Of a DNA stretch of 56,410 nt, positions 1 through 56,410 are shown piece by piece (position 1 is the first letter of the stretch; each line of letters opens with the position of its first letter). The position numbers and the translations under genes were made by a program. The notes below the pieces were generated by a model. That model was not told where the DNA came from. It did not search any database and saw nothing but the letters and a program-made list of their open reading frames with translations. Source of the stretch: an uncultured Lachnospiraceae bacterium (GTDB taxonomy: Bacteria; Bacillota; Clostridia; Lachnospirales; Lachnospiraceae); contig CANQRR010000020.1 in the NCBI GenBank assembly GCA_947626285.1, positions 1 to 56,410 of the forward strand, in the 5' to 3' direction.

Positions 1-149
1 GCCGGTCAACCGGCTCCCAGCCCCAGCAATTATCATAGAAGATCTGAATTTACAGACTTTCCTTCACACACTCAAGTTTAGAATGACCTTACAGAAAAAC
101 TTTCATAGACTCGACTCTCTTTGTTTATCAGGAGTTAAAATCGGCATTA

Positions 150-172
150 ACCGATAACCCCTCTTTATCGGT
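150..172. repeat. Perfect 8-bp inverted repeat, 7-nt loop
   Basis: ACCGATAA at 150-157 pairs perfectly with TTATCGGT at 165-172. No T-run follows directly on either strand, so it is not a classic intrinsic terminator. It could be a processed 3' hairpin, an operator or a backup terminator behind the stronger one at 211-246. Its function is unknown. Confidence 0.5.
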
Positions 173-210
173 AGGCGCATGATTTGACGTTTACTTTTCA
201 TGTAATAAAC

Positions 211-246
211 ATATATATAAAAAGACATCGCCCATAGAACGATATC
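211..246 (-). terminator. Intrinsic terminator at operon end
   Basis: Read on the minus strand, GATATCG and CGATGTC form a 7-bp stem (one T-G wobble) with a 9-nt loop, at 224-246. It is followed by TTTTT and an AT-alternating stretch. It lies about 45 nt after the stop of the last gene (292), so it is the likely end of the long minus-strand transcript. Confidence 0.65.
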
Positions 247-291
247 CTGCTACTTGCTCAGCATTCTTGCGAATTTCCCCAAGCTATACCG

Positions 292-1245
292 CTACCTCTT
301 AAGGAATTGGCCTAACACATACTCAACTGTCTCTGCTGATTCAATCGAAACAAGCTCATAGCAATTGCTGTCAATTCCCATTGCCTTCGCAATTTTCTTG
401 ACAAATCCACTTAATACTGTCCCGGGTCCAACCTCAACAAATATCCTCACATTTTGTCGAAACAAATATTGAATAACTTGCTCCATTCTGATTGGTCTCT
501 GAACCTGTTGAATCAATACTTCCTGAATAGTGGCTGAGCCAATAGGACCACCTAAAACATCATATAACACCTCAGTCACAGGGGTTTTAAATTCAATTGT
601 CTTAAAATACTGTTCCAGCGCTTCTCCCGCCGATTGCATCAAACTTGTATGAAAGGGGCCACTAACAGGTAGCGGCAAGCATCTTTTGGCTCCCATTTCT
701 TTTGCCACAATACAAGCTCTATCCACTGCCTTTTTTTCACCGCTTATAACAATTTGTCCTGGACAGTTAAAATTACTTGCTGAAACAATCCCAAAAGTAG
801 CAGTCTTACTACAACAGGTACTAATCTGCTCTTCCGTAAGACCTATAATAGCTGCCATTCCCGCTTCTATTCCGTTCGATGCCCTTGCCATAGCTTTGCC
901 TCTTAATGCAGTAATCTTTATTGTCTGATCTATGTCCCATACCTCCGCCATATTCAATGCCGAATATTCTCCCAGAGAAAGCCCGCATACATAGTCTGGT
1001 TTTATTCTGGCATTCCGCAAAATCTGATTGATTCCACAGGCAAATGCCGCCATACAAGGCTGCGTATACTCAGTCTCATCCAGATACCCCTTCGGATTTT
1101 CAAAACATATCTGCTTTATGTCAAATCCTGCAGCAGTTGAATCATAGGCTTTCCTAAACTCTGGATATATATCATACAGATCTCTTCCCATTCCTATATG
1201 TTGACTGCCCTGCCCTGCATAAAGAAAAGCTATCTTTCCTCGCAT
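292..1245 (-). CDS. FabD-like malonyl-CoA:ACP acyltransferase
   Basis: The 317-residue product has the usual length of a FabD-type acyltransferase, which moves malonyl or a related extender from CoA to the phosphopantetheine arm of a carrier protein. GQGSQ lies at residues 11-15, the nucleophile motif GLSLGEY puts the serine near 90, RGKAM follows near 115-119 and the catalytic histidine is in GPFH near 199. The common GHSLGEY is GLSLGEY here, a substitution next to the nucleophile that may mark altered substrate choice. The start has a good AGAGGA ribosome site. It is the last gene of the operon, in a module with two carrier proteins, a KASIII homolog and a carboxyltransferase, so a dedicated pathway role is more likely than housekeeping fatty-acid synthesis. 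Confidence 0.88.
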   Translation of the reverse strand: MRGKIAFLYAGQGSQHIGMGRDLYDIYPEFRKAYDSTAAGFDIKQICFENPKGYLDETEYTQPCMAAFACGINQILRNARIKPDYVCGLSLGEYSALNMAEVWDIDQTIKITALRGKAMARASNGIEAGMAAIIGLTEEQISTCCSKTATFGIVSASNFNCPGQIVISGEKKAVDRACIVAKEMGAKRCLPLPVSGPFHTSLMQSAGEALEQYFKTIEFKTPVTEVLYDVLGGPIGSATIQEVLIQQVQRPIRMEQVIQYLFRQNVRIFVEVGPGTVLSGFVKKIAKAMGIDSNCYELVSIESAETVEYVLGQFLKR

Positions 1246-1266
1246 CTCTTTAACCTTCCTCTTGTA

Positions 1267-1968
1267 TTATCCTGTAACCATACCATCTTTCAATAATTCA
1301 TTGAGCCATAGCATTTCAATGAATGTTCCGCTTTCCCCATGTCCAGGGAAATCATACCTAATACCTTCAAGATTATTTAATCTTGGAACTGTGATACTTG
1401 CAAATGCTTCTCTGTTGCCCCCTGGAAATCTGGTTATCGTAGGAATTATAAGCAATGTATCTCCTGAAAACATAAGCTTTTTATCAAAAATCATGCAAGC
1501 GCTACCCGCAGAATGTCCAGGTGTATGGAGCAGTCGGATGTGGTGGCTGTGCCAACTGCATTCAAGTTCTACTTCGAAAGTAATATCCGCCGGTTTGCAT
1601 ACGAATGGAATAAGCAATGGTTTGCTTTTTACCAGCTTATCACTATATTGCACTATTATATTTGCAAGTTTCGAAAGATTTCCGCTCTCAATCCCTATAT
1701 TTTTACTACAATCCACATGAGCATATACTTTACAGGGAATTCTGTCACGTAACCGATTAAGGCCATTAATATGATCAAAGTGCTCATGAGTGAGAAAAAC
1801 TACCGCTGATTCTATTTCACTTCTCTCCACATACTGCCAGAATTCTTCCGTATCGATTGGATCCACGATAAGAGCTTCTTTTCCTTCACAAATTACATAA
1901 GCATTAGAATCTAGATAATCCCAGATAAACTGGCGGATGCTAGTTTCATTCCTCTCCACCACTATCAT
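1267..1968 (-). CDS. Metallo-beta-lactamase-fold hydrolase
   Basis: This 233-residue protein carries the metal-binding motif THEHFDH near residue 80 and a downstream TPGHSAGS motif, so the dinuclear metal site of the MBL superfamily looks intact. Members near acyl-carrier pathways often act as thioesterases or glyoxalase II-like hydrolases. Here it could release or edit an acyl group bound to one of the two carrier proteins, which is inference from the neighbours. It has no signal peptide and should be cytoplasmic. A GGAGG ribosome site precedes the ATG at 1968. It lies between the adenylation enzyme and the FabD-like gene with short gaps, consistent with co-translation. Confidence 0.8.
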   Translation of the reverse strand: MIVVERNETSIRQFIWDYLDSNAYVICEGKEALIVDPIDTEEFWQYVERSEIESAVVFLTHEHFDHINGLNRLRDRIPCKVYAHVDCSKNIGIESGNLSKLANIIVQYSDKLVKSKPLLIPFVCKPADITFEVELECSWHSHHIRLLHTPGHSAGSACMIFDKKLMFSGDTLLIIPTITRFPGGNREAFASITVPRLNNLEGIRYDFPGHGESGTFIEMLWLNELLKDGMVTG

Positions 1969-1982
1969 AGACTTGTCCTCCG

Positions 1983-3509
1983 TTAATTAAGGTAATTTTC
2001 AGAAAGCTTTTTACGATCAATTTTCCCATTATCATTATATGGAAATGTCTTCAACTGATAGTATATTGTTGGAACCATATACTTTGGTATCTTTTCCAAA
2101 AGATATTCCCTCATATCATCCTCGGACACTTCTCCTTGATAAAAAAGAACAATCTGCTTTTTTGCCTGATGATAGGAAGCACAAGAATTAATCACCCCTT
2201 CTTTTCCCATCGCCATGCTTTCAATTTCTCCAAGCTCAATTCTGTAACCTGAATGTTTAATCTGGAAATCTTTTCTCCCTGCAAACACCAACTCACCACG
2301 TTCATTGTATGACACCAAATCTCCCGTCCTATACATGCGTTCATAATAATGTTTACAGCAAGGACTTCGGACATACTTTTCATCAGTCTTTTCTTTATCA
2401 TCCCAATATCCAGCCGACAAGGAACTCCCATAAACGCACAGTTCTCCCAAGACATTTGGCTTATCCTTTCCGATCACATGATCATCATCATCCAGCACAA
2501 TCAAACCTGTGTTTTCACAGGCTTTCCCCAGAGGTAATGTCTCATTATCTCCAAATTCTCGATCAACAATATAATATGTACAGTTAACAGTCGCTTCCGT
2601 CGGACCATAGACATTAGCTATCATTTTCAGGTTTGGAAGATGCCTCTTCCAGTAATTCAATTGCTTTACTGGCATAACTTCTCCACCAAACATAATAAGT
2701 GTAACTTCATCCAAAGTGACCGATTCCAAAAGCTTAAAATTAGCAATCGAAACAAAAGCAGATGGAACCCAATACAGAAAGTTAATATGTCTTTCCTTTA
2801 TAAACTGCAACGCCATGACCGGAAAAGCAAAGTATTTCACAGGAATGATTCCTAGCGTCGCCCCTGTCTTCAAGGTTGTATAAATGTCTTGTGTGGAGAT
2901 ATCAAAATAGAACGGTGACTGGTTCCCCATGATCGTATGTTCATCAATCGGAAATGTATTTACCGCCCAATCTGTATAATCAATCACATTATGATTATTA
3001 ATAATCACTCCCTTGGGAACTCCTGTAGAACCGGAGGTAAAGAACGTATATACAGGATCCACATCCAAAATTTCCTTAGTCAGGACAGTCGAATCCTTAT
3101 ATAATCCAGTTTCTTTCACTTCATCAAGATTAATTATTTTTATGTTTCTATTTGATGCAAATTTCTGAAACTTTTCTCTTGTTTTTCCGTCCACAATCAC
3201 TGCAACCGGCTGGAGAGCCTCGACCACGCTAATAACCTTTTCTGCTGGGAAACGGATATCCGTAGGCGTATAGAAATTGCCACTGTACAAAATCCCCATG
3301 AACGCCACGATACTCTCTATCGTCTTCGGCAAATATACCAGAACCGGATTTCTTCTTCCTTCCAGATAATTTCTAATATGATAGCCCAAATCTATCGCAC
3401 GCTTTCTAAGCTCTGAAAAGGTAATACTATTCTGCTCATCAAAAAAAGCTGTCTTATTTGCATACTTTACTGCACTCTCTTCCAGATAAGATAAAACTGT
3501 TGTTCTCAT
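1983..3509 (-). CDS. Amino-acid-adenylating enzyme (DltA/NRPS A-domain)
   Basis: This stand-alone adenylation enzyme activates a carboxylic acid with ATP and loads it onto a carrier protein. Core motifs are complete: TSGSTG near 158, YGPTEAT near 301, YRTGD near 393, a GRKD...GYRIELGEIE segment near 411-428 and NGKIDR near 494. The FDIS motif has an aspartate near 203, where amino-acid-specific A-domains and DltA bind the substrate amine, so an amino acid is the likely substrate. I start it at the ATG at 3509, behind an AGGAGGG site, rather than at an ATG 33 bp upstream that overlaps the carrier gene. With the adjacent carrier protein (3526-3756) and the MBOAT and SGNH genes upstream it recalls a Dlt-type D-alanylation set. 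The exact substrate cannot be read by eye. Confidence 0.88.
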   Translation of the reverse strand: MRTTVLSYLEESAVKYANKTAFFDEQNSITFSELRKRAIDLGYHIRNYLEGRRNPVLVYLPKTIESIVAFMGILYSGNFYTPTDIRFPAEKVISVVEALQPVAVIVDGKTREKFQKFASNRNIKIINLDEVKETGLYKDSTVLTKEILDVDPVYTFFTSGSTGVPKGVIINNHNVIDYTDWAVNTFPIDEHTIMGNQSPFYFDISTQDIYTTLKTGATLGIIPVKYFAFPVMALQFIKERHINFLYWVPSAFVSIANFKLLESVTLDEVTLIMFGGEVMPVKQLNYWKRHLPNLKMIANVYGPTEATVNCTYYIVDREFGDNETLPLGKACENTGLIVLDDDDHVIGKDKPNVLGELCVYGSSLSAGYWDDKEKTDEKYVRSPCCKHYYERMYRTGDLVSYNERGELVFAGRKDFQIKHSGYRIELGEIESMAMGKEGVINSCASYHQAKKQIVLFYQGEVSEDDMREYLLEKIPKYMVPTIYYQLKTFPYNDNGKIDRKKLSENYLN

Positions 3510-3525
3510 ATGATCCCTCCTAGCA

Positions 3526-3756
3526 CTATATGATAACGCCATTTTTCTTTAGTAAACCAATTATAGCAGCTGCGGTACAGAAGTTATCCGGTATGATATC
3601 AAGTCCATCAATTTGAATATGATATTTTTCTTCCAGCATCGAAACAATCGTTATGATATCGAACGAATCAAGAAATCCATCCTCTACATAGTCCTCGCTA
3701 CCTTTAAAATCATACTCAGGTCTCACTTCTTTTAAAATCGCATAAATTTCTTCCAT
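3526..3756 (-). CDS. Acyl/aminoacyl carrier protein
   Basis: This 76-residue acidic protein has the carrier-protein layout, with the phosphopantetheine-attachment serine in the motif FLDSFD near residue 31. The DSF context is typical of DltC-like and other D-alanyl carriers, while most fatty-acid ACPs read DSL. It sits immediately upstream of the adenylation gene, which it probably serves. AAGGA precedes the ATG. It is one of two carrier proteins in the module (the other is at 10652-10873), so two acyl chains may be handled separately. Confidence 0.85.
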   Translation of the reverse strand: MEEIYAILKEVRPEYDFKGSEDYVEDGFLDSFDIITIVSMLEEKYHIQIDGLDIIPDNFCTAAAIIGLLKKNGVII

Positions 3757-3769
3757 TTCCTTAATCTCC

Positions 3770-4654
3770 TTATCTCTTTTTTTCTATTTCCATCGGAGTA
3801 AATCCGATAGTAATCTGCATGCCATTCTCTTTTATAATAACGCTGTTTGCGTTATACAACTCCGTCCGTTTCTTTTCAACCTTCGATTTTTGTTCAATGT
3901 AATATTTTTCAACACTGCATTCTATACCATTAAGAGAAAACCTTAATTTAGGCATCAAGCCCATGCCTCGATAATCATATGATCGCAACAGTCTACTGAT
4001 ATGTGGCAGATGCCTATTCAAATCAAGGAATCCATTGTCAGGCAACTCTTTTGCTTTATAAACTCTTCCATTCTTAGGATAAAAAACTTCCCGGCCCTGT
4101 ATATTTTTTTCTAGCAATTCTTCATAAAAAGAGGTAAAAGCCTCCTGTCCAAGCTGCATCCCTTTCCTTGTTATATCAAATGCAGTAGTAGTGTCCTCAA
4201 TCATTATAGTTCGCTGAGCGATGATACTGCCATGATCAATCTCCTTCGTCACATGATGCCAAGTTATCCCTGTCTCCGATTCCCCGTTGTAAATCACCCA
4301 TGTCGGTATATTCATCCCCCTATATGCGGGAAGCAATGCATAATGGAAATTGATGATCTCTACATTCGGGTGTCCAATCAGATCTTCCTTAAAAATATAT
4401 CGGTTGTTTGCACTGATAATCAATACACTCCGATTTTTTACATATTCCATCAGATATTTCGTTATCCGATTGATATCTAAGATGCTTACATATTCCAATC
4501 CATACTTATGAGCAAGTCTAGGCAACATGGAAACAGTCGGCAACGCAGTTTCCAAGATTGAAAGCATATTTTTTCCCACTTTTTTTGCGAGGAGCATCAC
4601 ACAATCACATGCGATTTTGTTAGCACCCATCACTAGCACACTATCAAATCGCAT
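3770..4654 (-). CDS. Formyltransferase-family protein
   Basis: The N-terminal part (about 1-200 of 294 residues) matches the 10-formyltetrahydrofolate-dependent formyltransferase fold. The catalytic triad is visible as NFH (N102, H104) and D140 in EIDHG, with the family's LLPAYRG loop after the histidine. Relatives formylate Met-tRNA, the 4-amino group of dideoxy sugars (VioF, FdtF type) or an aminoacyl thioester in NRPS starter modules. Here it could formylate the 4-amino sugar expected from the DegT pathway at the right end, or the amino acid loaded by the neighbouring adenylation enzyme. The C-terminal 90 residues are not recognisable. An AGGGGGAAG ribosome site precedes the ATG. Confidence 0.78.
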   Translation of the reverse strand: MRFDSVLVMGANKIACDCVMLLAKKVGKNMLSILETALPTVSMLPRLAHKYGLEYVSILDINRITKYLMEYVKNRSVLIISANNRYIFKEDLIGHPNVEIINFHYALLPAYRGMNIPTWVIYNGESETGITWHHVTKEIDHGSIIAQRTIMIEDTTTAFDITRKGMQLGQEAFTSFYEELLEKNIQGREVFYPKNGRVYKAKELPDNGFLDLNRHLPHISRLLRSYDYRGMGLMPKLRFSLNGIECSVEKYYIEQKSKVEKKRTELYNANSVIIKENGMQITIGFTPMEIEKKR

Positions 4655-4680
4655 ATGCTTCCCCCTGTTCTATTGCTCTA

Positions 4681-5454
4681 TCAGCATATGAAGATGTAGT
4701 TATGGAGGTCTTCATTAGAATACCCCCCCCCATTCGTATATAGCTTCAACGCAGGCTTATTTGTTGTCTTACACCATAAGGTAAATCCTTTAAAATCCTT
4801 GTGCATATAAAAATATACAGACATAAGTTTCCCTCCTATTCCTTTTCTCCTATATTTTTCACTAACACATATGTTTCTTATGTACGAAGTTCTTCCCTTA
4901 TCCTCAAAAATAACATAGCCCATTATGTTCCTGACATCTCTAAGACAAATCACCGCTTCATTTTGAATAAATGCTCTTAATTCAGTATCACTAGGGATAT
5001 AATCACCAATGACAGAGAAATTGGTATCCAACATATATCGTATATCTGGAATATCCTCCTCTGTACAATATTCTACAACTTCTTCCAAAAGTTTATCCGG
5101 CTCTGGAAAACCCCCTCGTCGAAATCTCGTATACTGAATGACATCTTTACATTTCATCCTTTTTCTTAGGTCATACTCTTCCAATTCACCTTTGGTCACA
5201 ATCTCAATCGCCACTGTCTCTATTTCTGAAGTATGGAAATCATCTATCCAGCAAAGGTCATTCCCTACAAAATATAATTTTTTATATCCGCATTCCTGCT
5301 GCCAGATAAGCAAACTTCCTTTTCTTATCTCCGCCCAAATCTGCTTATTTAAACATTGTTTTCGGAATTCCTCTATCGTAAAATAACAGTTCGTAAATTT
5401 CTTTTTTTCCCGAATAAAATCAGCGTATACTTCGTTAACCTGCATACTTATCAT
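4681..5454 (-). CDS. GNAT-family acetyltransferase, G-tract switchable (ON)
   Basis: The C-terminal half shows the GNAT acyl-CoA fold: ICVSEKYRRKGIGGKLM has the RxxGxG/A acetyl-CoA loop near residue 212, and an N-x-PALKLY helix follows. Residues 1-115 are an unassigned N-terminal domain. The start is ambiguous: ATG 5454 or ATG 5445 are both downstream of the KASIII stop and close to a GAAGGGG site. Nine G at 4723-4731 encode Gly-Gly-Gly at residues 242-244, just before the last strand. With ten G the frame hits TAA three codons after the tract and loses the conserved C-terminal strand. As sequenced the gene is in frame. It probably acylates an amino sugar or carrier-bound intermediate; the substrate is unknown. 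Confidence 0.78.
   Translation of the reverse strand: MISMQVNEVYADFIREKKKFTNCYFTIEEFRKQCLNKQIWAEIRKGSLLIWQQECGYKKLYFVGNDLCWIDDFHTSEIETVAIEIVTKGELEEYDLRKRMKCKDVIQYTRFRRGGFPEPDKLLEEVVEYCTEEDIPDIRYMLDTNFSVIGDYIPSDTELRAFIQNEAVICLRDVRNIMGYVIFEDKGRTSYIRNICVSEKYRRKGIGGKLMSVYFYMHKDFKGFTLWCKTTNKPALKLYTNGGGYSNEDLHNYIFIC
4723..4731 (-). repeat. G9 homopolymer tract inside GNAT gene
   Basis: Nine C on the plus strand are nine G in the coding sequence. Length nine is in frame. One added G gives a stop three codons later, and one lost G reads through the natural stop into downstream sequence. It is a candidate slipped-strand switch. Confidence 0.85.
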
Positions 5455-5473
5455 TTCCCCTTCGCCCTTAAGA

Positions 5474-6544
5474 TTACAAATTTGTTTCAATTTCTTCGCA
5501 AAATTCCATATTACCGAGTTCCATAATAACAGTCCCCCAAGTTAATCCTGAGCCAAAAGCTGCAAGACAACATAAATATTTATTATTAAGAAACTTGTCT
5601 TTTAAGTTTAGCGCAATGTTCACTGGTATCGATGCACCGCTTGGATTTCCATAATTTTCCACGATATTCATAAAACATTTTTCACTTGGGATTTCAGCCT
5701 TATCTGCCAGCTTCTGCAACATGAATTTATTAGGTTGATGGAACAGAAAGTAATCTATTTCTTCTTTCTTCAAATTACAATCAGAAAACATCGCGTCAAG
5801 CATTGGCGGCACCTCATTCTGAACAAAATTAAAAACTTCCGTGCCATCCATGTGAAGATTATCCAAGCTTCTCTTATTGCCGTCTTCTAATGCTTCAATT
5901 TTTGCCGTTTCAGCTGTACATGGGATTGCAAACCCACCTGCAGGAATCATCAACGCCTTCCTACGGAATCCATCTGCAAATAACCTAAAGCGAATAACCC
6001 CCACATCTTCGTTGTTTTCTATTATACTAATCGTAGATACATCACCGATTAATGGAAAGTCATTTCTGTCTTGCCTAGATACTTTGTGACTCAATACATC
6101 TGCATTAAACAAAAGTACTTTTTTATCTTTCATGTGCTCCAGAAGCATAAAAGATTGAAACAGCCCCAGAAGATATCCACAACACCCTTGCGGAATGTCC
6201 ATACACAGGACCTCCTTTCCAAGGCAACACTCCCCATGTATAATATTACTAATCTGAGGCAGGAAATAATCCGGAGATAATGTTACAACAATAATTGCTC
6301 CAATCTCTCCTTTACTAATTCTCCCATTTTCCAAAAGATACTTCAGTCCTGCAATGCAGAATGCTGATGCCGTGCTATCTTCTCTTGCTAGACGATGCTT
6401 ATTAAATCCCATGATTTTCTTCAACCTCATGGTCTGTTTAGGCGGGAAATCATAATTTTCCACCTCATCATCAAAGTAGCTCTCTGTCTCCGGCAGAATC
6501 GATAGAATCCCACTAATTTTCTTACCCTTGAACACTGCATCCAT
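5474..6544 (-). CDS. KASIII (FabH)-like 3-oxoacyl-ACP synthase
   Basis: The 356-residue protein has the Cys-His-Asn triad of type III ketosynthases: C121 in PQGCCGY, H269 in FHQPN and N300 in NYGNPSG. It should catalyse decarboxylative Claisen condensation of an acyl-CoA or acyl-ACP starter with malonyl-ACP, giving a 3-ketoacyl-ACP. With the FabD-like gene, the carboxyltransferase and two SDRs it forms a minimal elongation set. No dehydratase or enoyl reductase is present, so the product may stay at the 3-hydroxyacyl level. KASIII homologs occur in glycan islands that make 3-hydroxybutyryl-type sugar decorations. AGAGGA lies ahead of the ATG at 6544. Confidence 0.88.
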   Translation of the reverse strand: MDAVFKGKKISGILSILPETESYFDDEVENYDFPPKQTMRLKKIMGFNKHRLAREDSTASAFCIAGLKYLLENGRISKGEIGAIIVVTLSPDYFLPQISNIIHGECCLGKEVLCMDIPQGCCGYLLGLFQSFMLLEHMKDKKVLLFNADVLSHKVSRQDRNDFPLIGDVSTISIIENNEDVGVIRFRLFADGFRRKALMIPAGGFAIPCTAETAKIEALEDGNKRSLDNLHMDGTEVFNFVQNEVPPMLDAMFSDCNLKKEEIDYFLFHQPNKFMLQKLADKAEIPSEKCFMNIVENYGNPSGASIPVNIALNLKDKFLNNKYLCCLAAFGSGLTWGTVIMELGNMEFCEEIETNL

Positions 6545-6585
6545 TTTACATTTCCTCTTTACTTTCCCTATTTATTATGAACATT

Positions 6586-7443
6586 TCAACAATGTGTTAC
6601 CCGTTCTCCATTTAGTCCAAATCCATATTCATGAATTAAATCTTGTTCCGTATATGGACTTTCCACAAAATAGAATGGCTCTTTTCTAATCTTCTCAACA
6701 ATCTGCTCATATGCGTCCTTTTCTCCCAGACATGAGACGTAACTGTCTGCCAGCTGCTCCTTACGCACAAGCTTTTTTTCAATTAATTCATCTTCAAAAT
6801 AATTATAATTGGGTGGTATCTTTATGCCTTTACAATGGGTATGAATATACTGTATCTTTTCTGTCCTGTTCCCATTATAGTCAATCACACCTCCGCGAAA
6901 CGGCATATCAAATCGATATGGAACGTCCAACATTTTCTCTACATAATGAACAAATGTAAAACATTCTCCCTGCTTGGCACCAAAAAATAAGAATTTCACT
7001 CCATCCATCTGATGCAAAATGTCCAGCCCACTGCCCTCTCCAAGGGAATGATTACTTACTTTCTCAAATTTCGCTTTTAACTCTGCTGGAACAGACAGCG
7101 AAAGCAACGGATCTAACGTCCTATACCTTCCCTCCTTCTTTCTAACATACTCAGAAAAAGCCCCCATACTGGTTTTACTGCTACTCACATTGTAGTCCTC
7201 ATGGTTGCAGAAACTATAGGTAAACGTTGGTACTATAACGTTTTTTACATCCAGACCACAGATCACTTCATAAAGTATACTTAGATATTCTCTCCGATTA
7301 AAATTCGATGGAGCTGTACCAAACAAAATATCAGAATGAACAAACAACGTTTCGCAGTCATGCGCTCCTACCTGATATAACACTTTTCTTACATCTTCAG
7401 CATCGTATGCCTTTTTGTTTCTATCTAAAAATAATATTGTCAC
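6586..7443 (-). CDS. AAC(3)-family N-acyltransferase
   Basis: The protein matches the aminoglycoside 3-N-acetyltransferase family fold: FVHSDILFG near the N-terminus, VPTFTYS, a DPLLS segment and the TFVHYVE helix with the conserved histidine. In glycan clusters such proteins acylate amino sugars using CoA or carrier thioesters, so antibiotic resistance is unlikely. I choose a GTG start at 7443 because GGAGG lies 6 nt before it and it falls after the SDR stop at 7460. An ATG at 7485 would overlap the SDR by 26 bp without such a site. It may be the enzyme that moves the acyl chain made by the KASIII/SDR pair onto an amino sugar. Confidence 0.8.
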   Translation of the reverse strand: MTILFLDRNKKAYDAEDVRKVLYQVGAHDCETLFVHSDILFGTAPSNFNRREYLSILYEVICGLDVKNVIVPTFTYSFCNHEDYNVSSSKTSMGAFSEYVRKKEGRYRTLDPLLSLSVPAELKAKFEKVSNHSLGEGSGLDILHQMDGVKFLFFGAKQGECFTFVHYVEKMLDVPYRFDMPFRGGVIDYNGNRTEKIQYIHTHCKGIKIPPNYNYFEDELIEKKLVRKEQLADSYVSCLGEKDAYEQIVEKIRKEPFYFVESPYTEQDLIHEYGFGLNGERVTHC

Positions 7444-7459
7444 AATCGTCCTCCAGATT

Positions 7460-8204
7460 TTAAAGAATTCTTCCTCCATCTGCATAAAGGACTCTACCCG
7501 TCATAGCCGAAGACTGATCACCCAGAAGAAACAATGCACAATTTGCAATCTGTTCCGGCGAAAGCATCCCTAAAAGTTGTCTCCCTAAATTTGGCTCAAT
7601 GCCCTGCTCTAATACCTTATCTGCCATTCTGGTTTTGGTCGCACCCGGACATACACTATTAATTCGAATGTTTTTACTTGCTAACTCTATCGCCAATGTC
7701 TGCACCGCCGCATTAAGTGCAGCCTTAGACATTGCATACAGTGTCTGACACTTTTCTGGCTGTACTGCCGCAATACTCGATATTGCCACAATATTCATAG
7801 CTTCCGCTCGATATTTTCGTTTAACCATCTGTCTGACTATCTCTATGAATGCATATGTATTAACACTCATACATTCATCTATTCTATTTCTGGTGACATT
7901 ATTCAACGGTAATATCGACGGAATCCCAGCACTGTACACTAGACCATCCAGTTTCTTCCCATCCTTACAAGCAAAGGAGCATAACTCCTCTGCCGAAAAG
8001 TCATATTGGGCAAGATCCATTGTAAAAATGACGTGCTTGTCCCCTTGCATCAATTCACGTGTTTCCTGTAAAGCATCTTCATTTCTACCTACAAGTACCA
8101 CTACCCCCCCCCCTATAAGAAATCATAATCGAAATGCACCGACCGATTCCTGAAGAAGCTCCTGTTACTATATATTTTTTCCCGGAAAAATCAAATCCTG
8201 ACAT
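7460..8204 (-). CDS. SDR ketoreductase, G-tract switchable (OFF here)
   Basis: The gene begins at ATG 8204 behind AAGGTGA and starts with the SDR cofactor loop TGASSGIG (residues 14-21). At 8104-8113 there are ten G on the coding strand. With ten, the frame ends at TAG 8085-8087 after 39 residues. With nine, it continues as RGGVVVLVGR into the rest of a normal SDR of 247 residues, with the catalytic YAMSK motif and a C-terminal DGG. Thus the sequenced copy is OFF, and one G loss restores it. The fold resembles FabG-type 3-ketoacyl-ACP reductases and is paralogous to the SDR at 9850-10626. The reading between 7460 and 8101 is open throughout, so decay elsewhere is not seen. Confidence 0.85.
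8104..8113 (-). repeat. G10 homopolymer tract breaking the SDR frame
   Basis: Ten C on the plus strand. The upstream frame (from ATG 8204) and the downstream SDR frame differ by exactly one base, so nine G joins them. The tract sits directly after the N-terminal cofactor-binding segment. Confidence 0.9.
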
Positions 8205-8240
8205 CTTTTATCACCTTCCATTCTATATTTTATAAGCATC

Positions 8241-9776
8241 TTAAAGTGGTATATTTCCGTGCTTTTTCCATAACTTGGGGATTGATTTATCTTTTAGCAT
8301 CTCAATAGCAGCCGCGATTCTCGCCCGTGTCTCTTCTGGAGTAATAATCTCATCCACATATCCGTGTTCAGCTGCAACATATGGATTTAAATATTTATCT
8401 TCGTATTCTCGAATCAATGCATCTTTACTATCTGGATTTTTCTCTATCTCGCGTCTTTTCATAACGGCGACCGCGCCTTCGGCCCCCATCACCGCCAATT
8501 CTGCAATTGGCCAAGCAAATACAACATCAGCATCCATGCATTTGCTATTCATCGCAATGTACGCGCCTCCATATGCCTTACGCATAATAAGACTAATTTT
8601 GGGTACTGTAGCTTCAGAATATGCGTACAGCAATTTTGCTCCATGTCGTATAATTCCGTTATGTTCCTGAGCAATACCAGGCAAGAACGCAGGTGTATCA
8701 ACCAACGTCACCAGCGGAATTCCAAAACTATCACACGTTCTAATAAACCTTGCCATTTTATCTGAAGCATCATAGTCTATAGATCCAGCCATATGCAATG
8801 GTTGATTAGCGACAAATCCTACCGGTCTTCCGTCCATTTTTGCCAGACCTACTACTGCGTTTCTTGCCCATCCGCTGTGTATTTCAAAAAAACTATCTTC
8901 ATCGGCAATTGCTCTGATTACCTTACAGACATCGTATACCTTTTTTGAATTCTGAGGAACAATCTCTTCTATGGATATATTCTGGCAAGCATGTCCAGGC
9001 TCATTTACCAAAAACGAGTCGCGATTATTCTGTGGAAGATATCCTAGCAACTTCCGAACACTTTCGAGACATGCCCGATCATCTGCACGCACTACATGAA
9101 CCACCCCACTTTTAGTCTCATGAACTGCCGCCCCACCCAACTCCTCTTTGGTTACTGTCTCATATGTTACTGTCTTTAAAACTTGTGGCCCCGTGATGAA
9201 CATACAACTCGTTTTCTCAGACATAAATACAAAATCACATATTGCAGGAGAATAACAAGCTCCTCCGGCACATGGACCAAGTATCACTGCAATCTGTGGA
9301 ATGACACCAGATGCTCTAGTATTACGCAAAAAAATACCCGCATATCCGCTCAAGGAATCAATTCCTTCTTCTATACGCGCTCCTCCCCCATCATTAATCA
9401 TGATGATCGGAGCCCCAGCATTTAATGCCATATCTTGTATCCTACATATCTTCTGGCCATGAACTTCTCCAAGAGTACCGCCAGCAACCGTAAAATCCTC
9501 TGAAGATACAAATGCAAGTCTTCCGTTGATTCTCCCATAACCTGTGACTACACCATCACCTGGAATGTTCTTTTCATCAGCTTCCGGAAAGTGAAACCGT
9601 GATTTCATTAAGCTCCCAACCTCGACAAACGTATCCGGATCAAACAAAATTTCAATTCTCTCGCGAGCCGTCAATTTCCCTGCCGCATGTTGTTTCTCAA
9701 TTTTTTCAGATCCACCGCCTGCCGAAGCTACCGTTTTTCTATCCTCCAACTGACTGAATACTTCCTCACCCCACAC
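8241..9776 (-). CDS. Acyl-CoA carboxyltransferase (beta subunit type)
   Basis: This 511-residue protein has the two-domain carboxyltransferase layout of propionyl/acetyl-CoA carboxylase beta chains and methylmalonyl-CoA decarboxylase alpha chains. It shows the NDGGGARIEEG oxyanion loop near residue 130 and GGAYIAMNSK near 405. In this module it most simply supplies malonyl- or methylmalonyl-CoA to the FabD-like transferase, or decarboxylates such a compound. No biotin carboxylase, biotin carrier or sodium-pump subunits occur in the window, so it would need partners encoded elsewhere. The start is GTG at 9776 with GGAGG about 11 nt upstream, a loose spacing; no in-frame ATG exists between it and the preceding gene. 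Confidence 0.85.
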   Translation of the reverse strand: MWGEEVFSQLEDRKTVASAGGGSEKIEKQHAAGKLTARERIEILFDPDTFVEVGSLMKSRFHFPEADEKNIPGDGVVTGYGRINGRLAFVSSEDFTVAGGTLGEVHGQKICRIQDMALNAGAPIIMINDGGGARIEEGIDSLSGYAGIFLRNTRASGVIPQIAVILGPCAGGACYSPAICDFVFMSEKTSCMFITGPQVLKTVTYETVTKEELGGAAVHETKSGVVHVVRADDRACLESVRKLLGYLPQNNRDSFLVNEPGHACQNISIEEIVPQNSKKVYDVCKVIRAIADEDSFFEIHSGWARNAVVGLAKMDGRPVGFVANQPLHMAGSIDYDASDKMARFIRTCDSFGIPLVTLVDTPAFLPGIAQEHNGIIRHGAKLLYAYSEATVPKISLIMRKAYGGAYIAMNSKCMDADVVFAWPIAELAVMGAEGAVAVMKRREIEKNPDSKDALIREYEDKYLNPYVAAEHGYVDEIITPEETRARIAAAIEMLKDKSIPKLWKKHGNIPL

Positions 9777-9849
9777 TGGACTGTTTCCCTCCGCATCATT
9801 CTGTTCATCTAAGTAATTCCTTGATTCTTGATTTCAAAAATGGAATAGT

Positions 9850-10626
9850 TTATCGATAGCCCCCATCTGGTCTGAGAACCTGTGCCGTAAACGCCCTTGA
9901 CGCGTCACTTAATAGAAAAGCACATACTTTTGCAATATCTTCCGGCTGCTGCCATCCAAATATTGACTGCTTTTTCTGCTTTTCCTGAAAATTCTGATTT
10001 TTGTATTCTCTTGCCATATTGGCTGCCATCTCTGTGTTCACAGATCCTGGTGCAATACAATTTACTCTGATTCGTCTCTTAGCGCTCTCCATCGCGATAA
10101 CCGGCACTGCTGCATCCATCGCAGCTTTAGAGGCAACATATGCAAGCTCATATTCTCTTGGTCTCACAGCAAGCACAGACGATATTCCAATTATGCTACT
10201 GCCGTCATTACTATTCTTCTTTTTAAGATAATTCCTAGTCATTTCAATAAAAGAATAAAAATTAACAGACATGACCTCATGAAGTCGCTCTATCGTCAAC
10301 GATTTCAATGGCATGACACTTGCAATTCCAGCACAGTGAACAAAACCATCTAGCTTCCTGTCCCCAGCTGTTATCTGCCCAAACAGTTCGGAGAGATAAT
10401 CTCTCCGAACCGAGTTGCCTAGTAGCGTTCTAAAATCCATAGCAAAAAACTGATGATCTTCGCCTGGCAAGAGCTTTTTCGTTTCTAGTAATTTTTCGGT
10501 ATTTCGTCCCATTAGGACCACCTTCGCTCCAAGTTCAGCACAATAAATGGCTGTTGCTTTTCCAATACCCGAAGATGCTCCTGTGATCAGAATATACTTA
10601 TTACTTAAATCCATTGGGTTTTTCAT
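9850..10626 (-). CDS. SDR-family oxidoreductase (FabG-like)
   Basis: Intact 258-residue short-chain dehydrogenase with TGASSGIG near residue 16, the catalytic YVASK motif near 165 and a C-terminal RPDGGY. It is clearly related to the switchable SDR at 7460-8204. A role as 3-ketoacyl-carrier reductase working on the KASIII product fits the context but is not proved. GGAGGGG precedes the ATG. Having one constant and one switchable reductase suggests two different reduction steps or two alternative products. Confidence 0.85.
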   Translation of the reverse strand: MKNPMDLSNKYILITGASSGIGKATAIYCAELGAKVVLMGRNTEKLLETKKLLPGEDHQFFAMDFRTLLGNSVRRDYLSELFGQITAGDRKLDGFVHCAGIASVMPLKSLTIERLHEVMSVNFYSFIEMTRNYLKKKNSNDGSSIIGISSVLAVRPREYELAYVASKAAMDAAVPVIAMESAKRRIRVNCIAPGSVNTEMAANMAREYKNQNFQEKQKKQSIFGWQQPEDIAKVCAFLLSDASRAFTAQVLRPDGGYR

Positions 10627-10651
10627 AAACCCCTCCTTTACTAGACTACCT

Positions 10652-10873
10652 TTATTCCTCCATTTGCTCCATAAGATCAGCTACTGTCTTGCACCGTTTT
10701 AAATCTCCTGCACTAATCGTTTTACCGAATTCATCGTCTAGCATAGCGATAAAACTAATAGCTGATACAGAGTCCCATTCTTCAATATCAGACAAAACCT
10801 TATCCGCTGTAATGTCCTCTGCCTCCAAATCCATTGTTTCTGCTAATAACTCCAGTTTCTTTTCGTTTGTCAT
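10652..10873 (-). CDS. Acyl carrier protein (second)
   Basis: This 73-residue acidic carrier protein has the phosphopantetheine serine in EWDSVSA near residue 35. Its sequence is unlike the DltC-like carrier at 3526-3756 and closer to the small carriers found in O-antigen and flagellin-glycan acyl pathways. It is probably the carrier for the KASIII/SDR chain. An AAGGAGG site lies 6 nt before the ATG. Confidence 0.85.
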   Translation of the reverse strand: MTNEKKLELLAETMDLEAEDITADKVLSDIEEWDSVSAISFIAMLDDEFGKTISAGDLKRCKTVADLMEQMEE

Positions 10874-10927
10874 AATGACCTCCTTATTGTATATTAATTT
10901 TTATTGCACACTAGTTTATCCATATGG

Positions 10928-12499
10928 TTAAAACTGCTGATAAATAAAGGCTGCAGCATTGTATCCTGGCCCATATATCCCAAATATAAGAACAGCAAAT
11001 ATACCTGCTAAATAAACTGCCCACCGAATAACTATATTGCATCTTGCAACCGCATCCCGCACATTGCATCGTTCTTGGAACACATCAATAATCATCAAAA
11101 AAATGATTGAGAAGATTGCCAATCTAAAATTAGCCTGATCCAGTCCATAACTATACAGCGATCCATCAAAAAGTATCCATGGATTCCATTTTGATACCAT
11201 ATGAAAGAATGCCGTAACCATATCTGTAAAATTTTGGGGACTAACCGTAAAAAATCCAAACGCATAAAGTAAAAATGTACGAGTTGATTGAAAGCAATGC
11301 CAAATAACACTTTCCGTATTGATTTTCAACCTCACTGAAAGCTTGGCTAATCTGTTCTCCATCGCTGACGATAGTACAACCAAAATCGTCCAATAGATTG
11401 CATGGACAACCGTCATCCAACTGATGCTGTGCCAAAAACTAATAAGAAAGAAAACACCTGCTGTGGGTACGATGCTCACTATCGTCTTTGCTGCATCTTT
11501 CCCCCATCTTTTCTTCGTTGCTTTCCTCAAGCTGTTCATTGCCCTGGATGTGAGAAGGGGCATATAAAGATAATCCTTCAGCCAATTAAACAAGCTCATA
11601 TGCCACCTGCGCCAAAAGCCCCCTACATCTCTCGCCAAATAAGGGTGGTCAAAGTTTTTATCAAGCTTAATTCCTACTATTTCGGAAATGCCAGTAATAA
11701 TATCCATGCAGCCGCTGAAATCTGCGTATAGTTGAAACGCTGCAAATATAAGCGCTATCGGGAATACCAGTCCCCAGTTTCCATTTACGTTACCAAACAC
11801 GCCATTTATAAAAATGCCTAGGCGGTCAGCAACTACCATTTTTTTAAATAGACCCCAAAGTGTAAGTTGCGTGCCTTTACAAAATCGGTCATAATCTGGA
11901 AAAGTGAGCCTTTCAAATTGTGGCAGAAGCCTTTCAAATCTTGGGATAGGGCCTTCTACCACATGTGGAAAATAAATCATACAAAGTAATAATTTAGGAT
12001 AATTTTTTTCAGCTTCAGCCACTCTCCAGTGGATATCAATCAAATATCCCATAGAAGAAAATGTATAATAGGATATGCCCAGCGGAAGAATAATGTTTAT
12101 TGCCAGGTTTTTCCCTGTAAGCTGGTTGAATATATCAATTGCCTGTGAACCGAATTTACACCAACACATCACTCCAAAACAAATAAGCATGGCTGCCACC
12201 AGCACATGCTTGCTTTTTTGAGTGTATTCTTTCTTAAGATTCTTTTTTTCTTCTGGAGTAACCGAGTCCGTAGAGCTCATTACATCAAACTTCTTCCAGA
12301 TATTTTGCATACGCCATGCAGCTACATATACAACTACCGAAGTTGCAAGAACAAACACCAGTTTGTCGATTCCATAGCTGGCATAAAACAGAATACTAAA
12401 TACTAAAAGAGCAATCCATTTATATTTGTTTGGCGTTACTGCATATGCAATCAGCATGCAAACGAGAAAAATAAAAAAGGCAAACGATATATAACTCAT
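10928..12499 (-). CDS. MBOAT-family O-acyltransferase (DltB/AlgI-like)
   Basis: A 523-residue polytopic membrane protein with the MBOAT hallmarks: VVEGPIPRF near 180, the RRWHMS histidine (H300) and the later SFWHSISW...H segment (H357, H366). Family members take an acyl group from a cytoplasmic carrier and pass it across the membrane to a polysaccharide or teichoic acid, often with an SGNH partner. Both carrier genes and the SGNH gene lie beside it: the SGNH stop is one base from its start region. It is therefore the likely exit point of the acyl chain made by the module. GGAGGGG precedes ATG 12499. Confidence 0.9.
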   Translation of the reverse strand: MSYISFAFFIFLVCMLIAYAVTPNKYKWIALLVFSILFYASYGIDKLVFVLATSVVVYVAAWRMQNIWKKFDVMSSTDSVTPEEKKNLKKEYTQKSKHVLVAAMLICFGVMCWCKFGSQAIDIFNQLTGKNLAINIILPLGISYYTFSSMGYLIDIHWRVAEAEKNYPKLLLCMIYFPHVVEGPIPRFERLLPQFERLTFPDYDRFCKGTQLTLWGLFKKMVVADRLGIFINGVFGNVNGNWGLVFPIALIFAAFQLYADFSGCMDIITGISEIVGIKLDKNFDHPYLARDVGGFWRRWHMSLFNWLKDYLYMPLLTSRAMNSLRKATKKRWGKDAAKTIVSIVPTAGVFFLISFWHSISWMTVVHAIYWTILVVLSSAMENRLAKLSVRLKINTESVIWHCFQSTRTFLLYAFGFFTVSPQNFTDMVTAFFHMVSKWNPWILFDGSLYSYGLDQANFRLAIFSIIFLMIIDVFQERCNVRDAVARCNIVIRWAVYLAGIFAVLIFGIYGPGYNAAAFIYQQF

Positions 12500-12500
12500 A

Positions 12501-14168
12501 TTATTGATTTCTCCCCTCCTGAATCATTAACCTATTCTCATAATTGATAAGATAATCATTACTTCCCGTATGGAGTACCTTTGTTGCATTATTCGCATCA
12601 TGCAAATCAAAACTAACACTGTCTAAAACCAGGTTATGTTCATTGTCATAAATAACAACATTCATACCTCGACCATTTCTCGCATAATTCTGTCCGTCAA
12701 TTGTAATCTCAGCTTCTGCTCCAACTTGAAAACCACTGCTGGTCAGCGAATATCCAACCCCATTATTCAAATAATTAGAATATGCTAATTTTCGATTGGA
12801 ATACGCCTCATATACGTTTACTCCGTTTTCCATAACTGCAAGATACGCATCACTATATTTCATGTTATGAAAGTCTACTTCCAATCCTAGCGCATAAAGC
12901 ATCTGACAAATTTCATCAGTAAGACCATTAGCAATATCATCTGTTGCCGCGAAAAACAACGTGATATTGTCCAAGTATGAAAGTTTATCAAAATACTGAA
13001 ACAAATCATCGGCCAGCTGCAGTTCTGAAAGCTGGCATACCTTGTCATATAAGGGCATATCCTCCTCATAAGCAGCACAAACTTCGCCTGATACTGCATA
13101 ATTATCTTGAAGAAATCCTTCAAGATAATCTGTTAATTTCAATGCACCCAGATAATTCAAATGTTGTGTTCCAGCCCCTGCATCTTTTGCCCAATCAATG
13201 CCTAAGTCTACATCATATTGCAAATCCAGAAAGTCAATCCCGGACAACGCTACCTTTTCTTTCAAAATATTAGACTTCATTAATGTCCATGCCCCGTCAA
13301 ATGTTATAGGATGTCCAAAAGCCGGAGCTCTAATCAACAATAATTCTGCTCCATTCTCCTCGCATATTTGTTTAATTTCCATTAGCATATCCCAATACTC
13401 CTCTGTAATTTGAGGAGCGTAATATATGCTAGTATTTATTTCATTCTGCGGCATACCATCATCCATTACAACCGTCCATCCCGCATTACTATAAATCTCC
13501 TGCTCAATTTCATTCATCCAGTCAATTGTCAGACCAGATGGTGTTATCCCGGTACATGGCATATGTCCTTTTCTATACAAATTCAACTGTTTTCTCGCAC
13601 TAAAATCACTTTGAGATAATGCAGACCATCTGGTATGATACTGATAGAATGGCAATAATGCACTAACAAGCGCATCTGTCTTTTTTTGTTCACCATATTC
13701 TTTCGCCCATTGTGAAGCATAATAGGAAGCAAACTTCAATTTATTTTTGCTTAATGGCATAGTATCTAAAATGTAATGATACCCGCCGTCAAAAAAAGAA
13801 TCCGAAAATAATCCACTTGCCTCCATAACTACAACCTTGGGAGACTGCGTTTTAAACATTTCTTTACAGAGATAATAGCTAACCGGAAAAGGTTGCCCTG
13901 AGCTAGACATATTATACGTTACAATACCTGTGTCTTTGTATATTTTCATAGGATCAATATCCCATTCGGAAATGCTTGATCCCAAAAAAACTGCCTGCAT
14001 AGAAACTTTATTCGTTAATTGATAAAATTCATCCATCATATCTTGGGGAGCTTCAATCATCGTAGGATAATACCAGTTTCGTTTTAATATGTTTTGAGCA
14101 TATATAAATAGACATATGACTAGCAAAATAAAAAGTATTGTTTTTATTAAATTTCTTTTTATTGTCAT
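12501..14168 (-). CDS. Membrane-anchored SGNH-like protein with C-terminal ILEI-like domain
   Basis: The 555-residue protein starts at ATG 14168; an apparent upstream extension is only the tail of the neighbouring broken copy. Residues 7-26 form a single N-terminal membrane segment, so the rest should face outward. Residues 60-350 resemble the SGNH/DltD-AlgX type partners of MBOAT enzymes, with FLGSSIS near 61-67 and a late HLNYLG near 336. Residues about 398-525 form a second domain with TDD.A...TDE followed by NGRGMNVVIY and VSFDL, the signature of the ILEI/FAM3 (GG) domain but in swapped order. It probably completes transfer of the acyl group to the glycan and may bind sugar through the extra domain. 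Confidence 0.75.
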   Translation of the reverse strand: MTIKRNLIKTILFILLVICLFIYAQNILKRNWYYPTMIEAPQDMMDEFYQLTNKVSMQAVFLGSSISEWDIDPMKIYKDTGIVTYNMSSSGQPFPVSYYLCKEMFKTQSPKVVVMEASGLFSDSFFDGGYHYILDTMPLSKNKLKFASYYASQWAKEYGEQKKTDALVSALLPFYQYHTRWSALSQSDFSARKQLNLYRKGHMPCTGITPSGLTIDWMNEIEQEIYSNAGWTVVMDDGMPQNEINTSIYYAPQITEEYWDMLMEIKQICEENGAELLLIRAPAFGHPITFDGAWTLMKSNILKEKVALSGIDFLDLQYDVDLGIDWAKDAGAGTQHLNYLGALKLTDYLEGFLQDNYAVSGEVCAAYEEDMPLYDKVCQLSELQLADDLFQYFDKLSYLDNITLFFAATDDIANGLTDEICQMLYALGLEVDFHNMKYSDAYLAVMENGVNVYEAYSNRKLAYSNYLNNGVGYSLTSSGFQVGAEAEITIDGQNYARNGRGMNVVIYDNEHNLVLDSVSFDLHDANNATKVLHTGSNDYLINYENRLMIQEGRNQ

Positions 14169-14179
14169 GTATATCACCC

Positions 14180-15201
14180 TCATACCCTTAGATAATTCAA
14201 ATGCTGTGTTCCTGCCCCCGCATCTTTGGACCAATCCAGCCCAAGATCAACATCATATTGTAAATCAACAAAAACAATCCCATCGGCGTCAGCACGCTCT
14301 CTCAAGAGATCCGACTTAATCTGGGTCCAAGAGCCTCCATAAGTGATCGGATGTCCATAAGCCGGAGTCTTGAGTAATAATAATTCTGCATCATTTTGCT
14401 TGCAAATACGAGATAAATCAAGCAACATTGTCCAATGTTCTTCATTAATTTCAGGATTATACACTGGTTCCAAAATCTTTTTCTTCTGGAATGACCCGTT
14501 CTTTAGTATAGTTTTATATCCTTTACTGTTATAAATCTGTCGCGCGATATAATTCATTCTACTAATCGTCATACCTGTTGTAGTTATCGAACTGCATGGT
14601 AAATATCCTTTTCGATACAGATTTACCTCTTCTCTATCACAAAAATTCGTTTCTGTCAAAGATGACCAAAGGTCATGATATTGATATAACGGTAATAACG
14701 CTCCAATAAAGGCGCCCTGTTTTTTTCTTTCGCATTTTCTATAGCATATTGCTCTGCATAATAAGAAGCAAAATTCAGCTTATTTTTACTCAATGGCATA
14801 TGATCTAAAATATAATGATAACCCCCATTAAAAAAGTCATCCCCAAACAATCCGCTTGGAGAAATAACAACTACATCTGGATACTGAGTTTTAAACATTT
14901 CCTTACACAAATAATAGCTGACTGCAAACGGCTGTCCAGAACTGCACATATTGTAAGTAACAATTCCGGTGCTCTTATAAATATCCATCGGGTCAATATC
15001 CCACTCATAGCCACTGGGGCCAAAAAATACTGTTTGCATATCAACCTTATCTGTAAGCTGATAGAATTCAGTCATCATATCACTAGGTGCCTCGACCATT
15101 GACGGATAATACCATTTTCTCTTTAGTACATTTTGTACACATAAAAACATGCAAAGAAATATTACGATAAAGGATATCGTTTTTACTAATGTCTTTCCCA
15201 T
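14180..15201 (-). pseudogene. Truncated, frameshifted tandem copy of the SGNH gene
   Basis: This is a direct duplicate of the upstream two thirds of the gene at 12501-14168, very similar at protein and DNA level. The N-terminal frame (15201 to 14656) has the membrane anchor, the FFGPSG nucleophile region and YNMCSSGQP. It goes out of frame at an A7 run (plus-strand T7 at 14720-14726); eight A would restore ALLPLYQYH and the following LNLYRKG-type region. Homology stops abruptly after HLNYL at 14190, and the whole ILEI-like domain is missing. The A7 tract may be a simple mutation or a second kind of length switch. The serine of GxS is retained. Confidence 0.75.
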
Positions 15202-15216
15202 TAAATTTCCTACCTC

Positions 15217-16269
15217 TTATATCGATATATTCTTTTTTCGAATAAGCACCTCATAAGCTTCATTAAAGAAAATTGAAGCCACTAATGATAATAATAAATA
15301 AATTAGAACCATAGTTCTATAATTCCTCCCAGGTGCTAGTTTACATAAAGCAAAACTCACAATCATATGTAAAAGATAGAACCAATAACTTATTTTACCT
15401 AGATAACATATAATGGTCGCTACCCCCCCCCTAGATATTAGAGGTCTTATCTCTGTTATTATAAGAAGCAATGCTATCGCTGGTATTACTACGAAATCAG
15501 CCTCATCAAAACCTCTTGAAAACATTATTCCACATATTGTTAAACCACAAAGCAGTTTAATTGTTATTCCATAAAATCGTATATGTTCTTTTTCAATATT
15601 CAATCTTCTATTAATCTCTTTCGAAACAAATGGCAACACCGCTCCAATACTCATTTCAGAAAACCCACGTAAAAGTCCTCCATTAAAGACGAAATCATAT
15701 GAACCTTGCTGTGTTAATGTACCATATTTTCGAGCCAAATAAACAAGTATCAAGATACTTATAGCTGGGGCTATGCCAATAAATAAATCAAGATCTCTAT
15801 CAATCAAAAAAAATATTATCCATGTCAAAAATATGAGCGTTGAAATATACCAAACACTTCTCATGTTAAATTCTGCTGGCATCCCCAAAAAATGAAGACA
15901 AACCAACTGCCAGCGAATTCTCCACAAATATGATGCCAGTTCTCTGATTCCAAATCCTTCAAAACTCCATTGAACTAATAACATAACAATCGTAGCAACT
16001 AAATATGGCGGATATAATCGCTTTATTCTATGCGAAAAATACCTGAACGTATTAGAAAATGCACTACCTTGTTTTTGGCTTTTGACCCAGTGCTTCATCA
16101 TAAGATAACCAGATAGCATAAAAAAGAAATCAACTCCAAGATATCCTCCTGGTATAATACCACGTGTTCCTGTATAATCCTCACTAAAATGTAAAACAGC
16201 TACCGATATTGTAAAAAAAATACGATAACACTCTATTTCTAAATTGTCCCTTTTAGATATAGTCTTCAC
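15217..16269 (-). CDS. OafA/YrhL-type acyltransferase 3, G-tract switchable (ON)
   Basis: A polytopic membrane acyltransferase of the acyltransferase-3 family, about 350 residues. The conserved N-terminal helix carries the family histidine in AVLHF, followed by GGYLGVDFFFMLSGY. Such enzymes O-acetylate or O-acylate surface polysaccharides. The start is uncertain; I prefer GTG 16269 (reading V-K-T-I-S) near a GGGGTG site, but GTG 16293 is possible. Nine G at 15423-15431 fall near residue 280. With ten the frame meets TAA about eight codons later and the last 65 or so residues, including the final membrane helices, are lost. As sequenced the frame is intact. Confidence 0.82.
   Translation of the reverse strand: MKTISKRDNLEIECYRIFFTISVAVLHFSEDYTGTRGIIPGGYLGVDFFFMLSGYLMMKHWVKSQKQGSAFSNTFRYFSHRIKRLYPPYLVATIVMLLVQWSFEGFGIRELASYLWRIRWQLVCLHFLGMPAEFNMRSVWYISTLIFLTWIIFFLIDRDLDLFIGIAPAISILILVYLARKYGTLTQQGSYDFVFNGGLLRGFSEMSIGAVLPFVSKEINRRLNIEKEHIRFYGITIKLLCGLTICGIMFSRGFDEADFVVIPAIALLLIITEIRPLISRGGVATIICYLGKISYWFYLLHMIVSFALCKLAPGRNYRTMVLIYLLLSLVASIFFNEAYEVLIRKKNISI
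15423..15431 (-). repeat. G9 homopolymer tract inside OafA-like gene
   Basis: Nine C on the plus strand, read AGG GGG GGG GTA in the gene, in frame. Ten G would lead to TAA a few codons later. Same length and same ON state as the GNAT tract. Confidence 0.85.
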
Positions 16270-16311
16270 AATCACCCCATCAACCTTTCGCACTCAGAAC
16301 TATATTATTTT

Positions 16312-16746
16312 TTAATGTACATTAAAAACTATCCATTTGCTCAGAATATAGTTCAAGATTATATTTATTATCTCTGTGATAAATTTTGCCCACAAGCTAG
16401 GAAACCTAACCCATATAATAAGAATATACAAAAGTGATTCTTGAATGCCCAAAGTAATAATCCTAACACTGATAAACATATAAAACTGACGCCAAAAATA
16501 GCGTTTCTTATTAGAATTTGCTTTAAATACCCATTTTCTGTTTGTAAAAAAAGCAAATGTTACACCTGCACTCCAAGAAATAACATTAGATACAAATGCG
16601 TTCAAAGAAACTATTATATTAAAAAAAGCATATGTTGCAATTCCGATACAAAATGTCAAACCTCCAAAAAGCAGATATAGACAACCTTCTCTATGTGCTC
16701 TATATAAAGAAATAACTTTATGTTTACCTTTTATTTCCATTATCAA
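16312..16746 (-). CDS. GtrA-family membrane protein
   Basis: The 144-residue protein has four predicted membrane helices and the GtrA family look (YLLFGGLTF near the start, FFTNRKWVF in the middle). GtrA-like proteins are thought to help flip polyprenyl-phosphate-linked sugars made by a GtrB-type GT2. A DPM1-like GT2 lies 0.6 kb upstream at 17356-18075, and a GT-C type transferase at 25065-27728 could use the flipped donor. That three-part reading is inference. Confidence 0.8.
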   Translation of the reverse strand: MIMEIKGKHKVISLYRAHREGCLYLLFGGLTFCIGIATYAFFNIIVSLNAFVSNVISWSAGVTFAFFTNRKWVFKANSNKKRYFWRQFYMFISVRIITLGIQESLLYILIIWVRFPSLWAKFITEIINIILNYILSKWIVFNVH

Positions 16747-16777
16747 TATCCCTTTTCAATTTTAGGCAAATTCAATG

Positions 16778-17368
16778 TCACGCCCATTTGTTCATGTTAT
16801 ACTTTTTAGCACAGATAGCATCCACGCTTATTTCTTCTTGTCTTAACTGATGTTGGTACATTTCAATTTTGTCTGGCTGCCCAACCAAATCTGGAGAAAC
16901 CACACATATTTTATACCCCAACTTCCGTAGCTCTTTATAATTCTCTTTGTCAAGTGGCATTCGAGTGAAACAATCAACCCATACCCACTCTACTTTTCCT
17001 GCCATGCTTCTGAGTGTATCCATACCTTCCAGTTCGGAAAAACGCAACGCTATATTCCGCTCTCCCATATCTGTTAGAAGCTTAATCATTGGGAAACTCG
17101 AATCAAGGAAAAAATATCTAGAAACATTATACATTTTTATAAGTTCATGTACTTTATATTCAATCCGCTCACTTTTAATATTTAAAATCATAAGCCCATG
17201 ATGGTACTCTTTTAAATAATCCTCAAAATCATCTCCCTTCTCAAACGGATTATGAGAAATATATATCTTCCCATCCAGACTATCTCTTAAATCTAATTCC
17301 ACACCATAACAATCATCCAGTTTTCTTAACTCTGCTATCGTATTAATCCTATGCGCTATATATTCCAT
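16778..17368 (-). CDS. GDPD/PLC-fold phosphodiesterase-like protein
   Basis: A short 196-residue TIM-barrel-like protein with features of the glycerophosphodiester phosphodiesterase family: IAHRIN near residue 4, VELDLR near 24 and the ISHNPF histidine near 38. It lacks a signal peptide and is about 40 residues shorter than typical GDPD enzymes. The start overlaps the GT2 stop by 13 bp. It may hydrolyse or isomerise a phosphodiester or sugar-phosphate intermediate of the surrounding polyol-sugar pathway. Proteins of this kind often accompany such nucleotidyltransferase sets, but the reaction is unknown. Confidence 0.65.
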   Translation of the reverse strand: MEYIAHRINTIAELRKLDDCYGVELDLRDSLDGKIYISHNPFEKGDDFEDYLKEYHHGLMILNIKSERIEYKVHELIKMYNVSRYFFLDSSFPMIKLLTDMGERNIALRFSELEGMDTLRSMAGKVEWVWVDCFTRMPLDKENYKELRKLGYKICVVSPDLVGQPDKIEMYQHQLRQEEISVDAICAKKYNMNKWA

Positions 17369-18075
17369 TGTCTTACCGTTCCTTGTTCTTTTATGTTCTT
17401 GCTATACGTCATGATACGTTTTATCATCTGAAATTTGGCTTTCAGCCCTGTATTCCAGTGTGATTCTCCATAAATTCTCGGTGGAAATCTAACCGGAAAA
17501 CGAATAACATTCAACCCTCTTACTTTAGCCATATAAAAGGCATATAAATCTAGGGCAAAATCATATGGAGGATCTTCCCAGCTTTCCATAAATTCTCTGG
17601 AAAATATATTAGGCTGTGCGTTAATATCAAATAAGCTCTTTTTCAGATAACACGATTCAAAAACACCCATTCCAAAAGTAAAAAAGTAATCTGACAGGCT
17701 TCTGCCTTTCCGATTACCCTTAACATAAACTTCCGTATTCCATTTATGTTCTTCCAAAATATCATATGCTTTCATAACATCTTCTGGATCTGTTTGCATA
17801 TCCGCATGTGTCCACCCCAGAAACTTTCCAGTTGCTGCACGGAGTCCTTGAAGGATTCCATATCCATAGCCTTGATTCACAGGCACTAAAACACTCCGGG
17901 CAAATGGATATTGCGGCAATAAACGCTTAAGAACCATTGCCGTATTATCTGTAGAACCATTATTAACCAATATTACCTCTGCGTCTTTGTCATGAAGAGA
18001 TCTCTTAAATCCTTCCAGAATCTTCGGGATATTCTCGGCTTCATCATAGCAAGGAACAATAATTGATAAATTCAT
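17356..18075 (-). CDS. GT2 glycosyltransferase (DPM1/GtrB-like)
   Basis: A 239-residue GT-A fold enzyme with SIIVPCYDEAENI at the N-terminus, VNNGSTDNT near 37 and the metal-site HADMQTDPED near 90, as in dolichol/polyprenyl-phosphate hexosyltransferases. It has no obvious C-terminal membrane helices. It probably moves a sugar from a nucleotide to undecaprenyl phosphate for later extracytoplasmic use with the GtrA-like protein. It ends 13 bp inside the GDPD-like gene. Confidence 0.85.
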   Translation of the reverse strand: MNLSIIVPCYDEAENIPKILEGFKRSLHDKDAEVILVNNGSTDNTAMVLKRLLPQYPFARSVLVPVNQGYGYGILQGLRAATGKFLGWTHADMQTDPEDVMKAYDILEEHKWNTEVYVKGNRKGRSLSDYFFTFGMGVFESCYLKKSLFDINAQPNIFSREFMESWEDPPYDFALDLYAFYMAKVRGLNVIRFPVRFPPRIYGESHWNTGLKAKFQMIKRIMTYSKNIKEQGTVRQWNI

Positions 18076-18099
18076 AAACTTTATTCTCCTTTATTTTGT

Positions 18100-18756
18100 C
18101 TAAATGTCATAAAATGCCTGTATTCTCTCCACATACTCTTTTGGATTTACTCCAAGAAGAGATGTACCCGCAACAAAAATATTAGCTCCTGCCTTCTCCA
18201 GCGTCCTGATATTGTTCCTATGCACATGTCCATCTACCTCAATGAAAAAATCTTCTCTGTTCTCCATTCGATATTGGCGCAAATACTCAATTTTTTCTTC
18301 CATCCCTCTAATCATAGACTGTCCGGAAAAACCCGGTATTACAAGCATAACACATACACCGTCAATATAATCTAGCAAATGAACAATTGATGGAATAGGT
18401 GTCTGAGGTCCTACAGCCAGTACTGCCTTTGCTCCTTTAGATTTTATAACTGTCAAAGCGTTTAGTATACTCCATGAAGATTCCACATGGATTGTCACTA
18501 TGTCGCCCTCCCTAATTGGGAACCATTCTAAATCCGTAGCGGCATTTTCCACCATAAAGTGAAAGTCAATCGGTATTTTCGTAGCCTTTCTCAACCATTC
18601 CACATAGGTCGTTCCCAACATCAAATTAGGAACAAAATGTCCATCCATAATATCGATATGTAAATAATCTACATGATTATCCTCGAACATTTTTAACGTC
18701 TCACTTAGATTTCCATAATCAATGCACATCATAGAAACAGAAAGTTGTCTTTTCAT
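18100..18756 (-). CDS. Ribulose-phosphate 3-epimerase homolog (divergent)
   Basis: The 218-residue TIM barrel has the epimerase signature HIDIMDGHFVPN near 33 and DFHFMVEN near 65, so the metal-binding aspartate and histidines are present. The phosphate-binding loops differ from standard Rpe: VNPGFGGQ reads VIPGFSGQ, and EVDGGI reads EVDGHV. This suggests a modified pentulose- or other ketose-phosphate substrate and a dedicated role. It stands in a row with two zinc dehydrogenases, a TIM-barrel isomerase and two nucleotidyltransferases, a likely route to a nucleotide-activated polyol or rare sugar. Confidence 0.82.
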   Translation of the reverse strand: MKRQLSVSMMCIDYGNLSETLKMFEDNHVDYLHIDIMDGHFVPNLMLGTTYVEWLRKATKIPIDFHFMVENAATDLEWFPIREGDIVTIHVESSWSILNALTVIKSKGAKAVLAVGPQTPIPSIVHLLDYIDGVCVMLVIPGFSGQSMIRGMEEKIEYLRQYRMENREDFFIEVDGHVHRNNIRTLEKAGANIFVAGTSLLGVNPKEYVERIQAFYDI

Positions 18757-18789
18757 AAGCTATCTCTCTTCCTCTCGTAAGAATTGTAA

Positions 18790-19824
18790 TCATGGTTTAA
18801 CTATTACTCGTAAACCGTCACGATTTTCTGCAGATGCAAATGCATCTGTTATATTCTCTAATGGATATCTATGGGATATATACTTTTTCATATCTATCAT
18901 TCCAGATGCTATTAAATTGAGCGCCTGCCTATGCTGTTTCGGAGTTGAACCATGTGAACCTGTCAAAACCATCTCTTTATAATGGATCTTGTTTGGTTCA
19001 ATTGTAATTGTAGTGTTTTGTGCAAGGCCTCCAAATAAATTCACTCTTGCACGATGCCCTGCCATATTGATTGCATCAAGATGCGTTCCGCTGGAACCAT
19101 TTGCCGTTATCACTACATCTGCTCCAAGGCCTCCGGTAAGCTGCACAACACGCTCTACTGGGGATTTCTCGCCAGACCAGATATACTCATCCGCCTCAAA
19201 TTTCTTTGCCTGGTTAATCCTTTTCAAGTCATTATCAATCATAACAACTCTCGTACTTCCTAATAACCGCGCTACGGGAATCATCATACAACCAATCGGT
19301 CCCGCGCCAATAATCACTACAGTATCCCCCATTCGGATATGAACTTTCTCCATTCCATTTATTACACATGCGAGTGGCTCTGCAAGAGCTGCCTCTTCAT
19401 ATGATATTTTTTCAGGAATAACATGAACCGGACCATAATGCATCACCATCTCATTCAGTAGACAGTATTCTGCAAAACCTCCTGCGAACTGATATCCCAT
19501 AGCATAATTTTCAAGGCAATTGTTTCCTATCCCACTTTCACAATATATACACTTTCCACAGGGTACATCAGCGCCTACAGCCACACGATCTCCTACTCGT
19601 ACTTTTGTTACTCCTGCACCAGTTTCTACTACTCTTCCAGCTATTTCATGCCCAAGTATCTGCGGAGGAACAACACGATTATTCCCACTATGAAAAATTC
19701 TTATATCTGAACCGCATACTGCACAGGCCTCTACTTTCAGCAAAACTTCATTATCACCCACTATTGGCTTAGGAACATCACATACCTCTATCCTATCAAT
19801 TCCCATATAAACCGCCGCTTTCAT
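18790..19824 (-). CDS. Zinc-dependent polyol/alcohol dehydrogenase
   Basis: The 344-residue protein has the medium-chain dehydrogenase layout: CAVCGSD near 35, GHEIAG near 61, a structural-zinc cysteine set (CGKCIYCESGIGNNC) near 90-104 and the NAD loop GAGPIG near 170. It resembles sorbitol, threonine or ribulose-5-phosphate reductases (TarJ-like). Next to the epimerase homolog it may interconvert a ketose phosphate and a polyol phosphate before nucleotidyl transfer. The substrate is not readable from sequence. Confidence 0.85.
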   Translation of the reverse strand: MKAAVYMGIDRIEVCDVPKPIVGDNEVLLKVEACAVCGSDIRIFHSGNNRVVPPQILGHEIAGRVVETGAGVTKVRVGDRVAVGADVPCGKCIYCESGIGNNCLENYAMGYQFAGGFAEYCLLNEMVMHYGPVHVIPEKISYEEAALAEPLACVINGMEKVHIRMGDTVVIIGAGPIGCMMIPVARLLGSTRVVMIDNDLKRINQAKKFEADEYIWSGEKSPVERVVQLTGGLGADVVITANGSSGTHLDAINMAGHRARVNLFGGLAQNTTITIEPNKIHYKEMVLTGSHGSTPKQHRQALNLIASGMIDMKKYISHRYPLENITDAFASAENRDGLRVIVKP

Positions 19825-19843
19825 CTTCTAACTCCCCCTTGTT

Positions 19844-20896
19844 CTAATTCATAAACATACTCTTAATATTGACTTGTCCTTTTTTCCTGTAAAAAATGTC
19901 ATCAAACGCTTTTTGTGCATTTTCAAATCGGTATGTTCCAGTAATCAATGTTTCTAGATTCAGAATTTTTCTCTCTATAAGTTGCTGCACAATATCCCAA
20001 GAATTACTCCTAATTCCAAAAGTAGAATTCCATGTGCCTTTCATTACCAACTGTTTTCTAAGAATTTCCCAGTAAATATCTCTTGGCAGCCATATGTCTT
20101 CTTTCGGATTGCCAAGACATACCACCGTTCCAGATGGTGCCGCTACACGAATAGCACCAGCCAACGTCTCCGATGTTCCGCAACCTTCAACCGCAATATC
20201 CGTTCCCCCATTCAGCATTTGTGTGATATATTCTCCTGCATTTTTCTCAGTACTATCTACTACATCCGTAAAGCCAATTTTCATCGCAAAGTCTTTCTTC
20301 TCCCGGCTACGGCATACCAAAATGATATCCTTGCATCCACATCCCCGAGCCACTTGAGCTATAATCAGTCCTATCGCTCCTATGCCAAATATCACAATCG
20401 ATTTGCCCATAAGGGTACCCGCTTGCTCCAATGCACTTATTGCCACAGCCGCAGGTTCAAACATAGCAGCTTCGCGGTAAGAGATACTGTCCTGTATTTC
20501 CAGTAAATTCCAAGCATTCACTGCTAAATATTCGGCAAATCCCCCATCGCATCGTGACCCATAATAATTGTAATGACTGCACTGCGCGTAATTTCCTATT
20601 CTACACTGTTCACATTTCATGCAAGGCACTAAGGGAAATACCGTGACTCTTTTCCCTAGCCATCTTTTTGCATCCGCCCCTGTATCTACAACTTCACCAG
20701 CAAATTCGTGACCTATAATCGTGGGATAATGATAAGTCCCTTTGGTGTAAACTCTTTCAACATCAGAACCACAAATACCTGCTGCATGTATTCGAACTAA
20801 TACCTGTTTCGGACCAACTTCAGGCATATCTACCTGCTCAACGCGTAAATCGCGAATATTGTGAAGAACACAAGCTTTCATTTTTGCCATTGTCAT
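19844..20896 (-). CDS. Zinc-dependent polyol/alcohol dehydrogenase (second)
   Basis: A second 350-residue medium-chain zinc dehydrogenase, with CGSD near 43, GHEFAG near 68, a cysteine cluster CMKCEQC near 93 and GIGAIG near 175. It resembles galactitol-1-phosphate or L-threonine dehydrogenases. Its ATG overlaps the stop of the TIM-barrel gene in an ATGA arrangement. Two different dehydrogenases side by side suggest oxidation at one carbon and reduction at another, that is, epimerisation or isomerisation of a polyol. Confidence 0.85.
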   Translation of the reverse strand: MTMAKMKACVLHNIRDLRVEQVDMPEVGPKQVLVRIHAAGICGSDVERVYTKGTYHYPTIIGHEFAGEVVDTGADAKRWLGKRVTVFPLVPCMKCEQCRIGNYAQCSHYNYYGSRCDGGFAEYLAVNAWNLLEIQDSISYREAAMFEPAAVAISALEQAGTLMGKSIVIFGIGAIGLIIAQVARGCGCKDIILVCRSREKKDFAMKIGFTDVVDSTEKNAGEYITQMLNGGTDIAVEGCGTSETLAGAIRVAAPSGTVVCLGNPKEDIWLPRDIYWEILRKQLVMKGTWNSTFGIRSNSWDIVQQLIERKILNLETLITGTYRFENAQKAFDDIFYRKKGQVNIKSMFMN

Positions 20897-21789
20897 TGAT
20901 TAATAACCTCCCGGAAATACTCTACGCTAGCCTTTAAGTCAGGGATAATCCGTTCTTCATAATCACAGTGCTCTCGATGACTTATCTCAAATGCTAGCAG
21001 GGCGTCCTCGCATCCTGACTCTCTGATGCATTTTAGCAGCTTTCCTCGTTCTATAATGCCATCTCTGTTGTATTCTTCTGTAAAAGGAGAATGATTAGAA
21101 CGATTCAATACAGTCTGCTGAAGATGTATAACTGGAGCATTAGCTCCAAAAGCCTTCACCCATACATAAGGATCTCTCTCTGACGGATCTGGAGCATGGC
21201 CTACATCTAGACACACTTTCATAGGTATTCCGCTGTTTTCATTAACACGATCCAACAGATACTTTGTTTTAGCAATTGTATTACCCATCTCTCTTGGGAC
21301 GCTCATTGGCTCAAATATCAGTTCTTTATATCCAAGCTTTCGGGCTCGCCAAGATAATTTCTGCCAACCTTCTATACCTTTTTCAAGAATATACTCTCGT
21401 TTTTCCTCATTATTATAAGTATCGAATGTCATGATACCAAAATGTGATCCTATATTCCTTGCCTCGAATTCACTTCCTATTTCTAGAAAACGCTCAAACC
21501 ATTGCTGCCACATCTCTCGCGCTTCTTTATCTGGATTCATTAAATGATTTACTCTCGTAAAAGCACTAGTAAAAAGGCTCTCAACTTTAATATTTTGAGA
21601 TTTCGTTATAGCCTTTATTCTCCTAATTTGATCCTTTATATATTCCTTGTCCCAGAATGGATTTATTAGATCAGCTACTAACTGGATATAATGTAATCCT
21701 AGCTCCTCCGCCACAATCTGTCCCCAAACTTCTGGTTCAATGTACTTGTTAATTGCAAATCCCATATTTATTCCTAGTCTATATCCCAT
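20893..21789 (-). CDS. Sugar-phosphate isomerase/epimerase (xylose-isomerase-like TIM barrel)
   Basis: The 298-residue product matches the AP-endonuclease-2/xylose-isomerase-like TIM barrel family, with metal-ligand candidates in LIFEPMSVP (Glu), CLDVGHAPDP (Asp, His) and ALLAFEISHREHC (Glu, His). Such enzymes isomerise or epimerise keto sugars. It overlaps the nucleotidyltransferase upstream by 16 bp and the dehydrogenase downstream by 4 bp, so it belongs to the same pathway. Confidence 0.8.
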   Translation of the reverse strand: MGYRLGINMGFAINKYIEPEVWGQIVAEELGLHYIQLVADLINPFWDKEYIKDQIRRIKAITKSQNIKVESLFTSAFTRVNHLMNPDKEAREMWQQWFERFLEIGSEFEARNIGSHFGIMTFDTYNNEEKREYILEKGIEGWQKLSWRARKLGYKELIFEPMSVPREMGNTIAKTKYLLDRVNENSGIPMKVCLDVGHAPDPSERDPYVWVKAFGANAPVIHLQQTVLNRSNHSPFTEEYNRDGIIERGKLLKCIRESGCEDALLAFEISHREHCDYEERIIPDLKASVEYFREVINQ

Positions 21790-22598
21790 CTTGCGATCCT
21801 CCTACAATCATCCGAATCAACAAATTCCTTAAAGTGCCTAATCATTTTCCAATAATTCTCGTAATCCTCTGGGGAACCATAATTCAAGAATTTCTGTACT
21901 TCAAATACATGTGCTCTATAACCAAGTTCTTTGACATGCTTGATAATTTCATCTACATAGAACTCATTATTCACTCTATCATTTTCCTCAATCATCTTCT
22001 CCGCTGCCCGAGTAAATATCTTTCCCTCTCGAAACCAAAATGTTGCCACAATAGCATGATCATTCTGTGGCGTATTAGAAATATGTTTCTTTACAGAAAC
22101 ACTGATTATTTCGTTACTCTCACCAACACAAACCCAGCCAAACGCATCTGGATTGTCCTCGACTCTGGGATCATTTCTATAAGTAAACACAATTACATCC
22201 GTTTCTTTTCGTAACTGTTCAAATTTATCTCTGTCATATTCAATCCCGTTGTCACAAGCAGCTATCAATAATTCATCGTCGGGGGCAATAAACTCTTCTG
22301 CCAGCAAACATGTGCATGCCTGTCCTTCTGTTAATTCCTTAACCGAAAAGAAAGACGCCCTACGATACCATCTCCGAATTTGCACATCAACTCCCTGTTC
22401 AAAATGGAAATCCCTCATTATAAAAGCGATATTCTCACCATTCATCTCTATCCCCGGAAGATCTTTTACCGAGCATACTACCATAGGACATTTCTCACCA
22501 GTCTTTCTATATATCATTGGAAGAATCGCCTTATTCTGTACATACCCAATTTCCTTAAATCTTCTGCCTTCACCGGCCATCGGTATTAAAATTCGCAT
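21774..22598 (-). CDS. Sugar-phosphate nucleotidyltransferase
   Basis: The 274-residue protein begins with the nucleotidyltransferase loop RILIPMAGEGRRF, followed by NKAILPM, and has the FAWVC- and EFYVDE-like regions of single-domain sugar nucleotidyltransferases. It should join a sugar or polyol phosphate to NTP; base and sugar are not clear. It is related to the next gene upstream (22570-23379). Confidence 0.82.
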   Translation of the reverse strand: MRILIPMAGEGRRFKEIGYVQNKAILPMIYRKTGEKCPMVVCSVKDLPGIEMNGENIAFIMRDFHFEQGVDVQIRRWYRRASFFSVKELTEGQACTCLLAEEFIAPDDELLIAACDNGIEYDRDKFEQLRKETDVIVFTYRNDPRVEDNPDAFGWVCVGESNEIISVSVKKHISNTPQNDHAIVATFWFREGKIFTRAAEKMIEENDRVNNEFYVDEIIKHVKELGYRAHVFEVQKFLNYGSPEDYENYWKMIRHFKEFVDSDDCRRIARWDID

Positions 22599-23379
22599 GT
22601 GTGTTCCACCCCTTTATTGTGTTAATCCAAAATAAGAACTCCTGCAAATCTGCAGGAGTTCCCCATGTATAGAATTTTTGTCCAAATATTGGAACCCATA
22701 CTTTTAATCCATCTTTCACCAAAAAGTTATATGGAAGGCTTGCATAATATTCTCCTTTTAACATCACTTTCTCATCCACAGTTTTCTGATAATACTTTTT
22801 CAACAAAACCCCATTCCTAAAAAAATATGTTCCCGACGAATGTCTCCCTAGATAACGATCTTGACTAAAACAATACTTCTCCCGAATCTCCAATAAATCA
22901 TCATTCGAGTCGCATAGACACGATGCATAAACGTTAGACTTCGGAACAAGACATGGTTGGAATCCTGAGAAAGCAATGACAGCACCATCACATCCTCGGT
23001 CAAGCAATTTCCTTCTGCATTCTGCCCAATTCCAAGGTGCATAAAAGTCACAGTAATTAACTATACACGGTTCTAAATCATCAACTGCATCTTTGACACG
23101 AAGAATATCATAAACAGGTCCTAATTTTACCCAGTCACAGATCTTCTGAACATCTACGTTCCTAGCAAGAGAGCGTAGGTACTGTTCATCTAATTGTCCA
23201 TTCTGAAAATGTTCTTCCCTACACACCAGAATAAAATTATCTTCTTCCGGATTATACATCCCTTTTATAATCCACTCAATGATGGGCACACCTAACACTG
23301 AAATCATTGGCTTTAGCTCTTTATACCCAGCTGCGACAAATCGTGAACCATAACCTGTCATAGGTATGATAATATTCAT
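22570..23379 (-). CDS. Sugar-phosphate nucleotidyltransferase (second)
   Basis: A 269-residue nucleotidyltransferase starting MNIIIPMTGYGSRF. I choose ATG 23379 because GGAG lies 7 nt before it and the family loop begins at once; an ATG at 23418 would add an unlikely cysteine- and glycine-rich lead. It lacks the left-handed beta-helix of acetyltransferase fusions. The upstream side is now occupied by an IS110 relic, so this gene depends on transcription crossing the element. Confidence 0.82.
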   Translation of the reverse strand: MNIIIPMTGYGSRFVAAGYKELKPMISVLGVPIIEWIIKGMYNPEEDNFILVCREEHFQNGQLDEQYLRSLARNVDVQKICDWVKLGPVYDILRVKDAVDDLEPCIVNYCDFYAPWNWAECRRKLLDRGCDGAVIAFSGFQPCLVPKSNVYASCLCDSNDDLLEIREKYCFSQDRYLGRHSSGTYFFRNGVLLKKYYQKTVDEKVMLKGEYYASLPYNFLVKDGLKVWVPIFGQKFYTWGTPADLQEFLFWINTIKGWNTHANFNTDGR

Positions 23380-23418
23380 TTTAATCTCCATTCCGCCGCC
23401 CTTCAGTTGGCGGCACAA

Positions 23419-23673
23419 ATAGTTATGAAAGTCTCGACTCCCTCTACGTTTTCTCTTATACTAAAATTGAAAAACTATACTACAAAGCACGGGAGGGGGA
23501 GTCGTAAAAACCTTCTCGTTTTAGACAGCATAGAAATCAGTGTAAGTTCCGCCTTTCAAGCACAAATAAGTGGATCTCTTAGACCGTACACTAAGAATTG
23601 TTTTAACTCTCGTTAATTGTGTGGCGGTTCAGTCAATGGCTTCTCCCTCTTTTTCAGAAAGGGGTTTTTGACC
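23419..23673 (+). ncRNA. Candidate IS110 bridge-RNA region (relic)
   Basis: The 255-bp non-coding stretch 5' of the IS110 transposase remnant is where IS110-group elements encode their bridge RNA. It contains a perfect 8-bp inverted repeat, CGACTCCC at 23435-23442 and GGGAGTCG at 23497-23504, and no credible ORF. This call rests on position and known IS110 organisation, not on a recognised RNA fold. As the transposase is dead, the RNA may be degenerate too. Confidence 0.4.
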
Positions 23674-24929
23674 ATGAAAGTTGTTTACCAAACCTGTTAT
23701 GGCGTCTCCGCAAATCTTTTCTCGTCGCCACCATCATCAAAACCACTTCCGGAGTCTAGCCTTCTTATCACAAGAAGCGTTTCTCCACCTTTAACAATTC
23801 TATTCTTGAGTTCAAAAATTGGCTGTTGGACAATTCCTGCAGTGATATCTGTATGGAATCTACCGGTAAGTATTGGGGCCTGTGTTCAACCTTTTGGAGA
23901 ACGACATCAACGTCACCATCGCCAACCCCAAATGGGTCAAGGCTGTCAAGGAGAACAATGACGATACCAAGAATTTCAAATGGATCGGGGATCTGTTCAG
24001 GCTGGGGCTTGTGCCAGGAAGCTATATTCCATGCAGGCCGATTCGTATCCTCAGGGAGTTTACGCGGTACCGGTATAAACTGACTTCCTGCAGAAGCAGT
24101 GAGAAGAATCGATTTCAGAATACGCTTACCGTCTGTAATGTCGCATTGGATTCGGTGATTTCTGATATCTTTGGGAAATCAGCCACTTCTATCATCGATT
24201 ACCTCCTTGAACAGTCCTCGGGTTCCATCAACCACGAAGAAATAGCCTCCAGACTGCTCCGTTCGCTCAAGAAGAAGTCTAAGAGTGTCATCGAGTCCAT
24301 CGAGGGTTATCAGATGACTGATCCCCAAAAATACCGTATGCGTCTCATCCACGCACATATGGATTATATCACATCTACGATAAATGATATAGACTCTATG
24401 ATCGATTCTCTAGTTGAACCTTATGAAAATGCTGTCCAGTTACTCTATATCATCCCCGGTATTGACCGCAGCAGTGCGGTCACTGTCATTTCCAAGATCG
24501 GTACTGACATGACACAGTTTTCCAGCTCAAAACGTTTATGCTGCTGAGCCGGTTTGACTCCCGGTAATAATGAGTCAGCCGGTAAGAAGAAATCTGTTCG
24601 GATCACACGTGCTGGTGTCTACCTCAAACCCGCATTAGTGCAAGTCGCCCATGCAACCGTGAAATCCAACAAGTCTCCTTACTACAAAGCCAAATATGAC
24701 CGTATCAAGAAACACCGAGGGCATAAGCGTGCTATCATAGCTAGCCCGTATGCTCCTGACCTGCCTTTACCATATGTTCCTGAAAAAAGAGGCATTCCAG
24801 CCATCTGATATCCACTATGAGGAGCTCCCGGAACAGCTTCTCCAAAAGCGGAAAGAACAATATATCCGGCAGGCAATAAAACTATTGGAAAAGGAAGGGA
24901 TGACAGTAGTGCCTCCTGCTGTTGCCTGA
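23674..24929 (+). pseudogene. IS110-family transposase, degenerate
   Basis: Starting at ATG 23674, fragments in several frames rebuild a transposase of about 415 residues. The RuvC-like part has CMESTGKYWG near 23850 and ANPKWVKAVK near 23925, and the C-terminal Transposase_20 part has IPGIDRSSAVTVISKIGTD near 24450. Damage seen: a frame change soon after the start that removes the first catalytic aspartate region (GVDVHK-like), another near 23870, a nonsense TGA at 24545-24547 before AGLTPGN and a further frame change near 24745. The last frame ends at 24929. It cannot be active in this copy. Confidence 0.85.
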
Positions 24930-24963
24930 TAACCTTTTTTGTAATATAAGTTTTCTTACACTC

Positions 24964-24990
24964 AAAAGCGGCAGTTTCTGGCGCTTTTTT
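24964..24990 (+). terminator. Intrinsic terminator after the IS110 transposase
   Basis: AAAGCG and CGCTTT form the outer stem around CAG-TTT-CTG, followed by TTTTTT on the plus strand. It ends the transposase transcript. On the minus strand a weaker TTTTG follows the same hairpin, so it could also slow the operon transcript. Confidence 0.7.
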
Positions 24991-25064
24991 CGTTATGCTT
25001 CTGTTTCTACTTTACGTCTTCACACTAGCCTCCTTATAGTTTAATAATTGGTTTCTAACATTAA

Positions 25065-27728
25065 TTATCTCATGCATGGAATATCGTTCACATGCGTATC
25101 AAATGTAACACAGTCCATTATTGCGCCTGTATTACAATCCGTTATAACAAAATTAAACCCCCTTCCTTTTATCGCGTAATCTATACCATCAATCACAATT
25201 TCTGAGCTATTCCCTGCGTTTAATGTTGCACTTTCTAACTTTAATTCTCTATCATTTTCTAAATTATATTTTGAAACTATTCTCTCGTCACCACCCATTT
25301 TATCTACACACACATTTCCCTGATGTATTAATGCTAAAAAGCTGTGATATTGATGTTCTAATAACACATCAGCATTAGAAATTCCAAGTCTTTCAATTTC
25401 GTCTATAATGTTTTGGTTCAACGCATATCCTTGTATGTCTTTCACTGAAATAAGAATATCAAGTGAGTTTTTATATTTGTTTAAGCATTTCAAATATTCT
25501 TCAATATCACTTATTCCATGAAGATTATCTGTTATATCAGCCGTTTCTTTAGATTCTCCTGTGCTTAAACATAACCAATCATCATACGCTTCAGCCCATG
25601 TTTGTATATTACTAAATCTCCATTGCTGATTAAAGGATCCTGTATAAGTTCTCAGATATAACTCTCCCGTCTTAATATCATAAGTAATTGCCTCTTCACC
25701 TTGATTTATGGAAAAAAGCTGATTATTTATTGCATTAATACTCCATCGGGAATATTCTGATTTCCCATCTCCACTTATGATTATATTCCTTTTTCCATTG
25801 TTTACCTCCGCTGTGGACATTAAAAACGCTTTTGAATCTGCAATACATAAATACGATTCCCCTGCATAAGTAATCACTTCTATAGGATACGCATTACCTG
25901 TTGTAAGTCCAACAATACTAGATCCATCCTTATCAGTTGTAACCGATATCATACCTTTTGGTGAGCTAACCAGATAACTATCGTTTGGCAAAATATTTTC
26001 AATCAGTGTCTGATCATTTAGATATTCATAATAATCTGTTGTGTCTTGTGTGATAGTATCTCTCCTCTCATTGGAATATAATCCTTCCCAAAACATTAAA
26101 AAAATAGCTGCTACACAAAGCATAATCTTAGTAGAAACTCCAAGATTCTTTTTTGTATGTCTCTTTTCTCCTATAGCGATAATGTCATGCCTTTTCCCTT
26201 GCAGCAATAATTTATATCCAATACACGCGTAAGGAATCAATGCCACAAAATAATATATTGTGTATCTAGCCTTCGCTTCCCAAATCAAGTGAAAAAGGAA
26301 ACCACCTACAATAATCAGTGGAAAGATGAAAGTATTAATAAATAATTCTCTATTATTAAAAGATAATATTAATGCTACTATAGCCCCAAAAAGAATTAAA
26401 ATAGTCATAATATGATACAATATCATTGCCCTATACTGTCCCGGATAACTTAACAAACAGTATACCCATTTCGGTACTTCAATATTAGAACCCTCCCTAA
26501 CTGTTCCAAAACATTGAAATGATGGATTTGCCCAAATTGACGCAATTTTTTTTGAAAAAAAATCAAATGTATATTCTGGCTGATTCTTAAATCTTTTTAA
26601 TATTTTTTTTAGCTCCTTTTTCGCAATCCTTTCCTGGATTTTCGTATCACGCCCGCTTTCTTCATAACTTGTCTCTACATACTCGTTCCACCAGCCTGGA
26701 GCTAACGGACTCTCTTTTAGCCCCATTGTTATATATGCCCAAGAAGAACATGGATTCTCCATATTATAACCAGAAATTACTTCTATAGCCTTTTCCGTGA
26801 TAAGAGACTGTGCCGTACAACTCAAGAGAAATAAACATATTATAAAAGCATTCTTTTTTCGACGTTTATTTATTAGTTTCACTATTGCAAATATAATCAT
26901 AGCAATAAAGTGAATTGTCATATTGTTTTTAATCGCTACTGCTATACTTATAGCAATTGAACTAAGAAACGCATTTTTCCAATTATAGTCCTTAAAATAG
27001 AGCATTTCATGTTTAACTGCTGTATATGCCAAAGCCATTCCCACAATATTTCCATAAATTATAATTGAATATCCAATTAAAGGAAAAAACAAAACCCCTA
27101 TTATCAAAACACTTATTTGGCATAGTCTATTTTCAGTATATAGTCCTACTATTTCAGCAAACTGCTTATATATCATACAAATTGCAACCGCATTAATTAT
27201 CTCAAACACTATATAATTCTTACTTCCAAATATACAGGAAATCACATATGCATAAATAAAATAGAACCACTGAAATGGATATTTATTCATATATTCCCCA
27301 GGTGCAAACATACTTGCATCGCCTCTTATAAATCTATAGATGTACGTTTGAATTAATCCTTCATCTATCCCAGGAATATATTGAGTGCTAACAGCCCAGA
27401 TTAAAGCTAGCCCCAAAATCAGCCAAAGCAAACCATATTTAATCATTTTATAGCATTTATCATTCCGAAAAAAACAATTCAGTTTACACAAAATGTGCGT
27501 TTTATTTGCAATAAACAATACTAAGAGAAAAGAGCCCAATACCAGGAAATTCTTTATAATACTATCTTCTACAAAATACGTAACTTCCCATTTCACCAGA
27601 TAACTGGTCATTTGCATATTGTAAAAGAAAATCAATGAAATCACGCCAATACAAAAAAAGCCTATTCCATAAACACAGAGATTTTCTACTTTAGATCTTA
27701 AATTAAGCATTGATCTGTTTTCCTGCAT
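25065..27728 (-). CDS. GT-C type membrane glycosyltransferase with lectin-like tail
   Basis: The 887-residue protein has about ten membrane helices in residues 20-550. A DE motif in PGIDEGLIQT (near 122) lies in the first outer loop, as in GT39/ArnT-like transferases that use polyprenyl-phosphate sugars. Residues about 620-706 look like a ricin-type beta-trefoil fragment, with a W-x-I repeat near 662 and FNQQWRF at 699-705. Residues 755-880 repeat the ILEI-like domain seen in the SGNH protein (KGRGFNFVIT near 854, VTFDTH near 874). The tail should be outside the cell and may grip the acceptor glycan. It may work with the GtrA and GT2 pair. Confidence 0.75.
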   Translation of the reverse strand: MQENRSMLNLRSKVENLCVYGIGFFCIGVISLIFFYNMQMTSYLVKWEVTYFVEDSIIKNFLVLGSFLLVLFIANKTHILCKLNCFFRNDKCYKMIKYGLLWLILGLALIWAVSTQYIPGIDEGLIQTYIYRFIRGDASMFAPGEYMNKYPFQWFYFIYAYVISCIFGSKNYIVFEIINAVAICMIYKQFAEIVGLYTENRLCQISVLIIGVLFFPLIGYSIIIYGNIVGMALAYTAVKHEMLYFKDYNWKNAFLSSIAISIAVAIKNNMTIHFIAMIIFAIVKLINKRRKKNAFIICLFLLSCTAQSLITEKAIEVISGYNMENPCSSWAYITMGLKESPLAPGWWNEYVETSYEESGRDTKIQERIAKKELKKILKRFKNQPEYTFDFFSKKIASIWANPSFQCFGTVREGSNIEVPKWVYCLLSYPGQYRAMILYHIMTILILFGAIVALILSFNNRELFINTFIFPLIIVGGFLFHLIWEAKARYTIYYFVALIPYACIGYKLLLQGKRHDIIAIGEKRHTKKNLGVSTKIMLCVAAIFLMFWEGLYSNERRDTITQDTTDYYEYLNDQTLIENILPNDSYLVSSPKGMISVTTDKDGSSIVGLTTGNAYPIEVITYAGESYLCIADSKAFLMSTAEVNNGKRNIIISGDGKSEYSRWSINAINNQLFSINQGEEAITYDIKTGELYLRTYTGSFNQQWRFSNIQTWAEAYDDWLCLSTGESKETADITDNLHGISDIEEYLKCLNKYKNSLDILISVKDIQGYALNQNIIDEIERLGISNADVLLEHQYHSFLALIHQGNVCVDKMGGDERIVSKYNLENDRELKLESATLNAGNSSEIVIDGIDYAIKGRGFNFVITDCNTGAIMDCVTFDTHVNDIPCMR

Positions 27729-27842
27729 TTCTTTTAACCTTTCGTTTATCTTTCGATATTTTCAACCTTAACTATCAGACAACATGGTATTAGAAACCAC
27801 TATTTTATCCATGACGTTCTTTCCTATCAGTGAACCGCTTTG

Positions 27843-29624
27843 CTACAGATCCAGATATTTCTTCCAGAAACTAATGTTCTGCACTTCTTTGCATCTGTTC
27901 CTGTATTCCTCAGCAATATGATCATAGTTTCGTGCCATTTCCAAACTCAGTTTCAGCATTTCTTTCAGGCAACGTATCGCTTCTTTTCGGCTGCGTTCAG
28001 TGATAAATCCCTTTTGTGTTGTCACATCATAATTCAGTATCCGTTTTGCGCGATAAGCATTATATGGACAGATTTTGGACATAGGGGCAATATTGTCACT
28101 TTTTGCCCACAGTAAATAACCATTTCCGCAGGCTAACCGCAACAGCCTTCTAAGTCCAGAATCTCTTTCTTTGAGGCTTTTTTCATATTCCGGATAGTGG
28201 AATGGCAACGGCAGCTTTTCTATCGGCTGTGCCTTATAACCACCGGCCATAACATCCTGATTAATCTTTTCACCATCCGAAGTTTTCAACCAATCGATTC
28301 CCTTTAGGAAATCTCGCACCCCTCGAACGAGCAAATCCACATTTTTATATCGATAATACAGGATTTCTCTTACAATCCAGCCTCGAACCTCTTTTATGGC
28401 CTCTTTCTTCCCATACTCTGGAAAGTGCAGTGCGTTGTCTATGAACTGATTCCTGAGTATATAGTAAAATAAAGACGAAGAATATTTGTTCTCAAATGTT
28501 TCATGCCAGACACAAATCCCATTCATCAAGATCAGTGTTTTCATATTACGCAACCCATACTCCACATCATCCCCGCGGATAAAGACCGGCATCGGCAAAT
28601 TGTCCTCTCTTGCCACAGAAATAGGGAAACAGCAGTACCACCAAGCGTTATACTCAGTATACTCCTCCACCTCATTATACAGGCAGGCATCAACCTGACT
28701 CATGTCCATATTTTGCTTGAGAGATTCAAGCTTTCCCGCGTTCCAAGATGCCCCTGACTCTGTCTGAATATTTCCAACATCACTGCGCATCATTGCCCCG
28801 CCGATAAACGCGTCGACATATTCCTCTTTTAACATCGTCAGGATGCGATAAGTCCGAAACAATACTTCCGGATCCAGAATAATATCGTCATCCATCACAA
28901 GAATGTGGGTGATCCCTGCCCTCTGTTTGTTCATCTCTATAATCTCAATCATGCCGCGGGTGAAGCCTGCAGCCCCGCCAGCGTTTTTGTTCGTGAAGAT
29001 ATGGATTTTTTCATTAGTGAGCTTATCGGCATCGAGTGTATGTCCATTGTCAGCAACAAACACCTCAAGATTCCCATACAACTCCGAATTCGGATTTTCA
29101 AGAATTGCCTTTCTTATAGCCTCCAAGTTTCTTTCGACAAATTTTTCCCGCCGATATGTGCAAATTGCAGCACCTATCCTCACATCCCGCACATTAGCCT
29201 GGGAGGCTTCCACTGAATAACTCCCTCCTTTGAATATTCCGTCTACACTTAATGCTTCCAGATAAAAGAATGCCATGCCGTTGCATTCGGGAAAGTCAAG
29301 TCGAACAGACTGCAGCCCCACATTATGTATACAAGACTCTAACACAATGCTCTCATTGATCTTATCGTGAACTTTCTTCTTATAGCCCAGGCGGATTGCA
29401 AAATCACCTTTCAACGTCAGGGTCAGGGAGATTTTTCCCATAGTTGTATATTTCTTCCATTTATCAACCGATACACTGTTAAAATAAGTATCCCCGCTGA
29501 CGCAGCCACCTCTGGTGAAACGGATTTCCTCTCCCACACGAACCGCTTTCTTATTTGTTCTAAAATACAATTCTTCTTTCATGCAAATATCTGTGCGCGG
29601 CCACAGAATATTCTGTAGTATCAT
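27843..29624 (-). CDS. GlfT2-like galactofuranosyltransferase
   Basis: A 593-residue GT2 enzyme of the GlfT2-like group: an N-terminal beta-sandwich of about 145 residues, a GT-A domain starting at RDVRIGAAICTYRRE, NAGGAAGFTRGM near 214, the metal-site MDDDI at 244-248 and a catalytic-region VWHE near 380, then a helical C-terminus. The family polymerises or branches galactofuranose from UDP-Galf. The UDP-galactopyranose mutase gene lies 1.5 kb upstream, and a paralog is at 33807-35645, so two Galf or related linkages are expected. Confidence 0.85.
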   Translation of the reverse strand: MILQNILWPRTDICMKEELYFRTNKKAVRVGEEIRFTRGGCVSGDTYFNSVSVDKWKKYTTMGKISLTLTLKGDFAIRLGYKKKVHDKINESIVLESCIHNVGLQSVRLDFPECNGMAFFYLEALSVDGIFKGGSYSVEASQANVRDVRIGAAICTYRREKFVERNLEAIRKAILENPNSELYGNLEVFVADNGHTLDADKLTNEKIHIFTNKNAGGAAGFTRGMIEIIEMNKQRAGITHILVMDDDIILDPEVLFRTYRILTMLKEEYVDAFIGGAMMRSDVGNIQTESGASWNAGKLESLKQNMDMSQVDACLYNEVEEYTEYNAWWYCCFPISVAREDNLPMPVFIRGDDVEYGLRNMKTLILMNGICVWHETFENKYSSSLFYYILRNQFIDNALHFPEYGKKEAIKEVRGWIVREILYYRYKNVDLLVRGVRDFLKGIDWLKTSDGEKINQDVMAGGYKAQPIEKLPLPFHYPEYEKSLKERDSGLRRLLRLACGNGYLLWAKSDNIAPMSKICPYNAYRAKRILNYDVTTQKGFITERSRKEAIRCLKEMLKLSLEMARNYDHIAEEYRNRCKEVQNISFWKKYLDL

Positions 29625-29684
29625 ATCGTCCTCTCCCTGTCTCTTTGCGTATACTTGATAATCCTATTTCGAAAGACCGGCACT

Positions 29685-31083
29685 TTATAATTCATTCCGG
29701 ATCATTTCATCAATCGCTTTGTTGGCACGCCGATATATATTCCCGCAGTCCACACTATTCCGCCCGGCTTCGCTGATCAATGCCGTCCATTCGTCCTCAT
29801 CCACTTCATTAAGCTTCGAAAACAGTATCTCTTTATTCCTAAAACCGTAAAAGTCATACAGGTAATCCACTTTATTGTTATAATGTGGATGAACATCATT
29901 CTTCAGGTTTATTACATTGCATCCCAGATAATTTGCCAGTAGCGTTCCATGATATCTCATGCTTATCACAGTCTCGGCATCTCCAACCAGCTGCGCAAAT
30001 TCCCGAATATTTCGTGGCATTTTCTCGACTATGAGCCTGTCACTCTCCAGATCATTCTTCAGTCTCCTATAAAATTCCGTATCATTTTTCTCTGGTTCAA
30101 AAAAAGGAATGCATACCAATCTCTCCTCATCGTTTTCTGTCCATTTCAAAATCTTTTGGGTGAATGCTTTCAGTTCTTCATAGTACCTGCCATAATATAT
30201 GTATATCAGGCATATTTTCTTAGATTGGGCAGGCTTTTTATACGAATCAGGATCCGCTCCGGCAAAAGCGATATCGTCTACAATCTTTATCTTTTCAACA
30301 CCGACACCGCAATCGACTAACGGTTTTAAGCTGTTTTTATCTCGAAGAGATATATATTCTATTCGATTGATAACCTTTTTCAATCTTTCTATATATTCCG
30401 GAACGACCAGCTCCTGCGTACAGCTAAGCCCGTACCATATTACCTTTTTCCCAAATTCCTCCATCCTTAGAGAAAGATTTGGAATCGTGTAAAGAAGCGG
30501 CAGTTCCCTATTATAGCAATCGTAATTGATGTCATCTATCAGACAGCCGCCGCCAATTATCATCGCGTCAAAATATCGGGCCAGAAAATTGATATCCGGC
30601 ACACTTTTCGGGTATCCTATGATCTTCACGTCTGGATATTGAAAAATATCAATCCTGGGATTTCTTTCAACCATCACGGTTATCTCATAAGCCTGTTTAA
30701 CCTTCTCCTGGCTTAGCAGCTTGCTAAGCAACACCTGCAGCATAATTTCGTCGCCATAATTTGGCGCGCCATAATATCCCATTACCAGAAGTTGTTTCTT
30801 CCCCCCCCCCACACACAATATTATAGAGGAGATACCTATAACCAGAGTTTTCTTCAGTCAATATACTCATGAGATCCCTGTAACCGGAATTTACCTCGGT
30901 CATTTTATTCATAATGTCCCTGCACTGGCTTTGTAAAACTGCTATCTCACTCCTGAGTGCCAAATTCTCAGAAACTAGCTTTTTCTCTAAATCTTCTAAG
31001 GTCACCGCTATTTCGTCTATTCTCCTAGCGCCTTTCAAAATCTCTCTGCCATAACCTGCCAGTCTCCCTATCTTCCCTGCCAT
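29685..31083 (-). CDS. Pyruvyl transferase with coiled-coil head, G-tract switchable (OFF)
   Basis: From ATG 31083 the frame encodes a roughly 90-residue coiled coil with an internal repeat (TEVNSGYRDLM then TEENSGYRYLL). It then reaches ten G at 30801-30810. With ten it leaves frame and ends at 30724 after 119 residues. With nine it joins directly to GKKQLLVMGYYGAPNYGDE, the start of a polysaccharide pyruvyl transferase that runs to 29685, for 465 residues in all. The transferase part has the family's GGGCLIDD and MRYHG motifs (near 97 and 270 of that part). Internal initiation at TTG 30818 is possible but has no ribosome site. So ketal-pyruvate capping of the glycan is probably switched off here. 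Confidence 0.82.
30801..30810 (-). repeat. G10 homopolymer tract splitting the pyruvyl transferase
   Basis: Ten C on the plus strand. The coiled-coil frame upstream and the transferase frame downstream differ by one base, so nine G fuses them. Same nine-equals-ON rule as the other genic tracts. Confidence 0.9.
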
Positions 31084-31112
31084 CTCTTACCTCCCTTTTG
31101 AGAGTATTACTA

Positions 31113-32216
31113 TCATGTCCCCAGCTCCTTATCCGCCGTCTCCAGCGCTGCCTCGATCACCTTGTCCATGTCATAGTACTTATAACTCCCAAGCCTTCCC
31201 CCGAAGATCACATCCGACCTCTCCGCAGCTAGCTTGGCATATTCTCGATACAACTTCATGTTCTTCTCATCGTTGATCGGGTAATATGGCTCATCTCCTT
31301 TCTTCCACTCGCCCGGATATTCCCAGGACACCACTGTCCTCGGCTGCTTTCCAAACTCAAAGTGCTTGTGCTCGATCACGCGAGTGTAGGGTACCTCCCG
31401 TTCCGTATAGTTCACCACTGCGTTCCCCTGGTAGTTCACACAGTCCAGCACCTTTGTTTCGAAGCACACGGAACGGTATTCCAAAACACCCAACCGGTAA
31501 TCAAAAAACTCATCGATCTGCCCGGTATAGATCGTCTTTGCCGCAGCGTTTGGGTTCTCCTTTACGTACTCCCGATAGTTCGTCCCGCACAGCACTGGAA
31601 TTCCCTTCAACAGTCTGTCAACAATCTTCGTATATCCCCCAATCGGAATCCCCTGATACCGGTCATTGAAATAATTATTGTCATACACGAAACGGAACGG
31701 AAGCCTCTTAATGATAAAGGAAGGAAGTTCCCTGCAATCCCTCCCCCACTGCTTTTCTGTGTAACCCTTAATCAATTTCTCATATACGTCGCGCCCAGCC
31801 AAAGACAGAGCTTGCTCCTCCAGGTTCTTCGGCTCCGTTATCTGTTCTTTTCGCCGCTGATCCTCTATAATCTTCTGCGCTTCCTCTGGCGTCCTGATCC
31901 CCCACATCCTGCTGAATGTGTTCATATTAAAGGGCAGATTGTATAATTCGCCTTTATAAACAGCAACTGGGCTGTTAATATAATTATTGAACTCGGCAAA
32001 TCGGTTGATATAGTCCCATACAGCCTTGTTGGACGTATGAAAAATGTGCGCCCCATATTTATGAACCTGTATTCCCTCTATCTCCTCACAGTAGATGTTT
32101 CCCCCGATATACGGGCGTCTGTCGATAACCAGACATGATCTCCCCTTCTCCGCCGCTTCATGCGCAAAAACAGCGCCGAACAGCCCTGCGCCAACAATCA
32201 GGTAATCGTATTTCAC
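31113..32216 (-). CDS. glf: UDP-galactopyranose mutase
   Basis: The 367-residue flavoprotein starts with the FAD-binding YLIVGAGLFGAVFAHEAAE and RRPYIGGN, and keeps the conserved EKQWGRDCRELP region near 150 and the GGRLGSYKYYDMD end near 340. It converts UDP-Galp to UDP-Galf in the cytoplasm and is the source of galactofuranose for the two GlfT2-like enzymes on either side. Length and motifs are normal. It sits between the ABC exporter and the pyruvyl transferase. Confidence 0.95.
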   Translation of the reverse strand: MKYDYLIVGAGLFGAVFAHEAAEKGRSCLVIDRRPYIGGNIYCEEIEGIQVHKYGAHIFHTSNKAVWDYINRFAEFNNYINSPVAVYKGELYNLPFNMNTFSRMWGIRTPEEAQKIIEDQRRKEQITEPKNLEEQALSLAGRDVYEKLIKGYTEKQWGRDCRELPSFIIKRLPFRFVYDNNYFNDRYQGIPIGGYTKIVDRLLKGIPVLCGTNYREYVKENPNAAAKTIYTGQIDEFFDYRLGVLEYRSVCFETKVLDCVNYQGNAVVNYTEREVPYTRVIEHKHFEFGKQPRTVVSWEYPGEWKKGDEPYYPINDEKNMKLYREYAKLAAERSDVIFGGRLGSYKYYDMDKVIEAALETADKELGT

Positions 32217-32227
32217 GATCCTTCCTC

Positions 32228-33007
32228 CTATCCTTTCAAAGATTTTATATATGCATCACATACTTCATCCGCCGCTCCGCACATTCGGGCGATTCCCCTG
32301 TCCAGCCAGAGTGCATGACCACAGACCTCTTTCACTGACTCAATGGAGTGTGACACATACAACAAGGTAGCCCCACGCTCCCGCATCTGTTTCATCTTTC
32401 GCTCACATTTCTGCTGAAACGCATAATCCCCCACTGCCAGTACCTCATCGCAGATCAGGATATCTGGCTCCACTACGGTCGCTATCGCGAAACCCAGCCT
32501 TGCCGCCATGCCGGAAGAATAGTTCTTGATTGGCATGTCCAGAAAATCCTGAAGCTCCGCAAACCCCACAATCTCGTCAAAATGTCGCCCCATATATTTC
32601 TCGTCGTATCCCAATACTGCCCCATTCAGATAGATGTTCTCCCGCGCCGTCAACTCTCCGTCAAAGCCTGCCCCCAGCTCTATCAGCGGAGCGATCGCCC
32701 CATGGACTGTCACAGTTCCCTGATACGGTTTCAGAATCCCGCAGATCAGTTTCAGCAGTGTGGACTTGCCGGAACCATTGGTTCCCACAATCCCCCATGC
32801 CTCACCCTTCCTCACCTTCAAACTCACATCCTTAAGTGCCAGAAACTCTTTAAACATGAGTTCCCGTTTTACCAGTTTGACGAAATATTCTTTCAGGTTA
32901 TCGATTCGTTCTGACGCCATATTGAAACGCACAGTAGCATGATCCACGACCACCGCATAATCAGTTTTCCCGTCTTTATGCCTGTTTATATAACTGCTAT
33001 TTCCCAT
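32228..33007 (-). CDS. wzt: Polysaccharide ABC exporter ATPase (Wzt/TagH-like)
   Basis: ATP-binding subunit with Walker A GTNGSGKST near 76, signature SSGMAARLG near 162 and Walker B ILICDEVLAVGD near 184. At about 259 residues from ATG 33007 it lacks the C-terminal carbohydrate-binding domain of long Wzt proteins, like exporters for teichoic acids and for galactans whose export does not need a cap signal. The start follows the permease stop by about 11 bp with AGGA upstream; a longer start inside the permease gene is less likely. Confidence 0.92.
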   Translation of the reverse strand: MGNSSYINRHKDGKTDYAVVVDHATVRFNMASERIDNLKEYFVKLVKRELMFKEFLALKDVSLKVRKGEAWGIVGTNGSGKSTLLKLICGILKPYQGTVTVHGAIAPLIELGAGFDGELTARENIYLNGAVLGYDEKYMGRHFDEIVGFAELQDFLDMPIKNYSSGMAARLGFAIATVVEPDILICDEVLAVGDYAFQQKCERKMKQMRERGATLLYVSHSIESVKEVCGHALWLDRGIARMCGAADEVCDAYIKSLKG

Positions 33008-33018
33008 GCCATTCCATC

Positions 33019-33810
33019 CTAAACATACAGTATAAATTGATCCTGGCTCCTTACAAACGCCCATGTGCCGACCATCAGCGATACAAACGCCACTGCGAAC
33101 CCATACAAGATCAGCCGCGAATCCGGGAACAAGCCTTCCAGAACGATCGTCCTAAGCTGTGTGATATACGAATACAAGGGATTAAAATGCTCAATCATCC
33201 ATATCAATCCGGGCGGCAGCATTGTGATCGGATAAAAAATCGGTGTCAGGTACATCCATGCGGTCAAGAACGCCGCGTAGATATGCTGGACGTCCCGAAA
33301 GAATACCGTCGCCTGCGCTAGAAACAGCCCTAGCCCAACACAGAAGATATAGACCTCCAGCAGGATACCCGGGATAAATAACATATAAACCTGAAAGCGC
33401 ACATGACATACTACAAATACGATCAACATTGCTCCCAGCGCAAAAAATGTATTTACAAGATTGCTTGTCACCTTGGATAGTGTGAAAATATATTTCGGCA
33501 CATATGTCTTTTTCAGTAGTGCTGCATTCCCAGTGATGGAGAACATCGCCTGATTCGTTGCTTCCGACACAAAGTTAAAGATCGTCTGCCCGGTTATCAG
33601 ATACACCGGAAAATTCTCGATATCGAACCGAAACATATTTGAGAACACCAAAACCATAATGATCATAATCATCAGTGGGTTAAGGATGCTCCACAGGTAA
33701 CCAAGAAAACTCCTCCGATATTTCAGCTTGATATCCTTCGCCACCAGCTGTCTCAAAAGCGGCCGATATCGCCGGAAATCTTCCAGTCTTGTGATCATCT
33801 TCGGTATCAT
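33019..33810 (-). CDS. wzm: Polysaccharide ABC exporter permease (Wzm/TagG-like)
   Basis: A six-helix ABC-2 permease of 263 residues, starting MIPKMITRLEDF, with the family N-terminus DIKLKYRRSFLGYLWSILNP. ATG 33810 overlaps the TGA of the upstream GlfT2-like gene (ATGA), a better choice than the longer frame from 33951. With the ATPase it exports a finished glycan across the membrane, in contrast to the Wzx/Wzy genes further right. Confidence 0.92.
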   Translation of the reverse strand: MIPKMITRLEDFRRYRPLLRQLVAKDIKLKYRRSFLGYLWSILNPLMIMIIMVLVFSNMFRFDIENFPVYLITGQTIFNFVSEATNQAMFSITGNAALLKKTYVPKYIFTLSKVTSNLVNTFFALGAMLIVFVVCHVRFQVYMLFIPGILLEVYIFCVGLGLFLAQATVFFRDVQHIYAAFLTAWMYLTPIFYPITMLPPGLIWMIEHFNPLYSYITQLRTIVLEGLFPDSRLILYGFAVAFVSLMVGTWAFVRSQDQFILYV

Positions 33811-35645
33811 ATTCCAAGATACTCCTTCCATGTCTTCAGATCTGACATTCTGTCCGCTTCCTTTCGATAAGTTTCCGCCACTTTTCGAAAGCTGATGCAT
33901 TCTGCCGTCATCATAATACAGCGCAGAATACCCTCTAATAGCTTGCGGCAATTCTTCTCAGTGACCAATGCCAATCCACTGGTCGGCTCATACAGAAGAA
34001 TCCTCTTTCGTCGGAACGCATCATTAAGACTATCTGTCGGCATGATGACTCTGATCCGCCGATCTCCCGGTAGCAACAAGCCAATCAGAGTCAGCCCATA
34101 ACCATAGACATGAGTTTTTTTTCGTCGAATCCCCTTTTCATATCTGACATACGATTGGGGTTCTTTTAACCCGTCTTCCCTCTGCTCAATCTGTCCCCGC
34201 ACATCCTGATACTCCTCTTCTGTCAACTCATCCCGTAACTCCCCCAACGGTTTCATCCTGTAATACATTGACAAAACCTTTTTGTTCAATTCCTCCGGGG
34301 CTTGCGCCAGCAACCACTCTGGCCCTTTCAAAAAGTCTGTAAAACCCTGATATATCAGATTTAGATCACAATATTTGAGTCTGACCATAGCAGCTGCAGA
34401 TGCCAACAATACGATTTTCAATGCCGTCAACGTCTGTCGTTTCTCCTGATGCAACGCAGTTTCAATCAGGCTGTTTCTGATATCATAGTACAAACTGCTT
34501 CCACGAAAACGGAGATCAGCCCCTATATGCCAAACGCTGATTCCATTCAAAAAGACAATCCCTTTTTCTCGATTCCTCAATCCGTATTCTATGTCATCAT
34601 GATGAAAAAACAGCGGAAGCGGCAGATTATCTGCTCTCACTGTTCCCATGGAATAACAGCACAGCCACCAGCCGGAATATATTTCTCTCTCCATTTCCGT
34701 CCCCAGCAGATATCTACTGCAGGCATTGGCACAATTTCTTAAATCCAGATCCCCCTCTGGAGCAATGATCCGTCCGGATTTCCATAGTTCCCCGGCACAA
34801 TGCAGTACATAAGGCATTTCCTCTCGTAGCATCGTGCCGCCAATCGTGATATCCTTCCATTCTTCCTTTAGCGTTGCCGTTAATCCATAAATCCTTACAA
34901 ATGCATCCGTCTCAGCAACAGCATCGTCATCCATCAATAATAAATGGGTAAAAACTTTCTGACTCTCTGTTTCCATTATCTCAATCATCCCGCGGGTAAA
35001 TCCCCCAGCTCCACCGGCATTCCTGTTCGGCAGGATTACTGCCTTCCCTGCATAGCTGGCCACAAGTTCCTGCACTTCTTCGCAGTCATTAAGAGTCTTT
35101 CCGTTATCGACAACATAGAGTTTTATCCTAGATGAAACATCCAGCTCTGTTCGGTCAAAGATGCGTGTCTTTATCTGTTTCAGGTTCCATGTCACATATG
35201 CCTCACGCTTATAGGTACATATCACGGTCCCGATACGGACATCCCGAACTTGTCCTTCCGGCAGAACTGTCGTATAAAAACCAGATACAAATGGCTCTAT
35301 CGTAGCCGACTCTTCTCGAATAAGAGCAAACCAAAAACATCCGTCCCCATATTTTTCATAGGGGAACGGTATGTGATATTCTTTCCGCATTTTGGAATTC
35401 AGGGGAATAGTGTCAATATCCTTCCCGTCATGAACCAGAATCAGAGCACTGTATCCCTGAAGCTGAAGATCCAGACTCAGATTTTCAATGCATGTGTAAC
35501 GTTTCCGTTTTTCTATATAAAACAAATTAAAGTACCCATCAAAATCTGTTCTGTTTTCTGTCCTGTAATAATATAGTTCCTCTACATCGCATACCGTTGC
35601 ATCTGGCAACAGAATGCTCTGAAGCTGCACCATCTTCTCATCCAA
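33807..35645 (-). CDS. GlfT2-like galactofuranosyltransferase (second)
   Basis: A 612-residue paralog of the gene at 27843-29624. It has the same N-terminal beta-sandwich (about 1-133), GTVICTYKRE near 139, NAGGAGGFTRGM near 209, the metal-site MDDDA at 238-242 and a helical C-terminal region. It probably adds galactofuranose or a related sugar in a different linkage. Its stop overlaps the permease start by 4 bp. Confidence 0.85.
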   Translation of the reverse strand: MDEKMVQLQSILLPDATVCDVEELYYYRTENRTDFDGYFNLFYIEKRKRYTCIENLSLDLQLQGYSALILVHDGKDIDTIPLNSKMRKEYHIPFPYEKYGDGCFWFALIREESATIEPFVSGFYTTVLPEGQVRDVRIGTVICTYKREAYVTWNLKQIKTRIFDRTELDVSSRIKLYVVDNGKTLNDCEEVQELVASYAGKAVILPNRNAGGAGGFTRGMIEIMETESQKVFTHLLLMDDDAVAETDAFVRIYGLTATLKEEWKDITIGGTMLREEMPYVLHCAGELWKSGRIIAPEGDLDLRNCANACSRYLLGTEMEREIYSGWWLCCYSMGTVRADNLPLPLFFHHDDIEYGLRNREKGIVFLNGISVWHIGADLRFRGSSLYYDIRNSLIETALHQEKRQTLTALKIVLLASAAAMVRLKYCDLNLIYQGFTDFLKGPEWLLAQAPEELNKKVLSMYYRMKPLGELRDELTEEEYQDVRGQIEQREDGLKEPQSYVRYEKGIRRKKTHVYGYGLTLIGLLLPGDRRIRVIMPTDSLNDAFRRKRILLYEPTSGLALVTEKNCRKLLEGILRCIMMTAECISFRKVAETYRKEADRMSDLKTWKEYLGI

Positions 35646-35664
35646 TCCGTTTTCCTCTTTCCAC

Positions 35665-36687
35665 CTACCGATACTTCCACCTTACGAGCCAGCCCGCCAA
35701 CCCATACAAATGATATCCACTCCGGCGCAGGATGGACACCGCCGGATTTTGATTTCTGTTGTAGATTTCCGGGTATCTTTCTTTCATCTGTTTGTCAAGC
35801 TGCATCAGCTGTTGTTTCCTTTTCTTTGATGATGGATAACCCAAAATAATCTTTATCTTTCCGGCTGTGTGTATGGACAAAAGTCTGCATATATAGGCTG
35901 CTCTCGCCGGTGTGCAGGGAATCTCCCCGCCAAGTTTTCCATAGAAACACAGAAGCGAATCTGCCACCTTGTCATAATCTTTCTCATTCCTCTGCATCTG
36001 TCCAAGTCCCACACTCTGACCACCGCGGCCGATGCGATAGCGATAAACATCCGCATCTATGAAACATATTGTCCTCACCCACGGAATCGGATAGGCAACA
36101 TATTCCTTGTCCACATAATAACAATGCTCGTCTACACGAATCCTGTGTTCCTGCAGGATAGCTGTCCGAATCGTCATATTATGCATACGTACATAAATCC
36201 TGTCCGACACTTCATCAAATCGGTAGATTTGTCCGTATCGGACACCCTTAAATGGTTCTTTCTCAGGGCGTTTCAGGCAGAATGTTTCACTATGCCGTTT
36301 ATCCTCCGTCGCCCACTGGAAACTCGAATAGATGATGTCTGTCAGCTGATCAGCCTGTTCCCTCAGGGTATACATTAATTCCGTGAAACCTTTCTGGTCT
36401 ACCCAGTCATCCGCGTCCACTACCTTGAAATACAGCCCTTTGGCATGCTCAATACCCCGGTTGATGCCAGAGCCGTGCCCACCGTTCGCTTTATGGATCA
36501 CACGAACAACATCCGTGTACCTAGCGGCATATTCATCCGCAATCTCCCCTGTCCTGTCCGTCGAACCATCGTCGACCACCAGAACCTCTAAATCATCTGG
36601 TGGTTTCGGGAGGCAGAAAGAATCAAGGTTCTTCTTCAAATATACCTCCGCATTATATGCCGGCACCACGACGGTTAGTAGTTTCAT
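35665..36687 (-). CDS. GT2 glycosyltransferase
   Basis: The 340-residue GT-A enzyme has VVPAYNAEVYL at the start, DDGSTDRTGEIADEY near 38, GINRGIEHAKG near 73 and VDADDWV near 92. No membrane helices are obvious. It probably adds one sugar to the lipid-linked intermediate started by the WcaJ-type transferase. It overlaps the GT4 gene by 4 bp. Confidence 0.88.
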   Translation of the reverse strand: MKLLTVVVPAYNAEVYLKKNLDSFCLPKPPDDLEVLVVDDGSTDRTGEIADEYAARYTDVVRVIHKANGGHGSGINRGIEHAKGLYFKVVDADDWVDQKGFTELMYTLREQADQLTDIIYSSFQWATEDKRHSETFCLKRPEKEPFKGVRYGQIYRFDEVSDRIYVRMHNMTIRTAILQEHRIRVDEHCYYVDKEYVAYPIPWVRTICFIDADVYRYRIGRGGQSVGLGQMQRNEKDYDKVADSLLCFYGKLGGEIPCTPARAAYICRLLSIHTAGKIKIILGYPSSKKRKQQLMQLDKQMKERYPEIYNRNQNPAVSILRRSGYHLYGLAGWLVRWKYR

Positions 36688-37859
36688 GCGTACTCCTCTT
36701 TCATAATCCTTTCCACCTCTTCCAGCCGGTACTTCCCCAGTGCAGAATAATGTGCCTCCACCGATTGCGACAGGTCAGCATCAAGTGCCCTGCGGATGCA
36801 TGCGGCAGTGTCCCTTACATCTTTCGGGTCAAACCGCAGCTCTCTCTCTGGGACCAACTCCCGGTTCCCCCGGATGTCTGAGCAGACCACCGGAGTTTTT
36901 ACCGCAAGCGCTTCCATAAGTGCCATCGAAAGCCCCTCCTGTAGCGATGGGAACACGAACAGATCTGCCGCCTGACACAGCTCCGCGATGTCCGTACGGT
37001 AGCCCAGAAACAGCACTTGCTCCGCAACGCCAAGTCTCTCTGCCAGCGTTTCCAACGCTTTCTGCATCCTTCCCCGGCCGCAGACCACATAGCATAGGTT
37101 CCTGCCGGACTCAGCCCCGATTCCCGACTCTCTCGGATTGTTCCCGTTTACAGACAATGCGAGCGCCCGAATCACAAGCTCCTGATTCTTCCTTCTGATC
37201 AGCTCGCCTACCGAGAGCAGCATCTTCTCATTCTCTCCGATGCCCAGCCTTCTGCGCACCGCCTCCCGATCCGTGCTCCCCGGTCGGAATCGCCTTATGT
37301 CGATGCCAACCCCGGGAAGATAAGTTATTTTTCCTGCCCTCAGCCATCTTTGGGCTCTTTTGTAATCCTCCCGATTGATCGTATTCAGGATATCCGTCCA
37401 GCGAGCGCACAACCATTCCAGCGGAAAATAGAGAAGCCAGTTCTTTGCCGGCGCTCCCTTATAAAAATGGAACCCGTGGGCAGTGTAGATCACCCGGGTT
37501 CCCTCTCTTCTTTCCTTTCGAAAAGCCAGCCGTGTCAGGACCGCACTGATCGGCGCATGGCAGTGAACGAGCGTAAAGCCTTCCCCTGCTAGTCTCTTCA
37601 GCTGGCGGTATGACTTCAGGTGGCTGGAGATATCCCCCGGGTCCCTGCTAAAATCCACCTGCACCACCCGGCAACCCTGTGCCTCCATCTCCTCCTGAAA
37701 CGCCGTAATCTTGCGCAGCGGTCTGGTATTCCCCTTCTCCGAGCAGAAATTTGCTGCCAGGGTCACCTCATATCCGGCCTCCAATAACAGTCTTATGTTG
37801 CTCCGGTTAAAATCATCGAGCATGGACGCCATGGAGGCCGTCATCAATGCTTTCCTCAT
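36684..37859 (-). CDS. GT4 glycosyltransferase (EpsD-like)
   Basis: A 391-residue GT-B enzyme: an N-terminal Rossmann part with VHCHAPISAVL near 97, then the donor domain with LPGVGIDIRRF near 183, LLSVGEL near 213, a PSLQEGLSMALMEA motif near 310 (E-x7-E) and TPVVCSD. It should make an early linkage of the middle polymer. It overlaps both neighbours by 4 bp. Confidence 0.88.
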   Translation of the reverse strand: MRKALMTASMASMLDDFNRSNIRLLLEAGYEVTLAANFCSEKGNTRPLRKITAFQEEMEAQGCRVVQVDFSRDPGDISSHLKSYRQLKRLAGEGFTLVHCHAPISAVLTRLAFRKERREGTRVIYTAHGFHFYKGAPAKNWLLYFPLEWLCARWTDILNTINREDYKRAQRWLRAGKITYLPGVGIDIRRFRPGSTDREAVRRRLGIGENEKMLLSVGELIRRKNQELVIRALALSVNGNNPRESGIGAESGRNLCYVVCGRGRMQKALETLAERLGVAEQVLFLGYRTDIAELCQAADLFVFPSLQEGLSMALMEALAVKTPVVCSDIRGNRELVPERELRFDPKDVRDTAACIRRALDADLSQSVEAHYSALGKYRLEEVERIMKEEYA

Positions 37860-39232
37860 GGTTCCTTCTCCTCAAACCCCTCTGTGCTCTCTTTCATGAA
37901 AAGTATCCTGAATGTCTTGAGGAGGATCTCTATATCCAGTAACAATGAATAATTCTGTATATACATCAGATCCAACTTCAGTTTGTCATACGCCGTGGTA
38001 TTGTATTTCCCGTACACCTGCGCGTAACCGGTCAGGCCGGCCTTTACCTTCATCCGATATGGAAATTCCGGGATCTCCTTCGTGTACATCTCCACATGCT
38101 CGACCCGCTCCGGGCGAGGGCCAACGATACTCATATCACCCTTCAGGATGTTGAAAAGCTGCGGAAGCTCGTCCATCCGGATCGCGCGGATAACCCTTCC
38201 TACAGGCGTGATCCTCGGGTCGCCATCCGTTGCCGGAATTGCGTGCCCATCTTTCTCCGCGTCCACAATCATGCTCCGAAACTTGCAGATTGAAAATACC
38301 TTCCCATCCTTAGTGCAGCGATCCTGCCGATAAAACACCGGACCGCCGTCATATCCCTTGATTGCAATAGCGATTATGACAAACAGAGGTGACATCACTA
38401 TCAGAACCGCCAATGACAGGACGATATCCATCAGACGTTTCGCAAATTTCTGGTCCGCCGTCAGCCCCGCGTTCCGAGACAACAGCAGTGGCGTGTCAAA
38501 CATATGCAGCTTTTCCGCGCTTCCTAAAAGGATATCGGAAATCTTTGGAATCGTATAAGAGCGTATGGATTTCCCATAGCAGTATTTCAGGATCACGTTT
38601 CGTATATGCGATGGGACATCGCAGATGACGACCCCCTCGTACTGACTGATCTTCCGCTCAAGCTCCTTTTCTCCGACACTGATATGCACGGACTCGCAGA
38701 CCTTGATCCGGTCACTACGGGTATGCATCTTCCCCATCAGGCTTGCGATCGGGTACTCCCCATAGATCAAAAGGACATGCCTTCGCGGGTAGATGATCCG
38801 ATACAGGCGGGTGGAGGCGACACTCCATACGCAAATCGCGATGAATTCCACAACAGTCATCGCCAGCAGCGGTCGTACGCTTTGAAAATGTTTCGTGAGC
38901 AGGGTGACCAGCAGGTAGGACATAAAGTTTGTACAGATGCAGGCAAATGACTGCGAGTAGATCAGGTTCCACGAACGCAGGTACCCCACCTGAAAACCAC
39001 CATGAATGATATTGAACACGATAAGCAACAACCCATACACCGCCACCATAAGCCAATGACCGGTTCGATTATACGGAATCTCCATATATTGATTATAATA
39101 GGTGACCCACACATATCCGTATGCAATGGTCTCCAGCGTCAGAATAATCCCGCTGAACAGGAACCTTACGATCCGTTTGTACTGTTCGCTTATCTTATAC
39201 TCTTCTGACCGGTTTCCCTTTGACGGCGCCAT
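37856..39232 (-). CDS. Undecaprenyl-phosphate sugar phosphotransferase (WcaJ type)
   Basis: The 458-residue initiating transferase has about five N-terminal membrane helices, a central Rossmann-like part and the catalytic C-terminal domain. The latter shows FYRQDRCTKDGK, KFRSM, the RMDELPQL motif near 372, GDMSIVGPRPE near 387 and AGLTGYAQV. It transfers a sugar-1-phosphate to undecaprenyl phosphate and starts a repeat unit. It is one of two initiating transferases in the window (the other is at 49982-50689), which implies two glycans or two repeat types. Confidence 0.92.
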   Translation of the reverse strand: MAPSKGNRSEEYKISEQYKRIVRFLFSGIILTLETIAYGYVWVTYYNQYMEIPYNRTGHWLMVAVYGLLLIVFNIIHGGFQVGYLRSWNLIYSQSFACICTNFMSYLLVTLLTKHFQSVRPLLAMTVVEFIAICVWSVASTRLYRIIYPRRHVLLIYGEYPIASLMGKMHTRSDRIKVCESVHISVGEKELERKISQYEGVVICDVPSHIRNVILKYCYGKSIRSYTIPKISDILLGSAEKLHMFDTPLLLSRNAGLTADQKFAKRLMDIVLSLAVLIVMSPLFVIIAIAIKGYDGGPVFYRQDRCTKDGKVFSICKFRSMIVDAEKDGHAIPATDGDPRITPVGRVIRAIRMDELPQLFNILKGDMSIVGPRPERVEHVEMYTKEIPEFPYRMKVKAGLTGYAQVYGKYNTTAYDKLKLDLMYIQNYSLLLDIEILLKTFRILFMKESTEGFEEKEP

Positions 39233-39392
39233 GCTCCCGTTCCCACTCCTTCTCTGTACCCCTGACCTTTATCTTTTTCCCGTTTTCGCATGCCCAGCAG
39301 ACCTGTCTTCCTTCCGGTACAGGCGCTCCGCAGCATACGCAGGTACTTCCCAAAAGTTTCCGGTCACTTTTCCCTGTACGAATGCCTTTCAC
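39195..39392 (-). CDS. Small zinc-ribbon-like protein
   Basis: A 65-residue frame with CVCCGAPVPEGRQVCWAC, two C-x2-C pairs that could bind one zinc. It starts at GTG 39392 (or a nearby CTG) after GGGAGG and overlaps the next gene by 38 bp. Similar short CxxC proteins occur on mobile elements of Lachnospiraceae, so this may be a remnant of an insertion at the boundary between the two glycan modules. Function unknown. Confidence 0.5.
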   Translation of the reverse strand: MKGIRTGKSDRKLLGSTCVCCGAPVPEGRQVCWACENGKKIKVRGTEKEWEREHGAVKGKPVRRV

Positions 39393-39431
39393 TTTCAGAA
39401 TAAACCTCCCACTTGTTTTACTGAAAACATA

Positions 39432-41180
39432 TTATCTTCCAATTACTTTCTTTACCATATCGACGCCCTTTGCACCCAAAATATCTTTTGCAAGCCTCTT
39501 TGTCGCTCCTGCGACAGACACCTCAAGATTATCTATTATCTCATGTGCCGCACTATCATTCTCGCGCTCCGTGAATACTTCCAAAAGCAAAGGGCTTTCT
39601 GTCATTTCAGGCTGAATAAATATGTTCATGGCTGTGAGATATTCTTCTTTGTCTGATGCACTCAGATACGTAAACCCCATATCTTCTGCATAATGCCTTA
39701 CCAGATTCCGCGATTTATTCCCAAAATGTCCTGCTGCAGCGATATAGGGATCGATCTTATCCCCAAGACCAGCTACCGTAGCCAAATTCTGGTATGCATG
39801 AAATTCGTTTCCACAGCCATTGTTCACCAACATAATGCGGACATTATTTCCAATTTGTCGATTACCCAAGGCATTCATATCATAGAAAAAAGCAAGGTCA
39901 CCAAACACCCCGAAAAAAATCTTTTTCGAATCCATCAGGGATGCGCCTATTAAGGAGGAGACACCTCCATCAATCCCGAATCCTCCGGTATTGGCATAAC
40001 AGCATACACTTTTCGGTGCGCTGAAATAATTCCACATGCGCAGTGAGCTTAAGATGCCAAGATGAAGGATTGAACCTTCAGGAAGCTTATGCAATGTATG
40101 CTTGGCTATCCAACCATTGGAAAATGGCAATTCCGGTATTTTCCCTGCCACTTTATCATATTCTCTTATCCACTCATCATACAAGATAGTTCCTTTATCC
40201 TGGATATCCTTGTTGGATACCATTTTTTCAAAGAAGGTATCCTCTTCCATCTCAAAAATGTAACGCAACCTGCCAAACGTGTCACGAAGTTCTCCATCCA
40301 GGTCAACACGCCAGACATGCTTCGGTCTGATGTTCGCATCACTGCCGGATACCTCGCCAATATGGATCATGATATCCAACTGACAGCATACCGCACGATA
40401 CTGAGCTTGGTTCGTTATTAAAAGATATGGCAGACCATACCTCCCTTTATAGTTTCCTGTAAGGTCGCTCAGGACTACTGCATTATATTTTTCACAGAAC
40501 GCGTCGACCGCTTCTGTTAATCTTTGGGACCACGCTTTATGTGCTCCTACAAATATTCCAACCCGATTGCCTGACAAAACCGGAAATGGGTCGTCTTGTT
40601 TTATTCTTTTAATTGGTTGCACTTTTGGCAACTCTTTCATTGAAAATAACGGTTTATGCGCAGTAATGAGGTTGATGTGGACCGGACCGCCCCCATTCCT
40701 TTGAAGTTCCAAAAGAGCTTTGTTGATTTTTACATAGCAGTCCCAGCGATCATCCTCATCTTTAATCTGAGGCACCTCAACACTTAGTTTTACGATATCC
40801 GGCATGGGTGAGCGACGGTCTGTGACTTGAGGTACGTAATGCCCAATCTTTTGGCTGGAAACCGACGATGTGATTGCCAATACCGGCAGTTTTCTGTAAA
40901 AGGCCTCTGTCAGCCCTGAAACATAATTTCGCGAAGCTGTTGCCCCGGTACAGCTAAGCGCTACCGGTTCTCCACTCTGCGCCGCCATTCCACAAGCCAT
41001 GTAAGCAGCCGAGCGTTCATCTACAGAAGAATATATTTCAAAATCCGGATCTTCTTGTATGCTTGCTACAAAAGGTACGTTGCATGTACCCGGGCTAGCA
41101 ATAATACGCCGAATACCATGTTCCTTCAATAACGCAATCAATAACAATGTATTTCTCTCATCTGTATAATTCATCTGCAT
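39432..41180 (-). CDS. Thiamine-diphosphate-dependent enzyme (MenD/ALS-like)
   Basis: The 582-residue protein has the ThDP enzyme layout: ASPGTCNVP near 29, a VDERSAAYMA glutamate region near 53 that would activate the cofactor, ALSCTGATASRNY near 74 and a C-terminal pyrophosphate-binding part with FGDLAFFYDMNAL. It resembles MenD and acetolactate-synthase-type proteins found in polysaccharide clusters. It could make a branched sugar or decarboxylate a keto acid for decoration. AGAGGA precedes ATG 41180. Confidence 0.75.
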   Translation of the reverse strand: MQMNYTDERNTLLLIALLKEHGIRRIIASPGTCNVPFVASIQEDPDFEIYSSVDERSAAYMACGMAAQSGEPVALSCTGATASRNYVSGLTEAFYRKLPVLAITSSVSSQKIGHYVPQVTDRRSPMPDIVKLSVEVPQIKDEDDRWDCYVKINKALLELQRNGGGPVHINLITAHKPLFSMKELPKVQPIKRIKQDDPFPVLSGNRVGIFVGAHKAWSQRLTEAVDAFCEKYNAVVLSDLTGNYKGRYGLPYLLITNQAQYRAVCCQLDIMIHIGEVSGSDANIRPKHVWRVDLDGELRDTFGRLRYIFEMEEDTFFEKMVSNKDIQDKGTILYDEWIREYDKVAGKIPELPFSNGWIAKHTLHKLPEGSILHLGILSSLRMWNYFSAPKSVCCYANTGGFGIDGGVSSLIGASLMDSKKIFFGVFGDLAFFYDMNALGNRQIGNNVRIMLVNNGCGNEFHAYQNLATVAGLGDKIDPYIAAAGHFGNKSRNLVRHYAEDMGFTYLSASDKEEYLTAMNIFIQPEMTESPLLLEVFTERENDSAAHEIIDNLEVSVAGATKRLAKDILGAKGVDMVKKVIGR

Positions 41181-41285
41181 AAATGGATTCCTCTTTTTCC
41201 CGTTTCCAGCAGTCTTTCCTTCTACCTGGCTTTACAGGAGATGCCTTCAGCTGCCTGTTCACCGAAATCGCTCACATTGCGTGCA

Positions 41286-42698
41286 TTAACCCCTCCTACG
41301 AACAAGATCCAAAAGCAACTGTCTCCCCAGCCCCGCCATCCTTACAATGTATTCCATATTCATCAGGACGATCGCGCAAAAGGTCAGTATCGAGCCCCAT
41401 AGGAGCCGTAGGTTCGATGAGACCAGCAGCCCAAGCAGAAGCCCCATGGACACGGCATGTCCAGGGGTCCAGAACCTTAGGCACAGGTACTTCCTCGTGT
41501 CAAAATACCGGTAGACCATTATGATGATATAACTCGCCGCAGCCGCCATGGTCGCCCCGGCTGCACCAAACCGCGGGATCAGCAGCGCGTTCAGGGTGAT
41601 ATTGGCTGCCGCCCCGATAACCGCCGACAAAAGATTTCCCTGCATCTTCTTCTCCACATAGTATGATGTCCCGAAAAACGTACCCATAGAGAGAAAGAGG
41701 TTGCCAAACACAAGGAAGGACGTCGCCCGCCACGAATTGAAATAGGCGTCCGCATATAGAAGGCCTACGATCCGCCTGTTGCACAGGAGCAGCAGCGCGG
41801 AGACCAGGAGCATACCCCGGAAGAACATGTCAAGGGCCCTGTTATTGAACTCCTCCCGGTCGGCGCTTCCCCTCTCACTGATGGCGGAATACTTCCAGCC
41901 CTGCATCAGTATCGTGCTGAACGTGGTCAGCAGCGCAGGGATCTTATACGCGACCGTCAGCAGGCCGTTCTCCTCGACGCCCCTCATGTAGCTGACCATA
42001 AGATGGTCGGAGGAATTGATCGCCCACCACATCATCGAGTTCGGGATCACCGCGATGGAGAACAGGACCATCGACCTCAGCAGGGCGGCATCGATCTTTG
42101 AATGCCGGTACCCTTTGTACTGCTCCCCTAGGATGAACGCCATCACGGCGGTCGTCCCGGTCGCTATTATATAGGCGAGGAGGTATCCCCGCACCCCAAG
42201 CTTTAAGCCTACAAGGAAATAAATGTTCAGGCCGGCGACCAGCGCAGTGTTGACGATGTTGCAAACCGCATACCTGAACAGTTTCTCTTTCCCTCTCAGG
42301 TAGCCTACCGTCGCCTCCCGCAGTGCGCAGAGGACCAGGTAGGCGTAGATATATCCGGCATACCTACTGACCCGCGGCAGGCAGCGGATGACCGGGACAG
42401 ACAGCAGGGAGACCGCAAAACCAAAGGCGATGACCAGGAACTCGATATGCCTGATCTTGGAATCGTCAGCGTCCTTGTCCAGCAGAAAGCGCATCATCGC
42501 CTCGCCTATGCTGAACATGACGAGCGGCGACAGCAGGGTCGAGAACGTGAACACCAGGTCCGCCGTGCCGTACTGCTCCGTTGTGAGTACATGGGTATAG
42601 AACGGCACAAGGATGAAATTGATCGCCTTCGCCGCAATCTCTGAGAGTGCAAACATTGATGTGTTCTTCAACAGATACCGAGACCTTGTGTTCATCAT
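41286..42698 (-). CDS. wzx: Wzx-type polysaccharide flippase
   Basis: A 470-residue protein with about 12-14 membrane helices in the MATE/Wzx style, starting RYLLKNTSMFALSEIAAK and YGTADLVFTF. It should flip lipid-linked repeat units to the outside for the Wzy polymerase at 43834-45333. The gene is strikingly GC-rich compared with the left part of the window. Confidence 0.9.
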   Translation of the reverse strand: MMNTRSRYLLKNTSMFALSEIAAKAINFILVPFYTHVLTTEQYGTADLVFTFSTLLSPLVMFSIGEAMMRFLLDKDADDSKIRHIEFLVIAFGFAVSLLSVPVIRCLPRVSRYAGYIYAYLVLCALREATVGYLRGKEKLFRYAVCNIVNTALVAGLNIYFLVGLKLGVRGYLLAYIIATGTTAVMAFILGEQYKGYRHSKIDAALLRSMVLFSIAVIPNSMMWWAINSSDHLMVSYMRGVEENGLLTVAYKIPALLTTFSTILMQGWKYSAISERGSADREEFNNRALDMFFRGMLLVSALLLLCNRRIVGLLYADAYFNSWRATSFLVFGNLFLSMGTFFGTSYYVEKKMQGNLLSAVIGAAANITLNALLIPRFGAAGATMAAAASYIIIMVYRYFDTRKYLCLRFWTPGHAVSMGLLLGLLVSSNLRLLWGSILTFCAIVLMNMEYIVRMAGLGRQLLLDLVRRRG

Positions 42699-42714
42699 CC
42701 GTCATGCCCCACTT

Positions 42715-43812
42715 TCAGATCCGGCACAGGTTTTTTCTCAAATAATCCATAGTGCTTTCCTTTTCCCTGCAGATGATCGCGTTCGTCCGTTGGTAATCCG
42801 GCACCGATCCATACATCTCCTGCAGCTGGGAGAAATCTGCTATCCTTCTGGAGCCCAGCCCAAGGCGATTCAAGAGGTCGCCCAGCTTCTGCCGGTTGTC
42901 CGGCCGTACCTTCGTCACAAAGTTCTTGTTGTATCTTACCGAGAACACTGTCCCATGGAACGTGTCCGTGATAACAAAGTCTGCGCCTTTTATATAGGCG
43001 AGCAGCTCAAGGGGGGATGCCGGAACCTTCTGGTCAACCCACGGCTGCGCGTCCCCAAGCGAGACAAGCCTTTTCCCGTTCCTTTTGCAGAAGTCTTTTA
43101 TCTCTGTCTGCTCTTTCTCAGAATAGGGTCTTGAATGGTATGTGTAAAGGACGACATAGTCCCGCAGCCGGAAAGGGGGCTCCGGCAGCGGGAAATCGCT
43201 TACCAGGACGGGGTCCAGGTGCATCTCGGGCTCAGCCCCTGTCAATGACCGGATCACATGCCTGGTGTTCTCATCCCGCGCTGACAGCGCCGCAAAACTT
43301 TTCAGGTATGTGCCTACCCTTTCCGTAAGCCCATGCCGCTCCAGCCCTTTCAGGTCCGTATACCCGCAGCTGGCTGCATAGCTCACCACTTTTTCCGCGT
43401 TTATCCCCTGTCCGAACAGCATCGGGGAGAACCCGACGTTCTCCCCCGCCTGCAGGCAGTTGAACACCTCATCGCTCCCGACCACCGCAATGTCAACACG
43501 CTCATCGAACTTATAGCGGTATGACACCCCCAGCTGCGGCAGGAACCTTACACGGTACTCGATGTTAAAATCTGTTTTCCCCAGGATGTAATAGCGGGCA
43601 TAATCCACCGCCCTTACCAATATCGGCGCATACATCTTCACAAGCATCCATGCCCTGGACTTCCCGGAGTACGGAACCACCGGCTTCCCGCACCGATAAT
43701 CGATGAATGTCACCGTATGGCCCAGTGACTCCACCAGACGCTTTAACCCATATGCCTGCAGGAACGAGCCATAATTCGATACCCGCTGCATTGATATTAT
43801 GCCTATCTTCAT
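42715..43812 (-). CDS. Polysaccharide pyruvyl transferase (second)
   Basis: The 365-residue protein matches the CsaB/ExoV-type family: QRVSNYGSFLQAYGLKRLVE near 9, VVGSDEVFN near 110, a middle VVLYTYHSRPYS and the TDTFHGTVFS motif near 283. It adds a pyruvate ketal or related group to a sugar. Unlike the one at 29685-31083 it has no long G tract (the longest run is six) and no coiled-coil head. Confidence 0.85.
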   Translation of the reverse strand: MKIGIISMQRVSNYGSFLQAYGLKRLVESLGHTVTFIDYRCGKPVVPYSGKSRAWMLVKMYAPILVRAVDYARYYILGKTDFNIEYRVRFLPQLGVSYRYKFDERVDIAVVGSDEVFNCLQAGENVGFSPMLFGQGINAEKVVSYAASCGYTDLKGLERHGLTERVGTYLKSFAALSARDENTRHVIRSLTGAEPEMHLDPVLVSDFPLPEPPFRLRDYVVLYTYHSRPYSEKEQTEIKDFCKRNGKRLVSLGDAQPWVDQKVPASPLELLAYIKGADFVITDTFHGTVFSVRYNKNFVTKVRPDNRQKLGDLLNRLGLGSRRIADFSQLQEMYGSVPDYQRTNAIICREKESTMDYLRKNLCRI

Positions 43813-43833
43813 ATTCCGTCCTTAAGTGTTCCT

Positions 43834-45333
43834 CTATTCCTGTGGTATCAGATCCCCTAGCGGGCGCGCGCTCGCAGTGTCCTGACCCAGGTACTTCTTC
43901 ACCAGCAGTCGTGCACCAATGAAACAAAAGAGGATAACACACCAGAACGGTACCCGGTACATAAACTGAAGGCAACTTATTGCCTCGCCCCTTGGTAGCC
44001 CGAGAATCCCTTGTATACTGCATAAGACCATAGAGAGTACTAGCAACCCATGCCGGGCAGCTTCGACAATAAATATCAGCAGAAATCCTAACAGAAAACT
44101 GTATACAAGTACGCCCCCTATACCGCCGTCCACAAAGGTCTCTAGCAGATAAGACGTCCCACATCCGTAGCCTTGAAGGTAGGAATCTCCCAGAAGTATA
44201 TAAGAGATATGATGCGCCATGCTGTTTCCCCGGGTCGCCCTTAGTATGTTGTTCCCACTCGCCAACCCAGGTAGTCCGGTAATCAGCTGGCCCAGTTTCC
44301 CATACTGAAAATAATCAATGAGTCCGCCTAAAGAATAATGCGGATTCGCCGCATTCGGCAACAGATTGACTGCGCCTAGCCCGCTGCTGAGCCAGGCAAA
44401 CGTGACTCCCTGCCTGTAAAAAAAATCCATCACGGCGGAGACTGGGTTAAACTGCGCCACAGATACACCATCGCGGATATAGTTATAGATTCCTAAAAAG
44501 ACTACACCAGACGGAACCCCCACAATTAAAGCCATTTTTTCAAATTTCCCGACCCATGTTCTGGTCCCGGCATAGAAGTCCCGTAAAATATAGTATATCA
44601 AGGACAACAGGATTGCTTTTACAACCGGCCCCCTTGCCCCTACGATCAGGTCCGGGATAGTTGAAAGCACATACAACACCAACGCTGCAAAGGCATCTCT
44701 TTTCCGTGGCATTGTCGCCAAATATACGCATATGGCCATTCCCAGAAAGGTAGAAAGGGCATATACCAGATAGGGAAGTTTGCTCTGGTACATGGTATAG
44801 TATTCCACATATGAATGGCTCGCCATAAACGCGATCTTGTCCAGGCCTGATATATAAGATGCCACCAAAGAAACGGCAAGCAGCAACAACGAGAGTTTCC
44901 TGACCATCTTCACATAACCCTTATGCGCTGTAAACGACCGCTTCCCGATGATCTTATAGTGCATCCGCAGCAGACATCGGTTCCCCAGCACTGCCCCCAG
45001 CCAAATCGCGTATAAGGAGACAATTATCACTATCATAGCGGTCTTCGCGTCTGCATCCTTATAGTAAAAAAAGATGGGCATAAGCACCCAATCGTTCCCT
45101 TGTACCCAATCCAGAACAGGTCGCCCCAGAATAAATGTGAAAAAGGTGATATTAAAGAAAAAGAAGATCACCCTTCTCTTAAATCGGCTTAGCGCATATA
45201 ATATATTATTTACCCACGTTAAGACGGCACACAGCAGGAGCAAATTAACCTTTTGGGGGCAAAGCAGATAAATGAAGAGAACAACAAATGAGGCGAAAAA
45301 GCATATCATTTGTATGGGCCATGTCTTTTTCAT
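43834..45333 (-). CDS. wzy: Wzy-type repeat-unit polymerase
   Basis: A polytopic protein of about 499 residues with roughly 12 membrane helices and a large outer loop (about residues 270-400), typical of O-antigen/capsule polymerases. I start it at ATG 45333, which shares a base with the TGA of the upstream GT2 (TGATG); a longer frame to 45465 lies inside that gene and lacks support. Sequence is too variable for a linkage prediction. Confidence 0.82.
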   Translation of the reverse strand: MKKTWPIQMICFFASFVVLFIYLLCPQKVNLLLLCAVLTWVNNILYALSRFKRRVIFFFFNITFFTFILGRPVLDWVQGNDWVLMPIFFYYKDADAKTAMIVIIVSLYAIWLGAVLGNRCLLRMHYKIIGKRSFTAHKGYVKMVRKLSLLLLAVSLVASYISGLDKIAFMASHSYVEYYTMYQSKLPYLVYALSTFLGMAICVYLATMPRKRDAFAALVLYVLSTIPDLIVGARGPVVKAILLSLIYYILRDFYAGTRTWVGKFEKMALIVGVPSGVVFLGIYNYIRDGVSVAQFNPVSAVMDFFYRQGVTFAWLSSGLGAVNLLPNAANPHYSLGGLIDYFQYGKLGQLITGLPGLASGNNILRATRGNSMAHHISYILLGDSYLQGYGCGTSYLLETFVDGGIGGVLVYSFLLGFLLIFIVEAARHGLLVLSMVLCSIQGILGLPRGEAISCLQFMYRVPFWCVILFCFIGARLLVKKYLGQDTASARPLGDLIPQE

Positions 45334-46328
45334 CAGTAATTTCCCCCAATAGCCGTATTGCCATGTCTTAAAAAGGCATATCTCGTCAATCTGGCGCATA
45401 GCTGCGGACTGAAAAACAGCGCTAAAGCCTGCAGCTTTCTTCGCAATGTAAATACCTTCCCACACAACACAGCAGCAATATTTTTTCTTATAAATTTTGC
45501 CACTTCCTGATACTTTTCCAAATTTTGCAGCTCAGAAACCACTAACTTATCATATACAAACATGTATGTGTATACTATGCGGCAATATACCAGCCATTTC
45601 GTATTTCTCAATTCTTCAGGGATACATTGGAGCACCCGTTTATATGATCTGATATAATTCAAATGCTGCGGCTGAAAAACGCAGTTGGTGATGCTTTCCT
45701 GCCTTTGAAAATAATAGTATAGCTTTAAGTTGGATGACACTACCGTAGATGCTTTTAAAAAAATATCCGGGAAAATATACACATCCTCATAAGTCTTCCC
45801 TATCGGAAAACTGACACCAGAGAAAAGCCATTTCTTATATAATTTGTTCACAGCATATGTAAAAATGCCTTTCCCGCTAAACGCCATGTTCATCGCTTTA
45901 ATATTCGACATGCATAATATCTTTTGTTCGGGTAGTTCATGATCGTCAAACCCATTCTGCAGCGACCCTTCCCGGACATCACAAACAGCTATATCCGCAT
46001 CAGCCATTATTATATTATGGTGTAATATACTGATCATCTCAGGATGGATATAATCATCGCTGTCCACAAATGCCAGATATTCCCCTCTGGCAACGTCGAT
46101 ACCTGCGTTCCGCGCCGAACTGAGCCCGCCATTCTCCTTATGGACCACAAGGATCCTGTCATCCTGTTCGGCAAATTCATCACACAGCTTGCCGCTTCCA
46201 TCTGTAGAGCCGTCATCTACCAGAATCACCTCAAGATCTGTAAATGACTGTTTCAAGATGGAGGAGATGCACCTTTCAAAATAGTTCTCAACGTTATATA
46301 CCGGAACAATGATAGACACCTGGGGCAT
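45333..46328 (-). CDS. GT2 glycosyltransferase
   Basis: The 331-residue GT-A enzyme has SIIVPVYNVENYF at the start, VDDGSTDGSGKLCDEF near 37, SSARNAGID near 69 and FVDSDDYIHP near 86. It probably adds a repeat-unit sugar for the Wzx/Wzy system, with its stop joined to the Wzy start. Confidence 0.88.
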   Translation of the reverse strand: MPQVSIIVPVYNVENYFERCISSILKQSFTDLEVILVDDGSTDGSGKLCDEFAEQDDRILVVHKENGGLSSARNAGIDVARGEYLAFVDSDDYIHPEMISILHHNIIMADADIAVCDVREGSLQNGFDDHELPEQKILCMSNIKAMNMAFSGKGIFTYAVNKLYKKWLFSGVSFPIGKTYEDVYIFPDIFLKASTVVSSNLKLYYYFQRQESITNCVFQPQHLNYIRSYKRVLQCIPEELRNTKWLVYCRIVYTYMFVYDKLVVSELQNLEKYQEVAKFIRKNIAAVLCGKVFTLRRKLQALALFFSPQLCARLTRYAFLRHGNTAIGGNY

Positions 46329-46342
46329 TGTCCTGCCTCCCG

Positions 46343-47374
46343 TTACATAGATATAGCACTGATCGTATCAAGCAGCCCCCTGCCTATATCCCAGTGCGCG
46401 CTCCAGCCCAGCTTCTCCAGTTTATCTGAGCAAAGAAGCGCTTTTGTCGCTTTCGAATATCCTGCCTTCTCTGTCTCACCTGGCAGGTCAAATACGACCT
46501 TTGTCCCAGCTGCGGCGGCTGCCAGCTCCGCCAGCTCTCTCAGCGTGACATCTGAACCCTTGCCGGCAATGTTATACGCCTCCCCGTCCTCCCCTTTCAG
46601 GAGGACCGTCAGCAGTCCCGACACCGCATCCGCCACATAGCTGTAGGAGTACAGCTGGTTTCCCTCGCTCTTGAGGACGATATCCTGTCTTGCGATCCCG
46701 TTCCTGATAAACTGGGAGATCGCCTTCGTATCACTCAAGAGCATGGTCGGACCATAGGTCCTCGCCAGCCTGGCGATCACAACATCTAAGCCTTTCGCCT
46801 TTCGATATGCCTGGCATAACGCCTCTCCCGCGCGTTTGCTCTCCGGATATCCGGCCCGCAGGGTATTGCAGTCGATATACCCGCAGTATCCTTCATCGAA
46901 ATATTCCGTGTCCCCACGGTTCTCCCCATAGATCTCTACGCTGGACGCAAACAGGAACCGCTCTGCCCTGCTGCTGCAGGCATATTCCAACAGGCTCTGT
47001 GTCCCTGTGATGTTTGCTGTGATCGTTCCGATCGGGTCTGACGCATACGCTACCGGATGGGTATTGCTCGCCAGGTGCAGGACATAGTCCGCCCCTGGCA
47101 AATCCCCCAGAGGAAGGTTGATGTCACGCGGGACATAGACGAAGCGTCCCGTGTCCCAGTACTCTCCCAGCCTCTCGCGCGCCATGCGCTCCGACCTGCT
47201 CACCGCCAGTATCTTCCTGACTTCATCCCGCTGCATCAGCACATGGATCAGAAAGCTCCCGATCATCCCTGTCGCCCCGGAGATGAGCACCGTCTTCCCT
47301 TCCAGCTCTTCCCAGGGAAGGTCAAGCCCGCATACATGATCGATGCTGCTTTGGTATGCCTTCACTTCAGCCAT
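46343..47374 (-). CDS. NAD-dependent sugar epimerase/dehydratase
   Basis: A 343-residue extended SDR with ISGATGMIGSFLIHVL near 30, LHLASNTHP near 98 and a catalytic Y-x3-K in YPESKRAGE near 174. It acts on a nucleotide sugar, or possibly a polyol-linked substrate, given the cytidylyltransferase immediately upstream with a 13-bp overlap. Its exact reaction is unknown. Confidence 0.82.
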   Translation of the reverse strand: MAEVKAYQSSIDHVCGLDLPWEELEGKTVLISGATGMIGSFLIHVLMQRDEVRKILAVSRSERMARERLGEYWDTGRFVYVPRDINLPLGDLPGADYVLHLASNTHPVAYASDPIGTITANITGTQSLLEYACSSRAERFLFASSVEIYGENRGDTEYFDEGYCGYIDCNTLRAGYPESKRAGEALCQAYRKAKGLDVVIARLARTYGPTMLLSDTKAISQFIRNGIARQDIVLKSEGNQLYSYSYVADAVSGLLTVLLKGEDGEAYNIAGKGSDVTLRELAELAAAAAGTKVVFDLPGETEKAGYSKATKALLCSDKLEKLGWSAHWDIGRGLLDTISAISM

Positions 47375-48078
47375 GCATCCCTCTCCATCTTCAGGTATGC
47401 CTTGAACATCTCAAGGTCATCCTTCGTCGTCAGCTTGATGTTCCTGTCCGACCCTGCCGCAAAGTACAGCGTCTCCCCAAGGTCCACCATCATCGTGTTC
47501 GCATAAGCGGAACCGTGGATCCCTATCCCTTTCTCAAACGCCTCGTGGTATGCCCAGTCTAGTTTTCCAAAAAAATAAGCCTGCGGTGTAGCCACGCGCC
47601 GCAGGGTCTCCCTCGGGATATATTCTTCTGTTGATATCTCATCTTTCACTTTGAATATCTGTTCATTGTATGGCATGGATGTGACCGCGTTCCCATACTG
47701 CCGGCACTTGATGATGACATCCGAAAGCACCGTGCCGTCGATCAAAGGCCGGATCCCGTCATGGATAACAATGATATCGTCATCCTTGCACTTCCCTTCC
47801 AAGCTGAATACCCCGTTGCGTATGGATTCCTGCCCGGTAGCTCCGCCGCCCACGACCCACCTGAGCTTTGTGATATTGAACTGTTTTGCATAGGCCCACA
47901 GGATATCATGCCAGCCATCCAGGCACACCACCTCTACGGCGTCGATCTCCGGATGTTTCTGGAACCCCTCCAGTGTGTAGACCAATACCGGCTTATCATA
48001 TACATTGATGAACTGTTTCGGTATCTCCTGCCCCATTCGGTGCCCGGAACCGCCCGCTATGATCAATGCTACGTTCAT
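47362..48078 (-). CDS. IspD/TarI-family cytidylyltransferase
   Basis: The 238-residue enzyme has IIAGGSGHRMGQEIPKQF near 6, HDGIRPL near 105 and DRNIKLTTKDDLE near 214, as in TarI and IspD. Within a glycan operon CDP-polyol synthesis (for instance CDP-ribitol) is more likely than isoprenoid synthesis. LicD lies next upstream and could use the CDP product. Human ISPD and fukutin form a comparable CDP-ribitol and transferase pair. Confidence 0.85.
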   Translation of the reverse strand: MNVALIIAGGSGHRMGQEIPKQFINVYDKPVLVYTLEGFQKHPEIDAVEVVCLDGWHDILWAYAKQFNITKLRWVVGGGATGQESIRNGVFSLEGKCKDDDIIVIHDGIRPLIDGTVLSDVIIKCRQYGNAVTSMPYNEQIFKVKDEISTEEYIPRETLRRVATPQAYFFGKLDWAYHEAFEKGIGIHGSAYANTMMVDLGETLYFAAGSDRNIKLTTKDDLEMFKAYLKMERDAWLK

Positions 48079-48096
48079 GCATTTGTCTCCCCATCT

Positions 48097-48960
48097 TTAT
48101 CTGACACAGTAGTAGATTCCTTTATATTCCCTGTAGCTCTTATGCAGATCCAGTTTGGCTGTGTCATGGTGCGGTATCTGCTTATCCTCCGGCGGCAATT
48201 TCATATAATCGCCAAAGGCGATTCTCAGATACACGTCATAGCCTATGGGGACCGGCATTTCCGTACCCTCAAACGGCAGCCATACCGCGGAGGAGAATGC
48301 CTCCTTCGGATAGCAGTTTCTCATATATCCTGGACCTGCACAAAGCTCCGTGATATATTTGCAGTCATCAATGTCATATTTGGACATCTGTTTCTCTGCA
48401 AATTTCCAGATTCTGTACCGTATTTTTTTCGAATGGAAGACCCCCAATACAGCCTTGCTCCCCCATTTCATAAATTTTCCATGCGCCTCCGGGATTATCT
48501 GTGTACAGAACAATGAGTATACCATCGCCCAGATGCATTGCATCTTTCTCTTTATCTTTGATGCGGGGTAACCATCGAGTGGGAAAATATCCAGTGCCAC
48601 CCCATGTACGATGTCAAGACCTGCTTGATAAGGCTTAATCAATGTCGTCTCTTTATCCCGGATTGTAATAAATTCATTATGGTCTATGAAATTGAGGGAA
48701 GGCTTACAGAGGACATACCTTTGGCTGCATGCCGTATCACGATTCCAAAGCTCCGCCAACTTCTCGTAATCATCCCTCGGCATAAAAAAATCAAGATCGT
48801 CATCCCACGGAATGAATCCCTTGTGCCGAACCGCGCCTATACAGCCCCCGCCGCAAAAGTAACAGAGGAGGTCATGTTCCTCACAGAAACTGACAAAATA
48901 TTCTGCCATCTGAAGGTTTATCCGCTGCAGCCCCTTCAGTTCTTCCTCACTATATACCAT
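48097..48960 (-). CDS. licD: LicD-family phosphotransferase
   Basis: The 287-residue protein shows the LicD/fukutin nucleotidyltransferase motif GCIGAVRHKGFIPWDDDLDF near 39-58 and PRDDYEKL. LicD proteins move a phospho-group such as phosphocholine or a polyol phosphate from a CDP donor to a sugar. The adjacent IspD/TarI gene suggests a polyol phosphate; no choline uptake or kinase genes are visible in the window. Confidence 0.88.
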   Translation of the reverse strand: MVYSEEELKGLQRINLQMAEYFVSFCEEHDLLCYFCGGGCIGAVRHKGFIPWDDDLDFFMPRDDYEKLAELWNRDTACSQRYVLCKPSLNFIDHNEFITIRDKETTLIKPYQAGLDIVHGVALDIFPLDGYPASKIKRKMQCIWAMVYSLFCTQIIPEAHGKFMKWGSKAVLGVFHSKKIRYRIWKFAEKQMSKYDIDDCKYITELCAGPGYMRNCYPKEAFSSAVWLPFEGTEMPVPIGYDVYLRIAFGDYMKLPPEDKQIPHHDTAKLDLHKSYREYKGIYYCVR

Positions 48961-49007
48961 GCCCTTCCCCTTTAACCCTGATCTAGCCAGCCGGTACGCC
49001 CCGACTG

Positions 49008-49985
49008 TTAGAATCCCTTATCCAGCAAGTCAATGTTCATTAGCCCCAGAAACGATCCCAACCCATAGCACAGATGGAATAACGGATAGAGCCACAGCAA
49101 TATGGGCGCATAATTCCATGATTTCATGCAGTAGTAGACATCCAAAAGGAAATACAGCCCAAACTCCCCCATATAGGCAAATCTCAAGCAGGGCAGCACA
49201 CGCAATAAAACAGGCATGATAGCTATAGAGGCAAAAAAGAGAAACGGAACATAATGCCGCAGGCTCATCGCCCTTGGGTTCTTCCTTACCGTTTGAAATA
49301 GAATATTCCCATTTTTTATCCCCATCGTCAAAACTGCAGGGATGCTATCCCTGCAGTAATATACAAACTGTATCTCATTTGACAGCCAAATTCTCCCTCC
49401 TGATGCCCGTATCCTCGCGTTTATGTCGTTGTCCTCACTGCGCGGGAGTTCATGGTTAAACAGCCCGACCCTCTCAAATACCTCCCTCCGGAATGCCCCG
49501 AAAGGGACCGTATCCACAAAACCGCTCTTTTTCCCTACCCGAAATGATGAGTCCCCCACCCCAAATCTGGATGACAGCATTTTCGCAATAGCGTTCCCTG
49601 CATATCCCTCCGCTTTTGTCACCGCTATGCCGCCCACATTATCCGCCCCCGTTGTCTCCAGGTAATAGACGCATTTTTCAATATAATCCGCCTTGTATTC
49701 CGCATGGGCGTCAAGCCGGATGATATACCTGCCGGAGGAATTGGTGATCCCGAGGTTGAGGGCATATGTTGTTTTTTTCCTGTCATTGTGTAGAATCCTT
49801 ACCGGCCCTTTAGGGACATACCTCTCACATATTTCTATCGTTTTATCCTCTGAATCGCCATCAATAAGCAGCCATTCCATGCGGTCCGCCGGATATGTCT
49901 GTCGCACCAGGGATTCCATGCACCTTGCGATATATCTTTCCTCATTCCGCATTGGGACAATGACAGATACTTCTATATCATTCAT
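49008..49985 (-). CDS. GT2 glycosyltransferase (ExoA-like)
   Basis: The 325-residue enzyme has VSVIVPMRNEERYI at the start, IDGDSEDKTIEI near 42, RLDAHAEY near 95 and RSEDNDINAR near 182, then two C-terminal membrane helices. It resembles succinoglycan ExoA-type transferases. It overlaps the PglC-like gene by 4 bp and probably adds the second sugar of the right-hand repeat unit. Confidence 0.88.
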   Translation of the reverse strand: MNDIEVSVIVPMRNEERYIARCMESLVRQTYPADRMEWLLIDGDSEDKTIEICERYVPKGPVRILHNDRKKTTYALNLGITNSSGRYIIRLDAHAEYKADYIEKCVYYLETTGADNVGGIAVTKAEGYAGNAIAKMLSSRFGVGDSSFRVGKKSGFVDTVPFGAFRREVFERVGLFNHELPRSEDNDINARIRASGGRIWLSNEIQFVYYCRDSIPAVLTMGIKNGNILFQTVRKNPRAMSLRHYVPFLFFASIAIMPVLLRVLPCLRFAYMGEFGLYFLLDVYYCMKSWNYAPILLWLYPLFHLCYGLGSFLGLMNIDLLDKGF

Positions 49986-50689
49986 GATTCGGTATTTGGG
50001 GTTCCTTTCCCTCCGACAGCCAAAACAGTATGAAACAAGATTCTTATCTCATAAGTGAATTTGAAATTTTTCATATATTCCAGGTTCCATTCCATCTTCC
50101 CCGGTAGCACCTGCTCCACATACACCTTGTCCACATCGTCCGCACTTTTCAGCAACGCCGCCTCGTCCTTATACCGGAGGCTCGCCTCACTGGTGATCCC
50201 CGCCGGCAGCAGCAGCGTGGCGCGCATCTCCTTCGTGTACGCCTCCACATACTTCGGCACCTCCGGGCGCGTGCCCACGAAGCTCATGCTGCCCTCCAGC
50301 ACATCCAGGAGCTGCGGCAGCTCATCCAGCCGGCAGCCCCTCAGCTTCGCCCCGACCCGCGTGACCCGGCTGTCACCCCCGACCGTTACCGCCGAGCCGA
50401 GCCGGTCCGCGTGGTCCACCATCGTGCGGAACTTATGGATGCGGAAATGTCTTCCGTATTGCGTCACCCGCTCCTGCCGGTAGAAGACCGGGCCTTTCGA
50501 GTCCAGCCTGATCAACACCGCGATGACCGCCATCGGCACAGCCAGGATGATAAGCAGGATCAAGGACACCACCACGTCAAAAGCCCGTTTCAGGCACAGG
50601 CTTGCTCTTTTCCGCTTCAGAATATCATAGTAGGGTCTCACCTCGTCGCACTGCAGGAACTCAGGCAGTCTTTCCCATTCCCGAAGCAT
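49982..50689 (-). CDS. PglC-like phosphoglycosyl transferase
   Basis: A 235-residue monotopic sugar-phosphate transferase: membrane hairpin near 34-60, FYRQERVTQYGRHF near 76, KFRTM, RLDELPQLLDV near 126 and FVGTRPEV. I place the start at ATG 50689 behind GGAAGGGG, which gives the normal short PglC/small-WbaP size and a 29-bp overlap with the aminotransferase; a start at 50773 adds an arginine-rich lead. With CapD and the DegT aminotransferase it matches a diamino-sugar-loading set. Confidence 0.88.
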   Translation of the reverse strand: MLREWERLPEFLQCDEVRPYYDILKRKRASLCLKRAFDVVVSLILLIILAVPMAVIAVLIRLDSKGPVFYRQERVTQYGRHFRIHKFRTMVDHADRLGSAVTVGGDSRVTRVGAKLRGCRLDELPQLLDVLEGSMSFVGTRPEVPKYVEAYTKEMRATLLLPAGITSEASLRYKDEAALLKSADDVDKVYVEQVLPGKMEWNLEYMKNFKFTYEIRILFHTVLAVGGKGTPNTES

Positions 50690-51947
50690 CGCTTCTGCCC
50701 CTTCCTTCCGCTGTCCCCAGGACCTCCGCCGCCGTGTCCTGAAAGCATTCCGCCACATACGCCGCGTCTTCATCTGTCAGCTTCGTATGCAGCGGCAGGG
50801 TGATCTCGTTGGCATAATAATCAAATGCGTTCGGGTAATCCAGGATGTCAAAGCCAAGCGCTTTGTATGCCGTCATCATCGGCAGCGGCTTATAATGAAC
50901 GTTGCACGCCACCCCGCGCTCCGCCATACCTGCGATAATGGAATTCCTTTGTTCCGACGTGATCCCCGGTACCCGCGCCAGGTACAGGTGCCCGCTGCTC
51001 CGGAAGTCCTTTCCGTAATGCGCCAGGTGCCTGACCCCCATGCTGTCGCAAGCCTCATCATACTTCCGGATGATCTCCCTGCGACGCATCAGCATCTCCG
51101 GATACCGCTCCAGCTGTTTCAGCCCGATCGCCGCCATGATATCCGTCATGTTGCACTTGTAATACGGCGCGATGATGTCATACTCCCACGCGCCCAGCCT
51201 TGTCTTCGCCAGCGCGTCCTTGGACTGCCCGTGCAGGCTGTAGAGCTGAAACTGCCTGTAAATTTCTTCGTTATCGATGCCCTCGATATCCCGCCATGTG
51301 GACGCGCCACCCTCGGCGGTCGTGAAATTTTTCACCGCATGGAAGCTGAAGCTCGTAAAGTCGGCGATGCTTCCCGCCTTCCTGCCGTGCCATACCGCCC
51401 CCAGCGCGTGTGCCGCATCCGTGACGACTGCCACCCGCCCCAGCGCTCCCTGTATCCGCTTTCCCAGCTCCGTGTTCCCGCCCGGCGTGAAAAGGTCCCT
51501 TTTCCGCTCCACCGCGGCAAAGATCTTGTCATAATCACAGGGGATACCGCCGATGTCCACCGGGACGACTGCCTTCGTCCTTCCGGTGATGGCGGCCTCC
51601 ATCTGGTCATAGTCCATCTCCCAGCTGTCCGGCCGGCAGTCCACCATCTTCACCGTCGCCCCCACATGGAGGGCAGCCGCTGCCGTCGCCGTGTACGTAT
51701 AGGCAGGGACGATGACTTCATCCCCGGCGCCCACGCCCAGGATACGCAGGTTCAGCTCCTCCGCGGCCGTGGCGGAACTGAGGCAGACCATATAGCTTGT
51801 CCCGCAGAATCCGGCAAGCTCCTTTTCAAGCTGCTTCGTCCTCGGGCCGGTCGTGATCCACCCGGACCGCATCGCCGCAGCCACCTCTTCGATTTCCCGC
51901 TCGCCGATGTCCGGCGGGCTAAATGCTATCGTCCTTTGGGTGGGCAT
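50661..51947 (-). CDS. DegT/DnrJ/EryC1 PLP aminotransferase
   Basis: The 428-residue protein begins with the family pattern FSPPDIGEREIEEV and SGWITTGP, and has the PLP-lysine region SFHAVKNFTTAEGG near 203-216. It should transfer an amino group to the 4-keto sugar made by the CapD/PglF-type dehydratase, as PglE does. It is the first gene after the terminator that follows loaP. Confidence 0.92.
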   Translation of the reverse strand: MPTQRTIAFSPPDIGEREIEEVAAAMRSGWITTGPRTKQLEKELAGFCGTSYMVCLSSATAAEELNLRILGVGAGDEVIVPAYTYTATAAAALHVGATVKMVDCRPDSWEMDYDQMEAAITGRTKAVVPVDIGGIPCDYDKIFAAVERKRDLFTPGGNTELGKRIQGALGRVAVVTDAAHALGAVWHGRKAGSIADFTSFSFHAVKNFTTAEGGASTWRDIEGIDNEEIYRQFQLYSLHGQSKDALAKTRLGAWEYDIIAPYYKCNMTDIMAAIGLKQLERYPEMLMRRREIIRKYDEACDSMGVRHLAHYGKDFRSSGHLYLARVPGITSEQRNSIIAGMAERGVACNVHYKPLPMMTAYKALGFDILDYPNAFDYYANEITLPLHTKLTDEDAAYVAECFQDTAAEVLGTAEGRGRSDASGMGKTA

Positions 51948-51971
51948 ATCCGACTCCCTTCTGTTTTCTCC

Positions 51972-52008
51972 ATAAAAATAAGGAAGCCGCCCTCAGAGCG
52001 TACTTCCT
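51972..52008 (-). terminator. Intrinsic terminator between loaP and the aminotransferase gene
   Basis: On the minus strand GGAAG-TA-CGCTC, loop TGA, GGGCG-G-CTTCC forms a hairpin with a small internal bulge at 51982-52007, followed by TTATTTTTAT. It would stop transcription after three genes unless antitermination acts. Confidence 0.7.
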
Positions 52009-52032
52009 CCAATTGCCTGACAATATTCAAAC

Positions 52033-52048
52033 GATCTTCAAACAGATC
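52033..52048 (-). promoter_or_regulatory. Candidate LoaP-responsive RNA hairpin
   Basis: GATCT and AGATC flank a GTTTGA loop, a perfect 5-bp hairpin starting right after the loaP stop codon and about 25 nt before the terminator hairpin. LoaP is known to bind a small leader hairpin upstream of terminators. Position fits; sequence match was not tested. Confidence 0.4.
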
Positions 52049-52831
52049 CTAAACCTTCCTCAAACTCTCCGCAGGCACCTTCATCTCCAGATCCCGGTCG
52101 AATAAGTGTACCCTTATTTTTACTTCCTGCCGCTCCGCGCTGCTGACGACCGCGGGCAGGCCCGCCAGACTTCCTTCCGTGATGAGCACGGCCTCGCCGG
52201 GCACAAAAGTCGTCCCTGGTTCCTGCGGTTTCTCGGGTGTGCGATACTCTTCCGGCACTGTCACCGGCGCCTCCACTTTTCCATAGGAAAGTTCCCTGCG
52301 GATGTCGTCGTTCAGGATCATACCCAGACGAACCTCCTTCTCTTCCCCGGAGAGCATCAGCTTGACCGACGCGTAGCGCTTCCGAAAACGGTAGCTCACG
52401 CCGTGGTCTCCGCAGGCCTCCAGCGGCCCGGAGATATAGGTAATGTGGTCTCTCCCATCCGTCGCCACGTAAGACAGCCGAATGATATGATCCGCGTCCA
52501 GGAGGCCGTCCAGGAAGGAGGCCTCTTCCGGGTGCAGCGGAATGAACGTATACTCCTCCTCGGCAAGCGCTCCGTCCGCCAGGAGCTTGGACATCGACGG
52601 AACCTTCTTCAGGCAGAGGAACAGCCCCTCAGGATCTTCGGAAGTGATAAAAGCATATCCGGGAAACGTCCTGCGGATATGCACCTGATTTTCCTGCTGG
52701 CGTTTCCAGAGCTGCTCATGATAGACCACGAAACAGCTGTGATAGAACTGTCGGGGTACGACGCGTTCCACCATCTTCACCAGCTTTTCTTCTCTTCCAG
52801 TATAGGTCTGTATGACATACCAGTGCAGCAT
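52049..52831 (-). CDS. loaP: LoaP/NusG-type antiterminator
   Basis: The 260-residue protein starts at ATG 52831 behind AAGGGAGG. The NGN domain (about 1-110) opens with HWYVIQTYTGREEKL and contains RRTFPGYAFI; the KOW domain (about 210-255) has FVPGEAVLITEGSLAGLPAVV. It is longer than housekeeping NusG and sits inside a polysaccharide operon, as LoaP proteins do. It should bind RNA polymerase and nascent leader RNA and push transcription past terminators, here through about 50 kb. Confidence 0.9.
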   Translation of the reverse strand: MLHWYVIQTYTGREEKLVKMVERVVPRQFYHSCFVVYHEQLWKRQQENQVHIRRTFPGYAFITSEDPEGLFLCLKKVPSMSKLLADGALAEEEYTFIPLHPEEASFLDGLLDADHIIRLSYVATDGRDHITYISGPLEACGDHGVSYRFRKRYASVKLMLSGEEKEVRLGMILNDDIRRELSYGKVEAPVTVPEEYRTPEKPQEPGTTFVPGEAVLITEGSLAGLPAVVSSAERQEVKIRVHLFDRDLEMKVPAESLRKV

Positions 52832-52991
52832 TCGTTTTGACCTCCCTTTTTCAGGCAAAGCTCCGCCATTCCGACCTGTCTCTTACAAGAAAACAGCCCG
52901 AATGGGAAAACCCAATATAACGCCGTCTGGGGAAACACTGCCGCCTGACCCATGCTTCCCCGTGCGGGTTTGTCCATAATTTTCACATCAC

Positions 52992-54461
52992 TTATATCAC
53001 AACTGTACCCAGAATCTTTACGTTTCGATCTGTCGCCATCTTGCACTCCTGTGCGATCAGGCGCGCCGATGAGGCATCCTTCTTCTCTATAAACAGAATA
53101 CCGTCGTAGCCGCTCAGCTCCTCCAGCGCGGAAGCGTCGAAGACCAGCTGACGGTAATCGGAGAACCGGACTTCCTCAGTCTCCTTCGCGACAGCAGCGC
53201 AGATCTCCGAGACGTCCCCAGCTGCGATGGTGCCCGCCAGCATGACATGCGTACCGGACTCTGCCGCCGCTGCCGTCTTGACATTCGCCGAGACGATCCT
53301 GACCTGCTCCTCATAGGGAAGGTTCGCGTAAGCTCCCTCTCCCATTCGCTGGAAGACACGATCCAGCGCGCCGAATACGCTCTTGCCCTTCACGGGCGGG
53401 ATCACACGTCCCAACAGACGCATGCCGAATTTTTTCTCGAAATTTTCCGTACTCCTGAGGCGATCGCTCATAAGGAAGATCACGATCAGGATAAAGCCGG
53501 CAAGAAACGCGCCGAGCACAAGCCCGAGGATCGCGTATTTGACGCCCGCCTTCGCCGGACTTGCCAGCGCCGGCTCGGTGAGCGTATCGACTGCTGCCGT
53601 CTCTGTGTCGAGACTGTCCGCATAGGTCTTTGCCTCTGACCGCAGATTACTCAGATCCCGTATCGCCGCGGTGTAATCGTTCAGTACCTTCGTCTGATAG
53701 TCCTGAATGGACTGATCCTGACTCTCCGAAATGCTGGAGGCGAGCATCGTCAGCTCATGCTCCCCCACCTGCTTCTGCAGCTCGTCGCTGTACAACTGCA
53801 CTGCCTTCGCTGCCGCATCCATCTGTTTTCCGCAGGCTTTTTCGTCTTCGGAGAGGATCTGTATCTGGAAGACACTCTGCACGGAGTGCCTGACGGTACT
53901 GGTCCCCGTATCTTTTTCGTCAGCATCCGGCGCCAGCTTGTCGTCCACAAGGAAGGTCAACAGATAGCGTGAATCCTCGACCGCCGTATCCTTGTCTCCG
54001 GAATAGAGCGTCTGCGCCAGACGTCCGTCCGTCACGTACGCCCGGTAGGCTGAGAGCAGAGTCGAAAGTATGTCGGCTCCCGCGTCTGTGGTCTCCGTCT
54101 TCAGGACAAAGCTCAGAATGCCCTTCTGAAGGTGTCTGGCGTCCAGACTCATCACCCCGGAACTCTCCAGATAGTCCTCCTGCTCCTCCAGCGCCCGCGC
54201 CTTCTCGTCGATCGCGGACTGATAGTGCTGCAGAATGCCCATATTGTCAACAGAAGACTTTTCCTTTTCCTCCGGCTTCATCGAATTCCACTGCTCCAGC
54301 GCGGCCTGATTGCTCTTTCCGGTGGAATAATACTTATATCCCCCTGCCAGCACCGCCAGGATCAGCATCGCCGCGACGATCCATCTCCATTTCTTCAAAC
54401 AATAGATCAGCAGGTCGGTCAGATTGATCTCTTCTTCATAGGTATTCTCATACTCGTTCAC
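52992..54461 (-). CDS. Wzz-type chain-length protein with degenerate kinase-like domain
   Basis: The 489-residue protein has the Wzz/YveK layout: membrane helices at about 27-45 and 305-331 around a large coiled-coil outer domain. The cytoplasmic tail (about 384-489) resembles a BY-kinase/MinD-like fold, with ANVKTAAA, a beta strand VMLAGT where a Walker A would be, YRQLVFDASALEELSGYDGILF and a final KILGTVV. The P-loop lysine and the tyrosine-rich tail are absent, so it should not be an active kinase. It overlaps CapD by 4 bp. Confidence 0.82.
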   Translation of the reverse strand: MNEYENTYEEEINLTDLLIYCLKKWRWIVAAMLILAVLAGGYKYYSTGKSNQAALEQWNSMKPEEKEKSSVDNMGILQHYQSAIDEKARALEEQEDYLESSGVMSLDARHLQKGILSFVLKTETTDAGADILSTLLSAYRAYVTDGRLAQTLYSGDKDTAVEDSRYLLTFLVDDKLAPDADEKDTGTSTVRHSVQSVFQIQILSEDEKACGKQMDAAAKAVQLYSDELQKQVGEHELTMLASSISESQDQSIQDYQTKVLNDYTAAIRDLSNLRSEAKTYADSLDTETAAVDTLTEPALASPAKAGVKYAILGLVLGAFLAGFILIVIFLMSDRLRSTENFEKKFGMRLLGRVIPPVKGKSVFGALDRVFQRMGEGAYANLPYEEQVRIVSANVKTAAAAESGTHVMLAGTIAAGDVSEICAAVAKETEEVRFSDYRQLVFDASALEELSGYDGILFIEKKDASSARLIAQECKMATDRNVKILGTVVI

Positions 54462-56323
54462 TGCTTCCGTTCTCCTTCTCCCTTATGGTCTACCTGATAC
54501 GTCGGCACGATCTTGCAAACCTCTTCCTTGATTTCATCTACATCATTATTACAAAGCTTCTTCAAATTGTCAAGCTGTGTCTGAAATTTCTCTTCATCAA
54601 ATTCGATCGGTTTCCCGATAAAGATCCTCTGGTTCGCCGTTTTCTGCAGGCCTTCCTCCGCCATCAAAAGCTCCTCGTAGAGCTTCTCGCCCGGCCGCAG
54701 TCCGGTGTACTCGATCTGGATATCTTCCCCGACCTTCAGCCCGGACAGCTGGATCAGATTCTGCGCCAGGTCGACGATCTTCACCGGCTCACCCATGTCG
54801 AGCACGAAGATCTCGCCGCCCTTCGCCATGGCTCCCGCCTGCAGCACAAGAGAGACCGCCTCGGGGATCGTCATGAAGTAGCGGATGATGTCCGGGTGGG
54901 TGACCGTCACCGGTCCGCCCGCCTCGATCTGTTTCTTGAAGAGCGGGATCACGCTCCCATTGCTGCCCAGCACGTTGCCGAAGCGCACCGCAGTGAAGAT
55001 CGTCTTCGAATGCCTGGCGTACATCTGTATGATCATCTCGCACATCCGCTTGGACGCGCCCATGATATTCGTGGGATTCACCGCCTTGTCCGTAGAGATC
55101 AGCACAAAGCGCTTCACCCCGTAGCGATCCGCCGCCGCCACCGTCTTGTATGTGCCGAACACGTTGTTCTTGATCGCCTCATTCGGGCTTTCCTCCATCA
55201 GAGGCACGTGCTTGTGCGCCGCGGCATGGTATACGATCTCCGGATGGTAGTTCTCGAAGATCGTCTCCATACGGTGCGTGTTGCGCACCGAGCCGATCAA
55301 TACGACCAGATCCAGTTCGGGATAAGTCTTTTTCAGCTCCTGCTGGATATCATACGCGTTGTTCTCGTAAATATCCAGGATGATCAGCTGTTTCGGGTGG
55401 TAGCCCGCGATCTGCCGGCAGAGCTCGCTGCCAATGGAACCCCCGCCGCCGGTCACCAGCACCGTGCGGTTGCAGACATAGGTCATGATCTCATGCAGGT
55501 CTGTGCGCACCGGCTCCCTGCCCAGCAGATCCTCGATCTGCACCTTCCGCAGATTCTCGATCGCCACCTCCCCGGTCACCAGCTGGTAGATCCCCGGCAG
55601 GATCTTCAGGTCTGCGTCCGTCTGCCTGCAGATCTCCACGATCTCGCGGATGTTCTTCTTGGGCGCGTTCGGCATGGCGATGATGATCTCATTGATCTGG
55701 TATTTCCGGACGCACTCCAGGATCCGATCCCGGCCTCCTGCCACCTTTACGCCGCGAATATAAGTATCGTGCTTCTGCTCGTCGTCGTCAATGATGCAGT
55801 AGACCTTCGCGTCCAGCTTGTCGCTCGAGGAGAGCTCCCGCATGATCATGTTTCCCGCCTCTCCGGCCCCGATGACCATCGTCCTGCGCATATGCGCCCC
55901 GTGCGTCCGCCCGCGGTACAGGTTGCGCAGAAAACGGTAGCCAAAACGGCTGGCGATCAGGCACATGGCGAGCACGACTCCGTACAGAATATAATAGGAC
56001 CTGGGCATCGGCTTATAGCTGAGCGAATAGATGACCACATTGAATATCACGCTGACTCCGCTGCCGAGCAGGATGTTCACCAGCTCCGTCAGGCTGGCGT
56101 ATCTCCACAGACTCTTGTACAGCCGCAGAGATGCGAGGATCAGTATGCTGGCAACGATATTGAGCGCCATAAAGGACTTTGCCGATTCCAGATAATTCGC
56201 GGGAATCCTGCCCCCGTCGACCCGGAAGCGGAGCGCCAGCGCCGCAAAGCTTGCCAATGTCACACTCAGGGCATCCAATATGATCAGCAGTATTTTATAC
56301 AGCAGAGAAGCTTTGTTCTTCAT
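54458..56323 (-). CDS. UDP-sugar 4,6-dehydratase (CapD/PglF type)
   Basis: The 621-residue membrane protein has four N-terminal helices (about 1-130), a first Rossmann domain with GAGEAGNMI at 152-160, and a catalytic SDR domain with TGGGGSIGSEL at 291-301, STDKAVNP near 410 and the M-x3-K pair at 421-425. PglF-type enzymes turn UDP-GlcNAc into the 4-keto-6-deoxy sugar. The first gene of the visible operon, it sits 10 nt after a nine-G tract in its leader. Confidence 0.93.
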   Translation of the reverse strand: MKNKASLLYKILLIILDALSVTLASFAALALRFRVDGGRIPANYLESAKSFMALNIVASILILASLRLYKSLWRYASLTELVNILLGSGVSVIFNVVIYSLSYKPMPRSYYILYGVVLAMCLIASRFGYRFLRNLYRGRTHGAHMRRTMVIGAGEAGNMIMRELSSSDKLDAKVYCIIDDDEQKHDTYIRGVKVAGGRDRILECVRKYQINEIIIAMPNAPKKNIREIVEICRQTDADLKILPGIYQLVTGEVAIENLRKVQIEDLLGREPVRTDLHEIMTYVCNRTVLVTGGGGSIGSELCRQIAGYHPKQLIILDIYENNAYDIQQELKKTYPELDLVVLIGSVRNTHRMETIFENYHPEIVYHAAAHKHVPLMEESPNEAIKNNVFGTYKTVAAADRYGVKRFVLISTDKAVNPTNIMGASKRMCEMIIQMYARHSKTIFTAVRFGNVLGSNGSVIPLFKKQIEAGGPVTVTHPDIIRYFMTIPEAVSLVLQAGAMAKGGEIFVLDMGEPVKIVDLAQNLIQLSGLKVGEDIQIEYTGLRPGEKLYEELLMAEEGLQKTANQRIFIGKPIEFDEEKFQTQLDNLKKLCNNDVDEIKEEVCKIVPTYQVDHKGEGERKQ

Positions 56324-56333
56324 TTTCTCTTCG

Positions 56334-56342
56334 CCCCCCCCC
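56334..56342 (-). repeat. G9 homopolymer tract in the capD leader
   Basis: Nine G end 10 nt before the capD ATG, where a Shine-Dalgarno sequence is expected; the only other candidate there is GAAGAG. Tract length may tune translation of the first gene, or it may belong to a longer upstream frame outside the window. In the capD frame an upstream TGA at 56351-56353 argues against extension at length nine. Confidence 0.6.
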
Positions 56343-56371
56343 AGACCGTCTCAAAACTTGTTTTCTGCAAC

Positions 56372-56410
56372 AAAAAATGCCAGATATATTTCTTACGAAA
56401 TAGATATCTG
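56372..56410 (-). terminator. Leader terminator upstream of capD
   Basis: On the minus strand CAGATATCTATTTC and GAAATATATCTG pair (12 bp, 2-nt bulge, 4-nt loop TTAC-like), then GGCATTTTTTG follows. It lies about 50 nt before capD, too close for a promoter in between, so it is probably a leader attenuator in the operon transcript rather than the end of an unrelated gene. The hairpin touches the window edge. Confidence 0.65.

What the first reader, a model, noticed from the sequence alone, without database searches (positions are those of the whole stretch)
4723..30810. Four genic poly-G switches with a shared nine-equals-ON rule
Four genes of one operon carry a coding-strand run of nine or ten G: GNAT (9), SDR (10), OafA-like (9) and pyruvyl transferase (10). 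In each, nine G gives the full-length family protein and ten G gives early termination. At the local base composition a nine-base C or G run should be rarer than one per window. All runs have G on the coding strand and all sit in decoration enzymes, never in transferases that build the backbone. This looks like a combinatorial contingency system: four independent switches give up to 16 acyl/pyruvyl glycan forms. Such SSR-based glycan variation is well known in Campylobacter and Neisseria but I know of little for gut Firmicutes.
Basis: partly seen in the sequence, partly recalled or inferred. Interest (0 to 1): 0.95.

Follow-up and report, generated by a model that had tools for sequence, protein, structure and literature searches.

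The report
Poly-G switches in a capsule operon
An unnamed bacterium, probably a gut Clostridia relative, carries runs of nine or ten G inside several surface-sugar genes; small slips in run length should switch those genes on or off, as known from Campylobacter but little described in this group, and a mobile element seems to land in the same runs.

Summary
The four tracts are real and well above chance. C runs in the window are 1-5 bases long, then five of 9-10, none of 6-8. The genome (G000, 3.73 Mb) has 79 G runs of six, 13 of seven, 17 of eight (derived), 24 of nine, 7 of ten, 1 of twelve, a peak like that published for Campylobacter. Relatives support slippage: of 13 close SDR homologues (window included) 6 are full length with Gly-Gly at the tract, 6 start exactly after it, 1 has a foreign start; of 7 close GNAT homologues 4 keep the native tail, 3 end in the tail of another frame. 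For OafA and pyruvyl transferase only frame logic is shown. Tracts also lie in promoter spacers and just before starts, here and in some genus relatives. Nine-equals-ON holds for 10 of 11 coding tracts I could decide; 'never backbone genes' fails outside the window. A repeat with a subterminal hairpin, perhaps an insertion-sequence end, abuts G runs at 6 of 7 junctions; its body was not found. Verdict: a phase-variable poly-G repertoire, with possible mobile-element docking. No reads were available.

The parts
4723..4731 (-). G9 tract near the 3' end of the GNAT gene (ON, judged by homologue tails)
4681..5490 (-). GNAT acetyltransferase (PF00583), ends LHNYIFIC at nine G
8104..8113 (-). G10 tract in the SDR gene, about 30 codons after the ATG at 8204; out of frame here (OFF)
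   Evidence: homologues
7460..8204 (-). SDR (PF13561/PF00106), split between two frames at the tract
15423..15431 (-). G9 tract at codon 287 of the OafA-like gene, in frame (ON)
15217..16293 (-). Acyltransferase-3 (OafA-like, PF01757)
30801..30810 (-). G10 tract between a 91-codon N-terminal extension and the pyruvyl transferase domain; out of frame (OFF)
29685..31083 (-). Pyruvyl transferase (PF04230) and, in another frame, its N-terminal extension; six of nine other listed homologues (449-468 aa) carry such an extension fused
56334..56342 (-). Fifth tract, G9, 10 nt before the ATG of the CapD-like gene (5' UTR)
54458..56323 (-). CapD/EpsC-like dehydratase (PF02719), most upstream cluster gene on this contig
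56343..56410 (-). 68-nt repeat end with subterminal hairpin, abutting the fifth tract; also at the ends of contigs C27 and C64, each against a G run
292..10873 (-). Acyl-synthesis-like module (acyl transferase, AMP-ligase, KS III, ACP, carboxyltransferase, two SDRs, GNAT, formyl transferase, PF02522 N-acyltransferase) holding two of the switches
52049..52858 (-). NusG-like protein, possible antiterminator of the cluster (inference)

Best explanation
These are slipped-strand poly-G contingency loci. The DNA polymerase gains or loses a G in runs of 9-10, which moves the downstream frame. In SDR, OafA and pyruvyl transferase this swaps full-length enzyme for a truncated product; in GNAT it swaps the last dozen residues for another tail. 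The fifth tract, just before CapD, would tune initiation of that gene. The assembled window has GNAT and OafA ON, SDR and pyruvyl transferase OFF. The same device recurs across this genome, also in promoter spacers and 5' UTRs, so cells should differ in combinations of surface glycan and surface protein. Shown: tract excess, frame logic, both frame states among relatives for two genes. Inferred: slippage in living populations, enzyme activity, glycan change.
For: Run-length excess: 0.42 runs of 9 or more expected by extrapolating the fall from six to seven (1.1 to 1.7 with more generous ratios of 0.25-0.3), 32 seen. SDR: among 13 close homologues (65% identity or more, window included) 6 full length with GG at the tract, 6 of exactly 213 aa starting right after it, 1 of 228 aa with another start; of 106 of the 107 more distant ones in the list (120 listed of 156 found) 4 are that short (Fisher p 8e-6). 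GNAT: 4 of 7 native tail, 3 of 7 shifted tail; the 39% identical P0138, without the Gly-Gly, ends in the native way. Six pyruvyl transferase homologues run on from an N-terminal extension. TTGACA-N-G run-TATAAT promoters at 8 sites in 5 of 47 genus genomes, 0 in the reversed control; three here, spacers 19, 15, 16. CapD-type genes: of 32 matches 30 loci were examined; 7, the window's own included, have a G run of 8 or more near the start (six) or in the promoter (one); about 0.008 expected in 40 nt before 30 starts. By my tally 21 of 32 tracts lie in or before glycan or surface-protein genes (the Fcl-like gene by my own reading).
Against: No reads and no second strain of this species were seen; the variation is between relatives and, for SDR and GNAT, read from predicted proteins, not their DNA. 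Pyruvyl transferase has no close homologue (best 41-42%), and three of its nine other listed homologues lack the extension (one 360 aa, one with a different N-terminus, one 206 aa). OafA homologues were not searched. Of 97 other genomes searched with an SDR homologue at E<=1e-50, 46 of them of the genus, only G041 has a match, 45% identical and with no tract check made. The closest CapD relatives G040, G041 and G042 (82-89%) have no tract. GNAT may work in both states; homologue P0139 shows a third ending. Some tracts sit in or by symporters, a signalling protein, a helicase-like gene or AbiE-like genes, so not all need be surface switches.
Confidence: 0.9

Rival explanations
1. The tracts are assembly or sequencing artefacts (poly-G calls) or chance runs.
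For: Some genus drafts do show very long poly-G (G008 C172 at a contig start, G014 C105), and drafts with many overlapping matches but few separate runs (G019, G020, G045) lack the flank bias seen here.
Against: Most tracts lie inside contigs with coherent frames on both sides; length peaks at 9; homologues from other sequence sources share the tract position; the next base is T in 24 of 32 long runs versus 10 of 79 six-base runs.
Confidence: 0.03
2. The tracts are programmed translational or transcriptional slippage sites: mixed products from one genotype, not heritable switching.
For: G runs can cause polymerase or ribosome slippage (recalled); OFF genes are kept open on both sides of the tract.
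Against: Homologues differ in frame at the tract; tracts also occur in promoter spacers and 5' UTRs, where frame does not matter. Both processes could coexist.
Confidence: 0.07
3. The tracts are mainly landing sites or scars of a mobile element and have no switching role.
For: A repeat end abuts G runs at 6 of 7 junctions in three genomes.
Against: Only three copies of the repeat end were found in this genome, two at 9-G runs and one at an 8-G run, so 30 of the 32 long runs show none (the C59 run lies at a contig end and cannot be judged). Frames and promoter geometry fit switching.
Confidence: 0.05

Closest known systems
Campylobacter poly-G phasome (PhasomeIt, PMC6321876; passages seen)
   Same: Poly-G/C lengths peak at 9 (53%) and 10 (26%) there (tracts of 7 or more); here 24 and 7 of the 32 runs of 9 or more. 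Most tracts in ORFs with G, not C, on the coding strand.
   Different: Another lineage, with acyl-synthesis and pyruvyl decoration genes; no read-level variation shown here; possible mobile-element docking.
Bifidobacterium breve pilus G-tract switch (PMC9187656; abstract and passages seen)
   Same: Gut commensal, intragenic G tract joins two frames by replication slippage, measured by maximum depth sequencing.
   Different: Two pilus clusters in an actinobacterium (equivalents in other bifidobacteria); here 32 tracts, most by glycan or surface genes.
Mycoplasma agalactiae gsmA and Gardnerella sialidase repeats (one-line mentions seen in PMC9187656, and PMC11868660)
   Same: Repeat-mediated phase variation outside the classic Gram-negative pathogens; gsmA by a G tract, for glucan secretion.
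   Different: Single genes as mentioned there, not a repertoire.
Neisseria promoter-spacer switches (porA/nadA type; recalled, not read)
   Same: Homopolymer between -35 and -10 changes spacer length.
   Different: Here spacers of 15-20 with the G run directly before TATAAT, upstream of Big_2 proteins and, in G044, a CapD-like gene.
Invertible promoters of gut Bacteroidales glycan loci (PMC11868660, passages seen)
   Same: Phase-variable glycan synthesis in gut commensals.
   Different: DNA inversion by recombinase, not repeat slippage.

Membership tests
SSR (poly-G) phase-variable contingency loci | Tract excess over sequence expectation | tested here: met
   32 runs of 9 or more, 0.42 expected by extrapolation
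SSR (poly-G) phase-variable contingency loci | Length change toggles a gene product | tested here: met
   Frame counts in silico for the four genes, clean for three, tail only for GNAT
SSR (poly-G) phase-variable contingency loci | Both states in related sequences with conserved flanks (SDR, GNAT) | tested here: met
   Protein level only
SSR (poly-G) phase-variable contingency loci | Both states in related sequences (OafA, pyruvyl transferase) | tested here: inconclusive
   No close pyruvyl transferase homologue; OafA not searched
SSR (poly-G) phase-variable contingency loci | Length mixture within a clonal population | not testable with these tools
   No reads
SSR (poly-G) phase-variable contingency loci | Phenotype switching | not testable with these tools
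   No strain
Promoter-spacer SSR switch | Repeat between -35 and -10 upstream of a surface gene | tested here: met
   3 sites here, two of them before Big_2 genes, and 5 more in 4 other genus genomes
Promoter-spacer SSR switch | Spacer length varies and changes transcription | not testable with these tools
   No reads or expression data; two near-identical promoters here have 9 and 10 G
Insertion sequence with poly-G target | Repeated end joined to different sequences at a shared target | tested here: met
   6 of 7 junctions at G runs of 7-9 (one of them two bases away), one G-rich only
Insertion sequence with poly-G target | Transposase, second end, target duplication | tested here: inconclusive
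   None found in family, order, viral, plasmid or phage searches for this end, but every contig found ends inside the repeat

The most novel reading that the evidence does not exclude
Some species of this genus run a genome-wide poly-G phase repertoire at three levels (promoter spacer, initiation region, coding frame), and a mobile element with a hairpin near its end homes into these runs, adding a slower, polar layer of switching to the fast slippage layer.
Probability: 0.4. Interest if true: 0.85.

Novelty: new member of a known kind. Interest (0 to 1): 0.72.

Why it matters
If true, these probable gut Clostridia diversify their surface sugars by the same repeat slippage as Campylobacter and Neisseria, which bears on phage resistance, immune recognition and why genomes of such species seem to hold broken glycan genes. 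It makes testable whether the tract length of nine with ON-at-nine arises by convergence, and whether mobile elements exploit contingency repeats.

Tried and rejected
The mobile element's body was not found and Rfam gave no match to the repeat end or to the window at gathering level. A universal nine rule was dropped after the C12 symporter (in frame at 8 or 11) and the G018 hexapeptide transferase (in frame at 8 by my hand reading). Numbers corrected on recount: one search holds a preliminary binomial for 12 of 13 (now 10 of 11, p 1.3e-4) and a typed '20/31' for G037 (one search gives 19 of 31). In the 10 of 11, the C109 FkbM gene rests on taking the longer upstream frame and the Fcl-like and hexapeptide genes on my reading of motifs.

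Full report
What is there. The window is positions 1-56410 of contig C20 of a 3.73-Mb, 147-contig genome. The cluster genes that I annotated, from 56323 down to 292, lie on the minus strand: a CapD-like dehydratase, a NusG-like protein, two Bac_transf priming transferases, glycosyltransferases, Wzy, a flippase, an ABC exporter, galactofuranose enzymes, two pyruvyl transferases, and an acyl-synthesis-like module with ACP, KS III, carboxyltransferase, SDRs and GNAT. The four reported G tracts are exact and a fifth precedes CapD by ten bases.

Not chance. In the window C runs number 7527, 2473, 566, 160 and 57 for lengths 1-5, none for 6-8, then 3 and 2 for 9 and 10, while A and T runs fall off steadily to 8. 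Genome-wide G-run counts, both strands, are 79 for six, 13 for seven, 17 for eight (derived), then 24, 7 and 1 for nine, ten and twelve. A similar 9/10 peak is reported for Campylobacter (PMC6321876, passages). In the genus 41 of 47 genomes hold a run of nine, but abundance is patchy: among eight relatives that I chose for many matches or promoter tracts, G037 has 31 separate runs, G018 19, G035 13, G015 12, G019 8, G040 6, G045 6 and G020 2. The next base is T in 19 of 31, 15 of 19, 8 of 13, 6 of 12, 2 of 8, 2 of 6, 2 of 6 and 0 of 2 of these, against 24 of 32 here.

Switch logic. Nine G puts SDR, OafA and pyruvyl transferase in frame; ten closes SDR and pyruvyl transferase in the assembled genome. 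Over the genome 10 of 11 coding tracts that I could decide are in frame at nine: GNAT, SDR, OafA, pyruvyl transferase, a DUF7601 surface protein, a hexapeptide transferase, two FkbM methyltransferase genes, an Fcl-like gene and one SSF symporter. The other SSF symporter is in frame at 8 or 11. The remaining long runs were not decidable or not coding.

Variation. SDR homologues come in two kinds whose difference lies exactly at the tract. GNAT homologues carry either the LHNYIFIC-type tail or a tail of the MKTS...EQ-AA type, which corresponds to the window's own DNA read one frame over (frame read by eye from the DNA). P0139, 39% identical, ends just after the glycines, a third outcome. This is the strongest evidence of past slippage. 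Six pyruvyl transferase homologues at 34-42% identity show an extension fused to the domain, which suggests the ON architecture but shows no switching; three others lack it.

Other tract positions. Three tracts here lie in TTGACA/TATAAT spacers, two before Big_2 proteins and one whose downstream gene lies beyond the contig end; five more sites are in G017, G035, G040 (two) and G044. Of the genes behind those, G017 has a weak peptidoglycan-binding match, G035 a weak Y_Y_Y match, G040 none, G044 CapD. Tracts just upstream of starts precede WbqC-like, Wzy_C and 7TM-HD-GGDEF genes here and CapD-type genes in G046, G018, G009, G008 and G037. In G046 an upstream ATG makes a coding tract equally possible. 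One tract (C96) has C on the coding strand, before a helicase-like gene. Relatives' coding tracts include two acyltransferase-3 genes, KS III, three SDRs, hexapeptide transferases, but also YicC in G015 (18 proteins of 30 fetched loci searched there).

Mobile element. The last 68 bases of the window hold a hairpin about 38 bases from the tract (fold z -3.5 for the 77 bases with the tract) and recur at the ends of contigs C27 and C64. That these ends are assembly breaks in a collapsed repeat is inference. Junctions: G9 before CapD, G9 in an acyltransferase-3 gene, G8 in an SDR gene; in G039 a G8 and a G-rich stretch that is no run; in G124, another genus, a G8 two bases away in a glycosyltransferase-like gene and a G7 before another (the two gene names are my reading of the DNA). 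That is 6 of 7 at G runs, against about 2.5e-5 per random junction. No body, transposase or second end was found, so the kind of element is open.

Novelty. Ten full-text searches listed no paper that by title or abstract reports a poly-G phase repertoire in gut Clostridia; I saw listings, and passages of four papers only (PMC9187656, PMC13317340, PMC11868660, PMC6321876). The library is open access only. Precedent exists in B. breve. I therefore call it a new member of a known kind, with the mobile-element link as the new part.

Noticed in passing
window 23873-24808 (+): Decayed IS110-type transposase in two frames inside the cluster, on the opposite strand; it may break the operon.
   Followed up: partly
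32 long G runs of the own genome (window and L036-L057): The base after long G runs is T in 24 of 32 and TA in 18, never TT or TC, against T in 10 of 79 six-G runs. Loss of A flanks by A-to-G change and C-to-T bias could explain part; the purine after T is unexplained.
   Followed up: partly
L049 (C53:23717), L050 (C59 end), L040 (C11:62314): Tracts lie between tandem paralogous pieces (two Bac_transf domains in one open frame; TupA followed by a partial TupA), hinting at recombination at tracts.
   Followed up: no
L038 (C4:109554) and L039 (C5:78): Two promoters share 105 nt upstream at 97% identity but have 9 and 10 G and different downstream sequence.
   Followed up: partly
window 12501-15201: Direct repeats of 300 and 92 nt about 1040 nt apart, a likely tandem duplication of a gene with a weak ILEI match.
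   Followed up: no
G018 C167:45525-45534: A further tract lies about 90 nt upstream of the aligned start of that genome's second CapD-like match; its locus was not fetched.
   Followed up: no
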